Under the pieces are notes generated by a model, which made no database searches, had not been told where the DNA came from, and worked only from the letters and a program-made list of their open reading frames with translations. DNA of 45,322 bases, taken from positions 1-45,322 of the forward strand of contig JAHBVH010000068.1 of the NCBI GenBank assembly GCA_019637645.1, read 5' to 3'. This DNA comes from Caldilineaceae bacterium. GTDB lineage: Bacteria; Chloroflexota; Anaerolineae; Caldilineales; Caldilineaceae. How positions within the stretch are numbered: position 1 is the first letter of the stretch; every line of letters starts with the position of its first letter. A program made the translations under genes and the position numbers. Shown here piece by piece: positions 1 through 45,322 of the stretch.

Positions 1-262
1 TCTAACCGACTTGACCAAAGCCGCGGGCGCAGGTGGCGATGCTGAGGCGCAAAAAGAAGCCTTGGGCACGATTGCCTTGGCCTACAATGAATTACTGCCC
101 CAGATTCCGCTCTTTGAGCGCTATGGCAACAACCCGGTTCCCAGCCGCTTCGCCGCTGGCTGGCTGCCCGAAGGGGATCCCATCTATCTCAACAGCCCCT
201 ATGCGGATTCGTTCGTTGTCCTCCAAATTTTGGATGGCACGCTCCACCCAGCTGGGGAATAA
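1..262 (+). CDS. ABC transporter substrate-binding protein, family 5 (3' end only)
   Basis: An open frame enters from the left edge and stops with TAA at 260-262. The 87 visible residues have the C-terminal features of family 5 (oligopeptide/glycoside type) binding proteins: an amphipathic stretch ending in NELLPQIPLFERYGNNPV, which is the usual segment near the end of the second lobe, then a short tail. The start, signal peptide and ligand pocket lie outside the window. The same-strand genes that follow encode sugar-type oxidoreductases, so a glycoside or sugar ligand is more likely than a peptide, but this is inference. Two strong hairpins follow, so this gene probably ends its transcript. 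Confidence 0.7.
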   Translation, partial: LTDLTKAAGAGGDAEAQKEALGTIALAYNELLPQIPLFERYGNNPVPSRFAAGWLPEGDPIYLNSPYADSFVVLQILDGTLHPAGE

Positions 263-316
263 GTGATCAAGTAGTCATGATCAGCTAACGCGGCCCGGCC
301 GCGGGAAGATTGTCAA

Positions 317-372
317 AGATTGAGAGATTGCGCGCGTGGATAGTTGGTCCATGCGGCGCAATCTCTCAATCT
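317..372. terminator. Inverted repeat, likely terminator after the solute-binding protein gene
   Basis: Arms at 317-333 and 356-372 are perfectly complementary over 17 bp, with a 22-nt loop, and are followed by a short pyrimidine stretch (ctttctcg). It begins 55 bp after the stop codon of the upstream gene. There is no long T-run, so termination may be weak or factor-assisted. Confidence 0.5.
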
Positions 373-394
373 CTTTCTCGTAGGACTTGCACCA

Positions 395-435
395 AGCTAG
401 CGCTGACAGGGTTGAAAACTCTGTCAGCGCTAGCT
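395..435. repeat. Palindromic intergenic repeat (CTGACAG family)
   Basis: The 15-bp arms 395-409 and 421-435 are perfectly complementary, and inner pairs (including one G-T) extend the stem to about 19 bp around a GAA loop. The core, ctgacagggttgaaaactctgtcag with separated halves, matches palindromes at 5273-5307, 9884-9917 and 17101-17133. It is one member of a dispersed repeat family and may also act as a terminator. Confidence 0.6.
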
Positions 436-548
436 CGGGTATACTTCCACTCTATTCTCGTACAAGTTGCGACCTAGCTTCCCTGCCCTAGGACAAGCTT
501 GCCAATTTGTCGCTCTACCAGGAGATGGGGCGCGACTTAGGTTACTTT

Positions 549-1751
549 ATGACCAGTATTCGTCTACTTACCTTAATCTCGGCTATCTGCTATGTAGCGA
601 TCGGCATCAGTTCCCCGCTGATCACCCTCTATTTACAATCATTGGGCTCTAGCTACGCCCAAATTTCTTTGATCTTGGCGACCGTAACCATTACCATGTT
701 TTTTGCCAACTATGGCTGGGGCTGGCTCTCGGACCGCTTGGGACGGCGCAAGCCCTTGTTGGTAACAGGCTTGGTCATTCTGGCCACGGCCTTTTTTTTG
801 CTCAGTCGTGTCCCCAACGGCAACTATGCTTGGGCGGCGCGCATCTTTGAGGGAGCAGGGACCGCGGCCTATTCGACCATTAGTCTAGCCCTCATGGGCG
901 ATCTACTCGAATCAGAGCGCCAAAAAGGGCGCAGCATGGGCATTTTTCGGGGGATCGGCTCCTTTGCCTTTGCCATCGGCGCGATCATTGGCGGTCGTTT
1001 GGCCGATGCAACATCAATCGCCCAAACGCTCATGGTCTGTTCTGGTCTTTATTTGTTAGCGGCGGTCGTGGCCTTGGCGATTCAAGAAGTGCGCCCAAGC
1101 TTCCAGCCCGAGCCTCCCCCATCTACCCCACCAGCAAGCGGAGAGAACGCCCAAGCGTCACGCCGGATGAACCTACAGCCGTTGCCCATCTTCTTTTTGC
1201 TGGGCGTTGTGCTGTGGACAAGCGCCCACTCGGCCTCGGCTTCCATGTGGCCCAACTATATGCAAAGTCTGGGCTATTCTAAGACAGCCAGTAGCAGCCT
1301 TTGGGGGTTGGCGGCCTTTATTGAGTTTCCGGCCATGTACGTTGCCGGGATGCTCTCGGATGTGATTGGCCGCGCTCCCTTGCTCATTGCCGGTGGTCTA
1401 TTTATTAGTATAACGAACGTAGGTTATCTGCTCTTAGCCGGTATCTTCCCCTTTTTGCTAGGCATTCAGGTCACCCGCGGCTTTGGCTTTGGCAGCTATA
1501 CCACCACCGCGATGACCTTTGCCACCGAGCATAGCGCACAAAAAAATCGGGGGAGCAAGAGTGGTCTGTTCAATATGGTCTCGACGGCTGGCTCCTTGAT
1601 TGGCAGCTTTTTGGGTGGCACCATTGTTCAGGCCATGGGCTTTCAGTTCTTGTACGGGGTCTGTGCCAGCCTCGCCCTCGGTGCTGCCATCTGCTTTTTG
1701 TTGTTGCGCTATCGCACAGCCCAAACGAGCCCGGCTGTCTCCAGCCACTAG
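549..1751 (+). CDS. MFS transporter (12 membrane segments)
   Basis: This is a major facilitator superfamily secondary transporter of the inner membrane, most like DHA/sugar-efflux types. About 12 hydrophobic segments are visible in two halves, split by a hydrophilic Pro-rich loop (near PEPPPSTPPASGEN). The MFS motif A appears after segment 2 as GWLSDRLGRRKP and is echoed in the second half as GMLSDVIGRAP. I chose ATG 549, which leaves a short N-terminus before segment 1 and has AGG 7 nt upstream; ATG 525 and TTG 507 are in-frame alternatives. The substrate is unknown. The neighbouring oxidoreductases and isomerase suggest a sugar or sugar derivative. Confidence 0.8.
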   Translation: MTSIRLLTLISAICYVAIGISSPLITLYLQSLGSSYAQISLILATVTITMFFANYGWGWLSDRLGRRKPLLVTGLVILATAFFLLSRVPNGNYAWAARIFEGAGTAAYSTISLALMGDLLESERQKGRSMGIFRGIGSFAFAIGAIIGGRLADATSIAQTLMVCSGLYLLAAVVALAIQEVRPSFQPEPPPSTPPASGENAQASRRMNLQPLPIFFLLGVVLWTSAHSASASMWPNYMQSLGYSKTASSSLWGLAAFIEFPAMYVAGMLSDVIGRAPLLIAGGLFISITNVGYLLLAGIFPFLLGIQVTRGFGFGSYTTTAMTFATEHSAQKNRGSKSGLFNMVSTAGSLIGSFLGGTIVQAMGFQFLYGVCASLALGAAICFLLLRYRTAQTSPAVSSH

Positions 1752-1826
1752 CCATTAACCATTGACAATTAGTTGTTGATTATTGATAATTCACAATAGT
1801 CAATCATCAATGGCTAATTATCAATG
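1752..1826. other. AT-rich inverted-repeat spacer
   Basis: This spacer is rich in TTGA/TCAA words and far more AT-rich than its flanks. Arms attgataatt (1782-1791) and aattatcaat (1816-1825) are complementary, and partial copies of ccattgaca/tcaatggtca flank them. It may be a terminator or processing hairpin. It makes the upstream in-frame ATG at 1824 an unlikely start for the next gene. Confidence 0.4.
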
Positions 1827-1853
1827 GTCAACGAAAACCAGGAGAAACCCACT

Positions 1854-3098
1854 ATGATTCGCATCGGCATTGTCGGCTGTGGCCGCATCCTCAACGCGCA
1901 TTTGCAAGGCTATCGTCAACTACGCGAAGCTGGCTTTGATAATTTCCGGATCACGGCCCTCTGTGCTCGCAACCTTGACGATGCCCTGATGTTTCGCAAG
2001 CGCGGGGAAGGCCCCACGCCACGCCCCCCTGTGATCGACCCAGCGACCAAAGATCCGCTGGCCGCGCCCCACATCTACCTGAGTGACTTTCAACCCGACA
2101 CCGAAGTGGCTGTCTTTACCGACTACAAGGCGATGATCGATTCGGGCGAAGTAGATGCCGTTAATGACTTTACGTCGCTTTACATGCATCACCAGATCGG
2201 CCAATATGCCCTGGACGCGGGCAAACATCTCTTGACGCAGAAGCCGTTAACCATTACCGTCAAAGCGGGGCGGCAACTGGTGGAACTCGCCAAGCAAAAT
2301 GGGTTGACCTTTGGCGTCTTCGAGAATGTCCGCCAATCGCCCGGCAATCGCGCTGTGCATTGGGCCATCCGCGAAGGCATCATTGGCGACCCCCAAATGG
2401 CGGTCTTGGGGAGCGTTGGCGGCTTTTGGTCACCAGACAAAATTGTGGCCGAGACACCTTGGCGTCATCGCAAGTTGGAAGGGGGCGGCGGTGGGGCCAT
2501 TGATATTGGCGTCCATATCATGCACATGGTGCAATATGTGATTGGCGATATTTTCTCCGTGCAAGCGGCGGTACGTACCTTTGAGCCGACCCGCCACTTG
2601 CGCAATCAGGCGGGGGAGATTCTCAAAAGCGTGGAAGCCAATGTCGATGACACCTACTTTGCCACCGTCAACTTCTGGAACGGCGCGATTGGTCAGTTGC
2701 TCTGGTCTTGGGCTGGGCATGGCGAAGCGCTTTCCTTGGGCGGCCCCGCCTATTTTGGCGCCAAAGGATGCATCAAAGGCAATCAAGTGATCCTCGACGA
2801 TGGCACGCGCACCACGGCCACGGAATTGTTCGAGGCCGAAGCTGATGCTGCCACCAAAGCAGCCTTCTACCCCCACGGCATTACCGATCCCTATACCGTC
2901 TCTCAATACGATTGGCTGCAGGGCATTGAAACAGGCGGCCAGCCCGAAACCGACGGCCAAGTTGGGGTCAACGATCTCGCCGCGGCCTACGCCATGATCG
3001 AATCGTCTCACCTCGGTCGCGCCGTAACCATGGAAGAGATGCTCAGCGGCGAAGTCAATCACTATCAACAAGAAATTGATGATTATTACGGCATTTAG
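1854..3098 (+). CDS. Gfo/Idh/MocA family oxidoreductase (first of three)
   Basis: This is an NAD(P)-dependent dehydrogenase of the Gfo/Idh/MocA family, which oxidises sugars, inositols or sugar acids. The N-terminal Rossmann fold is seen as GIVGCGRI at residues 5-12. The usual EKP motif is QKP (129-131), so the first residue of that motif differs. The C-terminal α/β domain carries the DIGVHIMH helix that normally places the catalytic histidine. At 414 residues it is longer than the 330-390 typical of the family, with an extra segment around residues 50-85. Start ATG 1854 has AGGAG 9 nt upstream and avoids the spacer repeat. It heads the run of three such genes. The substrate is unknown. Confidence 0.88.
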   Translation: MIRIGIVGCGRILNAHLQGYRQLREAGFDNFRITALCARNLDDALMFRKRGEGPTPRPPVIDPATKDPLAAPHIYLSDFQPDTEVAVFTDYKAMIDSGEVDAVNDFTSLYMHHQIGQYALDAGKHLLTQKPLTITVKAGRQLVELAKQNGLTFGVFENVRQSPGNRAVHWAIREGIIGDPQMAVLGSVGGFWSPDKIVAETPWRHRKLEGGGGGAIDIGVHIMHMVQYVIGDIFSVQAAVRTFEPTRHLRNQAGEILKSVEANVDDTYFATVNFWNGAIGQLLWSWAGHGEALSLGGPAYFGAKGCIKGNQVILDDGTRTTATELFEAEADAATKAAFYPHGITDPYTVSQYDWLQGIETGGQPETDGQVGVNDLAAAYAMIESSHLGRAVTMEEMLSGEVNHYQQEIDDYYGI

Positions 3099-3101
3099 AT
3101 C

Positions 3102-3148
3102 AGGACGCGGATAAACGCGGATTTTTCATCTGCGTTTATCCGCGTCCT
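3102..3148. repeat. Strong hairpin with the GCGGATAAACGCGG word
   Basis: Arms 3102-3118 and 3132-3148 are complementary over 17 bp with a 13-nt T-rich loop. The palindrome is built on the ggataaacgcgg/ccgcgtttatcc word, a common dispersed intergenic repeat in several bacterial phyla. It fills the gap between two co-directional genes and could attenuate or process the transcript. Confidence 0.55.
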
Positions 3149-3169
3149 AATTGTTTTTCGGAGGTTTTT

Positions 3170-4174
3170 GTGAAACGTGTTGGTATTCTGGGCCCAGGAG
3201 CCATTGCCCAAACCCATTTGGCTGGTTGGCAACAACTGCCAGTGGAAATTGCGGCCCACTATGATCTACGGCCAGAGATGGCCCAGCGCGCCGCCGAACA
3301 ATATGGCGGCAAAGCCTGTACCACTTTGGAAGAGTTTTTTGCGGCAGTCGATGTGGTCGATATCTGTACACCAGCCGCGGCCCACAAAGAGAATGTCTTA
3401 GCCACCGTTGCGGCGGGCAAGCCGATGGTCTGTGAAAAGCCCTTGGCCCGTCATCTGCGCGATTGTGAGGAAATCGTCACCGCCTGCGAACAAGCCGGGG
3501 TTCCCCTCTTTGTGGCTCAGGTTGTCCGCTTCTTCCCCGAATTTGCCCATGCCAAAGCGGTCATTGAGAGCGGCGCGATTGGCAAACCAGGGGTAATTCG
3601 CACCATTCGTGCCGGCTCCTTCCCGCGCACGCTGGGCAGCTTCTATGGGAACTTTGCCAAAAGTGGTGGTGTGATTCTGGATGTGGGTATCCATGATATT
3701 GATTTCCAACGCTGGTGTATGGGCGAGGTCGAACGGGTCTTTGCCCGTGGGCGCACTTTTGCCGAGCCAGAACGCGATCATGCCTTGATCACCCTGCGCT
3801 TTACCAGCGGTGCCGTCGGCCATATTGAAGCTAGTTGGGCCAGCCCCGTGGGTCAATGGCGTACACGCTTGGAAATTGCTGGCGACGAAGGCTTGCTCGA
3901 ATGGGATTCGGAAGGCGAAGCACCGATCACCCGCGTGACGGCCAACGAAAGTAACACGGGCAAAATCCGCACCACCCTTAGCCCCTATGGCACGGATATC
4001 AACCCCTATAAGGCCGAGTTGGCCCACTTCCTCCACTGTGTGGAAACCGGCGAGCCCATGCGCGTTACCCCGCGCGATGGCTTGATGTCCGTCAAAGTCG
4101 CCCTCGCCGCCATTGAATCCGTCCGCACCGGTCAGCCGGTTGACATTGCAACCTTTCAGGAGACCAGCGCATGA
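3170..4174 (+). CDS. Gfo/Idh/MocA family oxidoreductase (second of three)
   Basis: This second NAD(P)-dependent Gfo/Idh/MocA enzyme has 334 residues, the normal family length. The Rossmann motif GILGPGAIA is at residues 5-13 and the canonical EKP at 89-91. The substrate-domain helix reads LDVGIHDIDFQRW, with the expected His. The start is GTG 3170, chosen because CGGAGG (3159-3164) sits 5 nt upstream and the protein begins directly with the Rossmann strand. Its last four bases overlap the next gene (ATGA), so the two are translationally coupled and may act on one substrate in sequence or as a complex. Confidence 0.9.
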   Translation: MKRVGILGPGAIAQTHLAGWQQLPVEIAAHYDLRPEMAQRAAEQYGGKACTTLEEFFAAVDVVDICTPAAAHKENVLATVAAGKPMVCEKPLARHLRDCEEIVTACEQAGVPLFVAQVVRFFPEFAHAKAVIESGAIGKPGVIRTIRAGSFPRTLGSFYGNFAKSGGVILDVGIHDIDFQRWCMGEVERVFARGRTFAEPERDHALITLRFTSGAVGHIEASWASPVGQWRTRLEIAGDEGLLEWDSEGEAPITRVTANESNTGKIRTTLSPYGTDINPYKAELAHFLHCVETGEPMRVTPRDGLMSVKVALAAIESVRTGQPVDIATFQETSA

Positions 4175-5175
4175 GCACGCAACCGATCAAGATTGGCATC
4201 ATGAGCTTTGCCCACGGCCATGCCCATAGCTATGCGGCCTCCCTCCCCAAGCTTCCAAACGTTACGCTGGCCGGGATCTATGACGATGACATGGCTCGTG
4301 GCGAAGCAGCAGCGCAACGCTATGGGACGCCTTTCTATGCCGATCCAGCAGACCTTTTAGCCCAATCCCTGGATGCCGTAATGATCTGCTCGGAAAATAG
4401 CAAGCACCGCCCCATGGTCGAAGCAGCCGCAGGCAAAGTCGGCTATATTCTCTGCGAAAAGCCGATTGCCACCACCGCGGCGGATGGTCAGGCCATGATC
4501 GATATCTGTGCACGGACCAACACCAAGCTCCAGATCGCCTTCCCCGTGCGCTTTTCGCCGCCGATCCAATGGTTGAAAGCCACGCTGGAACGCGGCGACT
4601 TGGGTCAAGTCTATGCCCTCCAAACCACCAATCACGGTTCGATGCCGGGCGGCTGGTTTGTCGATCCGGCGCTTTCGGGCGGCGGCGCGGTGATTGACCA
4701 CACCGTCCATGTCATTGACCTGCTGCGCTGGTTTTGGAACACGGAAGTCACCGAAGTCTATGCCGAGGTCGGCCACGAACTGATCCACCCTGGCCTGGGC
4801 ATTGACGACGTAGGGCTGCTCTCCTTTACCCTCGCCAATGGCATCTATGGCACGCTTGACACCAGTTGGTCACGGCCAGCCAGCTATACTACCTGGGGCG
4901 ATGTCAAGATCGAAGTGACCGGCGAAAAGGGTGTGATCTTTGTCGATGCCTTCCGCCAACATCTGGCAGTGAGTTCCAACAAAGTGGGCAAGACCCAGTG
5001 GCGCAACTGGGGCAGCAACATGGATCTAGGGCTGATAGACGATTTTATCGACATGATCCGCACCGGCCGCGAGCCGTCGATCACCGGGCTAGATGGCCTG
5101 CGTTCGCTGGAAGTGGCGTTGGCCGCCTATCAATCGGCAGCGAAAGGCCAAGCCATTCAACTGCACCAGCGGTGA
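4171..5175 (+). CDS. Gfo/Idh/MocA family oxidoreductase (third of three)
   Basis: A third Gfo/Idh/MocA oxidoreductase of 334 residues, coupled to the previous gene by a 4-bp overlap. EKP is present at 96-98 and the substrate-domain helix VIDHTVHVIDLLRW carries a His. The dinucleotide-binding loop is unusual: in place of GxGxxG there is GIMSFAHGHAHSY, with histidines and no glycine cluster. This pattern occurs in a subfamily annotated only as oxidoreductase. Cofactor binding may therefore differ from its two neighbours. Confidence 0.88.
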   Translation: MSTQPIKIGIMSFAHGHAHSYAASLPKLPNVTLAGIYDDDMARGEAAAQRYGTPFYADPADLLAQSLDAVMICSENSKHRPMVEAAAGKVGYILCEKPIATTAADGQAMIDICARTNTKLQIAFPVRFSPPIQWLKATLERGDLGQVYALQTTNHGSMPGGWFVDPALSGGGAVIDHTVHVIDLLRWFWNTEVTEVYAEVGHELIHPGLGIDDVGLLSFTLANGIYGTLDTSWSRPASYTTWGDVKIEVTGEKGVIFVDAFRQHLAVSSNKVGKTQWRNWGSNMDLGLIDDFIDMIRTGREPSITGLDGLRSLEVALAAYQSAAKGQAIQLHQR

Positions 5176-5272
5176 TTGGCACGCCCCTTAGCGACCTTTG
5201 CCTTTCATACTGAAAAGTCACGCCAACCAGTAGCCATGTAGGCCATCCGTGCGGAGATAAGTTACGCAACAC

Positions 5273-5307
5273 GAGAGCTGACCGGTTTTGAAAACCGGTC
5301 AGCTCTC
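5273..5307. repeat. Palindromic intergenic repeat (CTGACCGG variant)
   Basis: This 35-nt near-perfect palindrome has 17-bp arms at 5273-5289 and 5291-5307. Its core GGTTTTGAAAACC matches the centre of the other CTGACAGG-type palindromes. The flank gataagttacgcaac (5255-5270) resembles, in inverse orientation, the gcgtaactt flank near 17150. Confidence 0.6.
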
Positions 5308-5337
5308 TGGTAACAGACCAACTTTGGTAGGAATGCG

Positions 5338-6261
5338 ATGACAGAAGAGCAACCACTGCGCGACACCATAGCCCAGGCCATGGGGGAGCCGATCAGCAGC
5401 CTGCAACTACTCGGCTCGGCCTATGGGTCCAATCGGGTCTACCAATTGACAACCGCCACGGGGCAGCGCTATGTAGTCAAACAGCCAAAACAGGTCCGTG
5501 AAAGCTTCTCGCCCTTCTGGCAACAGATGGATCTTCTCTTTGGCATTAACAAAACCAGCCAGATCAGCGCCTTGCCCCATGTGGCGGCGCGGCTGCAACA
5601 GCAAACCATCCTGCCGGTGCCAAAGGTGATCCATACAGAGCCCAATCCAGGGTCCGATCAGGAACCCTTTGCTGTTGTTACAGCAGTGGCAGGAGAGGCT
5701 TACGAACCAGACACCTTCCCACCTAGTGCCGCGTTGCACTACCAGTTGGGCCAGTACATTGGTTATCTCCATGCCCAAACTGATACCGGCTATGGCAATG
5801 TTCTAGCCGAACCACGCCCGCCCAGAGCGGCTTTCCTACCAGCCTTGATCGCCGGTATGCGGCACACGATTACCACCTTTTGGAACGATCAACCAGCGCT
5901 GCATGGGTATCTTACTGAATTGGCAGCAACGACCCCGTTGGACGCGATCTTTAGCACGGCCAATCTGATCATGATCGACATTTCCGCCAATCAGTTTGTC
6001 TATGCGAACAATCAGATTACGGGCGTGGTCGATCTGGATGCCTATGTCATTGGCCCGCGTGAGTTCGAGTTGGCGATTCTGGAAATGTGCATCAGCCAGC
6101 CCGCGGCCTTTCGCCAAGGGTATGCAGAGTATGCCACCCTACCAACCTTTGCCTCCTTCCGCCCGCTTTATCGACTCTGGTCCTATCTCAACGAGCCCGA
6201 CCAAGGCTATGATCGGCAATTGCTCGAGACCTTTATGCAGCGTGCGGTTTATTTTGACTAA
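5338..6261 (+). CDS. Aminoglycoside-phosphotransferase-like kinase with altered catalytic loop
   Basis: The 307 residues follow the APH/choline-kinase-like fold: a glycine-containing nucleotide loop near GSAYGSNRVYQL (26-37), a candidate ATP-anchoring Lys in YVVKQ (K48), and a C-lobe with GVVDLDAYVIGPREFELA (229-246), where D232 matches the Mg-binding aspartate. The catalytic loop normally reads HGDxxxxN; here it is MIDISANQ (212-219). The aspartate (D214) is kept, the His is lost and the Asn is one position early. It could phosphorylate the sugar handled by its neighbours, or be a weak or regulatory pseudokinase. The next gene starts 14 bp downstream, so they are co-transcribed. Confidence 0.65.
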   Translation: MTEEQPLRDTIAQAMGEPISSLQLLGSAYGSNRVYQLTTATGQRYVVKQPKQVRESFSPFWQQMDLLFGINKTSQISALPHVAARLQQQTILPVPKVIHTEPNPGSDQEPFAVVTAVAGEAYEPDTFPPSAALHYQLGQYIGYLHAQTDTGYGNVLAEPRPPRAAFLPALIAGMRHTITTFWNDQPALHGYLTELAATTPLDAIFSTANLIMIDISANQFVYANNQITGVVDLDAYVIGPREFELAILEMCISQPAAFRQGYAEYATLPTFASFRPLYRLWSYLNEPDQGYDRQLLETFMQRAVYFD

Positions 6262-6275
6262 CAAGGATTATTACC

Positions 6276-7130
6276 ATGACACCACCAACGCTTCGCTTGG
6301 GCACCTCCACCTACTCCTATTGGCACTTCACCCCCGAAAAGACACCGATTGAAACTGTTCTGGATGAAGCGCACAAATTAGGCTTGTCTGGGATTGAAAT
6401 CTTACATCGTCAGCTTGCCAGCGAAGAGAGCAGCTATTTTCAAAAGCTCAAACGCCATGCCTTCCACCTAGGGCTAGCCATGTACAATTTGAGCATTCAT
6501 CAGGATTTCATCTGGGAGACGGCAGCGGAGCGCCAGAAACAGATTGACCATACCCTCCACTGTATCGACCTCGCCCACGATTTGGGCATTGGCTCGATCC
6601 GCGTCAATTCGGGCGGCTGGCGCAAACAGGGCAGCTTCAACGATCTGATCCAAGCACGGGGTTGGGTGGAGCCGTGGGCGGGCTATACGAAGGAAGATGG
6701 CTTTAACTGGTGCATCGACGCGATTGAGGCTTGTCTACCCCATGCCGAGAAGCGGGGCGTCATGCTCCTGCTCGAGAATCACTGGGGCCTGACCACCTTT
6801 GCGGCGGATATGGCCCACCTGATCGAGACAGTCAATTCGCCTTGGCTCAAGGCGATCCTGGATATGGGGAACTTCCTCTTCGAGCCCGACATGTACGCGG
6901 CCATGGAGCGGATCGCACCCCATGTTTGGCTGGCCCATGCCAAAACCTACCCCGGCGGCGGCACTTGGTATTCGCTCGATCTTGACTATACGCGCATCTT
7001 CAAAACCCTCTTGAGCCATGGCTTCTCCGGCTATGTTTCGATTGAAATGGAAGGGGCCGAAGAAGCCAGTACCGCCATGCCGAAAAGCGTCGCCGTGCTT
7101 CAACAAGCTTGGCAACAGGCCACGGGCTAG
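6276..7130 (+). CDS. Sugar phosphate isomerase/epimerase family protein (xylose isomerase-like TIM barrel)
   Basis: This 284-residue protein belongs to the xylose-isomerase-like/AP endonuclease 2 superfamily, (β/α)8 barrels that isomerise or epimerise sugars and inositols with a divalent metal. The four expected ligands are visible: E167 (LLLENHW), D196 (ILDMGNF), H221 (AHAKTY) and E257 (SIEMEG). It is the last gene of the rightward cluster and partners the Gfo/Idh/MocA dehydrogenases, a pairing typical of inositol, allulose or glycoside 3-keto pathways. The substrate is not readable from the sequence. Confidence 0.85.
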   Translation: MTPPTLRLGTSTYSYWHFTPEKTPIETVLDEAHKLGLSGIEILHRQLASEESSYFQKLKRHAFHLGLAMYNLSIHQDFIWETAAERQKQIDHTLHCIDLAHDLGIGSIRVNSGGWRKQGSFNDLIQARGWVEPWAGYTKEDGFNWCIDAIEACLPHAEKRGVMLLLENHWGLTTFAADMAHLIETVNSPWLKAILDMGNFLFEPDMYAAMERIAPHVWLAHAKTYPGGGTWYSLDLDYTRIFKTLLSHGFSGYVSIEMEGAEEASTAMPKSVAVLQQAWQQATG

Positions 7131-7145
7131 GCCGCAACGCAATCT

Positions 7146-7167
7146 AACGCCCGCTGCAGCGGGCGTT
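7146..7167. terminator. Bidirectional terminator between convergent genes
   Basis: A perfect 22-nt palindrome (arms aacgcccgctg/cagcgggcgtt) lies 15 bp after the isomerase stop and 18 bp after the end of the leftward pstB. GTT follows it on both strands but there is no long T-run. The position suggests termination for both directions. Confidence 0.65.
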
Positions 7168-7185
7168 GTTCACGAGCCCTGGCGC

Positions 7186-7935
7186 TTACCCGATTTCGCG
7201 GTTCAGATAGGAGCGGGTCAGCGTCTGTTGGGGTTGGTTGAAAAATTGCGCAGCCGGGCCTTGTTCGATCAACTCGCCTAACCACATAAAAACCACCTGA
7301 TCCGCCAGCCGCCGTGCTTGGTCGATATCATGGGTCACCATGACAACGGTATAACGTTCTTTCAGATCGCGCAAAAGCTTTTCAATCCCCCGCGCCGAGA
7401 TCGGATCAAGCGACGCGGTCGATTCGTCACAGAGGAGAATCTCCGGCTCGACTGCAAGGGCGCGCGCCAAGCAGAGCCGCTGTTGTTGCCCCACCGAAAG
7501 CCCCGTCGCTGGCGCTTTCAAACGCTCCGCCACCTCATTCCAAAGGCCGACTTCTTCTAATCTTGTCTGCACGAGATCAGGCAACTGCTGGCGGTCCACC
7601 CCATGAATGCGCGGGCCGTAGGCAATGTTATCATAGATCGACATAGGCAGCGGGAAGGGCTTTTGGGCGAGCAGCCCAATGCGTGTTCGTACTTCGGTGA
7701 CATCGGTGCCAGCGGCGTAAATATCGGCACCGTCAAAAATGACCTTTCCTTGCACCCGCACATTTTCCTGCAGATCGAGCAACCGGTTGAACGACTTTAA
7801 CAACGTCGTCTTTCCACAACCAGAGGGGCCAATGATCGCCGTGATCTGGCGGGCGGGGATATCTAAGCGGATATTCTTCAGCGATTGGTTGCTGCCATAC
7901 CAGACATTCAACGCCTGAATAGACAATGCGGGCAT
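7186..7935 (-). CDS. pstB: Phosphate-type ABC transporter ATP-binding protein PstB
   Basis: This is the cytoplasmic ATPase of a Pst-type oxyanion importer: 249 residues, the normal PstB length. Walker A is GPSGCGKTT (36-44), the signature is LSVGQQQRL (146-154, with Val where Gly is usual), and Walker B is [13 protein letters not shown] (166-178, with Ser for the usual Pro after DE). PstB-type landmarks such as [16 protein letters not shown] and the H-loop VTHD are present. It is the last gene of pstSCAB. The operon begins with the shared sulfur-island promoter and a Cys-rich leader, so the transported anion deserves testing. Confidence 0.9.
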
Positions 7936-7967
7936 AAACGACTCCTGATTTCTAGCGTCTTGGGTTT

Positions 7968-8840
7968 CTAACGAATGACATGGCGGCTAAGCCGAGTAAG
8001 TGAGAGTTGCGCACAGAGGCTGGTAAACAAGATGATCGCCGTCAAGACCAGCGCGGCCGCATAGGCACGCGCTTGGACGGTGGCAAAGGGCGTGCCTAAT
8101 TGGAAAAAGATCGCCAGGGGCAAGGAGGCCACGGGGCGAAAAAGCGATTCCGGCATGTTATTGGTGTAACCCGCCGTAAAAAGCACCGCGGCGGCATCGC
8201 CAATGCCACGGCCAAAGGCCAGCAGCGTGGCCGTCACCAAGCCTGGAATCGTTTGGCGTAAGAGGATGCCAATGACTTCCAAGCGCGTAGTCCCCAGCGA
8301 AAAGGTCACTTCCCGTAGCTCACGGGGCGTCAGGCTCAACACTTCGTCAAAGGTGCGGGCCAGAATGGGCAGGACGACCAACGCCAAGGCAATGATACCG
8401 GCCAATAAAGAAGCCCGCAGCCCCAAGTAGATCATCAAGGAGAAGCCGAAAGCGCCATAGACAATGCTGGGAATGCCCCACATCACATCCAACGAAAGGC
8501 GGATCAATTGGGTCAGGCGGCTGTTGCGCGCATAGACATGGATGTAAAGCACCAACGGCACGGCCAACAGCAAAGCAACCAAGGTTGCGCCCAACGCCAA
8601 GGCCGCCGAACCAGCAATCGCATTGAGAATACCCCCTTCGCCACCCAGATAGAACGCGCCCGTGGGTACTTGGGTCAACATTTCCCAAGTCAACGCGCCA
8701 ATCCCGCGCCACGTGATCGTGAAGAGAATCAACAGCAAGAAGAAGGTAGCCATGAGGACCGACAGCCACATGAGCACCGTAAAAACTCGTTCCTCCGCTT
8801 TGCGCCACCAGCTTCGCTTTTTTGTCTTTATTGCCATCAT
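7968..8840 (-). CDS. pstA: Phosphate-type ABC transporter permease PstA
   Basis: This inner-membrane permease has 290 residues and about six membrane segments, starting with a Lys/Arg-rich cytoplasmic N-terminus. The EAA-type coupling loop appears as [21 protein letters not shown] followed by the [15 protein letters not shown] stretch typical of PstA. ATG overlaps the pstC stop by 4 bp, giving translational coupling; pstB follows 32 bp later. Confidence 0.9.
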
Positions 8841-9844
8841 GCCCCTCCTTGGCGCAGACGAATAATCACGAGTCGCGCCCCGATGTTAAAGACCAGCACC
8901 ACCACCAACAGTAGCAGCGCGGCGCCCATCAACGCCGACTCATAGAGGGGCACGGACATAATCTCGCCATAATTATTGGCGATCAGGGCTGGCAGTGGGT
9001 AGACCGCGTCAAAGATCGACTTGGGGAATTGCGCCACATTGCCCGCCACCATCATAATCGCCAAGGTTTCCCCAAAAGCGCGCGAGATACCCAACACAAT
9101 CGCGGCGAAGATCCCCGGCAGGCCCCCATGCAGCACCACGCACTTTGTGGCCTCCCAGCGCGTCGCGCCCAAGGATAAAGCCGCCTCGCGTTGGGCTTGC
9201 GGGATATTCCGCATCACCTCATCGGTCACCGAAGTAATAAAGGGAAAGACCATGACGGCCAACACAAAGCCAGCCGCCAACAGCCCATAGCCACTGGGGT
9301 TTGTGCGGCTGAACAAGGTGATAGTTTGTCCGACCGTCTGCGCGGCCCAGGGACCAATGTAGTCGCGCGTGACCGCGACGACAAAGAGAACGCCCCACAG
9401 ACCATAGACCACGGAAGGAATACCCGCCAAGAGATCCAGGAGCGGTTTGAGAAAGGCCCGCAGCCGCGAGGAAGTATACTCGGCCAGAAAGATGCCACTG
9501 AGCACCGCTGGCGCGACGACCAAGCCAATCGCCAACAAGGTGACGGCCACACTGCCCACAATAAAGTTGGCATAGCCAAAGAGGCCACGATGGGGTGCCC
9601 AAGTTTGGCCGGTGAGCAGATCCCACAACGAATACGCCTGCCAGATCGGCCAAACTCGCGTCGCCAAGGTCGCGGCAACGACCAGAATCAGCAGTGAAGC
9701 CAGCAACGCGAGCAGGCCAAAGAGCTGCTGGGCGATCCAATCTTTGCGCTGACGCCAACGATTAGCTTGAACGCGCCGCGCGGCTGTGTGCGCCCCATGT
9801 TTGGCCGCGGCTGCCTCGCCCACCGATTTTTGTGTCATTTGCAT
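8837..9844 (-). CDS. pstC: Phosphate-type ABC transporter permease PstC
   Basis: This is the partner permease of PstA. Six or more hydrophobic segments are seen, with the coupling loop [22 protein letters not shown] and the downstream [18 protein letters not shown] motif of PstC. I chose ATG 9844 because AGAAGG (9849-9854) precedes it; an in-frame ATG at 9880 would add 12 residues and sits next to a palindrome. The N-terminal 35 residues are hydrophilic and longer than in many homologues. Confidence 0.9.
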
Positions 9845-9883
9845 ACGACCTTCTACCTCTGGAAAATGGGTCATTGTCATGAA

Positions 9884-9917
9884 AAACCTGACAGGTCTGG
9901 GGAAACCTGTCAGGTTT
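9884..9917. repeat. Palindromic intergenic repeat between pstS and pstC
   Basis: Arms aaacctgacaggt (9884-9896) and acctgtcaggttt (9905-9917) pair over 13 bp around an 8-nt loop. It is a member of the dispersed CCTGACAGG family. In the pst transcript it could lower downstream expression or protect pstS mRNA, as hairpins after binding-protein genes often do. Confidence 0.65.
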
Positions 9918-9932
9918 GATCACAGAGCCTAC

Positions 9933-10940
9933 TTATTCGCCAACCAGCTCTAAACTCGTTTGAAGTTGGGCAGCGGTCAGCTTCACATAACCAGCGCTGG
10001 TCACATAATTCTGACCTTCCGTCAGCACCCAGCGATAGAAGGCCGCAATGGCCGGGCTGGGCTCGCCTTTGGTCACCAGATAGAGAATACGCGCCGGTGG
10101 AAAGGGATAGAGACCGGTGCCCGCCGCCGCAATAAATTCGTCGCGCGAGCCATAAAAGCCTTCCTCGGCGCTGATCACATTATCGCCGTCCGTATCCAGC
10201 GGAATCGCCAGCAAGCCTTCAATGGGTTCCCCAGTTGTCTGGTCATAGGTAAAACCGACATTGTTAAAGCCAACAGCCAACGGGTCCTGCCGCACGGCTT
10301 CGGCCAAACCGGGGTCCGCATTGACACCCGTCCCTTTTAGATCTTCTTGCGTCTTGCCACCAGCAAAGAGCGACCACATCTCCGCAGCACCCGCCGAGTC
10401 GGAACGCGTATACACATTGATTGGATCGGTGCTATCCGTTCCTAGCAGCTGGCCCCAAGTGGTAATCTCCCCTGTGATCCAAATGGCGTGTGCATCTTCT
10501 GCCGAGATCCCTTGCGCTAACAGCAACTCGCGATGGGGGTTGTTGGCATTGAAGGTACCCAAGACCGAGTCGATGGTCACCGCCACCAGAAACGAGCCTT
10601 GATCCAATTCTTCTTGGCGTGGTTCACGTGAGAGCATGGCAATATCGGCCACGCCTGAGAGCATATCAGTCATGCCCTTGCCGGCACCGCCAGCCTGTAC
10701 GTCAAACGCGAGATTGGGGTCAATCTTCTGATATTCCTCGGCCCAGAGGGTCATCAGGGGGAAGAGCGCAAACGCACCCGAGACGCTGACCGTCGTTTGC
10801 TCGCCCGTACTGGCGGCAGGCGCTTCACCGCCTTCGGCGGCCCCGGTTGTTGCCCCTGGGGCAACGGGCGCACAGCCGACCGCCAACAGCAGCAGCAAAG
10901 GGATGAGATAGGTACGCACGATTCTGGCATTGACTTGCAT
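9933..10940 (-). CDS. pstS: Phosphate-type ABC substrate-binding lipoprotein PstS, with an EF-hand-like loop
   Basis: This extracytoplasmic anion-binding lipoprotein has 335 residues. The signal peptide ends in AVGC (lipid anchor C23) and is followed by an Ala/Gly/Thr/Glu linker. PstS-like elements include SGAFALFPLMTLWAEEY (54-70), GGAGKGMTDMLSGVADIAMLSREP and the TRSDSAGAAEMW region. Residues 249-260 (DTDGDNVISAEE) match an EF-hand calcium loop, with acidic or polar residues at loop positions 1, 3, 5, 9 and 12; this is not a normal PstS feature. AAAGGAG precedes the start. First gene of pstSCAB. Phosphate is the default ligand; sulfate or another oxyanion is possible given the regulon. Confidence 0.88.
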   Translation of the reverse strand: MQVNARIVRTYLIPLLLLLAVGCAPVAPGATTGAAEGGEAPAASTGEQTTVSVSGAFALFPLMTLWAEEYQKIDPNLAFDVQAGGAGKGMTDMLSGVADIAMLSREPRQEELDQGSFLVAVTIDSVLGTFNANNPHRELLLAQGISAEDAHAIWITGEITTWGQLLGTDSTDPINVYTRSDSAGAAEMWSLFAGGKTQEDLKGTGVNADPGLAEAVRQDPLAVGFNNVGFTYDQTTGEPIEGLLAIPLDTDGDNVISAEEGFYGSRDEFIAAAGTGLYPFPPARILYLVTKGEPSPAIAAFYRWVLTEGQNYVTSAGYVKLTAAQLQTSLELVGE

Positions 10941-11226
10941 TATTCATTACTCCTTTGATCGAACACGGCATAATAAGGTTGTGACTACGATGCTTTCCTT
11001 ACCGATAAAATTTCTCATCGACAAAGAAGGGCAAAGAATAACAGTGCCACGCTGATGAAGCGCCCAAACGAAGGGGCAGGTCATCGATGGCAATGATTAC
11101 TTCATAGCGTAAAAGTTCATAGCGTAAAAGGAAGGGTAACTATGAAACGCATTCGTGGAGGAGGCAGGCAACTTGTGGCGGTAGGGAGCGAAACACTTCG
11201 CTTGATCCAACGCACACACGCGCCTG
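10941..11226 (-). other. Leader region of the pst transcript, downstream of the Cys-rich ORF
   Basis: No convincing protein gene is seen in these 286 bp. On the transcript strand, GCAGGC at the leader stop codon (11222-11227) can pair with GCCTGC (11164-11169), enclosing a perfect small hairpin (11187-11202, AGCGAA/TTCGCT). A 15-bp tandem repeat follows at 11101-11130, then an AAATTT-containing weak hairpin near 11012 and the pstS ribosome site. I see no clear T-run terminator, unlike the leaders at 19302 and 37769. Confidence 0.5.
11101..11130. repeat. Two tandem copies of TTCATAGCGTAAAAG
   Basis: Exact 15-bp copies abut at 11101-11115 and 11116-11130. The TTCATA word recalls a Pho-box half-site, but the 15-bp period does not fit the 11-bp period of the promoters found here. 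It lies inside the transcribed pst leader. Confidence 0.6.
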
Positions 11227-11295
11227 CTATCTACAGATGAAACAAGCGGAGCAGTTACATGAGGCAGAGTGGCATACAGCGTACAGTGGCTGCAT
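11227..11295 (-). CDS. Cys-rich leader peptide upstream of pstS (22 aa)
   Basis: A 22-codon ORF (ATG 11295, TAG 11227-11229) lies about 80 nt after the expected transcription start of the 11381-11436 promoter and 286 bp before pstS. Five of the 22 residues are cysteines, and its end reads SCNCSACFICR. No strong ribosome site is seen. Four other units of the island have a comparable Cys-rich ORF at the same place, so I infer a leader peptide whose translation reports Cys-tRNA supply. It is the least Cys-dense of the dedicated four short leaders and so the least certain with the one at 37942. Confidence 0.6.
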   Translation of the reverse strand: MQPLYAVCHSASCNCSACFICR

Positions 11296-11380
11296 ATGGA
11301 ACAGCTTTGGCGTCGTCATACAGACATTATCCAACCTAATTGACGTTTGTTTGACATGGACAAAACACAATTCGTCCTGC

Positions 11381-11436
11381 AGTCTAGCAACTGCCGGTAA
11401 CAAAAGCGGTGATAGGCTGGTAACAAAGCAGTAACA
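11381..11436 (-). promoter_or_regulatory. PhoB-type 56-bp promoter, copy 1 (pst unit)
   Basis: Read leftwards: TGTTAC (11436-11431), TGTTAC (11425-11420), TATCAC (11414-11409) and TGTTAC (11402-11397), with starts 11, 11 and 12 bp apart, then 10 bp, then the -10 hexamer TAGACT (11386-11381). No -35 box is needed in this design, because the direct repeats take its place. The expected start is near 11374. Identical geometry at six other sites is the main support. Confidence 0.8.
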
Positions 11437-11478
11437 GCGGCTTATAAAGCCGACGCGCCTTCTCGTTCAGGGATGAAC

Positions 11479-12564
11479 CTATGCAGCTTGACCAGACCAC
11501 GCACGGCGATGCCCATTCAGAGAGGGCGTCGCCGCGCTGATGTTCGGCTCATGGGGCAGTGCAAAGGCTTCGGCCAGAAGTTCGTAGGAACGACGTCGGG
11601 CGGCATGATCAGCGATATTGGTCACCATCATCAACTCATCCGCGCCGAGGCTGGTGACCAGCTCGGTTAGCGCCTGCCGCACCTGCACCGGATCGCCGTA
11701 GATCGGCGCAAAGGGACGCAGCTTTTCCAGCTCTTCGGCACTAAAAGAGTACGCCCGCGCCGCTGCCACCGTGGGCGGTGCGCCCCGCTCGCCTTTTTGC
11801 CGCTGCAAGTTTGCGAGATCCGCGGTCAATTTTAGATCTTCGGCGATCGCGTGGTTTTCGGCACAGATGACACTGACACAGAGAATCGCGTAAGGATGCG
11901 CCATTTCCGCCGACGGTTGAAAGGCAGCCTTATAGGCCGGGATCGCTTTGGTGGCCTCGGTGGGACTAAAGTGATAGGCTGCGCCAAAGCCACGCCCGCG
12001 ACTTGCGGCCAGTTTACCGCTCCGTTGGCCGGAACCCAACAACCAGATCGGCGGGAAAGGTACCCCTTCCGGCGAGGCGATCACCTCGTGCAGGGGGTTA
12101 TCTGCGGGGAAAGGGGAGGGGGCAACCTCGGCATAGCCCTCTAATTCGCGCACCAACCGTTCAATATCATCGGCGGCGGCCAGGGCTGCTTCGCTGCCGC
12201 GCAGCGCCAGAGCCGTGCGTTTATCCTGATTAGGCGCGCGCCCAATCCCCAGATCGATCCGGCCTGGGCTCAGGGCGGCCAAAGTGCGAAAGGTCTCAGC
12301 CACTTTGAGCGGGGCATAGTTGGGCAGCAAAATACCGCCCGACCCCACGCGAATACGCTTGGTCGCGCGGGCGATGACCCCAATCAGCACTTCGGGCGCC
12401 ACCGCGGCCAGCCCCACAAAGTTATGGTGCTCGGCCAGCCAATAGCGGTGATAGCCTAACTCCTCTGCCAATTGCGCCAATTCCAAGGTATTCTGGACAG
12501 CTTGAATCCCGCCGCCCCCATAGGGAATCGGAATGAGATCAAGGATAGAAAGTGGGAAAGTCAC
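11479..12564 (-). CDS. LLM-class flavin monooxygenase, group 1 (YhbW/YtmO-like)
   Basis: This 361-residue luciferase-fold flavoenzyme uses reduced FMN and O2. It opens with LSILDLIPIPYGGG and has WLAEHHNFVGLAAVAPEVLIG and the RIRVGSGGILLPNYAPLKVAE block, landmarks of the 'luciferase family oxidoreductase, group 1' that includes E. coli YhbW and Bacillus YtmO (CmoO). It is the last gene of the unit that starts at 19277. With the acetyltransferase, M20 enzyme and NtaA-type enzymes upstream, C-S bond cleavage of S-alkylcysteines is a reasonable inference; the substrate itself is not proven. Confidence 0.85.
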   Translation of the reverse strand: MTFPLSILDLIPIPYGGGGIQAVQNTLELAQLAEELGYHRYWLAEHHNFVGLAAVAPEVLIGVIARATKRIRVGSGGILLPNYAPLKVAETFRTLAALSPGRIDLGIGRAPNQDKRTALALRGSEAALAAADDIERLVRELEGYAEVAPSPFPADNPLHEVIASPEGVPFPPIWLLGSGQRSGKLAASRGRGFGAAYHFSPTEATKAIPAYKAAFQPSAEMAHPYAILCVSVICAENHAIAEDLKLTADLANLQRQKGERGAPPTVAAARAYSFSAEELEKLRPFAPIYGDPVQVRQALTELVTSLGADELMMVTNIADHAARRRSYELLAEAFALPHEPNISAATPSLNGHRRAWSGQAA

Positions 12565-12598
12565 AGCGTAGATCCTTTATTGTTAGAAATGGCGGTGG

Positions 12599-13951
12599 CT
12601 AGGCCACACGATAAGCTGGTTGGGCTACTCCCCAAGGGCTCGCGGGGCGCGGCACACCCAGATTTTCGCGCAAGGTGGTGCCGGTGTATTCGGTGCGGAA
12701 AAGGCCCCGATTTTGTAGCTCAGGTACGACCAAATCCACAAAATCATCCAAGTCATTGGGGAAGAGGGTCGGTGTTAGCAAGAAACCATCACTCGCCCCG
12801 GCTTCCAACCAATGCTGGAAGTGATCGGCAACCTGGCTGGGGGAACCAACCACTGGCGTCCGTGGCATAATCAAGTCGGCCACTTGACGCGCGGTAAGCT
12901 TTTGCTCACGCGCTTGCTCCTGCCATTTCTCGATCAAGGGAACATTAGCCGCCGGATTGGTTGTATCCAACGTTGGCAAAGGCGCATCCAGATCGATCCC
13001 CTGAAAGTCGAGGCCACTTTGCTCGCCCAAGAGATAGCGGATAATGTCATCGGTCAGCAGTAATTCACGATAATAAGCGGCCTTCTCTTTCGCCGCGGCC
13101 GCCGTCGGTGCCGTGATGACGCCTAACCCCGGCAGCAGACGCAGTTCGTCGGGCGACCGCCCGAGTTTACGCATCCGCGCTTTCACATCATCATAGTGGG
13201 CCTTGGAATCCTCCAGATTGCGATGCGGGCTAAAGATCACATCGGCGATCCGCGCGGCCAAATCACGGCCATCATCCGATTGACCCGCTTGGATGATCAC
13301 CGGATGGCCTTGGGGCGAACGGGGTACATCGAGTGGCCCGCGGACCGTGAACCATTCATCTTGGTGGTTGATCGCGTGGATTTTCTGAGGATCGAGCGCG
13401 CCATCGGCAAAGGCATCCTCTTCCCAGCTATCCCACAGTTGTTTGATCAGTCCCACAAACTCGCGCGCCCGCGCATAGCGCGTGGCATGATCGAGATGTT
13501 TTTCGCGGCTAAAGTTAAAAGCCACTTGGTCGCCGCCGGAATCTTTAGCAATGGAGTTGCTAAAGGTGGTGACCACATTCCAGGCCGCCCGCCCAGCGCT
13601 CACATGGTCAAGCGAGGCCAATTGGCGCGCCAATTCGTAGGGTTCGTTATAGGTGGATGAAATCGTCGCGGCCAAGCCCACATGGTTGGTCACCGCGGCC
13701 AAGGCCGGCAATAGGGCCAATGTGTCGGGTCGGCCATTGACAATCGGGCCGAAGATCTGATCGCGGTGTTCGCGAACCACGAGCCCTTCACCAAAAAAGA
13801 TAAAATCCAACTTACCCCGCTCCGCGGTTTGGGCAAAGCGGACATAGGTTTCAAATTCGGTAAATTTGGCATGATCCGGATGACGCCAGGCAATACTATG
13901 GCCGACGCCCTGTAGGAAAACCCCAATATGAAGTTGCTTTTGCGTGCTCAT
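12599..13951 (-). CDS. NtaA/SnaA/DszA-family flavin monooxygenase (first of two)
   Basis: This 450-residue LLM monooxygenase is of the nitrilotriacetate/DszA/SnaA type. Landmarks are HIGVFLQGVGHSIAWRHP at the start, DFIFFGEGL, SSTYNEPYELARQLASLDHVSAGRAAWNVVTT (FMN region, the last part diagnostic) and PVIIQAGQSDDGRDLAA. Bacillus YtnJ (CmoJ), which cleaves the C-S bond of N-acetyl-S-alkylcysteine sulfoxides, belongs to this family. ATG 13951 is preferred because AGGA lies just upstream; an in-frame start at 13975 adds eight residues. It follows its paralogue by 30 bp. Confidence 0.88.
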   Translation of the reverse strand: MSTQKQLHIGVFLQGVGHSIAWRHPDHAKFTEFETYVRFAQTAERGKLDFIFFGEGLVVREHRDQIFGPIVNGRPDTLALLPALAAVTNHVGLAATISSTYNEPYELARQLASLDHVSAGRAAWNVVTTFSNSIAKDSGGDQVAFNFSREKHLDHATRYARAREFVGLIKQLWDSWEEDAFADGALDPQKIHAINHQDEWFTVRGPLDVPRSPQGHPVIIQAGQSDDGRDLAARIADVIFSPHRNLEDSKAHYDDVKARMRKLGRSPDELRLLPGLGVITAPTAAAAKEKAAYYRELLLTDDIIRYLLGEQSGLDFQGIDLDAPLPTLDTTNPAANVPLIEKWQEQAREQKLTARQVADLIMPRTPVVGSPSQVADHFQHWLEAGASDGFLLTPTLFPNDLDDFVDLVVPELQNRGLFRTEYTGTTLRENLGVPRPASPWGVAQPAYRVA

Positions 13952-13981
13952 CTCTTTTCCTCGCAATCTTGGCACAGCAGG

Positions 13982-15118
13982 TTAGGCCGCCACAGTAGCA
14001 TACTGGCTAGTGGGGCGCGGCAAGCCCAGTTGCTCACGTAGAGTCGGGCCAGCATAGGCGTGGCGAAAAATGCCCCGTGCCTGAAGTTCAGGCACCACCT
14101 TATGGGTCAGTTCATAGAGACCATCGGGCAGAACCGCGGGTAGAAGATGAAAGCCATCGGCAGCTCCGGCCTCAACCCATTGCTGAGCAAAGTCGGCAAA
14201 TTGCTGGGGCGTGCCCACAAAGCGCTGGGCATAGGGCGTCACCGCTTTGCCATTTCGCCCAGCCGCCACAGCATCAAGTTGGGCAGCGCGTTGCTGGGCG
14301 AACGCTTCGGTTTCACCCAAAACGGGCAAGATGCTTTGGAGAATGCGCACAGTGCGCCCTGCCGTAGCCGCCTGATCGTGCAAACGGGCATAGGCGCGCT
14401 GCGCCGCGTGCAGGGTGGTATGGTGCAAGACTAATACGTCGGCGACTAGGGGAGACAGGGGCGCGCCCGCATCGCCTTCGTCCACCTGGACGACCACCAC
14501 ATGGCCTTGGGGCGGACGATAGGTGATCTGCGGGCCACGAATCCGAAAGTGCTCGCCCACATGGTTGATGTGGTGCAACTTGGCGGGATCAAGGTAGAGG
14601 CCCCGTTCCCGGTCGGCGATCACCGCGTCATCTTCCCAACTGTCCCACAGCTTGCGGCTGACTTCCACAAACTCTGTCGCCATGGCACGCCGCTGTTCGG
14701 CGTTGGGGGCATGGGGACGACTATAGTTGAACGCCTCCAGATCGGTGGCGTTGGTCGTCGGTTGCCACGCGGCACGCCCACCGCTGACAAAGTCGAGCGT
14801 TGCCAACTCGCGCGAAACCGTAAAGGGCTCACTATAGGTAGTCGGTTTACTGACCGCCAACCCAATCCTTTGGGTTTCGGGAGCCAAGCGGGACAAGAGC
14901 GACAGGGCATCTAGCCGACCCAAGGAAAGGTCTGCGGGCAGACTTCGGCCATCTTGCAATAGCACAAAATCGAGCAGCCCTTGTTCAGCCGCTTGGAGCA
15001 GTTGACGATAGTAAGCCACTTGGGTCAGGCGTGCGGCCTGCGTATGGGGCGCGCCAGGATGAAAGCCAAAACCGGCAATCGCCGCGCTGATAATTAATTG
15101 CTTGTTATGTGTACTCAC
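13982..15118 (-). CDS. NtaA/SnaA/DszA-family flavin monooxygenase (second, shorter)
   Basis: A second NtaA-type flavoenzyme of 378 residues, about 60-70 shorter than usual. It keeps DFVLLQDGR, SKPTTYSEPFTVSRELATLDFVSGGRAAWQPTT and the C-terminal FRHAYAGPTLREQLGLPRP shared with its neighbour. The start is GTG 15118: AAGGAG (15124-15129) lies 5 nt upstream, and this start avoids overlap with the M20 gene that a far upstream ATG would create. The pair probably acts on different S-alkyl groups or as oxidase/lyase partners; this is inference. Confidence 0.85.
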   Translation of the reverse strand: MSTHNKQLIISAAIAGFGFHPGAPHTQAARLTQVAYYRQLLQAAEQGLLDFVLLQDGRSLPADLSLGRLDALSLLSRLAPETQRIGLAVSKPTTYSEPFTVSRELATLDFVSGGRAAWQPTTNATDLEAFNYSRPHAPNAEQRRAMATEFVEVSRKLWDSWEDDAVIADRERGLYLDPAKLHHINHVGEHFRIRGPQITYRPPQGHVVVVQVDEGDAGAPLSPLVADVLVLHHTTLHAAQRAYARLHDQAATAGRTVRILQSILPVLGETEAFAQQRAAQLDAVAAGRNGKAVTPYAQRFVGTPQQFADFAQQWVEAGAADGFHLLPAVLPDGLYELTHKVVPELQARGIFRHAYAGPTLREQLGLPRPTSQYATVAA

Positions 15119-15147
15119 ACCTGCTCCTTCTTCAAGCTGGCGCATGG

Positions 15148-16377
15148 TCAATCCTGGTGTGCGTTGGGTGCTTGTTCTGCGATGAAACGCGCCAGGGTGG
15201 CCGACCAGGGCAACAACTCGAGGGTCTGCTCGACGAGTTGCACCCAAAAACCTGCACCGATGGTCAGAATGTTGTCGTTAAAATTGTAGCGGGGGGTATG
15301 CAGCCCCGCGCTGTTGCCATTCCCAATCCAAATATACGCGCCTGGCCGCGCCTGCAACATATAGGAAAAGTCCTCGGCGGTCATCAATGGTTTCAGATCA
15401 GTCAGCACATTTTCTGGGCCGACAAGCGTTTCTAACACCTGACGCGCGGTCGCGGCCGCGGGCGGGCTGTTGATGGTCGCCGGGTAGCCGCGGTGATAAC
15501 GGGCAGTCACCTCCAAGCCATAGGTTGTGGCAATCCCAGCGGCCAACCGCTGCAACCCCTGCTCTAGCACCTGCCGGGTTGCGTCGCTATAGGTGCGGGC
15601 CGTCCCCTGGAGCTTGACGGTGCTGGGGATGATGTTCGTCGCGTCGCCCCCATGAAATTGGGTCACCGAGAAGACCGCGGGGGCGAGTGGATCCAACTGG
15701 CGACTGATGATCGACTGGAGTGATTGCACCAACGCGCTGCCAGCCAAAATCGGATCGGCGGTGGTGTGGGGCAAGGCGGCATGACCACCCGTGGCCGTAA
15801 GCACCACTTCAAAATAGTCACCCGCCGCCATCATCGGGCCTGGCATCACCGCGAACTGACCGGCTGGCAGGCCAGGGATATTGTGCATGGCATAGACCGC
15901 ATCCACGGGGAAGCGCTGGAAAAGTCCTTCTTGAATCATCCGGTTGGCACCGGCACCGGCCTCTTCGGCGGGCTGGAAAATAAAGACAACGGTGCCATCA
16001 AAATTACGAGTTTCGCTGAGATAGCGCGCCGCCAACAGTAACATGGTGGTGTGACCATCATGACCACAGGCATGCATTTTGCCTTTATGCCTAGAACGGT
16101 AGGGCAGCTCGTTCTGCTCGGTCAACGGCAGCGCATCGATATCAGCCCGTAACCCGATCGTATGCGGGCTGGAACCGTTGCGCAGAATCCCCACCACCCC
16201 TGTGCGCGCCAAGCCACTATGAATCTCAAGCCCATAGGACTCCAGCTCTTGGGTGATGAGCGCGGCCGTCCGCTGTTCTTCATAGGCCGTCTCGGGATAG
16301 GTATGCAATTCATGACGCAGCGCTGTAAAGATGGAACGATAAGGTGCCAACTTTTCTAAAAGGGTCGAACGAGCCAC
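15148..16377 (-). CDS. M20-family amidohydrolase (N-acyl-amino-acid deacetylase)
   Basis: This is a cytoplasmic metal-dependent amidohydrolase of the M20D/HipO type, 409 residues. Metal ligands visible include C104 and H106 in HACGHDGHT, E138/E139 in PAEEAGAG, H164 in YAMHN and a C-terminal His in AGLHTPRYNFND. The dimerisation (lid) domain lies around residues 190-300. GTG 16377 is the start, with AGGAAAAG upstream. In this operon it is well placed to remove N-acetyl from a cysteine derivative after the monooxygenases, as YtnL does in Bacillus. Confidence 0.88.
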   Translation of the reverse strand: MARSTLLEKLAPYRSIFTALRHELHTYPETAYEEQRTAALITQELESYGLEIHSGLARTGVVGILRNGSSPHTIGLRADIDALPLTEQNELPYRSRHKGKMHACGHDGHTTMLLLAARYLSETRNFDGTVVFIFQPAEEAGAGANRMIQEGLFQRFPVDAVYAMHNIPGLPAGQFAVMPGPMMAAGDYFEVVLTATGGHAALPHTTADPILAGSALVQSLQSIISRQLDPLAPAVFSVTQFHGGDATNIIPSTVKLQGTARTYSDATRQVLEQGLQRLAAGIATTYGLEVTARYHRGYPATINSPPAAATARQVLETLVGPENVLTDLKPLMTAEDFSYMLQARPGAYIWIGNGNSAGLHTPRYNFNDNILTIGAGFWVQLVEQTLELLPWSATLARFIAEQAPNAHQD

Positions 16378-16484
16378 AAGTTTCTTTTCCTATGTTCAAC
16401 TTCAAATGGCAAAAATGGGTGATAGGGTAGGGTCAACCTTGCCTGGATCGATCCCTTGGGAAGTGGTTGGCGACGAACTTCATC

Positions 16485-17021
16485 TTACGCCGCCTCCTGC
16501 CGTTCGGCGTGCGGCAGCGTCTGTGCACCTCGATTGGCTTCTGGCCCATCCGCGAGATCTTTTTGATAGGCTAATACCAGATCCCAATTCCCACTAAAGC
16601 GGGGTATCCGATAATAGCCCACCAGTTCATAGAGCGCCGCGGCGTTGAGCTGTTTGGGGCCGGTTTGCAATTTGATATTGGTGTAGCCAAAGCTGATGGC
16701 TAACCGCTCTAGCTCAGCCAACACGGCCTGCGCCACCCCTTGCCGTCGATAGTCGGCGCGGGTGTACATCCGCTTGACTTCAACTGTCTGCGCATCCAGG
16801 GGGCGCAACGCGCCACAACCAACGGCATGCCCATTATGGCGGGCGATCACAAAAGCCGCGCGTGGTACTTCCACATCTTCCGGCTTAAAGCCAGCACTAC
16901 CATCGCCCACCTGATAGAGAGCGGCTAATTCGGCACTCAGTTCGTGCATCAATTGTTCCGCCTCCGCGCTGCGCACATCCTCGGCTGCTGCGGTAATGCT
17001 GGTTGTTGCTGCAATGGTCAT
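16485..17021 (-). CDS. GNAT-family N-acetyltransferase
   Basis: A 178-residue acetyl-CoA-dependent acetyltransferase. The acetyl-CoA motif RRQGVA is at 92-97, followed by the helix AQAVLAELERLAISFGYTNIKLQTG and the NAAALYELVGYYRI motif. GAGGAAGAA directly precedes ATG 17021. It sits upstream of the M20 deacetylase and monooxygenases. In Bacillus an acetyltransferase/deacetylase pair brackets S-alkylcysteine cleavage, so N-acetylation of an S-alkylcysteine is the favoured role. Its C-terminal 25 residues are hydrophilic and probably disordered. Confidence 0.85.
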   Translation of the reverse strand: MTIAATTSITAAAEDVRSAEAEQLMHELSAELAALYQVGDGSAGFKPEDVEVPRAAFVIARHNGHAVGCGALRPLDAQTVEVKRMYTRADYRRQGVAQAVLAELERLAISFGYTNIKLQTGPKQLNAAALYELVGYYRIPRFSGNWDLVLAYQKDLADGPEANRGAQTLPHAERQEAA

Positions 17022-17078
17022 TTCTTCCTCACTTGTCTTGTATGCTCAGGTATTACATAGCTGCCAGGTCTGACAGGT

Positions 17079-17133
17079 TTAGGCGTTACGCACTTAGACC
17101 AGACCTGACAGGTTTTCCAAACCTGTCAGGTCT
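17079..17133. repeat. Dispersed repeat module ending in a CCTGACAGG palindrome
   Basis: A 15-bp-arm palindrome (17101-17115/17119-17133) is preceded by tttaggcgttacgcactta (17078-17096). The same combination appears in inverse orientation at 44276-44315, so the repeated unit is at least about 36 bp, not just the palindrome. A half-palindrome, ccaggtctgacaggttt, lies at 17064-17080. Confidence 0.65.
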
Positions 17134-17202
17134 CTGTTACCTAGCCAACTGCGTAACTTCTAAGGTTTTCCAAGCCAATCAGATCTCGCAGGTGGTTGTC
17201 CC

Positions 17203-18078
17203 TTAGGCGACTGGCAAAGCTAGAGCCGGCTCGTCAATCATATGGGGAGAGCCGCCACTAGCGCCATAGCGTTCACCAGCTGCAATCGCCACCGGCAAAA
17301 TGTTTTCGCGCGGTGGCAGCGGGCAAGTGGCGTAGGAAGAGAACGCACAGGGCGGATTGAAGGCTTTGTTGAAATCGATCACCACGCTGTCATCGTCTGC
17401 CAGTTCGACGGTGAGAAAGCGAGCAGGCCCATAAGTCTCTTTCCCCGCGGTGGCGTCGCGCAGGACGACTGAAAGTTGATGAGGCACGCCATAGTCGGTT
17501 GCCAGAAGGGTGAGGGATTGGCCCAGTAGCTCAAATTCCAGGGTACCAACGCTCTGATATTTGCTATTGGTATCCACAATGGTTTTGATGGGAATGGCAC
17601 GCGGCGCATCGTGGCGCGTAAAATGCCCCTTTGCGCGATATTCCGGCTTGACAGGAAACCACTCACAACCAGCAAAGGCAGCAATCGCGGGGCTGCTGCT
17701 ATCTTTCACGCGGATCGCGTATTGGTCGCCAAAGCTATGCAGGAAAAAGGTAACTGTCCCAGTTGTCACCAACGTGGGCGTTTGACGATTCTGGTTATCA
17801 ACCAAGGTCACCGTTTGCGCTGGGGCACCATCCACCAAGACCGATGCGCTGGTGGTGATATTTAATTTAGCTTGACCATCCCGAAATTCCAGAATGCCCA
17901 GTTGGGACGGTGCGCTGGCGGGCAAGACAATATCATTCTCGGCACTGCTGCCAAGCGTATGGTAGCCGTCGTGCAGGATAAAAAGACCAACCAAGGAAAA
18001 CCAACTATCGGGCGAACGGAGCTCCGCTTCACGCGCGGCGCGCCACGCCTCAATTTGGGCAATGTATGCTTGACTCAT
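17203..18078 (-). CDS. DUF1684 domain-containing protein
   Basis: This 291-residue cytoplasmic protein matches the DUF1684 family end to end: the opening helix YIAQIEAWRAAREAELRSPDSWFSLVGLF, the middle VKDSSSP and GHFTRHD stretches, and the diagnostic VVIDFNKAFNPPCAFSSYATCPLPPREN near residues 240-270. The function of the family is unknown. AAGGAAAGGGATC precedes the start. It is embedded in the putative S-alkylcysteine unit, 181 bp upstream of the acetyltransferase; that gap holds dispersed repeats. Confidence 0.88.
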   Translation of the reverse strand: MSQAYIAQIEAWRAAREAELRSPDSWFSLVGLFILHDGYHTLGSSAENDIVLPASAPSQLGILEFRDGQAKLNITTSASVLVDGAPAQTVTLVDNQNRQTPTLVTTGTVTFFLHSFGDQYAIRVKDSSSPAIAAFAGCEWFPVKPEYRAKGHFTRHDAPRAIPIKTIVDTNSKYQSVGTLEFELLGQSLTLLATDYGVPHQLSVVLRDATAGKETYGPARFLTVELADDDSVVIDFNKAFNPPCAFSSYATCPLPPRENILPVAIAAGERYGASGGSPHMIDEPALALPVA

Positions 18079-18173
18079 GATCCCTTTCCTTCTTGTTATC
18101 TATGTTGAGCATCATCCGGTTGTGCCACCAACGCGACCACAGGACGACACGACCTTAGCCAATCTTGGTCGCG

Positions 18174-18947
18174 CTATTGCAGGGCAAAGCCTTGGTCTTG
18201 TAAGACCTGGCGCAGGTCTACACGCAAAGGCTGTGACACGCGCCGCGCGCTATGCTCTAGCCAGCCGTAATTCTCTGTCTCGCTGGGGCGGCCAGGCACT
18301 GCGACTTGGCGATTCGCATAGATGCCCGTTGCAATCATGGTTTGGTCATATTCCAGAAGCGCAGCGTCTTCTTGGGCGCGACTATAACTTTCCCAATGCA
18401 AGATCGCCGGTTGGGGCAACCGGGGCCGTGGGGTGGCAGCTATCGCGGGCCAGCCGAGCGTCAGCCCGGTAATGGGAAAGAACAACGGCGGTAGCCCCAA
18501 TAATTCAATCACGGCGCGCGTTTGATTACGGATCGCGCCGATGTAACAGATCCCTAAGCCTAGTGACTCAGCGGCCAACACCGCATTTTGAGCGGCCAGC
18601 GCCACATCGACCGCCGACACGAGGAAACTCTCGACCGTGCTGTGATCGTGGGGCAACTGACGTAGCTGGCTAGCCCGATCGAGCTTGCTTAGATCGGCAC
18701 ACCAAGCCAAAAAGACGGGGGCTTCGATAATATGGGCTTGATTACCACAGAGACGCGCCAGCTCTGTTCGCTTTGCTAGGCTTGTCACCGCCACAACAGC
18801 GTAGGTTTGTAAATTCGAGGAAGTCGCAGCCCGCTGTCCTGCAGCGACAATCGCCTCAACCCAACCCTCAGGAATCGGGTCGGCTTTATAGGTACGCACG
18901 GAGGCATGGCGATGGATCTGTTCAATGACGGGTGTGGTAAGCGACAT
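18174..18947 (-). CDS. NfsA/Frp-type NAD(P)H flavin oxidoreductase
   Basis: A 257-residue nitroreductase-superfamily flavoenzyme. The N-terminal H-A-S-V-R-T-Y FMN-phosphate motif (residues 14-20), the SSNLQTYAVVAV stretch and the central GICYIGAIRN and GLPPLFFPITGLTLGWP blocks are those of the NfsA/Frp group of NADPH oxidoreductases. LLM monooxygenases need free reduced flavin, so it may supply FMNH2 to the enzymes of this operon. It starts 3 bp after the AhpD-like gene. Confidence 0.85.
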   Translation of the reverse strand: MSLTTPVIEQIHRHASVRTYKADPIPEGWVEAIVAAGQRAATSSNLQTYAVVAVTSLAKRTELARLCGNQAHIIEAPVFLAWCADLSKLDRASQLRQLPHDHSTVESFLVSAVDVALAAQNAVLAAESLGLGICYIGAIRNQTRAVIELLGLPPLFFPITGLTLGWPAIAATPRPRLPQPAILHWESYSRAQEDAALLEYDQTMIATGIYANRQVAVPGRPSETENYGWLEHSARRVSQPLRVDLRQVLQDQGFALQ

Positions 18948-18950
18948 AGG

Positions 18951-19277
18951 TTAATGGCCCTCATAACTGACGGGGGAGGTACCTTCAAAGTAGTAGGCAG
19001 GGTCGCCGTCGAGAGAAAGGCGCGGTCTGTCGTTGACACCGACGGCATGCGGTTCTGGCTGGGCAACTTGGTTATGCTCGTGCCAGTAGCGATAGACCGT
19101 TGCGAGTTTGAGCACGGTGTTGATCTCTTCTTCTTCTAAATTATGGGCGCGTAAGTGATCCAACCGTGCGCCGTTGGTCAGGCGCGGCGTGCTGCTGATC
19201 TTGACTGCTAGCTCCGCAATCGCCTGCTCGCGCGGGGATAGTTCGCCACTAGGCAAATTCAAGCTGATTGATTGCAT
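18951..19277 (-). CDS. Small AhpD/CMD-like protein
   Basis: A 108-residue protein and first gene of its unit. Residues 10-75 (LSPREQAIAELAVKISSTPRLTNGARLDHLRAHNLEEEEINTV with the following helix) resemble the second half of AhpD-like carboxymuconolactone-decarboxylase-fold proteins, but no CxxC active site is seen. The C-terminal 35 residues match nothing I recognise. GGAGAG lies upstream of ATG 19277, just past the T-run of the attenuator terminator. Its role is unknown; the position suggests it is the first gene released by antitermination. Confidence 0.7.
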   Translation of the reverse strand: MQSISLNLPSGELSPREQAIAELAVKISSTPRLTNGARLDHLRAHNLEEEEINTVLKLATVYRYWHEHNQVAQPEPHAVGVNDRPRLSLDGDPAYYFEGTSPVSYEGH

Positions 19278-19301
19278 AAAAAACTCTCCATCTGTACAAA
19301 T

Positions 19302-19338
19302 AAAAAAAGCGTTGCCGGTAAGTTCCGGTGACGCTTTT
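19302..19338 (-). terminator. Attenuator terminator of the S-alkylcysteine-type unit
   Basis: On the transcript strand AAAAGCGT pairs with ACGCTTTT, with CCGG/CCGG inside, and the stem runs straight into seven T's. It ends 25 bp before the first structural gene, so read-through is required for expression. Confidence 0.8.
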
Positions 19339-19496
19339 CAGCTTGATCAACTGTGGGTTGTGCTGTGCGCTTGCTGTTCACCGGATTCCACCCCTAGGGT
19401 TGGGTTAGCGGAAGCAGTGAACACCTACCTTATCTCATCGTCTCCCATACAACGGGCCGCGTTGTATGGCCAGAACTCAAGACCACTGCCTCCGCT
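19302..19496 (-). promoter_or_regulatory. Leader RNA with attenuation switch, copy A
   Basis: The 5' arm AGCGGAGGCAGTG (19496-19484), which overlaps the end of the Cys-rich ORF, pairs over 13 bp with CACTGCTTCCGCT (19419-19407). TCCGGTGA (19385-19378) can pair with TCACCGGA (19331-19324), the left arm of the terminator, so it is a candidate antiterminator. Leader B (37769-37955) has the same arms, antiterminator and terminator in the same order although the loops differ. Known riboswitch classes do not fit what I see. Confidence 0.7.
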
Positions 19497-19551
19497 GAGT
19501 ACATGAACAACAACACGATAAGGTAAAAAAGAGTGGTGAGGACAGGGTCAT
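19477..19551 (-). CDS. Cys-rich leader peptide of unit A (24 aa)
   Basis: A 24-codon ORF (ATG 19551, TGA 19477-19479) starts about 66 nt after the expected transcription start. Its middle is TLSCCCSCTQRRQ: four Cys codons in five. The codons after the Cys run form the 5' arm of the leader stem, so a ribosome stalled for lack of Cys-tRNA would cover or free that arm. CAGGAAT is a modest ribosome site upstream. The layout is that of ribosome-mediated cysteine attenuation, known for mycobacterial poly-Cys leader ORFs. Confidence 0.75.
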   Translation of the reverse strand: MTLSSPLFFTLSCCCSCTQRRQWS

Positions 19552-19624
19552 GAATGGACAATTCCTGTGCGTTCAAACGCATGCTTGGTTTTCAAGAACC
19601 GGCACGCCTGTGCACGGTCATCTC

Positions 19625-19680
19625 AGCATACGGGGAGTCGGTCACAATACAAGTACTACTTTGGTAACAAACGGGTAATA
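19625..19680 (-). promoter_or_regulatory. PhoB-type 56-bp promoter, copy 2 (unit A)
   Basis: Read leftwards: TATTAC (19680-19675), TGTTAC (19669-19664), TAGTAC (19658-19653), TGTGAC (19646-19641), then 10 bp and -10 TATGCT (19630-19625). Spacing is again 11, 11, 12 and 10. The expected start is near 19617. It is divergent from copy 3, with 52 bp between them. Confidence 0.8.
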
Positions 19681-19732
19681 GAACAACGCGCACGCCTGTA
19701 GGCAATGACGGTAGCTGCGAGCAACCAGTGCC

Positions 19733-19788
19733 TGTTACTGATCTGTTACAGCACGACGACCAGCGGCATGACCACGCCAGGCTAGGCT
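19733..19788 (+). promoter_or_regulatory. PhoB-type 56-bp promoter, copy 3 (small membrane protein 1)
   Basis: Read rightwards: TGTTAC (19733), TGTTAC (19744), GACGAC (19755), CATGAC (19767), 10 bp, then -10 TAGGCT (19783-19788). The last two half-sites are degenerate, but spacing matches the other copies exactly. The expected start near 19796 gives a 48-nt leader before ATG 19844, with no Cys-rich ORF. Confidence 0.7.
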
Positions 19789-19843
19789 AAAGAGAGCATA
19801 GATATCCTAGCGAAGCACGGCGTGGCGAAAGGAGAAGAAGCAG

Positions 19844-20092
19844 ATGGTAGTGAATCATTTACTACTGCTAGGCACCGTGGGTTGGTTCGCGGTAATGTTG
19901 ACCCTCACCACCTATTACATTCTGATAGTCGATCGCATAAAATCGTCTGATTTTGAAGAAGAGCCCATTTCCTTGAGCGACGGCGAAACCGTCTACCTAC
20001 CATCCTCAATGTATCCTCACAACGAATTTATGCAAGTAACGACCATGCCCTTCATTCACGAGCAACCCGAAGCCTTTCCCTATGCCGGTTGA
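19844..20092 (+). CDS. Small single-pass membrane protein, paralogue 1
   Basis: An 82-residue protein with one hydrophobic segment (about residues 5-27, ending TYYILIVD) and an acidic tail. AAAGGAG (19828-19834) lies 9 nt before the ATG. It resembles the 106-residue protein at 38325: both have YYIL-x2-D at the end of the membrane segment and a Y-L-[PA]-S-S-M-x-P-x2-E-[FY] motif about 25-30 residues later. No known family is recognised. Both genes are driven by the 56-bp promoter and diverge from sulfur units, which suggests a role at the membrane in the same response. Confidence 0.75.
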   Translation: MVVNHLLLLGTVGWFAVMLTLTTYYILIVDRIKSSDFEEEPISLSDGETVYLPSSMYPHNEFMQVTTMPFIHEQPEAFPYAG

Positions 20093-20111
20093 ATGCGATA
20101 AATCAGAAGAG

Positions 20112-20168
20112 CACTGTCACAAAAAGAGGCCAGCATTAGCAAAATGCTGGCCTCTTTTTGTGACAGTG
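20112..20168. terminator. Long bidirectional terminator
   Basis: Perfect 26-bp arms (20112-20137/20143-20168) surround a 5-nt loop. The AAAAAG/CTTTTT segments make T-runs on both strands. It lies between the convergent small membrane protein gene and the cysteine dioxygenase gene. Confidence 0.85.
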
Positions 20169-20206
20169 GCAGCGGGTTGACCTAGGGTTCTGGCCCCCAC
20201 AATTCT

Positions 20207-20857
20207 TTAAGCTTCGGCACAAGCTAGGTTGGAATAGCCCGACCGAAACGCCCGTACCCGCTCATGCTCTGGTTCAAAGGCATGACGGACGACACACCCT
20301 GTGTCATTAGCTAGGAGATGGATCGAAATCGATGGGGCGTCCGACGTTGTGGTGACGGCGTGAATATCACCATCGGGTGGCAATAATTTGTAGATACCTC
20401 CTGGTTTGAGCGCGTTGACTTCGGCGATTTCGAGTACGGCCCGCTCTTCTTCGGTGCCGTCATCAACCCGCCGATAGACCGTTTCATTCTGTTCCCCCCG
20501 ATAGAGCCCCACAAAGCCCCAAGCCAAATGATCATGGATGGGCGTTGAACTTGTTGGCGGTACTACCAAGCTAAAGAGTGAAAGGGAGTGGTCGCCCGCC
20601 CGAAAGAGGAGCCAACTGCCAATCCCGCCGCCCATACCGCTTTGCTGATAAGGCGCGGCAAATTCATCAGGTAGCCAAGTCGGATCGGCCAATAATTGGG
20701 CAAAGTAGGGCTGTAACTCATCTAACCCAGCGGAGATATCCGTGTGGCGGGCAACAATCCGGCGCACGTCATCAATAAACAGGCGAATCACTGGCGTATC
20801 TAATAAAAATTGATCTTGTCCATCATGCGAATGAACAACATCATGCGTACCACACAT
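20207..20857 (-). CDS. Cysteine dioxygenase-like cupin (type I family)
   Basis: This 216-residue protein matches the cysteine dioxygenase family, non-haem Fe enzymes that oxidise cysteine (or a thiol) to a sulfinate. The iron ligands fit HDH at 108-110 (TPIHDHLAWGFVGLYRG) and H166 (GDIHAV). SIHLLANDTG follows, as in CDO-like cupins. ATG 20857 is favoured because AAAGGA lies upstream; a longer frame to 20950 runs into a repeat. It is the last gene of the ssu unit. Burning cysteine in a sulfur-scavenging operon is unexpected, so a 3-mercaptopropionate or other thiol substrate is possible. Confidence 0.78.
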   Translation of the reverse strand: MCGTHDVVHSHDGQDQFLLDTPVIRLFIDDVRRIVARHTDISAGLDELQPYFAQLLADPTWLPDEFAAPYQQSGMGGGIGSWLLFRAGDHSLSLFSLVVPPTSSTPIHDHLAWGFVGLYRGEQNETVYRRVDDGTEEERAVLEIAEVNALKPGGIYKLLPPDGDIHAVTTTSDAPSISIHLLANDTGCVVRHAFEPEHERVRAFRSGYSNLACAEA

Positions 20858-20881
20858 TGACCAATCCTTTCTTTTTTGGCA

Positions 20882-20931
20882 AGACCTGGCAGCGTTTTTC
20901 ATTGGCGGTTGTGGAAACCACAAAACCGACC
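20882..20931. repeat. Dispersed ~50-bp repeat (copy 1)
   Basis: This stretch, starting agacctggcagcgttttt and ending accacaaaaccgacc, matches 44130-44180 at most positions; transitions account for most differences. An internal GTGG/CCAC hairpin is shared. It lies upstream of the cysteine dioxygenase gene. Confidence 0.6.
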
Positions 20932-20993
20932 AGCTACGAAATTTTGCCAACCTGCCAGGTTGCCGGTTACAAAAAACCCTTCGGCGCTCATGC

Positions 20994-21536
20994 CTACTGG
21001 GCTAGGCTAATGGTGACAACACCACGCTCTAGGGCAACAGCGATCGGCAAGGCGGGCAATTGCTGAGCCAAAGCACCATTAATCTGATCAGCAATTGGCT
21101 GCAACAGCGCGCCAGATGCCACATAGGGACCGACCGCGGCTTCGGCCAATCCAACCTTTAGCAGCCCTTCTTCAACCGCTAAGCTGCCAGCCAGATCCAG
21201 CGTATGGCCGAGATGGGCCGCCAACACACCCTCTTTCAGCGTCACCCGAAAATAGAGTTGCTCGGGCTCAATCCAGGTACTGATTGACTCAACAGGGCTG
21301 TTAGGGCCACTGTTCGCTTCTAACAACTTGGTCAGCAAACTGCTGAACTGCGCCTCGGTCAACGCCACTTGACCGGTTGCCACACCAGCGAGCAGGGTAT
21401 TCTGTGCGGCCAAGGCATCGTCTAGAGTAACTGCAATTGTACGTGTTGGGGTTTGCACACGACCGGCACAGCAGGCACCAAGGAGCAGTAACAGCAGCAA
21501 GAGCAGGGGAAGAGCTTGATATCGTTTCCATTTCAT
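20994..21536 (-). CDS. Putative lipoprotein of unknown function
   Basis: A 180-residue predicted lipoprotein: a Lys/Arg start, a poly-Leu core and LLGAC as the lipobox. A Thr/Ala stretch and an α/β region follow, with alternating hydrophobic residues (GHTLDLAGSLAVEEGLLKVGLAEAAVG) that recall DUF2993/LmeA-like lipid-binding folds. I cannot assign the family firmly. It lies in the ssu unit between an LLM monooxygenase and the cysteine dioxygenase, so a periplasmic or envelope role in the same response is possible. Confidence 0.65.
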   Translation of the reverse strand: MKWKRYQALPLLLLLLLLLGACCAGRVQTPTRTIAVTLDDALAAQNTLLAGVATGQVALTEAQFSSLLTKLLEANSGPNSPVESISTWIEPEQLYFRVTLKEGVLAAHLGHTLDLAGSLAVEEGLLKVGLAEAAVGPYVASGALLQPIADQINGALAQQLPALPIAVALERGVVTISLAQ

Positions 21537-21635
21537 AAGTGTACCGCGTCCTGTTTCATTATTCTAAAAATTGCGCAATGGTTCGACGAGTGCTGAAGCA
21601 CCGGGCTAAGCGAAACCAGGATCAGCCTTCCGCCC

Positions 21636-22655
21636 CTAAGCGACCGCCAATGCTGGCGTTGCTAGATAGGGCGCGACCTCTCGTGCCACCCGTTCCAAGG
21701 CGCGGAGGGCTTTGGCATGGGGCATGTCCCCAGGGTCGATCTGGACCAACAATTCCGACCACCCTAAGGCGGCTTGTTCAGCGGCCAGCGCCATGCCGAT
21801 CTCCTCAGGATGCCCATGCAGAATATGAAAACGCGTCAAGATCTCATCCAGAGAAGCATCAGCGGTCAATAAGCCACGCTTGACATGTTCGCGGGTTGAC
21901 TGGGCCAATGCTTCAGCAAGATCGCGTTTAGCGCTCGCCCGATCATTGGCCGGATAGACGGCCCGCCCCACGGCAATCCGCGCGGCATTGACCTGCGCAC
22001 CGAGCGCGGCGCGATAGGCGTTCACCGTCAGCGCTTGGTTGGCAACAGGCGAGCCACCGCCGCGTTCGACCCGGCCTAATAAAAGCCCCATTTGATGCTG
22101 GGCCGCATACGCCGCGCCTTCTTGGCTCATGACCGCCAGCCAGAGGCGGTTGAGGAGATCGGGGTCGGGTGGCTGCAACTGTGTCCCGCGGTCATCCAGG
22201 GGCTCACCAGCCAAGATACGCCGCAAAGCAGTAAAACCAGTGGTAGTTAACGCACGGCGCTGCTCCAGATCAACCCCGAAGGCGGCAAAGACATCGGCCG
22301 CAAAGCCACTGCCCAAGCCCAATTCCAGCCGACCATCCATGAGCAGATCGGTCACCGCCGCGTCTTCGGCCAGGCGCAGGGGCTGCTCTAGCGTAATGGT
22401 GATGACCACCGTGCCTAACCGAATGCGTTGGGTGCGTTCCGCGGCGGCCACCAAGAAGGGCAAAGGCGCAGGTAACCGGCCATAGCGCTCCCCAAAGTGA
22501 TGTTGGGTCACCCGAGCTGAATGATACCCTAATTGCTCAGCGGCGACAATCAGCTCAAGCACCTCGGCATAGGTACTTTTTACATCGGGGGCGCGATCGA
22601 CTTGTAAAAACAAGCCCAGCCGGGGGCTACCGGTTGGTGTTCCTAAATGCGTCAT
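21636..22655 (-). CDS. LLM-class flavin monooxygenase (KPN_01858-like)
   Basis: A 339-residue luciferase-like protein. Landmarks are RLGLFLQVD at the start, RVTQHHFGERYGRLPAPLPFLVAAAERTQRIRLGTVVITI and DGRLELGLGSGF, as in the FMN-dependent KPN_01858-type monooxygenases. It is clearly related to the enzyme at 24470 (same LPxPxPFLxAAAERT block and HGHPEE motif). The substrate is unknown; with sulfonate binding proteins in the operon, sulfonate or S-alkyl desulfonation is likely. Confidence 0.83.
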   Translation of the reverse strand: MTHLGTPTGSPRLGLFLQVDRAPDVKSTYAEVLELIVAAEQLGYHSARVTQHHFGERYGRLPAPLPFLVAAAERTQRIRLGTVVITITLEQPLRLAEDAAVTDLLMDGRLELGLGSGFAADVFAAFGVDLEQRRALTTTGFTALRRILAGEPLDDRGTQLQPPDPDLLNRLWLAVMSQEGAAYAAQHQMGLLLGRVERGGGSPVANQALTVNAYRAALGAQVNAARIAVGRAVYPANDRASAKRDLAEALAQSTREHVKRGLLTADASLDEILTRFHILHGHPEEIGMALAAEQAALGWSELLVQIDPGDMPHAKALRALERVAREVAPYLATPALAVA

Positions 22656-22725
22656 CAGTTCCTCGTACTGTCTAGCCTGAAAGCCACTTCAGGTTCAGCA
22701 TAAACGGCGGCAAGCAACGGTGGCA

Positions 22726-23325
22726 CTAGGCTTGCTCGATGAGGGCTCGCAACTCGCGTACCACTTCGCGGTCGGAGCGTTGGCGCTGTTCGGCGCGAAA
22801 CGTTGCAAAGGCTTGGGTATAGCGGTCACGCGCGGCCTCGGGTAATTCGCTGGGCGACACCGTGGGGGCATATCCAGCGAGCAGTGGTTCCGTTGCAAAC
22901 AAATTTTGGCGAAACGCGCCGGTGAGTTCGGTGATCAGCGCGGGTCGTTCAATCCAATGACCGATTTCCTGAAACGCTGGATCGAAGAAAGCAAAGACGG
23001 GAATCGAGCGGAATTGCCCTTGGTTGAGATATTGATCGATCAGATCAAGATTCTGGTCGCGCAGGAAGATCCGCACATCGAGCTTACCGCTCGCTTCGGC
23101 TAGCCGGGCCAGCACGGGCAAATTGTTGACAACATCGCCACACCAATCTTCGGCGATCGCCACCACCTTCAACGGTTGTGGCAACTGAGCAAAGAAGGTG
23201 ACATCGTCTGCCACTAGTTCCACCGTTTGCTCATTCTTCTCTAAACGATCACGATTGCGCGTCATTTGCTCTTTGTACGCGGGATAGGTAAGGCCCTCTG
23301 CAAAACGTTCCTGGGTAATTGCCAT
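22726..23325 (-). CDS. Thioredoxin-family protein with a single active-site Cys
   Basis: A 199-residue thioredoxin-fold protein: VVAIAEDWCGDVVNNLP at 54-70 holds the usual W-C-G start, but the second Cys of CxxC is replaced by valine (C62 only). The cis-Pro loop FRSIPVF is present. This one-Cys form is known in small thioredoxin-like families of unclear function. It lies between two flavin monooxygenases of the ssu unit and could handle a mixed disulfide or sulfenate of the substrate. Confidence 0.8.
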   Translation of the reverse strand: MAITQERFAEGLTYPAYKEQMTRNRDRLEKNEQTVELVADDVTFFAQLPQPLKVVAIAEDWCGDVVNNLPVLARLAEASGKLDVRIFLRDQNLDLIDQYLNQGQFRSIPVFAFFDPAFQEIGHWIERPALITELTGAFRQNLFATEPLLAGYAPTVSPSELPEAARDRYTQAFATFRAEQRQRSDREVVRELRALIEQA

Positions 23326-23352
23326 CTCAGTTTCCTTTGTTGTAATCTCAGA

Positions 23353-24480
23353 TCAGTTGATGGGGATGGGCAGGGTTGTGACTTGGGTTGCCAGCTTTGC
23401 CCGCACACGGGGCAGCACATCGCGGCCCAATTGAGTGATCATCTCAAGGTGCGGAAAGCCACGCAGCAACACATAGCCAAAGCCGAGGTTGACATATTCG
23501 ACAATCCGGTCGGCCACTTGATCCGGGGTGCCGACCAGCGCAATGCTATTGCCCCCCAAGACTTGGGTCAACCCTGCCCATAAGTTGGGGCCAAGGCGGA
23601 AACCATCATCAGCGCTTTTCTCCAGATACCCAGCAAGACGACGCTGTCCCACCGAGTCGATGGTACGGAAGTATTCACGCTGGCGTTGAATGGTTGCTTC
23701 ACTCATATGTTGCTGAATCGCTGCGGCCTTGGCCCAAGCTTCTGCTTCGGTATCGCCCAGAATGGTCTGAAAGCTAATGCTATAACCAATCGTCCGGCCT
23801 TGGGCGGCGACGCGTTGACGAATATCGGCTAGCTTCTGCGCCAAATCATCCAGCGGGCCACCCCAGGTCATATAGACTTGCGCTTCTTCGGCAATGACTG
23901 CCTTGCCTGCCTCGGATTCGCCCGCGATAAAGAATGGGGGGTGAGGCTGTTGGGGCGAAGAGGGGAAGAGATTCGCGCCCTTCAGCTGGTAGAATTCGCC
24001 CTCATGATTGACATCGCGTTCAGTCAAAAGCCGTTTGGTCAGCCGGATATATTCTCTGGTGCGCCGGTAGCGCGTATCATGGTCGAGGAAATCGCCATCG
24101 CGCGCCTGTTCTTGGGGTGAGCCCCCAGTCACAATATTGATCGAAAGACGCCCACCCGAGAGATAGTCGAAGGTGGTGGCTTGCCGCGCGGCCACCGATG
24201 GTTGCACAAAGCCAGGCCGCAGCGCTACCAGAAAGCGCAAGTCGGTGGTCTGTGTGGCGAGAAAGGAGGCCGCCGACCAACCATCCAAGCAAGCCGTCCC
24301 CACCGGCAGCAACAAAGTGCCAAAGCCGCCCGCCTCGGTCGCTTGGGCAATCTTCGTCATATAGTCCAATGTCGGTGGACGTGAGCCAGAAAATGACCAA
24401 TTGCCCCCCGGTGCATTGCTACTCCCCGGGTAGGGGCTATCGCCGGAAGTAGGAACCATGGTTAAAAACTCAACGGACAT
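23353..24480 (-). CDS. SsuD/SfnG-family alkanesulfonate monooxygenase
   Basis: A 375-residue LLM monooxygenase of the alkanesulfonate type: [39 protein letters not shown] and DFLDHDTRYRRTREY match SsuD landmarks, as do PPFFIAGES and AQVYMTWGGP. The N-terminus (MVPTSGDSPYPG) differs from classic SsuD (see 39554), so its substrate range may differ. It overlaps the upstream gene by 11 bp. FMNH2 would come from SsuE (28990). Confidence 0.85.
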   Translation of the reverse strand: MSVEFLTMVPTSGDSPYPGSSNAPGGNWSFSGSRPPTLDYMTKIAQATEAGGFGTLLLPVGTACLDGWSAASFLATQTTDLRFLVALRPGFVQPSVAARQATTFDYLSGGRLSINIVTGGSPQEQARDGDFLDHDTRYRRTREYIRLTKRLLTERDVNHEGEFYQLKGANLFPSSPQQPHPPFFIAGESEAGKAVIAEEAQVYMTWGGPLDDLAQKLADIRQRVAAQGRTIGYSISFQTILGDTEAEAWAKAAAIQQHMSEATIQRQREYFRTIDSVGQRRLAGYLEKSADDGFRLGPNLWAGLTQVLGGNSIALVGTPDQVADRIVEYVNLGFGYVLLRGFPHLEMITQLGRDVLPRVRAKLATQVTTLPIPIN

Positions 24481-25528
24481 AGCTTACCTCTGGTGTATGC
24501 ACCGCGCCATTCGAGAACGCACGCTTGGCGACCTTTGGCTGCCACCCCAACGCGGGGGCCACTTGGGTAGCGATTAGCTCAAAAGCCTTGAGCGCATTGT
24601 CTAAGGTCGGCACGCCGGGGTTGAATTGGACGATCAGATCGGTGATATAGGGTAGCACTTCGTCGCTAGCGAGTTCGGCGGCCACTTCTTCGGGATGCCC
24701 ATAGAAGGCGTGAAAGCGCTTGAAATATGCCTCGGTACTAAGCCCCGCTGGGAATTTGCCAGTTTTGACCATGCGGGCCGACGAGCGTAGGATGCCCTGT
24801 TCCAGTTGAGCTTGGGCAGTTCGTTTATCGGCGGCGGGGTAGACAATGCGCGAAAGGCCAATCCGCGGCGGGGTGGGGCGCCCCTGCCAGCTTTCCAGAT
24901 AAGCCTTGGCCCAGGGCAATTGCACCTGATCAGTGGGCTGATCATAGCCATAGGTCGCCCGGTTTAGGAGGAGCCCAACGCCTTGTTGGGCGGCATACCG
25001 TGCGCCCTGTTCGCTAAAGATCCCTTGCCAGACCCGGTCAGCCAGGGTTGGCGCAGGTGGCTGCAAGATTGGACCATCCGCACTGCCCAAGGGCGCACCG
25101 CGCAAAGCCTGCAACAGGGTAGTCAAGCCAGCGGTGGTCAGCTCACGCCGTTGCTCAATATCCAGGCCAAAGGCTTTATAAGCCACCGGATCAAAGCCGC
25201 TGCCGATGCCTAGCTCCAGGCGGCCACCGCTCAGGGTATCGACCACCGCGGCATCTTCGGCTAGCCGGATTGGGTTTTCCAGCGGGAGAATCGTGATAGC
25301 CGTACCCAGCCGGATGCGCTTGGTCCGTTCCGCCGCGGCGGCTAAGAACGGAAAGGGCGAAGGAAGGCGCCCATCCTCTTCTTGGAGATGATGTTGGGCA
25401 ATCCAACCCACATCGAAGCCCAACTGATCAGCCGCGGTATAGAGTTCTAGGGTATTTTGGTAGATGCGGTAGGGATCGCCCGCCCCGTCAAAATGGGTTA
25501 AAAAGCCTAAACGGAAGGTGTGTGTCAT
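24470..25528 (-). CDS. LLM-class flavin monooxygenase (KPN_01858-like)
   Basis: A 352-residue luciferase-like enzyme with RLGFLTHFDG, IAQHHLQEEDGRLPSPFPFLAAAAERTKRIRLGTAITILPLENP and GGRLELGIGSGFDP, typical of KPN_01858-type FMN monooxygenases. It directly follows the binding-protein genes (11 bp) and overlaps the SsuD-like gene by 11 bp. Three monooxygenases beside three binding proteins suggest a broadened sulfonate range. Confidence 0.84.
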   Translation of the reverse strand: MTHTFRLGFLTHFDGAGDPYRIYQNTLELYTAADQLGFDVGWIAQHHLQEEDGRLPSPFPFLAAAAERTKRIRLGTAITILPLENPIRLAEDAAVVDTLSGGRLELGIGSGFDPVAYKAFGLDIEQRRELTTAGLTTLLQALRGAPLGSADGPILQPPAPTLADRVWQGIFSEQGARYAAQQGVGLLLNRATYGYDQPTDQVQLPWAKAYLESWQGRPTPPRIGLSRIVYPAADKRTAQAQLEQGILRSSARMVKTGKFPAGLSTEAYFKRFHAFYGHPEEVAAELASDEVLPYITDLIVQFNPGVPTLDNALKAFELIATQVAPALGWQPKVAKRAFSNGAVHTPEVSYVR

Positions 25529-25539
25529 AAATCAATCCT

Positions 25540-26631
25540 TTACAACTTGGCGAAATGGTCGGCCACCACAATGGCTTCAGGTAGAACTGCATGGGCAGTG
25601 AGCCAATCAGCGGCGGCTTGTAGATCGAATTTTTCGGTGTCGGTCGGTTCAATTAGTGTGTAAGTACGCGCATAGGCCACTTGTTTATCGATCACGGGTT
25701 GGGTCCAGCCTGCTTCAGCGGCCAGCAAGTTGACCGCATCAACAGGATTGGCCGTGCCCCAGAGCGCTTCCGCATGGTAAGCAGCCAGGACCGCGCGGAT
25801 CAGATCGGGGTTTTCGTTGGCATAGCTATCCAACACCAAGAACGAGCCAGCATCGACTTGTTCGGCTTTGGTCAGATCTTTGCCCTCGTCAAAGATGGCA
25901 ATCGCGCCATATTCGACTTCGGCAATCTCCCGGAAGCTGGACCAGATCGACCAAGCGTCCACCTGTGCTTGGGCAAAGGCGGGCGCGGCATCGGGTGGAT
26001 TCAGATAGGCAATCTCCACCTCTGCCAGCGGCACGTTATATTTTTCCAACGCGGCGATGAGCAGGAATTCCCCCAACCCCGAACGATTGGCGGCCACGCT
26101 CTTTCCCGCCAGATCAGCGACCGACGTAATGCCCGAATCGGGCAACACGAGAATGGCCGAAGTCCGGGGGTCGGTGAGGATCAGGGAGGTAAAGACCAAG
26201 GGCGAACCAGCAATGATCGCGGCTAGGGCGGGCGTTGTGCTACCACCAAAGCTAAAATCAGCGGTGCCGCCCACTACGGCTTGTAAGGTTGGCGCGTGGT
26301 TGGGGAAAGGGCCAAGCCATTCAACCGCAATGCCCTGCTCTTGCAAAGTTTTCTCAAAGTCGCCACGGGTCTTGGCAAAGAGCGGCAGCCCACCCGTGCC
26401 ATAAGTGAGCCGGACAGTCTGCGCTTCGACAGCGGGTTGGGTCGGTGTAGTCGTGGCGGCGGGGTTCGGCTGTGGCACACCAGCTACCGGTGTGCAAGCG
26501 GCCAATGCCAATGGCAGCGCCGCGCCCAAGAACAGGGCCTGCTTCAACATGGTTCTGCGCGAAACGCGCCCCGTGGTAGGCTGGGTAGCAACTGGTGTTT
26601 GAGTCGTGTCCATGCTTGTTTGGTTCCTCAT
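25540..26631 (-). CDS. Sulfonate-type ABC substrate-binding lipoprotein 1 (Tat signal)
   Basis: A 363-residue SsuA/TauA-like binding protein. The N-terminus has SRRTMLKQ, a twin-arginine-like motif, a hydrophobic stretch and LAAC as the lipobox, so it is probably Tat-exported and lipidated. The mature part shows RLTYGTGGLPLFAKTRGDFEKTL, the GGTADFSFGGSTTPAL pocket region and NRSGLGEFLLIAALEKY. It is the most divergent of the three tandem copies. A start six codons further in is also possible. Confidence 0.87.
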   Translation of the reverse strand: MRNQTSMDTTQTPVATQPTTGRVSRRTMLKQALFLGAALPLALAACTPVAGVPQPNPAATTTPTQPAVEAQTVRLTYGTGGLPLFAKTRGDFEKTLQEQGIAVEWLGPFPNHAPTLQAVVGGTADFSFGGSTTPALAAIIAGSPLVFTSLILTDPRTSAILVLPDSGITSVADLAGKSVAANRSGLGEFLLIAALEKYNVPLAEVEIAYLNPPDAAPAFAQAQVDAWSIWSSFREIAEVEYGAIAIFDEGKDLTKAEQVDAGSFLVLDSYANENPDLIRAVLAAYHAEALWGTANPVDAVNLLAAEAGWTQPVIDKQVAYARTYTLIEPTDTEKFDLQAAADWLTAHAVLPEAIVVADHFAKL

Positions 26632-26713
26632 TGATCGTACGCTGGATGGTTTTTCTTCTCTGACAGCTTTTGAAAACCTGCCAGGTGTAAAGGTTCACTC
26701 TGCAAAGAATCTC

Positions 26714-27823
26714 TCAGCCTAACTGAACCACGTGATCGGCGATCACCAATTCTTTTTCCAGGATGCCGTGAGCCAAGAGCCAATCCGCGCCACGTTGCAG
26801 GCGGGCGGTGAGAACGTCGTCAATAAAGACGACTTCATAGGTGCGATCATACGAATCGTAGCGCTCGATCAGGGCTTCGCTCCAACCCGCGGCCTCGGCC
26901 TGGAGCGCCAGCGAGTCGGCTTCATTTTCGTTAGCCCAAGTCGCTTCTGCCTGATATCCGTCGATGACGGTACGGATCAGATCGGCGTTTGCGGTAATGT
27001 ATTCACGCAGCCCAACATAAGAGGGGGTGTCAATTTGCTCCTCTAGACTCAACTCTTCGCCCTCAATGAAGATCGGAATGCCGCCAAATTCGAGTTCAGC
27101 AATTTCACGATTCGAGCCAAAGATCGACCAAGCATCGATCTGGCCTTGGGCAAAGGCTGGGGCGGCATCGGCGGGGTTCAAATAGAGGAACTCCACTTGG
27201 TCGCGGGGAATGCCATACTTTTCCAGGGCGGCAATAAAGATAAATTCACCCAGCCCCGAGCGATTGCCAGCCACTTTTTTACCGACAAGATCGGCAACCG
27301 AGGTAATCCCAGAATCAGGATGAGCAATGATGCCGTTGGTACGGGGGCTTGACAAATTCGATGCGGTAAAGACAAAGGGGTTACCGCCCAAAATCCCCGA
27401 CATGGCAACGCTAGAGCTGCCGCCAAAAGTCAGATCGGCGGTACCACCGGCCACGGCTTGTAACGCTGGCGCATGACCAGCAAAGGGACCAACCCATTCC
27501 ACTTCAATGTTTTCGGCCTTGAGTGTTTCGGCAAAAACGCCCCGATGTTGAGCAAAGAACGGAATGCCGCCTTCACTCCAAATCAGGCGAACCAAGCGGG
27601 CCGCTTGATCGGGCACGGCTGTCGTTTCGCTGGTCGTTGGCGTATTATCCGCAACGGCACCGGTCGGTTGCGTTGTCGCGACAGGCACACAAGCGGCAAG
27701 GGGAAGGGCTAGGCCCACCAGGGCAGTACGCGCTAGGAAAGAGCGCCGCGAAAGGCGGCTAGGTTGAGCAGCTACAATTTCCGCTGAAACGTTCTGTACT
27801 GCTTGAAGCTTGTTCTCGTTCAT
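26714..27823 (-). CDS. Sulfonate-type ABC substrate-binding lipoprotein 2 (Tat signal)
   Basis: A 369-residue paralogue of its neighbours. LSRRSFLAR and the PLAAC lipobox mark a Tat-type lipoprotein signal. The mature protein shares IPFFAQHRGVFAETLK, GGTADLTFGGSSSVAMSGILGG and NRSGLGEFIFIAALEKYGIP with copy 3. A palindromic half-repeat (ttttgaaaacctgccagg) is found in the 82-bp gap to copy 1. Only one ATPase/permease pair is nearby, so all three may feed it. Confidence 0.88.
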   Translation of the reverse strand: MNENKLQAVQNVSAEIVAAQPSRLSRRSFLARTALVGLALPLAACVPVATTQPTGAVADNTPTTSETTAVPDQAARLVRLIWSEGGIPFFAQHRGVFAETLKAENIEVEWVGPFAGHAPALQAVAGGTADLTFGGSSSVAMSGILGGNPFVFTASNLSSPRTNGIIAHPDSGITSVADLVGKKVAGNRSGLGEFIFIAALEKYGIPRDQVEFLYLNPADAAPAFAQGQIDAWSIFGSNREIAELEFGGIPIFIEGEELSLEEQIDTPSYVGLREYITANADLIRTVIDGYQAEATWANENEADSLALQAEAAGWSEALIERYDSYDRTYEVVFIDDVLTARLQRGADWLLAHGILEKELVIADHVVQLG

Positions 27824-27842
27824 GACTGTAAATCCTTCTTCC

Positions 27843-28967
27843 TTACGCGCCTAAGCGGACCACATGCTCGGCGATGGTGATCGGCTCCGGCAGCACTTCA
27901 TGGGCCGTTAACCAATCCGCGCCGCGTTGGAGGTCGGCAACAATCTCATCATTGATAAATGAAATCGTATATTGCGTGTTATAGCTGATATAGCGTTCTT
28001 TGATCGCGGCGGACCAACCGGCACGCTCGGCAATCAGGTTCACGGCCTCTTCATTATGGGTGTTGGCCCATTCGGCTTCGGCCTGATAAGCCTCAATCAC
28101 GGCTTGGATCACTTCCGGGTTCGCTTCGACATAGTCAGCGAGGGCAATATACGATTGAATATCAATCCGCTCTTCGGGCGTTAGTTCCTCGCCTTCAACA
28201 AAGATGGGAATCCCACCATGTTCCAGCTCGGCAACCTCACGGGCCGAGCCAAAGACCGACCACGCATCGATCTGGCCTTGGGCAAAGGCCGGAGCGGCAT
28301 CAGGCTGATTGAGGTAGACAATCTCCACTTGTTCGCGTGTGAGCCCATATTTCTCCAACGCGGCAATCAGAATAAATTCCCCCAAGCCAGAGCGATTGGC
28401 TGCCACCTTTTTGCCCACCAAATCGGTAACCGCCTTGATGCCGGATTCAGGATGAGCAACAATGGCCGTTACGCGCGGGTCGGTGGAGAGAACCGCCGTC
28501 CAGACAAAGGGTGACCCGCCAAGGATCCCGGCCATCGCCACCGTGGAACTGCCGCCAAAGGTTAGATCCGCGGTACCACCGGTCACAGCTTGGAGCGCCG
28601 GGGCATGCGCGGCAAAAGGGCCAACCCATTCAACATTAATATTTTTTGTTTTTAACGTCTCGGCCAGAACCCCACGTGTTTCGGCAAAGAGGGGAATCCC
28701 ACCGCTGCTTGTAATGAGACGGACGGTCTTTCCCTCTGGCGATGGGGCAGCGGTATCGGCGGGATCAACTTGGGTGGGGGCCACTGGCACACAAGCAGCA
28801 ACCAGCGAAGCGAGCGGCAGCACTAAGCCTGCCAAGGCAGTACGCTGGAGCAGAGTACGGCGCGAAAGGCGTGTGGTCGGGTCCGCGGCGGCATGAGACG
28901 CTGGCAGCGTAAGCTCAGACCTAGTGGAAGTAGCACTAGCGGGATTAGAACGAAAATGACTGCTCAT
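27843..28967 (-). CDS. Sulfonate-type ABC substrate-binding lipoprotein 3 (Tat signal)
   Basis: A 374-residue paralogue, closest to copy 2. The Tat-like LSRRTLLQR and VAAC lipobox are present. IPLFAETRGVLAETLKTKN, GGTADLTFGGSSTVAM and NRSGLGEFILIAALEKYGLT mark the ligand domain. It is the binding-protein gene nearest ssuE and ssuCB. The ligand is inferred as an organosulfonate or sulfate ester from the neighbours. Confidence 0.88.
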   Translation of the reverse strand: MSSHFRSNPASATSTRSELTLPASHAAADPTTRLSRRTLLQRTALAGLVLPLASLVAACVPVAPTQVDPADTAAPSPEGKTVRLITSSGGIPLFAETRGVLAETLKTKNINVEWVGPFAAHAPALQAVTGGTADLTFGGSSTVAMAGILGGSPFVWTAVLSTDPRVTAIVAHPESGIKAVTDLVGKKVAANRSGLGEFILIAALEKYGLTREQVEIVYLNQPDAAPAFAQGQIDAWSVFGSAREVAELEHGGIPIFVEGEELTPEERIDIQSYIALADYVEANPEVIQAVIEAYQAEAEWANTHNEEAVNLIAERAGWSAAIKERYISYNTQYTISFINDEIVADLQRGADWLTAHEVLPEPITIAEHVVRLGA

Positions 28968-28989
28968 AAACTACCTTATCGATTACCTT

Positions 28990-29544
28990 TCAATGAGAAT
29001 AAGCTGTCTGGAGAGCGGTGGCTAGTGTGATTAATTCATGGGCCACCCCCACTAATTTTTGTGAAAGCTCAGTCGGGAGATTGGCTTTATCGGGGAATTG
29101 GCTGTCGGTGATATAGACTCCATCGGCAGCACTTAGGCCAGATAAACTCGCGACCAATGGACGCAATCCGTGATCGACGGAGAGGCCATGCAGCGGCGTA
29201 GCACCCGTGGCAAAAAGCCCAACCACGCGCCCCCGCAACGCCGCCTGGGGAAAGAGATCCAAGAAAGCCTTTAACTGGCCGGTGTAGGTGGCCCGATAGA
29301 CAGGCGTGCCTAAGAGCAGGATGTTTGCGTGCGTGGCCTGTTGAATGGCCGCGTCGACCCCTTCATCGCGGCGGCGAGCCAAGAGAGCATCGGCGGGTAA
29401 ATCGGCCAGATCCAGTAGAGATGTGCCCACGCCATGCGCAGCAAGATGGGCCAGGGTATGCTCCAACAGAATACGCGAACGCGAATTTGGCGAAGGGCTA
29501 CCGGAAATGGCAATTGCCGCTAAGGGCTGTGTATGCTGGCTCAT
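28990..29544 (-). CDS. ssuE: NAD(P)H-dependent FMN reductase SsuE
   Basis: A 184-residue flavodoxin-fold reductase that supplies FMNH2 to SsuD-type monooxygenases. It opens with AIAISGSPSPNSRSRILLEH (phosphate loop), then ILLLGTPVYRATYTGQLKAFLDLFPQAALRGR and LFATGATPLHGLSVDHGLRPLVASL, which align closely with E. coli SsuE from memory. It overlaps the ssuB stop by 4 bp. Confidence 0.9.
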   Translation of the reverse strand: MSQHTQPLAAIAISGSPSPNSRSRILLEHTLAHLAAHGVGTSLLDLADLPADALLARRRDEGVDAAIQQATHANILLLGTPVYRATYTGQLKAFLDLFPQAALRGRVVGLFATGATPLHGLSVDHGLRPLVASLSGLSAADGVYITDSQFPDKANLPTELSQKLVGVAHELITLATALQTAYSH

Positions 29545-30314
29545 TGCTGTTTTTCCTCTTCTAGCAATAATTTATCAAGTAATTCTTCTTTGTGGGTGGC
29601 GAGCCAGGGATCGGCCCGGTGGCGAGGCCGGGGGAGATTCACCCGCAGATCGGTAACAATCTCACCATCCTGCAGCACGATCACCCGGTCGGCCAACAGC
29701 AGGGCCTCTTCAACATCGTGAGTGATCAGCAGTACGGTGCGCCGATCCGCCTGCCAGAGTTCTTCTAACAGCTTCTGCATCACGGCGCGGGTTAGGGCGT
29801 CTAAAGCCCCAAAAGGTTCGTCCAACAGCAGCAGATCGGGCTGATGGGCCAACGCCCGCGCCAATGAGACCCGCTGTTTTTGGCCGCCCGAGAGCACGGT
29901 CGGCCAGTCGCGCCCGCGGTCGCCTAAGCCTACGGCGTCCAGAAATTTTTGGGCGCGTGGTCGTTCGTTGGCCGCCAAGGCAAAGGCGACATTTTCAAAA
30001 ACCGATTGCCAGGGCAAGAGCCGATCTTCCTGAAACATGACGCGGGTCGTCGGGACAACTCCGTCGGCGCGTGCCACCGTCAGCGTGCCAGCAGTGGGCT
30101 CTTCCAAGCCAGCGACAATGCGGAGCAAGGTTGTTTTTCCACCACCACTGGGGCCAATCAGCGCCACAAATTCGCCAGCGGCCAATTCCAACTGGATATC
30201 ATGCAGCACTTCCCGTTGTCCAAAGTGCTTGGATAAGCGTTCGACGGTTACAGTTGCCCCAGTAGACTTTTCCACTGTCGTTAGCGCGTGCGCTTGGCGT
30301 AATTGGGATGCCAT
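29541..30314 (-). CDS. ssuB: Sulfonate ABC transporter ATP-binding protein SsuB
   Basis: A 257-residue importer ATPase. Walker A GPSGGGKTT, Q-loop VMFQEDRLLPW, signature LSGGQKQR, Walker [13 protein letters not shown] and the ITHD switch are intact. ATG 30314 has GGAGG 8 nt upstream and overlaps the ssuC end by 34 bp; the longer frame to 30491 reads through ssuC coding sequence and is rejected. The hydrophilic C-terminal tail ends LLLEEEKQQ. Confidence 0.9.
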   Translation of the reverse strand: MASQLRQAHALTTVEKSTGATVTVERLSKHFGQREVLHDIQLELAAGEFVALIGPSGGGKTTLLRIVAGLEEPTAGTLTVARADGVVPTTRVMFQEDRLLPWQSVFENVAFALAANERPRAQKFLDAVGLGDRGRDWPTVLSGGQKQRVSLARALAHQPDLLLLDEPFGALDALTRAVMQKLLEELWQADRRTVLLITHDVEEALLLADRVIVLQDGEIVTDLRVNLPRPRHRADPWLATHKEELLDKLLLEEEKQQ

Positions 30315-31144
30315 GCCAATAACCTCCGATCCAGCCAGCGAAAGAGTAGATCGACCAAGACGCCAATCACCGAATAGATGATGATGGTCAACACGATTAC
30401 GTCGGTGCGCAGAAACTCGCGGGCGTCCATGGCCATAAAGCCAAGGCCAGCTTGGGCCGCTAGGGTTTCGGCCACGATCAACGCCAGCCAAGAAGTACCC
30501 ATGGCATAGCGCAGGCCAATCAAGATCGAAGGCAAAGCCCCGGGCAAAATGATCTTGCGAATCAACTCGCTGGGGCTTGCACCATAGATCCGACCTAACT
30601 CCAGCAGCCGCGGGTCTACCTGGCGAATGCCCGACACCGTATTGATATAGATGGAGAAGGTGCAGCCGAGCGCGATCAGAAAAATCTTGGCCGTCTCGCC
30701 CACGCCAAACCAGACAATCACCATGGGCACCAAGGCCAGAAAGGGAACCGTGCGCACCATTTGGAGCGGACGATCAATGATGGCCGCGGCCAGCGGGAAA
30801 AGCCCGGTGGCAAAGCCCAACGTCAAGGCGACGCTCCCGCCGATCAGATAGCCAGTCCAAGCACGGCGCAGGCTAACCGCCAAGTGGCGCGGCAATTCGC
30901 CCGTGCTGATAAAATCCCACGCTGTCTTGAGCACCGTGCTGGGTGCAGGCAAAATGCGGGGGGGAATCAAGCCAAAACGGACTGCGCTTTCCCAGAGCAG
31001 CAGGAGGAGAAGCGGGACTAGCCAAGAAATAAGATTATACGGAATGGCTCTTTGTGCTTTAGTAGCGACCGGTTTGGGGGACGTGGCGGGCAAACGTTCC
31101 CCAAACCAGCGGGTCAATAAAGCGGTTTTGGATTGAGTCGTCAT
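30281..31144 (-). CDS. ssuC: Sulfonate ABC transporter permease SsuC
   Basis: A 287-residue permease with about six membrane segments. LQMVRTVPFLALVPMVIVWFGVGETAKIFLIALG, the coupling loop YGASPSELIRKIILPGALPSILIGLRYAMG and MAMDAREFLRTDVIVL match E. coli SsuC closely. It is the first structural gene of the 11-kb ssu unit, 365 bp downstream of the Cys-rich leader ORF. AAGGAAAGGTC precedes ATG 31144. Confidence 0.9.
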   Translation of the reverse strand: MTTQSKTALLTRWFGERLPATSPKPVATKAQRAIPYNLISWLVPLLLLLLWESAVRFGLIPPRILPAPSTVLKTAWDFISTGELPRHLAVSLRRAWTGYLIGGSVALTLGFATGLFPLAAAIIDRPLQMVRTVPFLALVPMVIVWFGVGETAKIFLIALGCTFSIYINTVSGIRQVDPRLLELGRIYGASPSELIRKIILPGALPSILIGLRYAMGTSWLALIVAETLAAQAGLGFMAMDAREFLRTDVIVLTIIIYSVIGVLVDLLFRWLDRRLLAWHPNYAKRTR

Positions 31145-31508
31145 GACCTTTCCTTGCTAAACAAATGGAAGTTACGTTGTGGGCGTTGATCGGACACCCC
31201 AAAAACACGGACGCGCCGAGAGAGATAGCGCAACCTTGGCGCTTGGCAGAGAGACCGCGCAGGCAACACCGTTAAAACGAAGGCAGCCAGGAGGGTGTAC
31301 CGCCGCCGTTTCAACGGATTGGCCTGATCAGAATTGGGTTGAAGAATGCGTGAAGGTGACGCGGGTAACGTGCAGTGGTCTTCCCAACCACAAGCCAACC
31401 ACACAAGGCGAATGCCACGCTGTTTTGTGACGTAGGGTGAAACAATCACAGCCAGGAAAGCATGTGCCAGTTGTGCTTGGCGGTGGGCAAGCTTCCTACA
31501 GGTTCCCG
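31145..31508 (-). other. Untranslated leader between the Cys-rich ORF and ssuC
   Basis: I see no credible gene in these 364 bp. On the transcript strand two overlapping stems compete: AGCGC/GCGCT (31243-31227) and GCGCC/GGCGC, the latter followed after 7 nt by five T's (31205-31201), a possible weak attenuator. Just after the leader stop, GCCA-AGCA can pair with TGCT-TGGC across 31444-31475. No strong terminator like those of leaders A and B is found. Confidence 0.4.
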
Positions 31509-31667
31509 CTAGCTACAGCAGCAAGTCTCGCACAACAAATGACAGGAGGTACAACAGGGGCTACAACAGGGGCTACAACAGGAAGGACAACGGGTGCTGG
31601 GGTGCATGAAAGAAATGGAACGGAAAAAAGGTGAATGACTTGGTTGCGCTATCAGTTCTAACATCAT
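31509..31667 (-). CDS. Poly-Cys leader peptide of the ssu unit (52 aa)
   Basis: From ATG 31667 (a tandem ATGATG after AAGGGGGGA) to TAG 31509-31511, 52 codons, 12 of them Cys, all in the second half: RCPSCCSPCCSPCCTSC and a last CETCCCS. A 12-bp tandem repeat (31551-31582) encodes the CCSP units. The final codons share the 17-bp word CCCGCTAGCTACAGCAG (+ strand) with the leader at 43978. A 32-codon form from an internal ATG or a longer GTG form from 31766 cannot be excluded. Inferred role: cysteine-sensing leader. Confidence 0.75.
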   Translation of the reverse strand: MMLELIAQPSHSPFFRSISFMHPSTRCPSCCSPCCSPCCTSCHLLCETCCCS

Positions 31668-31763
31668 TCCCCCCTTTCTGTGCAGGCGCCAATTCAGGCA
31701 AAGTGATACGTAACGATTCAATCGAGCAGCCACGGAAGGCTGCCCCAGGAACAGATTCTCACT

Positions 31764-31799
31764 CACAGGCTAGCCAATGTTTTTACTAGCTAGCCTGTG
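31764..31799 (-). promoter_or_regulatory. 5'-UTR hairpin of the ssu transcript
   Basis: Arms cacaggctagc (31764-31774) and gctagcctgtg (31789-31799) pair over 11 bp with a 14-nt loop. The hairpin starts about 10 nt after the expected transcription start. Its GCTAGCTA segment is also complementary to TAGCTAGC at the stop codon of the poly-Cys ORF, so an alternative long-range pairing is possible. Confidence 0.5.
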
Positions 31800-31816
31800 G
31801 TGATTACTCTATACAC

Positions 31817-31872
31817 AATATATCAGACTTCTATCACGAAGTCAGCAACAGGAGCGTAACAAGTGCGTAACA
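31817..31872 (-). promoter_or_regulatory. PhoB-type 56-bp promoter, copy 4 (ssu unit)
   Basis: Read leftwards: TGTTAC (31872-31867), TGTTAC (31861-31856), TGTTGC (31850-31845), CGTGAT (31838-31833), 10 bp, then -10 TATATT (31822-31817). It has the best -10 and the weakest fourth half-site of the set. The expected start is near 31809. Confidence 0.75.
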
Positions 31873-31883
31873 GATCAAGCTAA

Positions 31884-33038
31884 TCACGCTAGCTGATTCA
31901 GGGCCTGTTCCAGATCGGCAAGGAGATCTTCAGGCTCTTCCACGCCAACCGAAAGGCGGATCAGGTTGGCTGGAGCGGCTTGAGGCGAGCCAATGGCCCC
32001 ACCATGGGACATGGTGACTGGCAATTCGATCAGGCTTTCTACGCCGCCCAGACTCACAGCAAAGGTAAACAACTGTGTCCGTCTGACCACAACACGCGCC
32101 GCTTCGGCTCCGCCTTTCAGCGTAAAGGAGACCATGCCGCCAAAGCCACGCATCTGGGCGCGGGCCAGGGCATGTTGTGGATGGGTCGGCAACCCTGGAT
32201 AGTAGACCTGTTCCACCGCCGGATGATCGGCAAGGAAGTTAGCAACCGCCAAGGCGTTCTCGGCATGGGCACGCATGCGCAGTGCCAGGGTCTTGATGCC
32301 GCGCAAGACGAGCCACGCATCCAAAGGCCCAGGCACCCCACCCACAGCATTTTGCAGAAACTTCAACCGTTCATAGAGTTCGGCATTCGCGGTCACAATG
32401 GCCCCGCTGATCACATCGCTGTGACCGGCATGATATTTGGTCGTGCTGTAGACGGTGAGGTCAATACCGAAGTCCAGGGGGCGCTGAAAGTAGGGTGAGG
32501 CAAAGGTATTATCGACCACGGTCAGAATCCCCCGCGCCTTGGCTAGCTTGGCGATAGCGGCGAGATCGGCCAATTTGAGCAATGGATTCGTCGGTGTTTC
32601 CAACCAGATCAATTTCGTTTCGGGGCGAAGGGCAGCCGCCACCTGCGCCAAGTCGCTCGTATCGACAAAATCAAAGGTCAGCCCATGGCGGGCAAAGACT
32701 TTGGTAAAGAGCCGATAGGTGCCGCCATAGATATTGTCGCCACTCACCACATGGTCACCCGCAGAAAGGGCCAACAGCACAGCGCTTTCCGCGGCCAAGC
32801 CCGAGGCAAAGGCCAGGGCATGGGGTGCATCTTCCAGCGCGGCCAAGGCCGTTTCGAGGGCGGTACGGGTTGGGTTACCGCTGCGCGCATAGTCATATGC
32901 TTGGGTGCCGTCGAGCGTAAATTGGGCAAAGGTCGAAGTTTGATAGATCGGCACGGTGACCGCGCCGGTCAACGGATCGGGCGCTTGCCCCGCATGAATG
33001 GCGCGGGTGGCAAAGCCATAGGTACTTGTTTCGTTCAT
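31884..33038 (-). CDS. Cystathionine γ-synthase/lyase family PLP enzyme
   Basis: A 384-residue Cys/Met-metabolism PLP enzyme. The PLP lysine is K201 in YSTTKYHAGHSD, D176 in VVDNTFASP binds the pyridine nitrogen, and YDYARSGNPTRTALE (48-62) and SLGGVESLIELPVTMSH complete the family pattern. It could make cystathionine from an activated homoserine or split cystathionine/cystine; the sequence alone does not decide. It is the last gene of the unit with the sulfurtransferase and peptide transporter, separated from the permease by a 14-bp tandem repeat. Confidence 0.9.
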   Translation of the reverse strand: MNETSTYGFATRAIHAGQAPDPLTGAVTVPIYQTSTFAQFTLDGTQAYDYARSGNPTRTALETALAALEDAPHALAFASGLAAESAVLLALSAGDHVVSGDNIYGGTYRLFTKVFARHGLTFDFVDTSDLAQVAAALRPETKLIWLETPTNPLLKLADLAAIAKLAKARGILTVVDNTFASPYFQRPLDFGIDLTVYSTTKYHAGHSDVISGAIVTANAELYERLKFLQNAVGGVPGPLDAWLVLRGIKTLALRMRAHAENALAVANFLADHPAVEQVYYPGLPTHPQHALARAQMRGFGGMVSFTLKGGAEAARVVVRRTQLFTFAVSLGGVESLIELPVTMSHGGAIGSPQAAPANLIRLSVGVEEPEDLLADLEQALNQLA

Positions 33039-33046
33039 CTCTTTTT

Positions 33047-33102
33047 CATTCTATTGGATTCATTCTATTGGATTCATTCTATTGGATTCATTCTATTGGA
33101 TT
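33047..33102. repeat. Four exact 14-bp tandem repeats
   Basis: The unit cattctattggatt occurs four times without mismatch at 33047, 33061, 33075 and 33089. It fills the gap between the permease stop and the PLP enzyme start. The 14-bp period adds no frame or helical phase; copy number could vary by slippage. Confidence 0.9.
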
Positions 33103-33116
33103 ATTGGCAAAGCCTT

Positions 33117-34091
33117 TTACTGCGTGCGCAACTGTGGATCGAGCGCATCGCGCAGGCCGTCGCCAATGTAATTAATGCTGAGGACCGTTATAAAGATAAA
33201 GAAGCCTGGAAAGAGGGCCATGGAGGGGGTAAATTCCACAAAATTCTGTGCCTCAAAGAGCATCCGTCCCCAAGTGGGGGTATCGGGCGGAAAGCCAAGC
33301 CCCAGAAAGCTCAGGCTCGATTCAGTAATAATGGCCGAGCCAACCGCGAGCGTCGCCGCCACAATCACAGGCCCCAGCGTATTCGGCAATAGATGGCGAC
33401 GAATGATACGCCCTTCCGGCACGCCAACGGCATGGGCAGCCGTAATAAATTCAGCCTCGCGCAAAACCAGAAAGTTCGCCCGCACCAGCCGCGCCACCGA
33501 CATCCAGTTCAGACCGCCGATAATCAAGACAATTAAGACAAAAATTCCTAATTCCGGGCCAACCGCCTTGGTAATCGGCTCACGGAAAAGATAGATAATC
33601 AGCAACAGCAGCGGCAACTGGGGCAGCGCCAGAAAAATATCGGTCACGCGCATAAGCAGTTGATCGAGCGAGCCGCCAAAGAAGCCCGCCAGCGCGCCAA
33701 TGAGGGTGCCCAGCGTGATGGCGACCAACATGGCAAAGAGACTCACCGCCACTGAAATCCGCCCACCCCACAGCACCCGCGCCAGCAGATCTTGTCCCAA
33801 GTCATTGGTCCCAAAGGGATAGGCCCAACTCGGCCCTTGCGCGGCCACGGCAAAATCAACTTTATTGTAGGGCGTTGTATAGAGATAGGGCCCCACCAGC
33901 GTCCCGACAATAATCAGAACAAAGGTTAGCGCGCCGATGACCGCAAGTCGATGCTGACGAAATTGTTGCCACGCCGACCACCAAGGGGAGCGCGGTTTCT
34001 GTTTATGGGTATGCGCGAGTTCATGAAGAGCTGGCGCGGTTGCCTGTGCGGGCAACGAAACGGCTAACTCCTGGGTAATCTCGTTAGTCAT
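33117..34091 (-). CDS. Peptide-type ABC transporter permease (DppC/OppC)
   Basis: A 324-residue permease of the DppC family. A long hydrophilic N-terminus precedes segment 1 (HRLAVIGALTFVLIIVG), then the conserved YPFGTNDLGQDLLARVLWGGRISVAV block, and the coupling loop AHAVGVPEGRIIRRHLLPNTLGPVIV and SSLSFLGLGFPPDTPTWGRML at the end. ATG 34091 has AAGGAG 5 nt upstream. Dpp/Opp systems import di/oligopeptides, but also glutathione; the sulfur context makes glutathione or Cys-peptides attractive. Confidence 0.9.
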   Translation of the reverse strand: MTNEITQELAVSLPAQATAPALHELAHTHKQKPRSPWWSAWQQFRQHRLAVIGALTFVLIIVGTLVGPYLYTTPYNKVDFAVAAQGPSWAYPFGTNDLGQDLLARVLWGGRISVAVSLFAMLVAITLGTLIGALAGFFGGSLDQLLMRVTDIFLALPQLPLLLLIIYLFREPITKAVGPELGIFVLIVLIIGGLNWMSVARLVRANFLVLREAEFITAAHAVGVPEGRIIRRHLLPNTLGPVIVAATLAVGSAIITESSLSFLGLGFPPDTPTWGRMLFEAQNFVEFTPSMALFPGFFIFITVLSINYIGDGLRDALDPQLRTQ

Positions 34092-34107
34092 CCAAACTCC
34101 TTCATCA

Positions 34108-35067
34108 TTAGCCATAGCGCACACGTGGATCAAGTACGCCATAGAGCAGATCCGCGATCAGATTAAAGCCAACAATCAAGATGGCATAGAGAAAGGTGAT
34201 CGCCATCACCACCGGGGTATCGCTTGCCAAAATGCTACTAATTAACAGCGAACCAATCCCCGGCACGCGAAAAACTTGCTCGGTAATCAGGGCGCCGGTA
34301 AAGACGCTCGGAATGCCCAGCGCAATCAACGTCACGACGGGGATCAGGGCATTGCGCAAGATATGGCGATTGACCACCACGCCTTCGGATAGCCCTTTGG
34401 CGCGGGCCGTCCGCACATAGTCGCGCCGGGCATTTTCCAGAACCGCCGAACGGGTATAGCGCATGAGCGACGCGGTTTGAAAGAGCGCCAGCACCGCGAT
34501 GGGCAGAGCAGACTGCCGCACCTGCGCGAGCAAACTCGCCCAATCGGTCACCGTCAACGTGCTGTTATAGATAAACGGAAACCAGCGTAGCCGCACACTA
34601 AAGATGATGATAAACAATAGGCCCGTAAAAAAGGTGGGCAACGAAAAGCCGATAAAGGCCACCGTTGTCGTCATTTGATCAAAAATTGAATAGGGCCGCA
34701 TAGCCGCCAACAACCCAATCGGAATCGCCAACAGAACACTGATCAGATAGGCCACGCCCACAACCGCGAGCGTAGTTGTTAGGCGTTGGCCCAACAACCC
34801 GCTCACGGGGCTGCGGCTAGCAAAGGAGTAGCCCATATCGCCGTTGATAAAGGCCCACACCCACTTCACATACCGCACGTAGATTGGCGCATCTAGCCCT
34901 AGTGCCCGGCGAATATTTTGCCGCACTTCCGCCGACATCGAAGGGTCGGTCGCAAAGGCGGCCATGGGGTCGCCGGGCGCGAGGGCTAGAATCGTAAAGA
35001 TCAGCGCACTGATCACGATGAGGATCGGAATCGAAAGCAAAATGCGTCTGATCAGGTAGGGAGTCAT
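34108..35067 (-). CDS. Peptide-type ABC transporter permease (DppB/OppB)
   Basis: A 319-residue permease of the DppB family: YLIRRILLSIPILIVISALIFTILALAPGDP at the start, SYSFASRSPVS-like region and the coupling loop ARAKGLSEGVVVNRHILRNALIPVVTLIALGIP. ATG 35067 overlaps the binding-protein stop (ATGA), so translation is coupled. No ATPase genes for this transporter are in the operon; shared ATPases elsewhere are implied. Confidence 0.9.
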   Translation of the reverse strand: MTPYLIRRILLSIPILIVISALIFTILALAPGDPMAAFATDPSMSAEVRQNIRRALGLDAPIYVRYVKWVWAFINGDMGYSFASRSPVSGLLGQRLTTTLAVVGVAYLISVLLAIPIGLLAAMRPYSIFDQMTTTVAFIGFSLPTFFTGLLFIIIFSVRLRWFPFIYNSTLTVTDWASLLAQVRQSALPIAVLALFQTASLMRYTRSAVLENARRDYVRTARAKGLSEGVVVNRHILRNALIPVVTLIALGIPSVFTGALITEQVFRVPGIGSLLISSILASDTPVVMAITFLYAILIVGFNLIADLLYGVLDPRVRYG

Positions 35068-36824
35068 GGCGACTTGCGCACCCAATCTTGTAACAGCCAC
35101 AGTTGCGAGTCCCATGGCGTGAGCACAACGTTATCGAGCGTCGTGCTGACCCCATTGGGGAAGGTACGATGAACCACGGGGATAACCACGACTTCATTGA
35201 TCAGAATGTCGTTGAGTTGGCGGTAGATCGCCTGCCGTTTGGTCGGGTCGAGTTCGGTCTTGGCCTGGGCAACGAGCGCGTCATAGTCAGGGTTGCACCA
35301 GCGGGTCAGGTTGCCGGTAGACCACTCGTTCGCCTTTTGAACAATTTCGGCACAGGTAAAGTCTTCTAGATAATCCCCTGGATCAGGGTTACTGTTGCCC
35401 GTGGTGTAGAGCTGCACATCGGCATAGAAGTGCTTAAAGGTATCGGGATTTGCCGGGTCGTTGTTAAAGAAAACGGTGCTATCGACACTCTTTAACTCCA
35501 CACCAAAGCCAATCGATTCCAGCGCCTGTTTGACAATCTCCTGTGTCTTCTGACGCACGGGGTTCACCGATGATTGGAAGAGAATTTGGAGTTTGACACC
35601 CTCTTTTTCACGAAGGCCATCGCCGTCGCTATCCTGCCAACCAGCCGCGTCTAACAGTGCTGCGGCTTTTTCGAGGTTAAATTCAAAGGAGGTATTGGGA
35701 GAGACGACATTGAGCGGTGCCACGACGATGTTGCTAGTAACGACGCCCGCGGCACCGTAGAGCTGCTCAACAATGGTTTGGCGATCAACGGCCAAGCTAA
35801 ACGCTTGGCGCACCCGCAAATCGGTGAAGAAGGGATGGGGGGTTGTGAGGCTCGCGCGCTCGCCATCCACCTCTTGGTGCGGATCGGCGTAATTGAGTTC
35901 GATCCGCTCGGAATTCCCACCAGGGTTGAGGAGCAATGTGCCTTTGCCAGCCTGTGCCAGTTGATCAAGAACTTGCGCTTCGACTTGCAGATTCCAAGCA
36001 TAGTCGGCATCGCCCGTCTGTAGGACGGCCCGTGCTGCCGAGGTGGCATCCCCACCGCCCTTTAGCTCAACGCGGCTAAAATAAGGTTTATCCGACTCAC
36101 GGAAGTTCGGATTGGGTTCAAAGATAATAATATCACCTGGTTTGAACGCCACGACTTGGTATGCACCCGTGCCGACTGGTTTAAGATTCGCGGGCGCTTC
36201 GCTGGATTTAGCACCGATATATTCCTGAAAGATATGCTGGGGAATGATCATCCCCGGCACACCGACAAAGGCACGCTCCCAGACCGGCGTCACTTCTTTA
36301 AAGGTCACTTTGACAGTCGTCGGGTCGATGACTTCGACGCTAGCCACATCGCTATAGGAGCTACCGCTGACGGCTCCGGTTGCCGGATCAGCAATATAGT
36401 CGTAGGTAAATTTGACATCCGCGGCGGTAAAGGGCTCCCCATCGGACCATTTGACATCAGCTTTGAGCTTCCAGGTGACGGACTTGCCATCGGCGGCCAC
36501 ATCACCATTCTCCAGCGAAGGAATTTCGGCAGCCAAGAAAGGGACCAATTCCCCTTCCCGGTTAAAGGAGGCTAACGGTTCATAGGTGACGCGGCTAGCA
36601 TCGGTATCCTTACCGCCGGTGGCCAGATGCGGGTTGAGAATGGTAGGCGCTTGCCACCAGATCAGGCGCAGGGTATCGCCCACACCCCGGCCCGTTGCTG
36701 GTGGGGCAGCCGGGCTGGACGCATTGCTGGCCGTTGTTGGCGCAGCCGCTTGGGGTGCGCAACCATTCACCAACGCGGCAACAATGATGAGCAGACTCAG
36801 AAAACGAACAGAAAACGAATACAT
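35064..36824 (-). CDS. Family 5 (peptide-type) ABC substrate-binding lipoprotein
   Basis: A 586-residue Dpp/Opp-type binding protein. The signal peptide ends in LVNGC (lipid anchor), then an Ala/Ser/Pro linker. Typical blocks are present: PTILNPHLATGG, TWKLKADVKWSDGEPFTAADVKFTYDYI, GTGAYQVVAFKPGD, VRQAFSLAVDRQTIVEQLYGA and LLDAAGWQDSDGDGLREKEG. It lies between the sulfurtransferase and the permeases. Peptides or glutathione are likely ligands. Confidence 0.9.
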   Translation of the reverse strand: MYSFSVRFLSLLIIVAALVNGCAPQAAAPTTASNASSPAAPPATGRGVGDTLRLIWWQAPTILNPHLATGGKDTDASRVTYEPLASFNREGELVPFLAAEIPSLENGDVAADGKSVTWKLKADVKWSDGEPFTAADVKFTYDYIADPATGAVSGSSYSDVASVEVIDPTTVKVTFKEVTPVWERAFVGVPGMIIPQHIFQEYIGAKSSEAPANLKPVGTGAYQVVAFKPGDIIIFEPNPNFRESDKPYFSRVELKGGGDATSAARAVLQTGDADYAWNLQVEAQVLDQLAQAGKGTLLLNPGGNSERIELNYADPHQEVDGERASLTTPHPFFTDLRVRQAFSLAVDRQTIVEQLYGAAGVVTSNIVVAPLNVVSPNTSFEFNLEKAAALLDAAGWQDSDGDGLREKEGVKLQILFQSSVNPVRQKTQEIVKQALESIGFGVELKSVDSTVFFNNDPANPDTFKHFYADVQLYTTGNSNPDPGDYLEDFTCAEIVQKANEWSTGNLTRWCNPDYDALVAQAKTELDPTKRQAIYRQLNDILINEVVVIPVVHRTFPNGVSTTLDNVVLTPWDSQLWLLQDWVRKSP

Positions 36825-36879
36825 GAATATATTTCTCCATAGGGGTTTGTCAAAAAGATGGGTTTGTCAAAAGGCAGAG

Positions 36880-37734
36880 CTATTTCTCCACGGGCAAGCG
36901 AACCCCATTGCCCCACTCGGTCCACGAACCATCGTAGTTGCGCACATGAGGGTAGCCCAATAGATAGGTCAGGACAAACCAGGTGTGGCTACTGCGTTCC
37001 CCAATCCGGCAATAGGCAATGATCTTATCAGTGGCTTGTAAGCCTTGTTCTTCGGCATAGATCGTGCGTAGATCCGCGGCGCGCTTAAACGTGCCATCGG
37101 GATTGGCCGCCCTGGCCCACGGCACACTTTTGGCACCAGGGATATGGCCGCCGCGTAGCGAACCTTCTTGGGGATAGTCGGCCATGTGGAGCAGCTCACC
37201 TTTGTATTCCCCAGGGCTCCGCACATCGACCAACGGTCCCTTGTGCTGAAGATGAGCGAGGACATCCTCACGGAAGGCGCGAATCTTGCTGTCTTGGCGG
37301 GGTTGGGCGACATAATGGCTGGCGGGATAGTGGGGCTCGGCTAAGGTCAGTTCACGGCCTTCGGCAATCCACTTTGCACGGCCACCATTGAGGATCTTGG
37401 CATTGGTAAAGCCAAAGAGTTGGAAGACCCAAAAGGCATAGGTGGCCCACCAGTTATTCTTGTCGCCATAAAAGACCACCGTGGTATCATCGCTAATGCC
37501 CTTGCTGCGGAGCAGGGCCTGGAATTGCGCTTGGTTAATATAGTCGCGGACGGTCGCGTCATTGAGATCTTGGTGCCAGTCCACTTTCACCGCGCCAGGA
37601 ATATGGCCCGTATCATAGAGCAGCACATCTTCATTACTTTCGATCAAGCGAACTTTGGGGTGGTTCAGATGTTGCGCCACCCAATCCGTGCTGACAAGCA
37701 CATCGGGGTGAGCATAGCCATTGGCAGTACTCAT
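36880..37734 (-). CDS. Thiosulfate/3-mercaptopyruvate-type sulfurtransferase (CysA-like, two rhodanese domains)
   Basis: A 284-residue tandem rhodanese. The N-terminal domain (10-130) carries [18 protein letters not shown] without catalytic Cys; the C-terminal domain has VDVRSPGEY and the active loop [12 protein letters not shown] with C242, matching mycobacterial CysA-type thiosulfate sulfurtransferases. ATG 37734 has AAGGAG 7 nt upstream and is preferred over 37752. It is the first gene after leader B, so its expression should depend on the attenuator. Confidence 0.9.
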
Positions 37735-37768
37735 TACGTTACTCCTTATCATTCCTTATTTTCTAAAT

Positions 37769-37801
37769 AAAAAAGCGCCACCGGCTGAATCCGGTGACGC
37801 T
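37769..37801 (-). terminator. Attenuator terminator of the sulfurtransferase unit
   Basis: On the transcript strand AGCG-TCACCGG pairs with CCGGTGGCGCT around a short loop and is followed by six T's. It ends 35 bp before the sulfurtransferase start, matching the placement of the terminator at 19302. Confidence 0.8.
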
Positions 37802-37955
37802 TGCGCAACTGACTAAGTCAGGCGTGCTGTTGGCATCTTCTTCACCGCATTCGGCCACGAAGTGGGCGGAAGCAGTGGGCTCCTGGGCGCATCTTGTTGC
37901 TGTCTACAGAGCCAAACGCGTTGACTCGTAGCAGAGACAGATCACTGCTTCCGCT
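37769..37955 (-). promoter_or_regulatory. Leader RNA with attenuation switch, copy B
   Basis: The 5' arm AGCGGAAGCAGTG (37955-37943) pairs with CACTGCTTCCGC (37877-37866) over 12 bp. GAATGCGGTGA (37852-37842) pairs at 10 of 11 positions with TCACCGGATTC (37797-37787), the left terminator arm. Order, arms and terminator match leader A; the internal arm differs in sequence but is also a hairpin (GAGTCAA/TTGGCTC). The similarity in structure with divergent loops supports a selected RNA. Confidence 0.7.
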
Positions 37956-38007
37956 TTCTACAGCGACAACAACCAGTGAATTCAACCACAATAGCTGACA
38001 TTTCCAT
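37942..38007 (-). CDS. Cys-rich leader peptide of unit B (21 aa)
   Basis: A 21-codon ORF (ATG 38007, TGA 37942-37944) about 78 nt after the expected start. It ends TGCCRCRKRKQ, with three Cys in four codons. As in leader A, basic/Gln codons after the Cys cluster form the 5' arm of the leader stem and the stop codon overlaps its end. No strong ribosome site is visible. It has the fewest Cys residues of the five, but the shared architecture supports it. Confidence 0.65.
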   Translation of the reverse strand: MEMSAIVVEFTGCCRCRKRKQ

Positions 38008-38092
38008 ACCGTTCTTCGTCTAGGATAGGACACAATGCCGATTGCCCTTGTCGATGATGAACGGGATTCCGTTTACATCAGGCGACTCTCGT

Positions 38093-38148
38093 AGCGTAAC
38101 AATCGGGCGTAACAATAACAGTATATCGCTGGTAACAAAGCGGTAACA
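38093..38148 (-). promoter_or_regulatory. PhoB-type 56-bp promoter, copy 5 (unit B)
   Basis: Read leftwards: TGTTAC (38148-38143), TGTTAC (38137-38132), ATATAC (38126-38121), TGTTAC (38114-38109), 10 bp, then -10 TACGCT (38098-38093). A further TGTTAC lies just downstream at 38101-38096. The expected start is near 38085. Copy 6 faces the other way 26 bp away. Confidence 0.8.
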
Positions 38149-38174
38149 TCGCTTGGTAGATGGCGAGTTCCATC

Positions 38175-38230
38175 TGTTACCCGCCTGTTACCAACCAACG
38201 ACTCCCCGTGTGACCTCACGCCTGTATCCT
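38175..38230 (+). promoter_or_regulatory. PhoB-type 56-bp promoter, copy 6 (small membrane protein 2)
   Basis: Read rightwards: TGTTAC (38175), TGTTAC (38186), AACGAC (38197), TGTGAC (38209), 10 bp, then -10 TATCCT (38225-38230). The first pair reads CTGTTAC-N4-CTGTTAC, one base from the E. coli Pho-box form in each half. The expected start near 38238 leaves an 87-nt leader with no Cys-rich ORF. Confidence 0.8.
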
Positions 38231-38324
38231 GGCAACACGGTTACGCAACCATCAATACCGTAAATTAATTACGTAGAAGCGAGAAAAACATATCGACAAA
38301 ATTGAGCTTACAAGGAGGAGCCTT

Positions 38325-38645
38325 ATGTTACTGGAAAGTTTATTAATTGTAGGTGCCGTTGCCGTAGGTTTTGCCATGCTGATCATGCTCGTCTACTATA
38401 TCTTGACTGCCGACCAAAGCCAACCCACCGAAACCGAAGGGCCAACATGGAACCATCCGCCGGTGCTGGATGACGATCTGCTCTATCTGGCTTCCTCCAT
38501 GGTTCCCTATCAAGAATATGCCTATTTCCCCGTCCTGCCCCTAAGCCGCGACCGGCAAGAGGTTGCACAATCCCTGCCACAGCGCACATCGCTTCCCGTG
38601 TTACCTTTCCAGCTCGAACGGCAAGAAGCCATTCAAACGGCCTAA
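38325..38645 (+). CDS. Small single-pass membrane protein, paralogue 2
   Basis: A 106-residue protein with one hydrophobic segment (residues 3-27, ending VYYILTAD), an acidic middle, and the LYLASSMVPYQEY motif (about 55-67) shared with paralogue 1 (19844). Its longer tail holds a rough repeat: PVLPLSRDRQE and, later, PVLPFQLERQE. AAGGAGG (38312-38318) precedes ATG. No known family is recognised. No Cys residues are present, fitting expression under sulfur limitation. Confidence 0.75.
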   Translation: MLLESLLIVGAVAVGFAMLIMLVYYILTADQSQPTETEGPTWNHPPVLDDDLLYLASSMVPYQEYAYFPVLPLSRDRQEVAQSLPQRTSLPVLPFQLERQEAIQTA

Positions 38646-38667
38646 CCCAATCCAATACGCCGCTTTA

Positions 38668-38706
38668 GTAGCGACGCCGTTCACACAAGCGGAATGGCGT
38701 CGCTAC
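38668..38706. terminator. Bidirectional terminator between convergent genes
   Basis: A 15-bp stem (38668-38682/38692-38706, one G-T pair) with a 9-nt loop, containing GTAGCGACGCC, separates small protein 2 from the leftward tauC. It is 22 bp past one stop codon and 14 bp before the other. Confidence 0.65.
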
Positions 38707-38720
38707 GTGTTCTAAACTAG

Positions 38721-39551
38721 TTACCCCTTGCCCCGCCACGGGACAATCGTCCGATCCAACCAGCGAATACCAGCATCAAGCAGCGCCCCCGTCACCCCCA
38801 TGAGGATAATGCCCACAAAGATCACATCGCTTTGTAAGAACTTGCTCGCGTCCAAGACCATCCAGCCAATGCCATCAATCCCGGCCACCATTTCCGCCGC
38901 CACCAAGGTCGTGTAGGTAAAGCCAATCGAGACGCGCAACCCCGTAAAGATCTCGGGCAGACAAGCCGGGAAGATCACATGCCGGAAAAGCTGCCAACGG
39001 CTAGCCCCCAAGGACTGGGCACCGTGCAGATAATCGCTGCGGACAGAACGAACACCCGTTGCCGTGGCAATCACCACCGGCGGCAACGCGGCCAGAAAAA
39101 GCAACGCCACTTTGGAAGCGTTGTCGATCCCCAGCCAGATCACCAGTAACGTGTAGTAGGCAAGCGGCGGCAAAGGGCGATAGAACTCAAGCGGGAGGTC
39201 AAAAATGGCAGCAATGCGCCGGTCGCTGCCCATAGCCAAACCCAATGGCACGCCAACCAGAGCACTGGCGCCATAGGCCATTAACACCCGCGCCAAACTC
39301 GCGCCCAGATGATGCCACAGCGTATGGCCGCGGTAGCCTTCTTCGAGAATGCGCCAAAAGGTCTGCCAGGTCTTCATGGGTGTCGGCACAAAATAGGGAG
39401 GGACTAACCCGCTGGCCGAAACGCCATACCATATCCCAAGGATCGCGCCCAGTGTAACGATCGTAATCATCGTTTCTGTTCGGAGTGGCCAACGGCGCGC
39501 CCCTGGTAGAGTAGTGGATTGCGGCTTGCTCACAGCTTGCTCGGTAGCCAT
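38721..39551 (-). CDS. tauC: Taurine/sulfonate ABC transporter permease TauC
   Basis: A 276-residue permease with about six membrane segments. LEFYRPLPPLAYYTLLVIWLGIDNASKVALLFLAALPPV, the coupling loop GAQSLGASRWQLFRHVIFPACLPEIFTGLRVSIGFTYTTLVAAEMVAG and LDASKFLQSDVIFVGI follow TauC rather than SsuC. It is the last gene of the unit and starts 2 bp after the ssuD stop. Confidence 0.9.
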   Translation of the reverse strand: MATEQAVSKPQSTTLPGARRWPLRTETMITIVTLGAILGIWYGVSASGLVPPYFVPTPMKTWQTFWRILEEGYRGHTLWHHLGASLARVLMAYGASALVGVPLGLAMGSDRRIAAIFDLPLEFYRPLPPLAYYTLLVIWLGIDNASKVALLFLAALPPVVIATATGVRSVRSDYLHGAQSLGASRWQLFRHVIFPACLPEIFTGLRVSIGFTYTTLVAAEMVAGIDGIGWMVLDASKFLQSDVIFVGIILMGVTGALLDAGIRWLDRTIVPWRGKG

Positions 39552-39553
39552 GC

Positions 39554-40735
39554 CTATACCCCGTTACGTTGGGCTTGGGGCTGGCCTGCACCATGTGTCG
39601 CCGCCAATTCTTCTGGGCGGTAATCATTCGCTACGACTTCGCCAACAAAATGTCGTGCTTGATCAACGGACGTGGTTCCCGGCCTTTCTATCGGCAGATG
39701 TGGAAAGAGCCATTCAGCCACCCGATAGGCTTCTTCGAGATGCGGATAGCCAGAAAAGATAAAGGTGTCGATCCCCAACGCAGCATATTCCTGCATGCGC
39801 TGGGCAATCTGCTCCGGGTCACCGACCAAAGCCGTCCCGGCGCCCCCGCGCACCAACCCAACGCCACGCCAAAGGTTCGGGCCAATCACCAACGAGTCAC
39901 CATAGGTGCGCTGTAACTCAACCATGCGCTGCTGCCCGTGCGAATCATAGCGGCTGAGGATCTTTTGGGCCTTCTCGACCGTCGCCGGATCGACATATTG
40001 GATCAGCTCATCTGCAGCGCGCCATGCTTCGGCCTCGGTGCGGCGCACAATGATATGCAGGCGAATACCAAAGCGCACGGTACGCCCTTGGGCCGCGGCC
40101 CGTGCGCGGATATCGGCGATCTTTGCCGCCACCTGTGCCGGGGGTTCGCCCCAGGTGAGGTAGACATCGGCATGCCGCGCGGCCACGGCGTGCCCAGCCG
40201 GGGATGAGCCGCCAAAATAGAGGGGCGGATGAGGACGCTGCACCGAAGGCAACATGAGCTTGCCAGCTTCCAAGCGGAAATGATTGCCTTGGAATGTCAC
40301 CGCTTCACCGCTCGTCAACTGGCGCCAGATGGTCAAAAACTCATCCGTGACCGCATAACGCGTATCATGGTCGAAATGCACACCCTCACCGGCCAGTTCC
40401 ACGGGATCGCCGCCGGTGACGACATTGATGAGGAGCCGCCCTTCCGAAAGGCGATCAAAGGTGGTCGCCATTTGGGCGGCCAAGGCCGGTGAAATCAGCC
40501 CAGGCCGCAGCGCGACCAGAAATTTCATGCGCGTGGTGACAGGCAGGAGCGAGGCCGCGACCAGCCAGGCATCTTCACAGCCACGGCCCGTTGGCAACAA
40601 AGCACCGGTAAAGCCCAATTCGTCGATGGCCTGGGCAACTTGGCGCAAATAGGCGGGCGTGAGAGGGCGGCCACCCATGCTTGTGCCCAAATAGTGCCCA
40701 TCCCCATGGGTGGGAATAAACCAGAAAATCTTCAT
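39554..40735 (-). CDS. ssuD: Alkanesulfonate monooxygenase SsuD
   Basis: A 393-residue FMNH2-dependent alkanesulfonate monooxygenase, releasing sulfite from C2-C10 sulfonates. From memory it aligns closely with E. coli SsuD throughout: [90 protein letters not shown] and [14 protein letters not shown]. It overlaps tauB by 4 bp. Finding it between tauB and tauC, where tauD is expected, makes a hybrid operon. Confidence 0.93.
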
Positions 40736-41511
40736 AGTAACCTACCTTCTTCTTCACGCCAGATATAGTTCAAAATTGTTTCGCGGGCGGCGACAAAATC
40801 GGGGCGCGCCTTGATGGCGCGGCTCTCCCCTGCCTCGCGCGAAAAAGCGACCGGCACATCGGCCACCACCCGGCCAGGGCGAGGCGACATGACCAACACG
40901 CGTGTACCCAAATAGACGGCTTCTTCCACGCTGTGAGTAATCAGGATGATCGTCGTTTGGGTCGCGCGCCAGATCTTGCGTAATTCTTCTTGCATATGTT
41001 CACGCGTGAGCGCATCCAGCGCGCCAAAGGGTTCATCCATCAACATGATCCGCGGCTCGTTGATCAGCACGCGGGCAATGGCGGCGCGCTGTTGCATGCC
41101 CCCCGAGAGTTCATAGGGGGCGCGGCGACCAAAGTCGGCCAGCCCAACCAGCTTTAACAACGCGTTCACCCGCTCCTGGCGCACGGCCCTTGGCACTTTG
41201 CGCAGTTGCAGACCAAAGGCGACATTATCGGCCACCGTCAGCCACGGATAGAGCGCGGGCTGTTGAAAGACAATCCCCCGATCCGCGGCTGGTCCCACAA
41301 TCGGTTGACCATCCATCAGGGCGGCACCGCTGGTGGGAAAAAGCAAACCAGCGACAATCCGCAAAAGGGTTGTCTTGCCACAGCCCGACGGCCCCACCAC
41401 ACAAATAAACTCACCGGCGGTCACGGTAAGTGAAACATCCGCGAGGGCATGGACCAAACCATGCCGACTGGGATAGGTAAGATCAACTTGTTGTAATTGT
41501 AAAAGTGACAT
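40732..41511 (-). CDS. tauB: Taurine/sulfonate ABC transporter ATP-binding protein TauB
   Basis: A 259-residue importer ATPase. Walker [11 protein letters not shown]-loop [24 protein letters not shown], signature LSGGMQQR, Walker [13 protein letters not shown] and [12 protein letters not shown] are intact. The C-terminal [21 protein letters not shown] resembles TauB's tail. It lies 56 bp after tauA and overlaps ssuD by 4 bp. Confidence 0.9.
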
Positions 41512-41567
41512 GATGGGTAACGAAACGCTGTGTGCGTCAGGGGCGTACGCACACAGCCAGGGGTGGA

Positions 41568-42788
41568 TTATTGACCGACAGCCTGTTGGAGGAAAGCCGG
41601 GTTGGCCCCGCTCTGGAAGACGCTCAACTCCGGCGCGCTCTCCAACACCTTCTGCGCCACCAAGAAATCAGCCGTTGTTTTGAGGGCTTGACCTAAGGCA
41701 CCCGGTGCGGCACTGGTCCCAAAATAGGTCGCGTCAAGCTGTTCACTAGCCGTCAACCAGATGAGACCCGCGGCCTGGGCCGTGGCTTCTTCAGGCGTGA
41801 TGCTCAGTTCGGCGGCAAGCAACGCCGCCGCTTGGGTTGGGTCACTGCGATAGAGATCCACGGCCTTGGAAAGATTCTGGACATAGAGCGCCACAGCTTC
41901 GGGGTATTGGCTGGCAAAGTCGCGGGTGACGATAGCCACATCAAACGTCGGGAAGCCCTGGGCGGCCACCTCGTCGCTACCGATCAGCTTGGTACCGCCA
42001 TCATCATAGAGCTTTTGGAGGGTCGGTTGCCAAACGTAAGCGCCATCAAGGTCACCGCGCGTCCACGCCGCCAACAGATCAGCCGGGTTGAAATCGAGCA
42101 AGGTCACTTCATCTGGGCTAATGCCATTCAGTTGGAGCACTTGCAGGAGCGAGTAATGGGTGGTTGAGCCAAAGGGTGCGCCTAGCTTCTTGCCTTTCAG
42201 ATCCGCAAAGCTTTGGATCGAGCCACGCACGGCCAGCGCTTCGCTATCACCGATGAGATCATAGAAAGCAACCACTTCATAGGGAAGCCCTTGGGCCAAC
42301 CCAGCCGCCGCCGGACTGCTGCCCACCAACCCAATATCAATGCTACCACTGGCAATCGCCGTATTGACATCGCGTCCACTTTCAAATTGACGCCACTCAA
42401 TGGCTGTACCGAGTGCTTGTTCATGCCACTGAAGTTGCTTGGCAATCAATTCGGCATTGGGGATAGCCTGATAACCAATGCGCACAACATCGGGCTTGTT
42501 GGTGATAGTGATGGTCGGGTAGGCGACTGCCGTGGCCGCGCTCGTAATCGGCGCGCGCGCGGCGGTCACCGCTTCAGTAGCGGTTACGCCTTCGGTGGTC
42601 GTGACTACAGCCGTGGTCGTAATCGCAGGCGTAGCGGTCAGCGGCTCCGTTGGTGCTTCCGTTGGTGCCGCGGTTGGTGCTGGCGCAGTCGTCGGCGTCG
42701 CGCCGGCACCACAAGCCGCGAGGCTGAATAGCAACAGCGCAAGCAACAGCGCAAGGTACGTAGATTTTACAGAAAAACGATGAACCAT
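41568..42788 (-). CDS. tauA: Taurine-type ABC substrate-binding lipoprotein TauA
   Basis: A 406-residue lipoprotein. The signal peptide ends in LAAC (C26), followed by a 60-residue Thr/Ala/Pro/Glu linker. The binding domain matches TauA: VRIGYQAIPNAELIAKQL, WRQFESGRDVNTAIASGSIDIGLVGSSPAA, APFGSTTHYSLLQVL and AAWTRGDLDGAYVWQP. ATG 42788 is preferred over TTG 42803 because GGGAG precedes it. It starts 50 bp after the tRNA-Cys gene on the same strand. Confidence 0.92.
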   Translation of the reverse strand: MVHRFSVKSTYLALLLALLLFSLAACGAGATPTTAPAPTAAPTEAPTEPLTATPAITTTAVVTTTEGVTATEAVTAARAPITSAATAVAYPTITITNKPDVVRIGYQAIPNAELIAKQLQWHEQALGTAIEWRQFESGRDVNTAIASGSIDIGLVGSSPAAAGLAQGLPYEVVAFYDLIGDSEALAVRGSIQSFADLKGKKLGAPFGSTTHYSLLQVLQLNGISPDEVTLLDFNPADLLAAWTRGDLDGAYVWQPTLQKLYDDGGTKLIGSDEVAAQGFPTFDVAIVTRDFASQYPEAVALYVQNLSKAVDLYRSDPTQAAALLAAELSITPEEATAQAAGLIWLTASEQLDATYFGTSAAPGALGQALKTTADFLVAQKVLESAPELSVFQSGANPAFLQQAVGQ

Positions 42789-42838
42789 AGGAAACTCTCC
42801 CAATCCTTTATTGTGCGTTTCATCAAAAGTACAACAAG

Positions 42839-42910
42839 AGGCGACGGCCGGAATCGAACCGGCGTATCAGGATTTTGCAGATCCATGCCTTACCACTTGG
42901 CGACGTCGCC
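42839..42910 (-). tRNA. tRNA-Cys (anticodon GCA)
   Basis: The 72-nt cloverleaf is complete: acceptor GGCGACG/CGTCGCC, D-arm GCCAAGTGGTAAGGC, anticodon arm GGAT-CTGCAAA-ATCC with anticodon GCA, and T-arm GCCGG-TTCGATT-CCGGC. The discriminator is U73, as required for cysteinyl-tRNA. CCA is not encoded. It lies between the UspA-like gene and tauA on the same strand, inside a unit that begins with a poly-Cys leader. Confidence 0.95.
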
Positions 42911-42927
42911 ATCAAATTTTCGGGATT

Positions 42928-42957
42928 GCCCGGGATGACGGGCGTCAGCGCCCGGGC
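42928..42957 (-). promoter_or_regulatory. GC-rich hairpin just upstream of tRNA-Cys
   Basis: GCCCGGG (42928-42934) pairs with CCCGGGC (42951-42957), and inner bases pair further. It may be a tRNA processing element or a terminator for upstream transcription. Confidence 0.4.
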
Positions 42958-43005
42958 GGAACCGAAAGAAGAGAGAAGAAAAAGAATGAGAATGAGAGAG
43001 GGTGA

Positions 43006-43035
43006 GCAACGAATCGGCTCCCCACGATTCGTTGC
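43006..43035 (-). terminator. Hairpin between the UspA-like gene and tRNA-Cys
   Basis: Perfect 11-bp arms (43006-43016/43025-43035, gcaacgaatcg/cgattcgttgc) with an 8-nt loop. On the transcript strand a 40-nt pyrimidine-rich tract follows (+ strand purines, 42963-43001). It could partly terminate transcription from the 44186 promoter before the tRNA and tau genes. I see nothing else in 43036-43165. Confidence 0.5.
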
Positions 43036-43165
43036 CCCCGCCAAGATCGGATCACCAATCCGGTTTTGATGGGGCGATCACCTTCTGCTCAGCATAATCT
43101 AGCCTGATGGCTATCCACCACCAGGGAGCGCCCCCTCGCCGATGTTCAGGTTGTTGATCGCTTGG

Positions 43166-43717
43166 TTAAAGCGCATGGGCGAGCGACGGTTCATAGGCCA
43201 ACTTTTCTAACGTAGCTTGCTCTTGCGTGGTACGCTGTTTCGCGCCGGCGGCAGGATCAGCACGCATCAGTAACAAAGGAATGGGCGACTGCCGCAAGAC
43301 ATTTTCGGCCACGCTGCCCAAGAGCAAGCGCGACAGGCCGGTGCGGCCACGCGTTGCCATGGCAATGAGATCATAGATGCCGTTTTCCACGGCAGCGAGG
43401 ATTTGCGCCACCGGCTCGCCGACCCGCACGATGGTATGGACGCGATAACCGGCGGCGCGCAACGTATTTGCCAACGCTTTTAGCTCAATTTCAAAGCGTT
43501 GGCGATAGTGGTGCCATTCCTCGTCTGTGCATGGCACTAGGTAGGTTGAATGGGGAACGTCACCCACATAGGCATCGACCGTCATGCTGTGGTCTGGTCG
43601 TTGCGTGATGCCCAACAAAATCAACTCTGCCTCGCTCGGTGAGAAAAGCTGGCGCACCACCGACAGAATTTCTAGACTGATTTCAGAGACATTGAGTGGA
43701 ATCAGAATCCGACGCAT
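43166..43717 (-). CDS. Universal stress protein (UspA family)
   Basis: A 183-residue UspA-domain protein: RRILIPLNVSEIS at the start, the nucleotide-binding GRTGLSRLLLGSVAENVL (G-x2-G-x9-G-S) and PIPLLLMR strand at the end. A 35-residue tail extends past the usual 140-150-residue domain. ATG 43717 has AAAGG 7 nt upstream; the upstream in-frame start at 43744 is less likely. It is the first structural gene after the poly-Cys leader at 43978, 260 bp upstream; I see nothing else coding in that gap. Confidence 0.88.
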   Translation of the reverse strand: MRRILIPLNVSEISLEILSVVRQLFSPSEAELILLGITQRPDHSMTVDAYVGDVPHSTYLVPCTDEEWHHYRQRFEIELKALANTLRAAGYRVHTIVRVGEPVAQILAAVENGIYDLIAMATRGRTGLSRLLLGSVAENVLRQSPIPLLLMRADPAAGAKQRTTQEQATLEKLAYEPSLAHAL

Positions 43718-43977
43718 AGAATTACCTTTCCTAGTCCAACCCATAGCATGCCAGCGTTGCGCAAGAGCAGTTCAATGCCCATACAACGCCTTGGTGCGAT
43801 CTATAAGATAGCGTGGATATTCAAAGTCCAAAACGCGGACAACTCGCTGAAATACGTGGGGAGGATGGTGGGTTTGGCTACTGGCGTGTGGTCAAGGAAG
43901 AGTGCGTAACAGCGCCTGAGCCATTGCTGCCCCTTCTGACAGCGAGCAAACACCATTCTCACCCAGGCGAGCGCCCG

Positions 43978-44058
43978 CTAGCTACAGCAGGCCCTACACC
44001 CGGCGCAGGAGAAAGAACAACAAGTAGAGGTACAACAGGAGGTAAAATAAGCCATCAT
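43978..44058 (-). CDS. Poly-Cys leader peptide of the usp-tRNA-Cys-tau unit (26 aa)
   Basis: A 26-codon ORF (tandem ATGATG at 44058-44053, TAG 43978-43980) with eight Cys: FTSCCTSTCC and CAGCRACCS at the end. An in-frame TGA lies shortly upstream, so the ORF must start here. It begins about 120 nt after the expected transcription start. Its last 17 bp are identical to the end of the ssu leader (31505-31521). No strong ribosome site is seen. Inferred role: cysteine-sensing leader. Confidence 0.75.
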   Translation of the reverse strand: MMAYFTSCCTSTCCSFSCAGCRACCS

Positions 44059-44129
44059 AAAATCAGTTCAGCGTAGCTGTGTAAAAGTCAAAATTATGCA
44101 TAGAACTTACCAAATAACGCGTTTCACAG

Positions 44130-44180
44130 AGACCTGACAGCATCTTTCGTTGACAGTTGTGGAGACCACAGAGCCAACCA
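44130..44180. repeat. Dispersed ~50-bp repeat (copy 2)
   Basis: It matches 20882-20931 at most positions in the same orientation, including the internal GTGG/CCAC hairpin. Here it occupies the start of the leader RNA made from the 44186 promoter. Confidence 0.6.
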
Positions 44181-44185
44181 TAGGT

Positions 44186-44241
44186 AGTATGGCAGGCGGT
44201 CGTAACAGCCACGGTTGTATGCTGGTAACAGAGCGGTAACA
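44186..44241 (-). promoter_or_regulatory. PhoB-type 56-bp promoter, copy 7 (usp-tRNA-Cys-tau unit)
   Basis: Read leftwards: TGTTAC (44241-44236), TGTTAC (44230-44225), TACAAC (44219-44214), TGTTAC (44207-44202), 10 bp, then -10 CATACT (44191-44186). The half-sites are strong but the -10 is the weakest of the seven. The expected start is near 44178. Confidence 0.78.
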
Positions 44242-44275
44242 AAGCTAGAAGCTCCCTAGTTGAGCAGAATAGCCA

Positions 44276-44315
44276 AAGACCTGTCAGGTCTTGTCTAAGC
44301 ACGTAACGCCTAAAA
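44276..44315. repeat. Dispersed repeat module, inverse copy of 17079-17115
   Basis: The 17-nt palindrome AAGACCTGTCAGGTCTT (44276-44292) is followed by gtctaagcacgtaacgccta, the reverse complement of the flank at 17078-17097 with few changes. It lies between the FAD protein's stop and the copy 7 operator. Confidence 0.65.
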
Positions 44316-44330
44316 GTAATCAACTTGCGT

Positions 44331-45322
44331 TCAAACCGGCACACGTTCCGCAACAGGCGGAGCGCTGTTAGTGGGCGCGCCCCACGGCGCTAACAGATGC
44401 CTGGCCACCGTTTGAGCCTGGTTGCGGAGTTCAGGTATGGCTGTACACTCTAGTAATTCCCCAACCAAGAGTGAACCCATGGGAAAAATCGCGCCGGTAG
44501 CGTTGTTTTTAGCACGGCCTTGACTGTCCACCGCAACCCCCATGCCCAAGGGACCCCGGGTGAGTAGACCACGGCTATGGAGATTGGCCAGCAACTCATC
44601 ATGACCGACGGTGCTATCATAGGTTGGGCCAGTACAATTGATCACAAGCGCGGCGTTGACCACAGTCAGATCAGACGTACTAGCCGGATAATAGGCTACC
44701 TTCAGCCCAGCAACATGGGTATTCAGCTGGCAAATCTTACCAGCAACAACCTGCAACCGCCCACGCTGCTGCAAGGCAAGCAACTCTGTGGAGGCGGCAG
44801 GGGCCACACGATGGCGATGGACATTCCACAAGGTGAAGAGACGACGCATGAACTTACGCTTCTCACCGACCTCCAGTTGTTGCCAGAGCGTTTGGGTAAT
44901 CGGACGCAGCGAATCAATCACGCTGCGCCAGTCGTACCCCAACGTAGCCGCCTGCTCGATTTCGGCGCGCAAGCCTTGCAAAAGCCCCAATGCTGTACGC
45001 GGGGCAGCGGCTGGATGGCGCGTCCAAGTCCAAGCGGGGTAGGGCTTGGGATGCTCATGCACTGCAGGCAACCAACCATGCCGTGAGATCGCCAAGATCG
45101 ATCCACGGTAGCCTTGGGCTTCTAGAGTCTGCACCGTATCGACCATGGTCAAGCCCGTGCCAATGATCACGATGGTGCTGTCAGGTGGCAGTTTGCGAAC
45201 ACCAGCGGGATAGTCACTAGTGGCGGTTGGTTGCCAAGCATCAACCACCCACTGGGCCTCGGGTGTCTGCGCGTTGGGCAGAAAGCTGGGGCGGCTCGCG
45301 CGGTTGCCCGTGGCGAGCACCA
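44331..45322 (-). CDS. FAD/NAD(P)-binding protein (5' end outside the window)
   Basis: About 330 residues of a flavin-type protein that continues past the right edge. Near the visible start are ATGN (typical end of the first FAD domain) and a second Rossmann motif, IVIIGTGLTMVDTVQTLEAQGY; VINCTGPTYD marks the third nucleotide-contact segment. It resembles the NAD_binding_9/YdhS-like FAD-NAD(P)-binding proteins with no settled substrate. Oxidation or reduction of a small molecule is all that can be said. It ends just before the copy 7 promoter, so it belongs to a different transcription unit. Confidence 0.75.
   Translation of the reverse strand, partial: VLATGNRASRPSFLPNAQTPEAQWVVDAWQPTATSDYPAGVRKLPPDSTIVIIGTGLTMVDTVQTLEAQGYRGSILAISRHGWLPAVHEHPKPYPAWTWTRHPAAAPRTALGLLQGLRAEIEQAATLGYDWRSVIDSLRPITQTLWQQLEVGEKRKFMRRLFTLWNVHRHRVAPAASTELLALQQRGRLQVVAGKICQLNTHVAGLKVAYYPASTSDLTVVNAALVINCTGPTYDSTVGHDELLANLHSRGLLTRGPLGMGVAVDSQGRAKNNATGAIFPMGSLLVGELLECTAIPELRNQAQTVARHLLAPWGAPTNSAPPVAERVPV

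Follow-up and report, generated by a model that had tools for sequence, protein, structure and literature searches.

Five operons in the 45,322-nt stretch analysed here (the window), most of them concerned with sulfur scavenging, start with a tiny ORF packed with cysteine codons. Could these ORFs serve the bacterium as a gauge of its cysteine supply and, if so, how would the gauge be read? Our analyses suggest that they probably are such a gauge, and point to two predicted ways of reading it.

Cysteine-rich ORFs in the window

The ORFs and Cys counts given by a sequence-only reading of this DNA proved exact (Table 1). All five ORFs are intergenic, lie on the minus strand and are in sense with the following gene, in agreement with their claimed position ahead of sulfur-related genes or pst, and no ORF with at least two Cys lies behind either of the two rightward promoters, which had been described as lacking a leader. 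Leader 2 is followed by orf108 and by nitroreductase, DUF1684, GNAT, M20 amidohydrolase and LLM genes (two of the last of NtaA/DmoA type). Leader 3 stands ahead of an operon for a sulfonate-type transporter (ssu) that encodes three SsuA-like proteins as well as LLM monooxygenases and a thioredoxin, and leader 4 precedes a rhodanese, an OppA/B/C-type transporter and a cystathionine gamma-synthase-like gene.

Table 1. Positions of leader ORFs, direct repeats, attenuator segments and the tRNA gene in the window.
Feature	Position	Strand	Remarks
TGTTAC-N5-TGTTAC direct repeat	11420..11436	-	upstream of leader 1
Leader ORF 1	11227..11295	-	MQPLYAVCHSASCNCSACFICR; 5/22 Cys; PstS/C/A/B-like transporter downstream
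TGTTAC-N5-TGTTAC direct repeat	19664..19680	-	1 mismatch; upstream of leader 2
Leader ORF 2	19477..19551	-	MTLSSPLFFTLSCCCSCTQRRQWS; 4/24 Cys
Leader 2 segment A	19483..19496	-	AGCGGAGGCAGTGG
Leader 2 segment B	19407..19420	-	TCACTGCTTCCGCT
Leader 2 segment C	19371..19385	-	TCCGGTGAACAGCAA; possible partners: B, Cys codons, terminator 5' arm
Leader 2 intrinsic terminator	19302..19336	-	AAGCGTCACCGGAACTTACCGGCAACGCTTTTTTT; internal mismatches in stem
TGTTAC-N5-TGTTAC direct repeat	31856..31872	-	upstream of leader 3
Leader ORF 3	31509..31667	-	12/52 Cys; AAAGGGGGG before ORF
TGTTAC-N5-TGTTAC direct repeat	38132..38148	-	upstream of leader 4
Leader ORF 4	37942..38007	-	MEMSAIVVEFTGCCRCRKRKQ; 3/21 Cys
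Leader 4 segment A	37943..37954	-	GCGGAAGCAGTG; right behind Cys codons, extends into stop codon
Leader 4 segment B	37866..37877	-	CACTGCTTCCGC; perfect 12 bp complement to A
Leader 4 segment C	37842..37852	-	GAATGCGGTGA; antiterminator partner to terminator 5' arm
Leader 4 intrinsic terminator	37773..37802	-	12 pairs, then TTTTATTT
TGTTAC-N5-TGTTAC direct repeat	44225..44241	-	upstream of leader 5
Leader ORF 5	43978..44058	-	MMAYFTSCCTSTCCSFSCAGCRACCS; 8/26 Cys; downstream Usp, tRNA-Cys, ssuA-ssuB-ssuD-ssuC
tRNA-Cys (anticodon GCA)	42838..42910	-	between Usp gene and ssuA, downstream of leader 5

Across the 38 ORFs of the window that were counted as genes, Cys accounts for 49 of 11,707 residues (0.42%). 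When the top-scoring Cys run of each region was compared with 2000 dinucleotide shuffles, leaders 3 and 5 stood far above chance (0/2000 and 1/2000 shuffles reaching their scores) and leader 2 nominally so (37/2000). Since 224/2000 and 134/2000 shuffles reached the scores of leaders 1 and 4, respectively, these two are individually non-significant; the five combined gave p about 1e-6 (Fisher). The score of leader 3 was helped by a 12-nt tandem repeat inside the ORF, and the antisense strand of region 4 holds an ORF that outscores leader 4 (4.6 vs 4.0). Leader 1, before the pst-like operon, is the weakest case of the five. A T-box, riboswitch or other Rfam RNA in the leader regions was dropped as a candidate, only tRNA having reached the gathering score.

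The direct repeat TGTTAC-N5-TGTTAC, with up to two mismatches allowed, occurs at 11 sites in the window, some of them overlapping, vs 1.16 expected; every one of the five leader promoters has at least one, and the two divergent rightward promoters have one each. The sequence-only reading had proposed that leaders are combined with a shared activator site. The site is real in the window, but none of the 38 leaders examined in relatives is preceded by it, and the combined two-layer design is thus so far particular to the window. The same reading had placed each leader 66-142 nt after a predicted start, promoters that a sigma-70 scan did not confirm: there was no match at leaders 1, 2 and 4, and leaders 3 and 5 had one weak match each, which at leader 5 overlaps the ATG of the leader itself. 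The element before leader 3, AAAGGGGGG, is strongly Shine-Dalgarno-like, which speaks against a leaderless start there.

Candidate leaders in related genomes

The strongest support for reading these ORFs as leaders, and in our judgement the decisive one, came from relatives in the order to which the closest genomes belong (Caldilineales-like Chloroflexota). With a Cys-run score of at least 5 required within 450 nt upstream, Cys-run ORFs preceded genes for rhodanese, PAPS reductase (cysH) and sulfite reductase (sir) in sense at 31/98 loci and in antisense at 0/98; the other 67 orthologous loci had no leader at this score. By gene, the sense counts were 7/43 for rhodanese, 17/30 for cysH and 7/25 for sir (antisense, 0 for each), cysH and sir having been picked after pattern searches found leaders there, with those loci included and all fetched orthologs then counted. 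As a control, other mechanical ORFs of at least 200 aa at the same loci gave 0/190 in sense and 3/190 in antisense. The rhodanese count covers 43 loci from 45 genomes with a match (G079 and G145 left out), excludes extra copies (e.g., L147) and scores L117, whose leader lies beyond 450 nt, as a miss; the cysH count covers 30 loci plus L248, minus one with short upstream sequence, with other cysH matches left out; and the 25 sir loci exclude L317, a second copy. Domain scans at six Cys-leader loci found PAPS_reduct, NIR_SIR and CbiX downstream.

Conservation of Cys but not of other codons, a check suggested by the sequence-only reading, was borne out by the 17 cysH leaders: when aligned, four columns are Cys in 17/17 and the rest drifts. 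Single-base codon differences at Cys were synonymous in 40 cases vs 12 that were not, and elsewhere in 432 vs 712 (all pairs, hence non-independent). Covariation was slight when five rhodanese and six cysH leaders were run through RNAalifold (terms of -0.88 and +0.41), and we claim no consensus structure for the terminator-less class.

Pattern scans gave a mixed yield. A strict leader pattern was not enriched class-wide (10 matches vs 7 in the reversed control) and gave 11 vs 2 within the order. Loose five-Cys-codon patterns were mostly noise, being common genome-wide with nearly as many reversed controls in many genomes. Among 20 regions chosen by eye from the loose matches, ten carried a Cys-run ORF before cysH or sulfite reductase (L242-L249, L253, L258) and L259, where the sequence ends before the gene, is a probable eleventh; the remaining nine were discarded as chance or coding matches. 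Across phyla, eight of the first 80 rhodanese loci passed a loose score of 3.8, and only L004 and L005 were convincing by eye. Judged by eye as well, both have -10-like boxes right before the ATG. Since 15 actinobacterial loci gave no leader under a criterion that also misses L004, the known actinobacterial cases supply no positive control. Among ssu operons, the closest one examined (ssuED-like, G335) has the TGTTAC repeat and lacks a Cys leader, and the Anaerolineae loci L108, L109 and L141-L146 showed no convincing leader before their ssu genes. In L141 an OmpR-type regulator is encoded close to the TGTTAC repeat.

Predicted attenuator parts of leaders 2 and 4

In trp/his-type attenuators, the leader peptide is rich in the regulated amino acid, and terminator and antiterminator are mutually exclusive. 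Leaders 2 and 4 have both features, and in silico evidence supports them as trp-type attenuators: each combines Cys codons, an intrinsic terminator and an antiterminator helix that is predicted to depend on ribosome position. The Cys-codon enrichment of leader 4, non-significant alone, is backed by that before the same gene class in relatives. Segments A and B can form a helix of 14 pairs in leader 2 and 12 in leader 4, and the 12-mer of leader 4 segment B recurs as leader 2 segment B. The leader 2 terminator has an imperfect stem and is missed by strict scans. Unlike in the trp/his type, segment A occupies the final part of the leader ORF, where a ribosome at the stop codon would mask it, and the segments form a chain of four (A:B, B:C, C:terminator arm), B:C being clear in leader 2 only.

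Computed before the 3' arm of the terminator is made, the antiterminator probability was 0.86-0.93 with a ribosome at the three Cys codons of leader 4 or the first three of leader 2, 0.02 with a ribosome at the stop codon of either leader, and 0.34 without a ribosome. Shuffles gave an equally high ribosome-dependent helix in 0/40 cases for leader 2, 2/40 for leader 4 and 0/40 for L142; the helices of L004, L005 and L162 were not above shuffles (8/40, 31/40 and 34/40 as high). A cruder measure, which summed all pairing of the terminator 5' arm, failed to tell stalled states from stop states (equally high shuffles: leader 4, 30/60; leader 2, 4/60; L142, 37/60; L004, 13/60; L005, 35/60; L162, 33/60). 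The helix-specific statistic was chosen after this measure failed, which makes it partly post hoc; results for both are given. The predicted ON state extends beyond the Cys codons, codons shortly before the run being ON as well. Extending the footprint to 15 nt downstream lowered the value at the final Cys codon of leader 4 to 0.39 and that at Cys15 in leader 2 to 0.06, and Cys17 of leader 2 was OFF under every setting of the codon scan. Since the terminator always wins in the full leader 4 transcript at equilibrium, this switch must be kinetic.

Mechanism, alternatives and relation to known systems

We consider it likely that the Cys-rich ORFs are leader peptides, read out by intrinsic termination in leaders 2 and 4 and by another route in leaders 1, 3 and 5, with an activator layer on top. 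Building on the ORFs themselves, their enrichment and conservation, and their base-pairing potential, we infer translation, stalling, termination, a cysteine response and an activator. The speed of translation of the leaders would report the supply of charged tRNA-Cys and set the output of the sulfur operon downstream. With ample Cys-tRNA, a ribosome on leader 2 or 4 would reach the stop codon and cover segment A; B would then be free, C unable to hold the terminator 5' arm, and the terminator would form (OFF). With scarce Cys-tRNA, the ribosome would wait at the Cys run and leave A uncovered, so that A can pair with B, the terminator 5' arm is taken up by C, and transcription continues (ON). 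In silico support for this readout step extends to leaders 2 and 4 only. Terminator scans found no recognisable intrinsic terminator between leader and first gene for leaders 1, 3 and 5 (only a weak 5-bp match for leader 5); their readout, with the same sensor, may thus be Rho-dependent or translational, as in mycobacteria. As a second layer, initiation would be set by an activator binding the TGTTAC repeat, probably an OmpR-type response regulator.

Alternatively, stalling could act by Rho-dependent termination or translational coupling at every leader, all of them being real Cys sensors. A strict scan found terminators after 11/46 leaders vs 1.48 expected, leaving 35/46 without. PMC1262725 describes actinobacterial Cys leaders without conserved terminator hairpins and suggests a Rho-dependent route, and PMC13236596 describes M. 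smegmatis Cys leaders as translation attenuation. However, a stem and T-run stand between leader stop and gene at leaders 2 and 4, at the sir leaders L310 and L312-L315, and at L004 and L142, and leaders 2 and 4 have competing helices besides; a wholly non-intrinsic readout thus seems unlikely. Some of the ORFs are so rich in Cys (17-19 each in L312-L315) that they might instead encode small functional peptides, e.g., metal- or thiol-binding and metallothionein-like, co-expressed with the sulfur genes. We give this very little credence, given that the cysH peptides drift outside their Cys positions, leaders of different gene families are unlike in length and Cys spacing, and the Cys runs lie mostly near the stop, with terminators behind several. 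Chance, in the form of TGT-rich, low-complexity upstream DNA that yields Cys in one frame, would account for the shuffles that match leaders 1 and 4, the higher antisense score of region 4 and the noise of the loose patterns, but the strand asymmetry in relatives, the absence of sense hits among control ORFs and the combined p in the window make it extremely improbable.

The mycobacterial gene cysA2 encodes a thiosulfate sulfurtransferase; with nirA it is a reported target of polycysteine ORFs, the counterparts here being rhodanese and sulfite reductase. These mycobacterial ORFs are reported as leaderless and short (Shell et al., 2015, PMC4633059; Canestrari et al., 2020, via PMC13236596, PMC9031893 and PMC9094748), with Cys clusters near the C-terminus before sulfur genes as in our set, but in another phylum and with a mechanism described as translational. 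A terminal Cys run before sulfur genes, conserved in relatives, is found here too, in part of the orthologs only. The candidate Cys leaders of Actinobacteria (2005), which precede cys operons and cbs, also carry Cys-codon runs close to the stop, but no terminator hairpin was found for them (PMC1262725), whereas part of our set has intrinsic terminators and, in leaders 2 and 4, paired-segment antiterminators. In Rhodobacterales (Alphaproteobacteria), the uORFC-8-2 motif upstream of cysS likewise joins a Cys-codon uORF to an intrinsic terminator, with ribosome-mediated attenuation proposed (2021, PMC8632094); the motif has two tandem Cys codons and concerns a single gene, Cys-tRNA synthetase, compared with 3-12 Cys codons and several sulfur-acquisition operons for the window leaders. 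None of the literature matches listed, a scope outside which most subscription papers fell, concerned Cys attenuation in Chloroflexota. The claim of the sequence-only reading that the ORFs are Cys-responsive attenuators on a multi-operon set gains support from the sense leaders of relatives, their Cys conservation and the anatomy of leaders 2 and 4, and we regard the set as a probable Chloroflexota form of a known mechanism.

Whether Cys-codon attenuation is a regulon-wide sulfur sensor of Caldilineales-like Chloroflexota, self-closing here through the tRNA-Cys gene in the leader 5 operon, is doubtful for now; with that gene in place, scarce charged tRNA-Cys would increase sulfur scavenging and the level of tRNA-Cys itself alike. 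If our reading is true, ribosome-based cysteine sensing recurs in distant phyla rather than being mainly mycobacterial, and two readouts, intrinsic termination and another, occur within one lineage. Cys leaders would also be a cheap annotation signal: the PstS-like transporter, the luciferase-like monooxygenase clusters and other operons without an assigned substrate could be flagged by them as candidates for cysteine supply.

Cys-rich leaders in the window

The five Cys-rich ORFs claimed by the sequence-only reading were all recovered, with exactly the Cys contents it gave, and each lies in sense, as had also been claimed, in the intergenic DNA before the gene that opens a leftward string. 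The genes behind them, described in that reading as sulfur-related (or pst), were read by Pfam and NCBIfam and are listed below, with operon limits taken from the order of genes. In make-up, the leader 2 gene set is presumably similar to the Bacillus operons for S-alkylcysteine salvage. For the leader 1 operon, PstS had a bit score of 98, where TIGR02136 requires 206.6, and PstB one of 330.8, where TIGR00972 requires 343.2; with both below cut-off, a phosphate role for this transporter would be plausible, not assured.

Coordinates of leaders and other features (leader genes by Pfam/NCBIfam)
Feature	Position	Strand	Cys/residues	Downstream genes or description
Leader 1	11227-11295	-	5/22	PstS/C/A/B-like transporter
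Leader 2	19477-19551	-	4/24	nitroreductase, DUF1684, GNAT, M20 amidohydrolase, luciferase-like monooxygenases (two NtaA/DmoA type)
Leader 3	31509-31667	-	12/52	second sulfonate-type transporter with three SsuA-like proteins, luciferase-like monooxygenases, thioredoxin-like protein
Leader 4	37942-38007	-	3/21	rhodanese, OppA/B/C-type transporter, cystathionine gamma-synthase-like enzyme
Leader 5	43978-44058	-	8/26	Usp, tRNA-Cys, ssuA-ssuB-ssuD-ssuC
tRNA-Cys (GCA)	42838-42910	-		between Usp gene and ssuA, leader 5 operon
ORF, 247 aa	20207-20950	-		by eye cupin-like, cysteine dioxygenase kind; no Pfam or NCBIfam match
Inverted repeat	20112-20168			perfect, 26 nt, 5-nt loop
ORF, 82 aa	19844-20092	+		divergent from leader 2; one hydrophobic segment; TGTTAC repeat
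ORF, 106 aa	38325-38645	+		divergent from leader 4; one hydrophobic segment; TGTTAC repeat; no Pfam match
TGTTAC repeat, L141	5377-5393	+		before ssuE/ssuD-like genes, ~350 nt past OmpR-type regulator gene
TGTTAC repeat, L141	2666-2682	-		just ahead of histidine kinase gene, itself preceding OmpR-type regulator gene
Cys leader, L142	2774-2854			ahead of distant rhodanese paralog
Cys-rich ORF, L144	3643-3705	+		LLKWGIYCCHCICECNCWWR; ~1 kb ahead of next long ORF, away from ssuD

Each leader region was scored for the most Cys-dense run found in its sense ORFs and compared with 2000 dinucleotide shuffles; 224, 37, 0, 134 and 1 shuffles reached the observed value for leaders 1 to 5, respectively (combined Fisher p ~1e-6). 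The signal in the window is borne by leaders 3 and 5, and leaders 1 and 4 are not significant alone. A 12-nt tandem repeat inside leader 3 is a plausible route by which it gained Cys codons. Downstream of both rightward promoters, where leaders were said to be absent, no ORF with at least two Cys was found. The inverted repeat between leader 2 and the cupin-like ORF is probably a two-way terminator; Rfam Thr_leader gave only weak matches there, under the gathering score.

Cys leaders ahead of sulfur genes in relatives

A search of genome contigs with the rhodanese returned identities of up to 74% (best segment), with the top matches in Chloroflexota. For SsuD, identity reached 78% in genome G335, in whose order, here termed Caldilineales-like since it includes the genomes of Caldilineaceae loci L001-L003, rhodanese was present in 45 of the 46 genomes searched. 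Cys-run ORFs lie upstream of rhodanese at L004 and L005 (Anaerolineae), and ORFs ending in Cys runs, e.g., CCGPCCILCCTCLCS and CCFCCTSCCCC, at L111, L113-L118, L123, L129, and L140. More leaders were recovered ahead of cysH (PAPS reductase) by a strict sequence pattern, and loose patterns, picked by hand, added sulfite reductase (sir) and additional cysH loci with leaders; domain scans of six pattern-found loci placed PAPS_reduct, NIR_SIR, and CbiX downstream.

Enrichment was measured in the 450 nt upstream of fetched orthologs by Cys-run score. At a score of at least 5, sense hits preceded rhodanese at 7/43 loci, cysH at 17/30, and sir at 7/25, with no antisense hits in any set, and the remaining mechanically called ORFs of these loci, with a minimum length of 200 aa, gave 0/190 sense and 3/190 antisense. 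These counts are not independent, as the loci are related; they also include the loci where cysH and sir leaders were first sighted. No leader reached this score at 36/43 rhodanese, 18/25 sir, and 13/30 cysH loci. At threshold 4, rhodanese had 9 sense vs. 6 antisense hits, cysH 20 vs. 0, sir 7 vs. 0, and control ORFs 3/190 vs. 4/190; therefore, the choice of threshold matters for rhodanese but leaves cysH and sir unaffected.

Conservation of Cys over other codons, proposed as a check on the claim, was borne out in 17 cysH leaders with the common start MRI, where Cys fills four columns in all 17 and the rest drifts. Over all pairs, single-base codon differences involving Cys were 40 synonymous and 12 nonsynonymous, vs. 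432 and 712 elsewhere in these leaders. Two caveats apply: the pairs have common ancestry, and the four constant Cys codons do not vary at the DNA level either.

Several further features were observed. Distant rhodanese paralogs (~45% identity) in other genomes, at L142 and L162, are each preceded by a Cys leader of their own, behind which lies a strong intrinsic terminator. Before sulfite reductase, the leaders of L312-L315 are hyper-expanded to 17-19 Cys (one such ending is CNCGCCCCRTSCSCSCSCSCSCSCCPSG), and a conserved terminator hairpin comes after them. A GGCTCRTC motif occurs within 90 nt past the stop in 21/36 leaders (raw count; including L111, L113, L115, L116, cysH leaders such as L262-L272, and L312-L315). 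Its offset from the stop is +9 to +12 for leaders of rhodanese and cysH genes and +42 to +60 for those of sir.

Terminators and a candidate attenuator

Terminator scans found no intrinsic terminator after leaders 1, 3, and 5, whose stop contexts, by eye, have TGTAG-N-TAGC in common with relatives' leaders (TGTAGCTAGC or TGTAGCTAAG). A strict scan of 46 leaders placed a terminator after 11 (1.48 expected), although four of these (L312-L315) represent one common hairpin and the imperfect stem of leader 2 was missed. Since terminators follow only part of the leaders, a single sensor appears to act through two or more readouts.

Leaders 2 and 4 each have three pairing stretches ahead of the terminator. 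Segment A (GCGGAAGCAGTG or AGCGGAGGCAGTGG), directly past the Cys codons and reaching the stop or nearby, can form a helix of 12 or 14 pairs with segment B, ~60-65 nt downstream; segment C is complementary to the terminator 5' arm and, in leader 2, has B and the Cys codons as alternative partners. Folding was modeled with the ribosome as an unpaired block and the terminator 3' arm not yet transcribed. The helix of C with the terminator arm reached a probability of 0.86-0.93 with the ribosome at any leader 4 Cys codon or at leader 2's first three. The value dropped to 0.02 for a ribosome at the stop codon of either leader and was 0.34 on ribosome-free RNA. Scanning every codon with four footprint sizes placed the change from antiterminator (ON) to terminator (OFF) at or directly past the Cys run. 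Codons just before the run were likewise ON, so that the specific feature is the boundary rather than any one codon. When the longest footprint was used, leader 4's last Cys codon fell to 0.39 and leader 2's Cys15 to 0.06, and leader 2's Cys17 was OFF at all settings.

Spacer shuffles gave a ribosome-dependent helix as high as the best observed in 0/40 cases for leader 2, 2/40 for leader 4, and 0/40 for L142; L004 (8/40), L005 (31/40), and L162 (34/40) were not extreme. The top helix of leader 2 in this test was GTTCTG:CGGAAC, not the C helix, but it held the same terminator arm, and a simpler total-pairing measure of ribosome dependence failed. As the leader 4 terminator always wins at equilibrium, the model needs co-transcriptional kinetics. 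From these predicted folds, the case for trp-type attenuation in leaders 2 and 4 appears good but not conclusive.

A proposed second regulatory layer and significance

The claimed shared site, TGTTAC-N5-TGTTAC, was confirmed at all five predicted leader promoters; each of the two small genes that diverge to the right has it too, with 11 matches in the window vs. 1.16 expected. Its 11-nt period presumably suits an OmpR/PhoB-type regulator. Two mismatch-free repeats in L141 (G335) lie on either side of a gene pair encoding a histidine kinase and an OmpR-type regulator. The ssuE/ssuD-like operon there has no Cys leader, and no repeat was found upstream of 38 relatives' leaders (0.35 expected). 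Therefore, Cys leader and repeat are separable layers.

Earlier reports describe actinobacterial Cys leader peptides that lack terminators (PMC1262725), uORFC-8-2 with a terminator at cysS in Rhodobacterales (PMC8632094), and mycobacterial Cys-rich uORFs at cysA2 and nirA, which their authors said would be the first cases of cysteine-directed attenuation if borne out (PMC4633059) and were studied experimentally (Canestrari et al., 2020, via PMC9031893, PMC9094748, and PMC13236596). PMC3766115, on Chloroflexi riboswitch regulons, does not contain the term 'leader peptide,' and among the papers listed by literature searches, mostly outside subscription papers, none treated Cys attenuation in Chloroflexi/Chloroflexota. 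The proposal that these leaders are Cys attenuators is strongly supported for the class as a whole; it is moderately supported for the modeled terminators of leaders 2 and 4, and weakly for leader 1. No tRNA was found in L167, the ssuA-ssuB fragment of G335. If the tRNA-Cys of the window is indeed co-transcribed with leader 5, its supply would be coupled to Cys attenuation.
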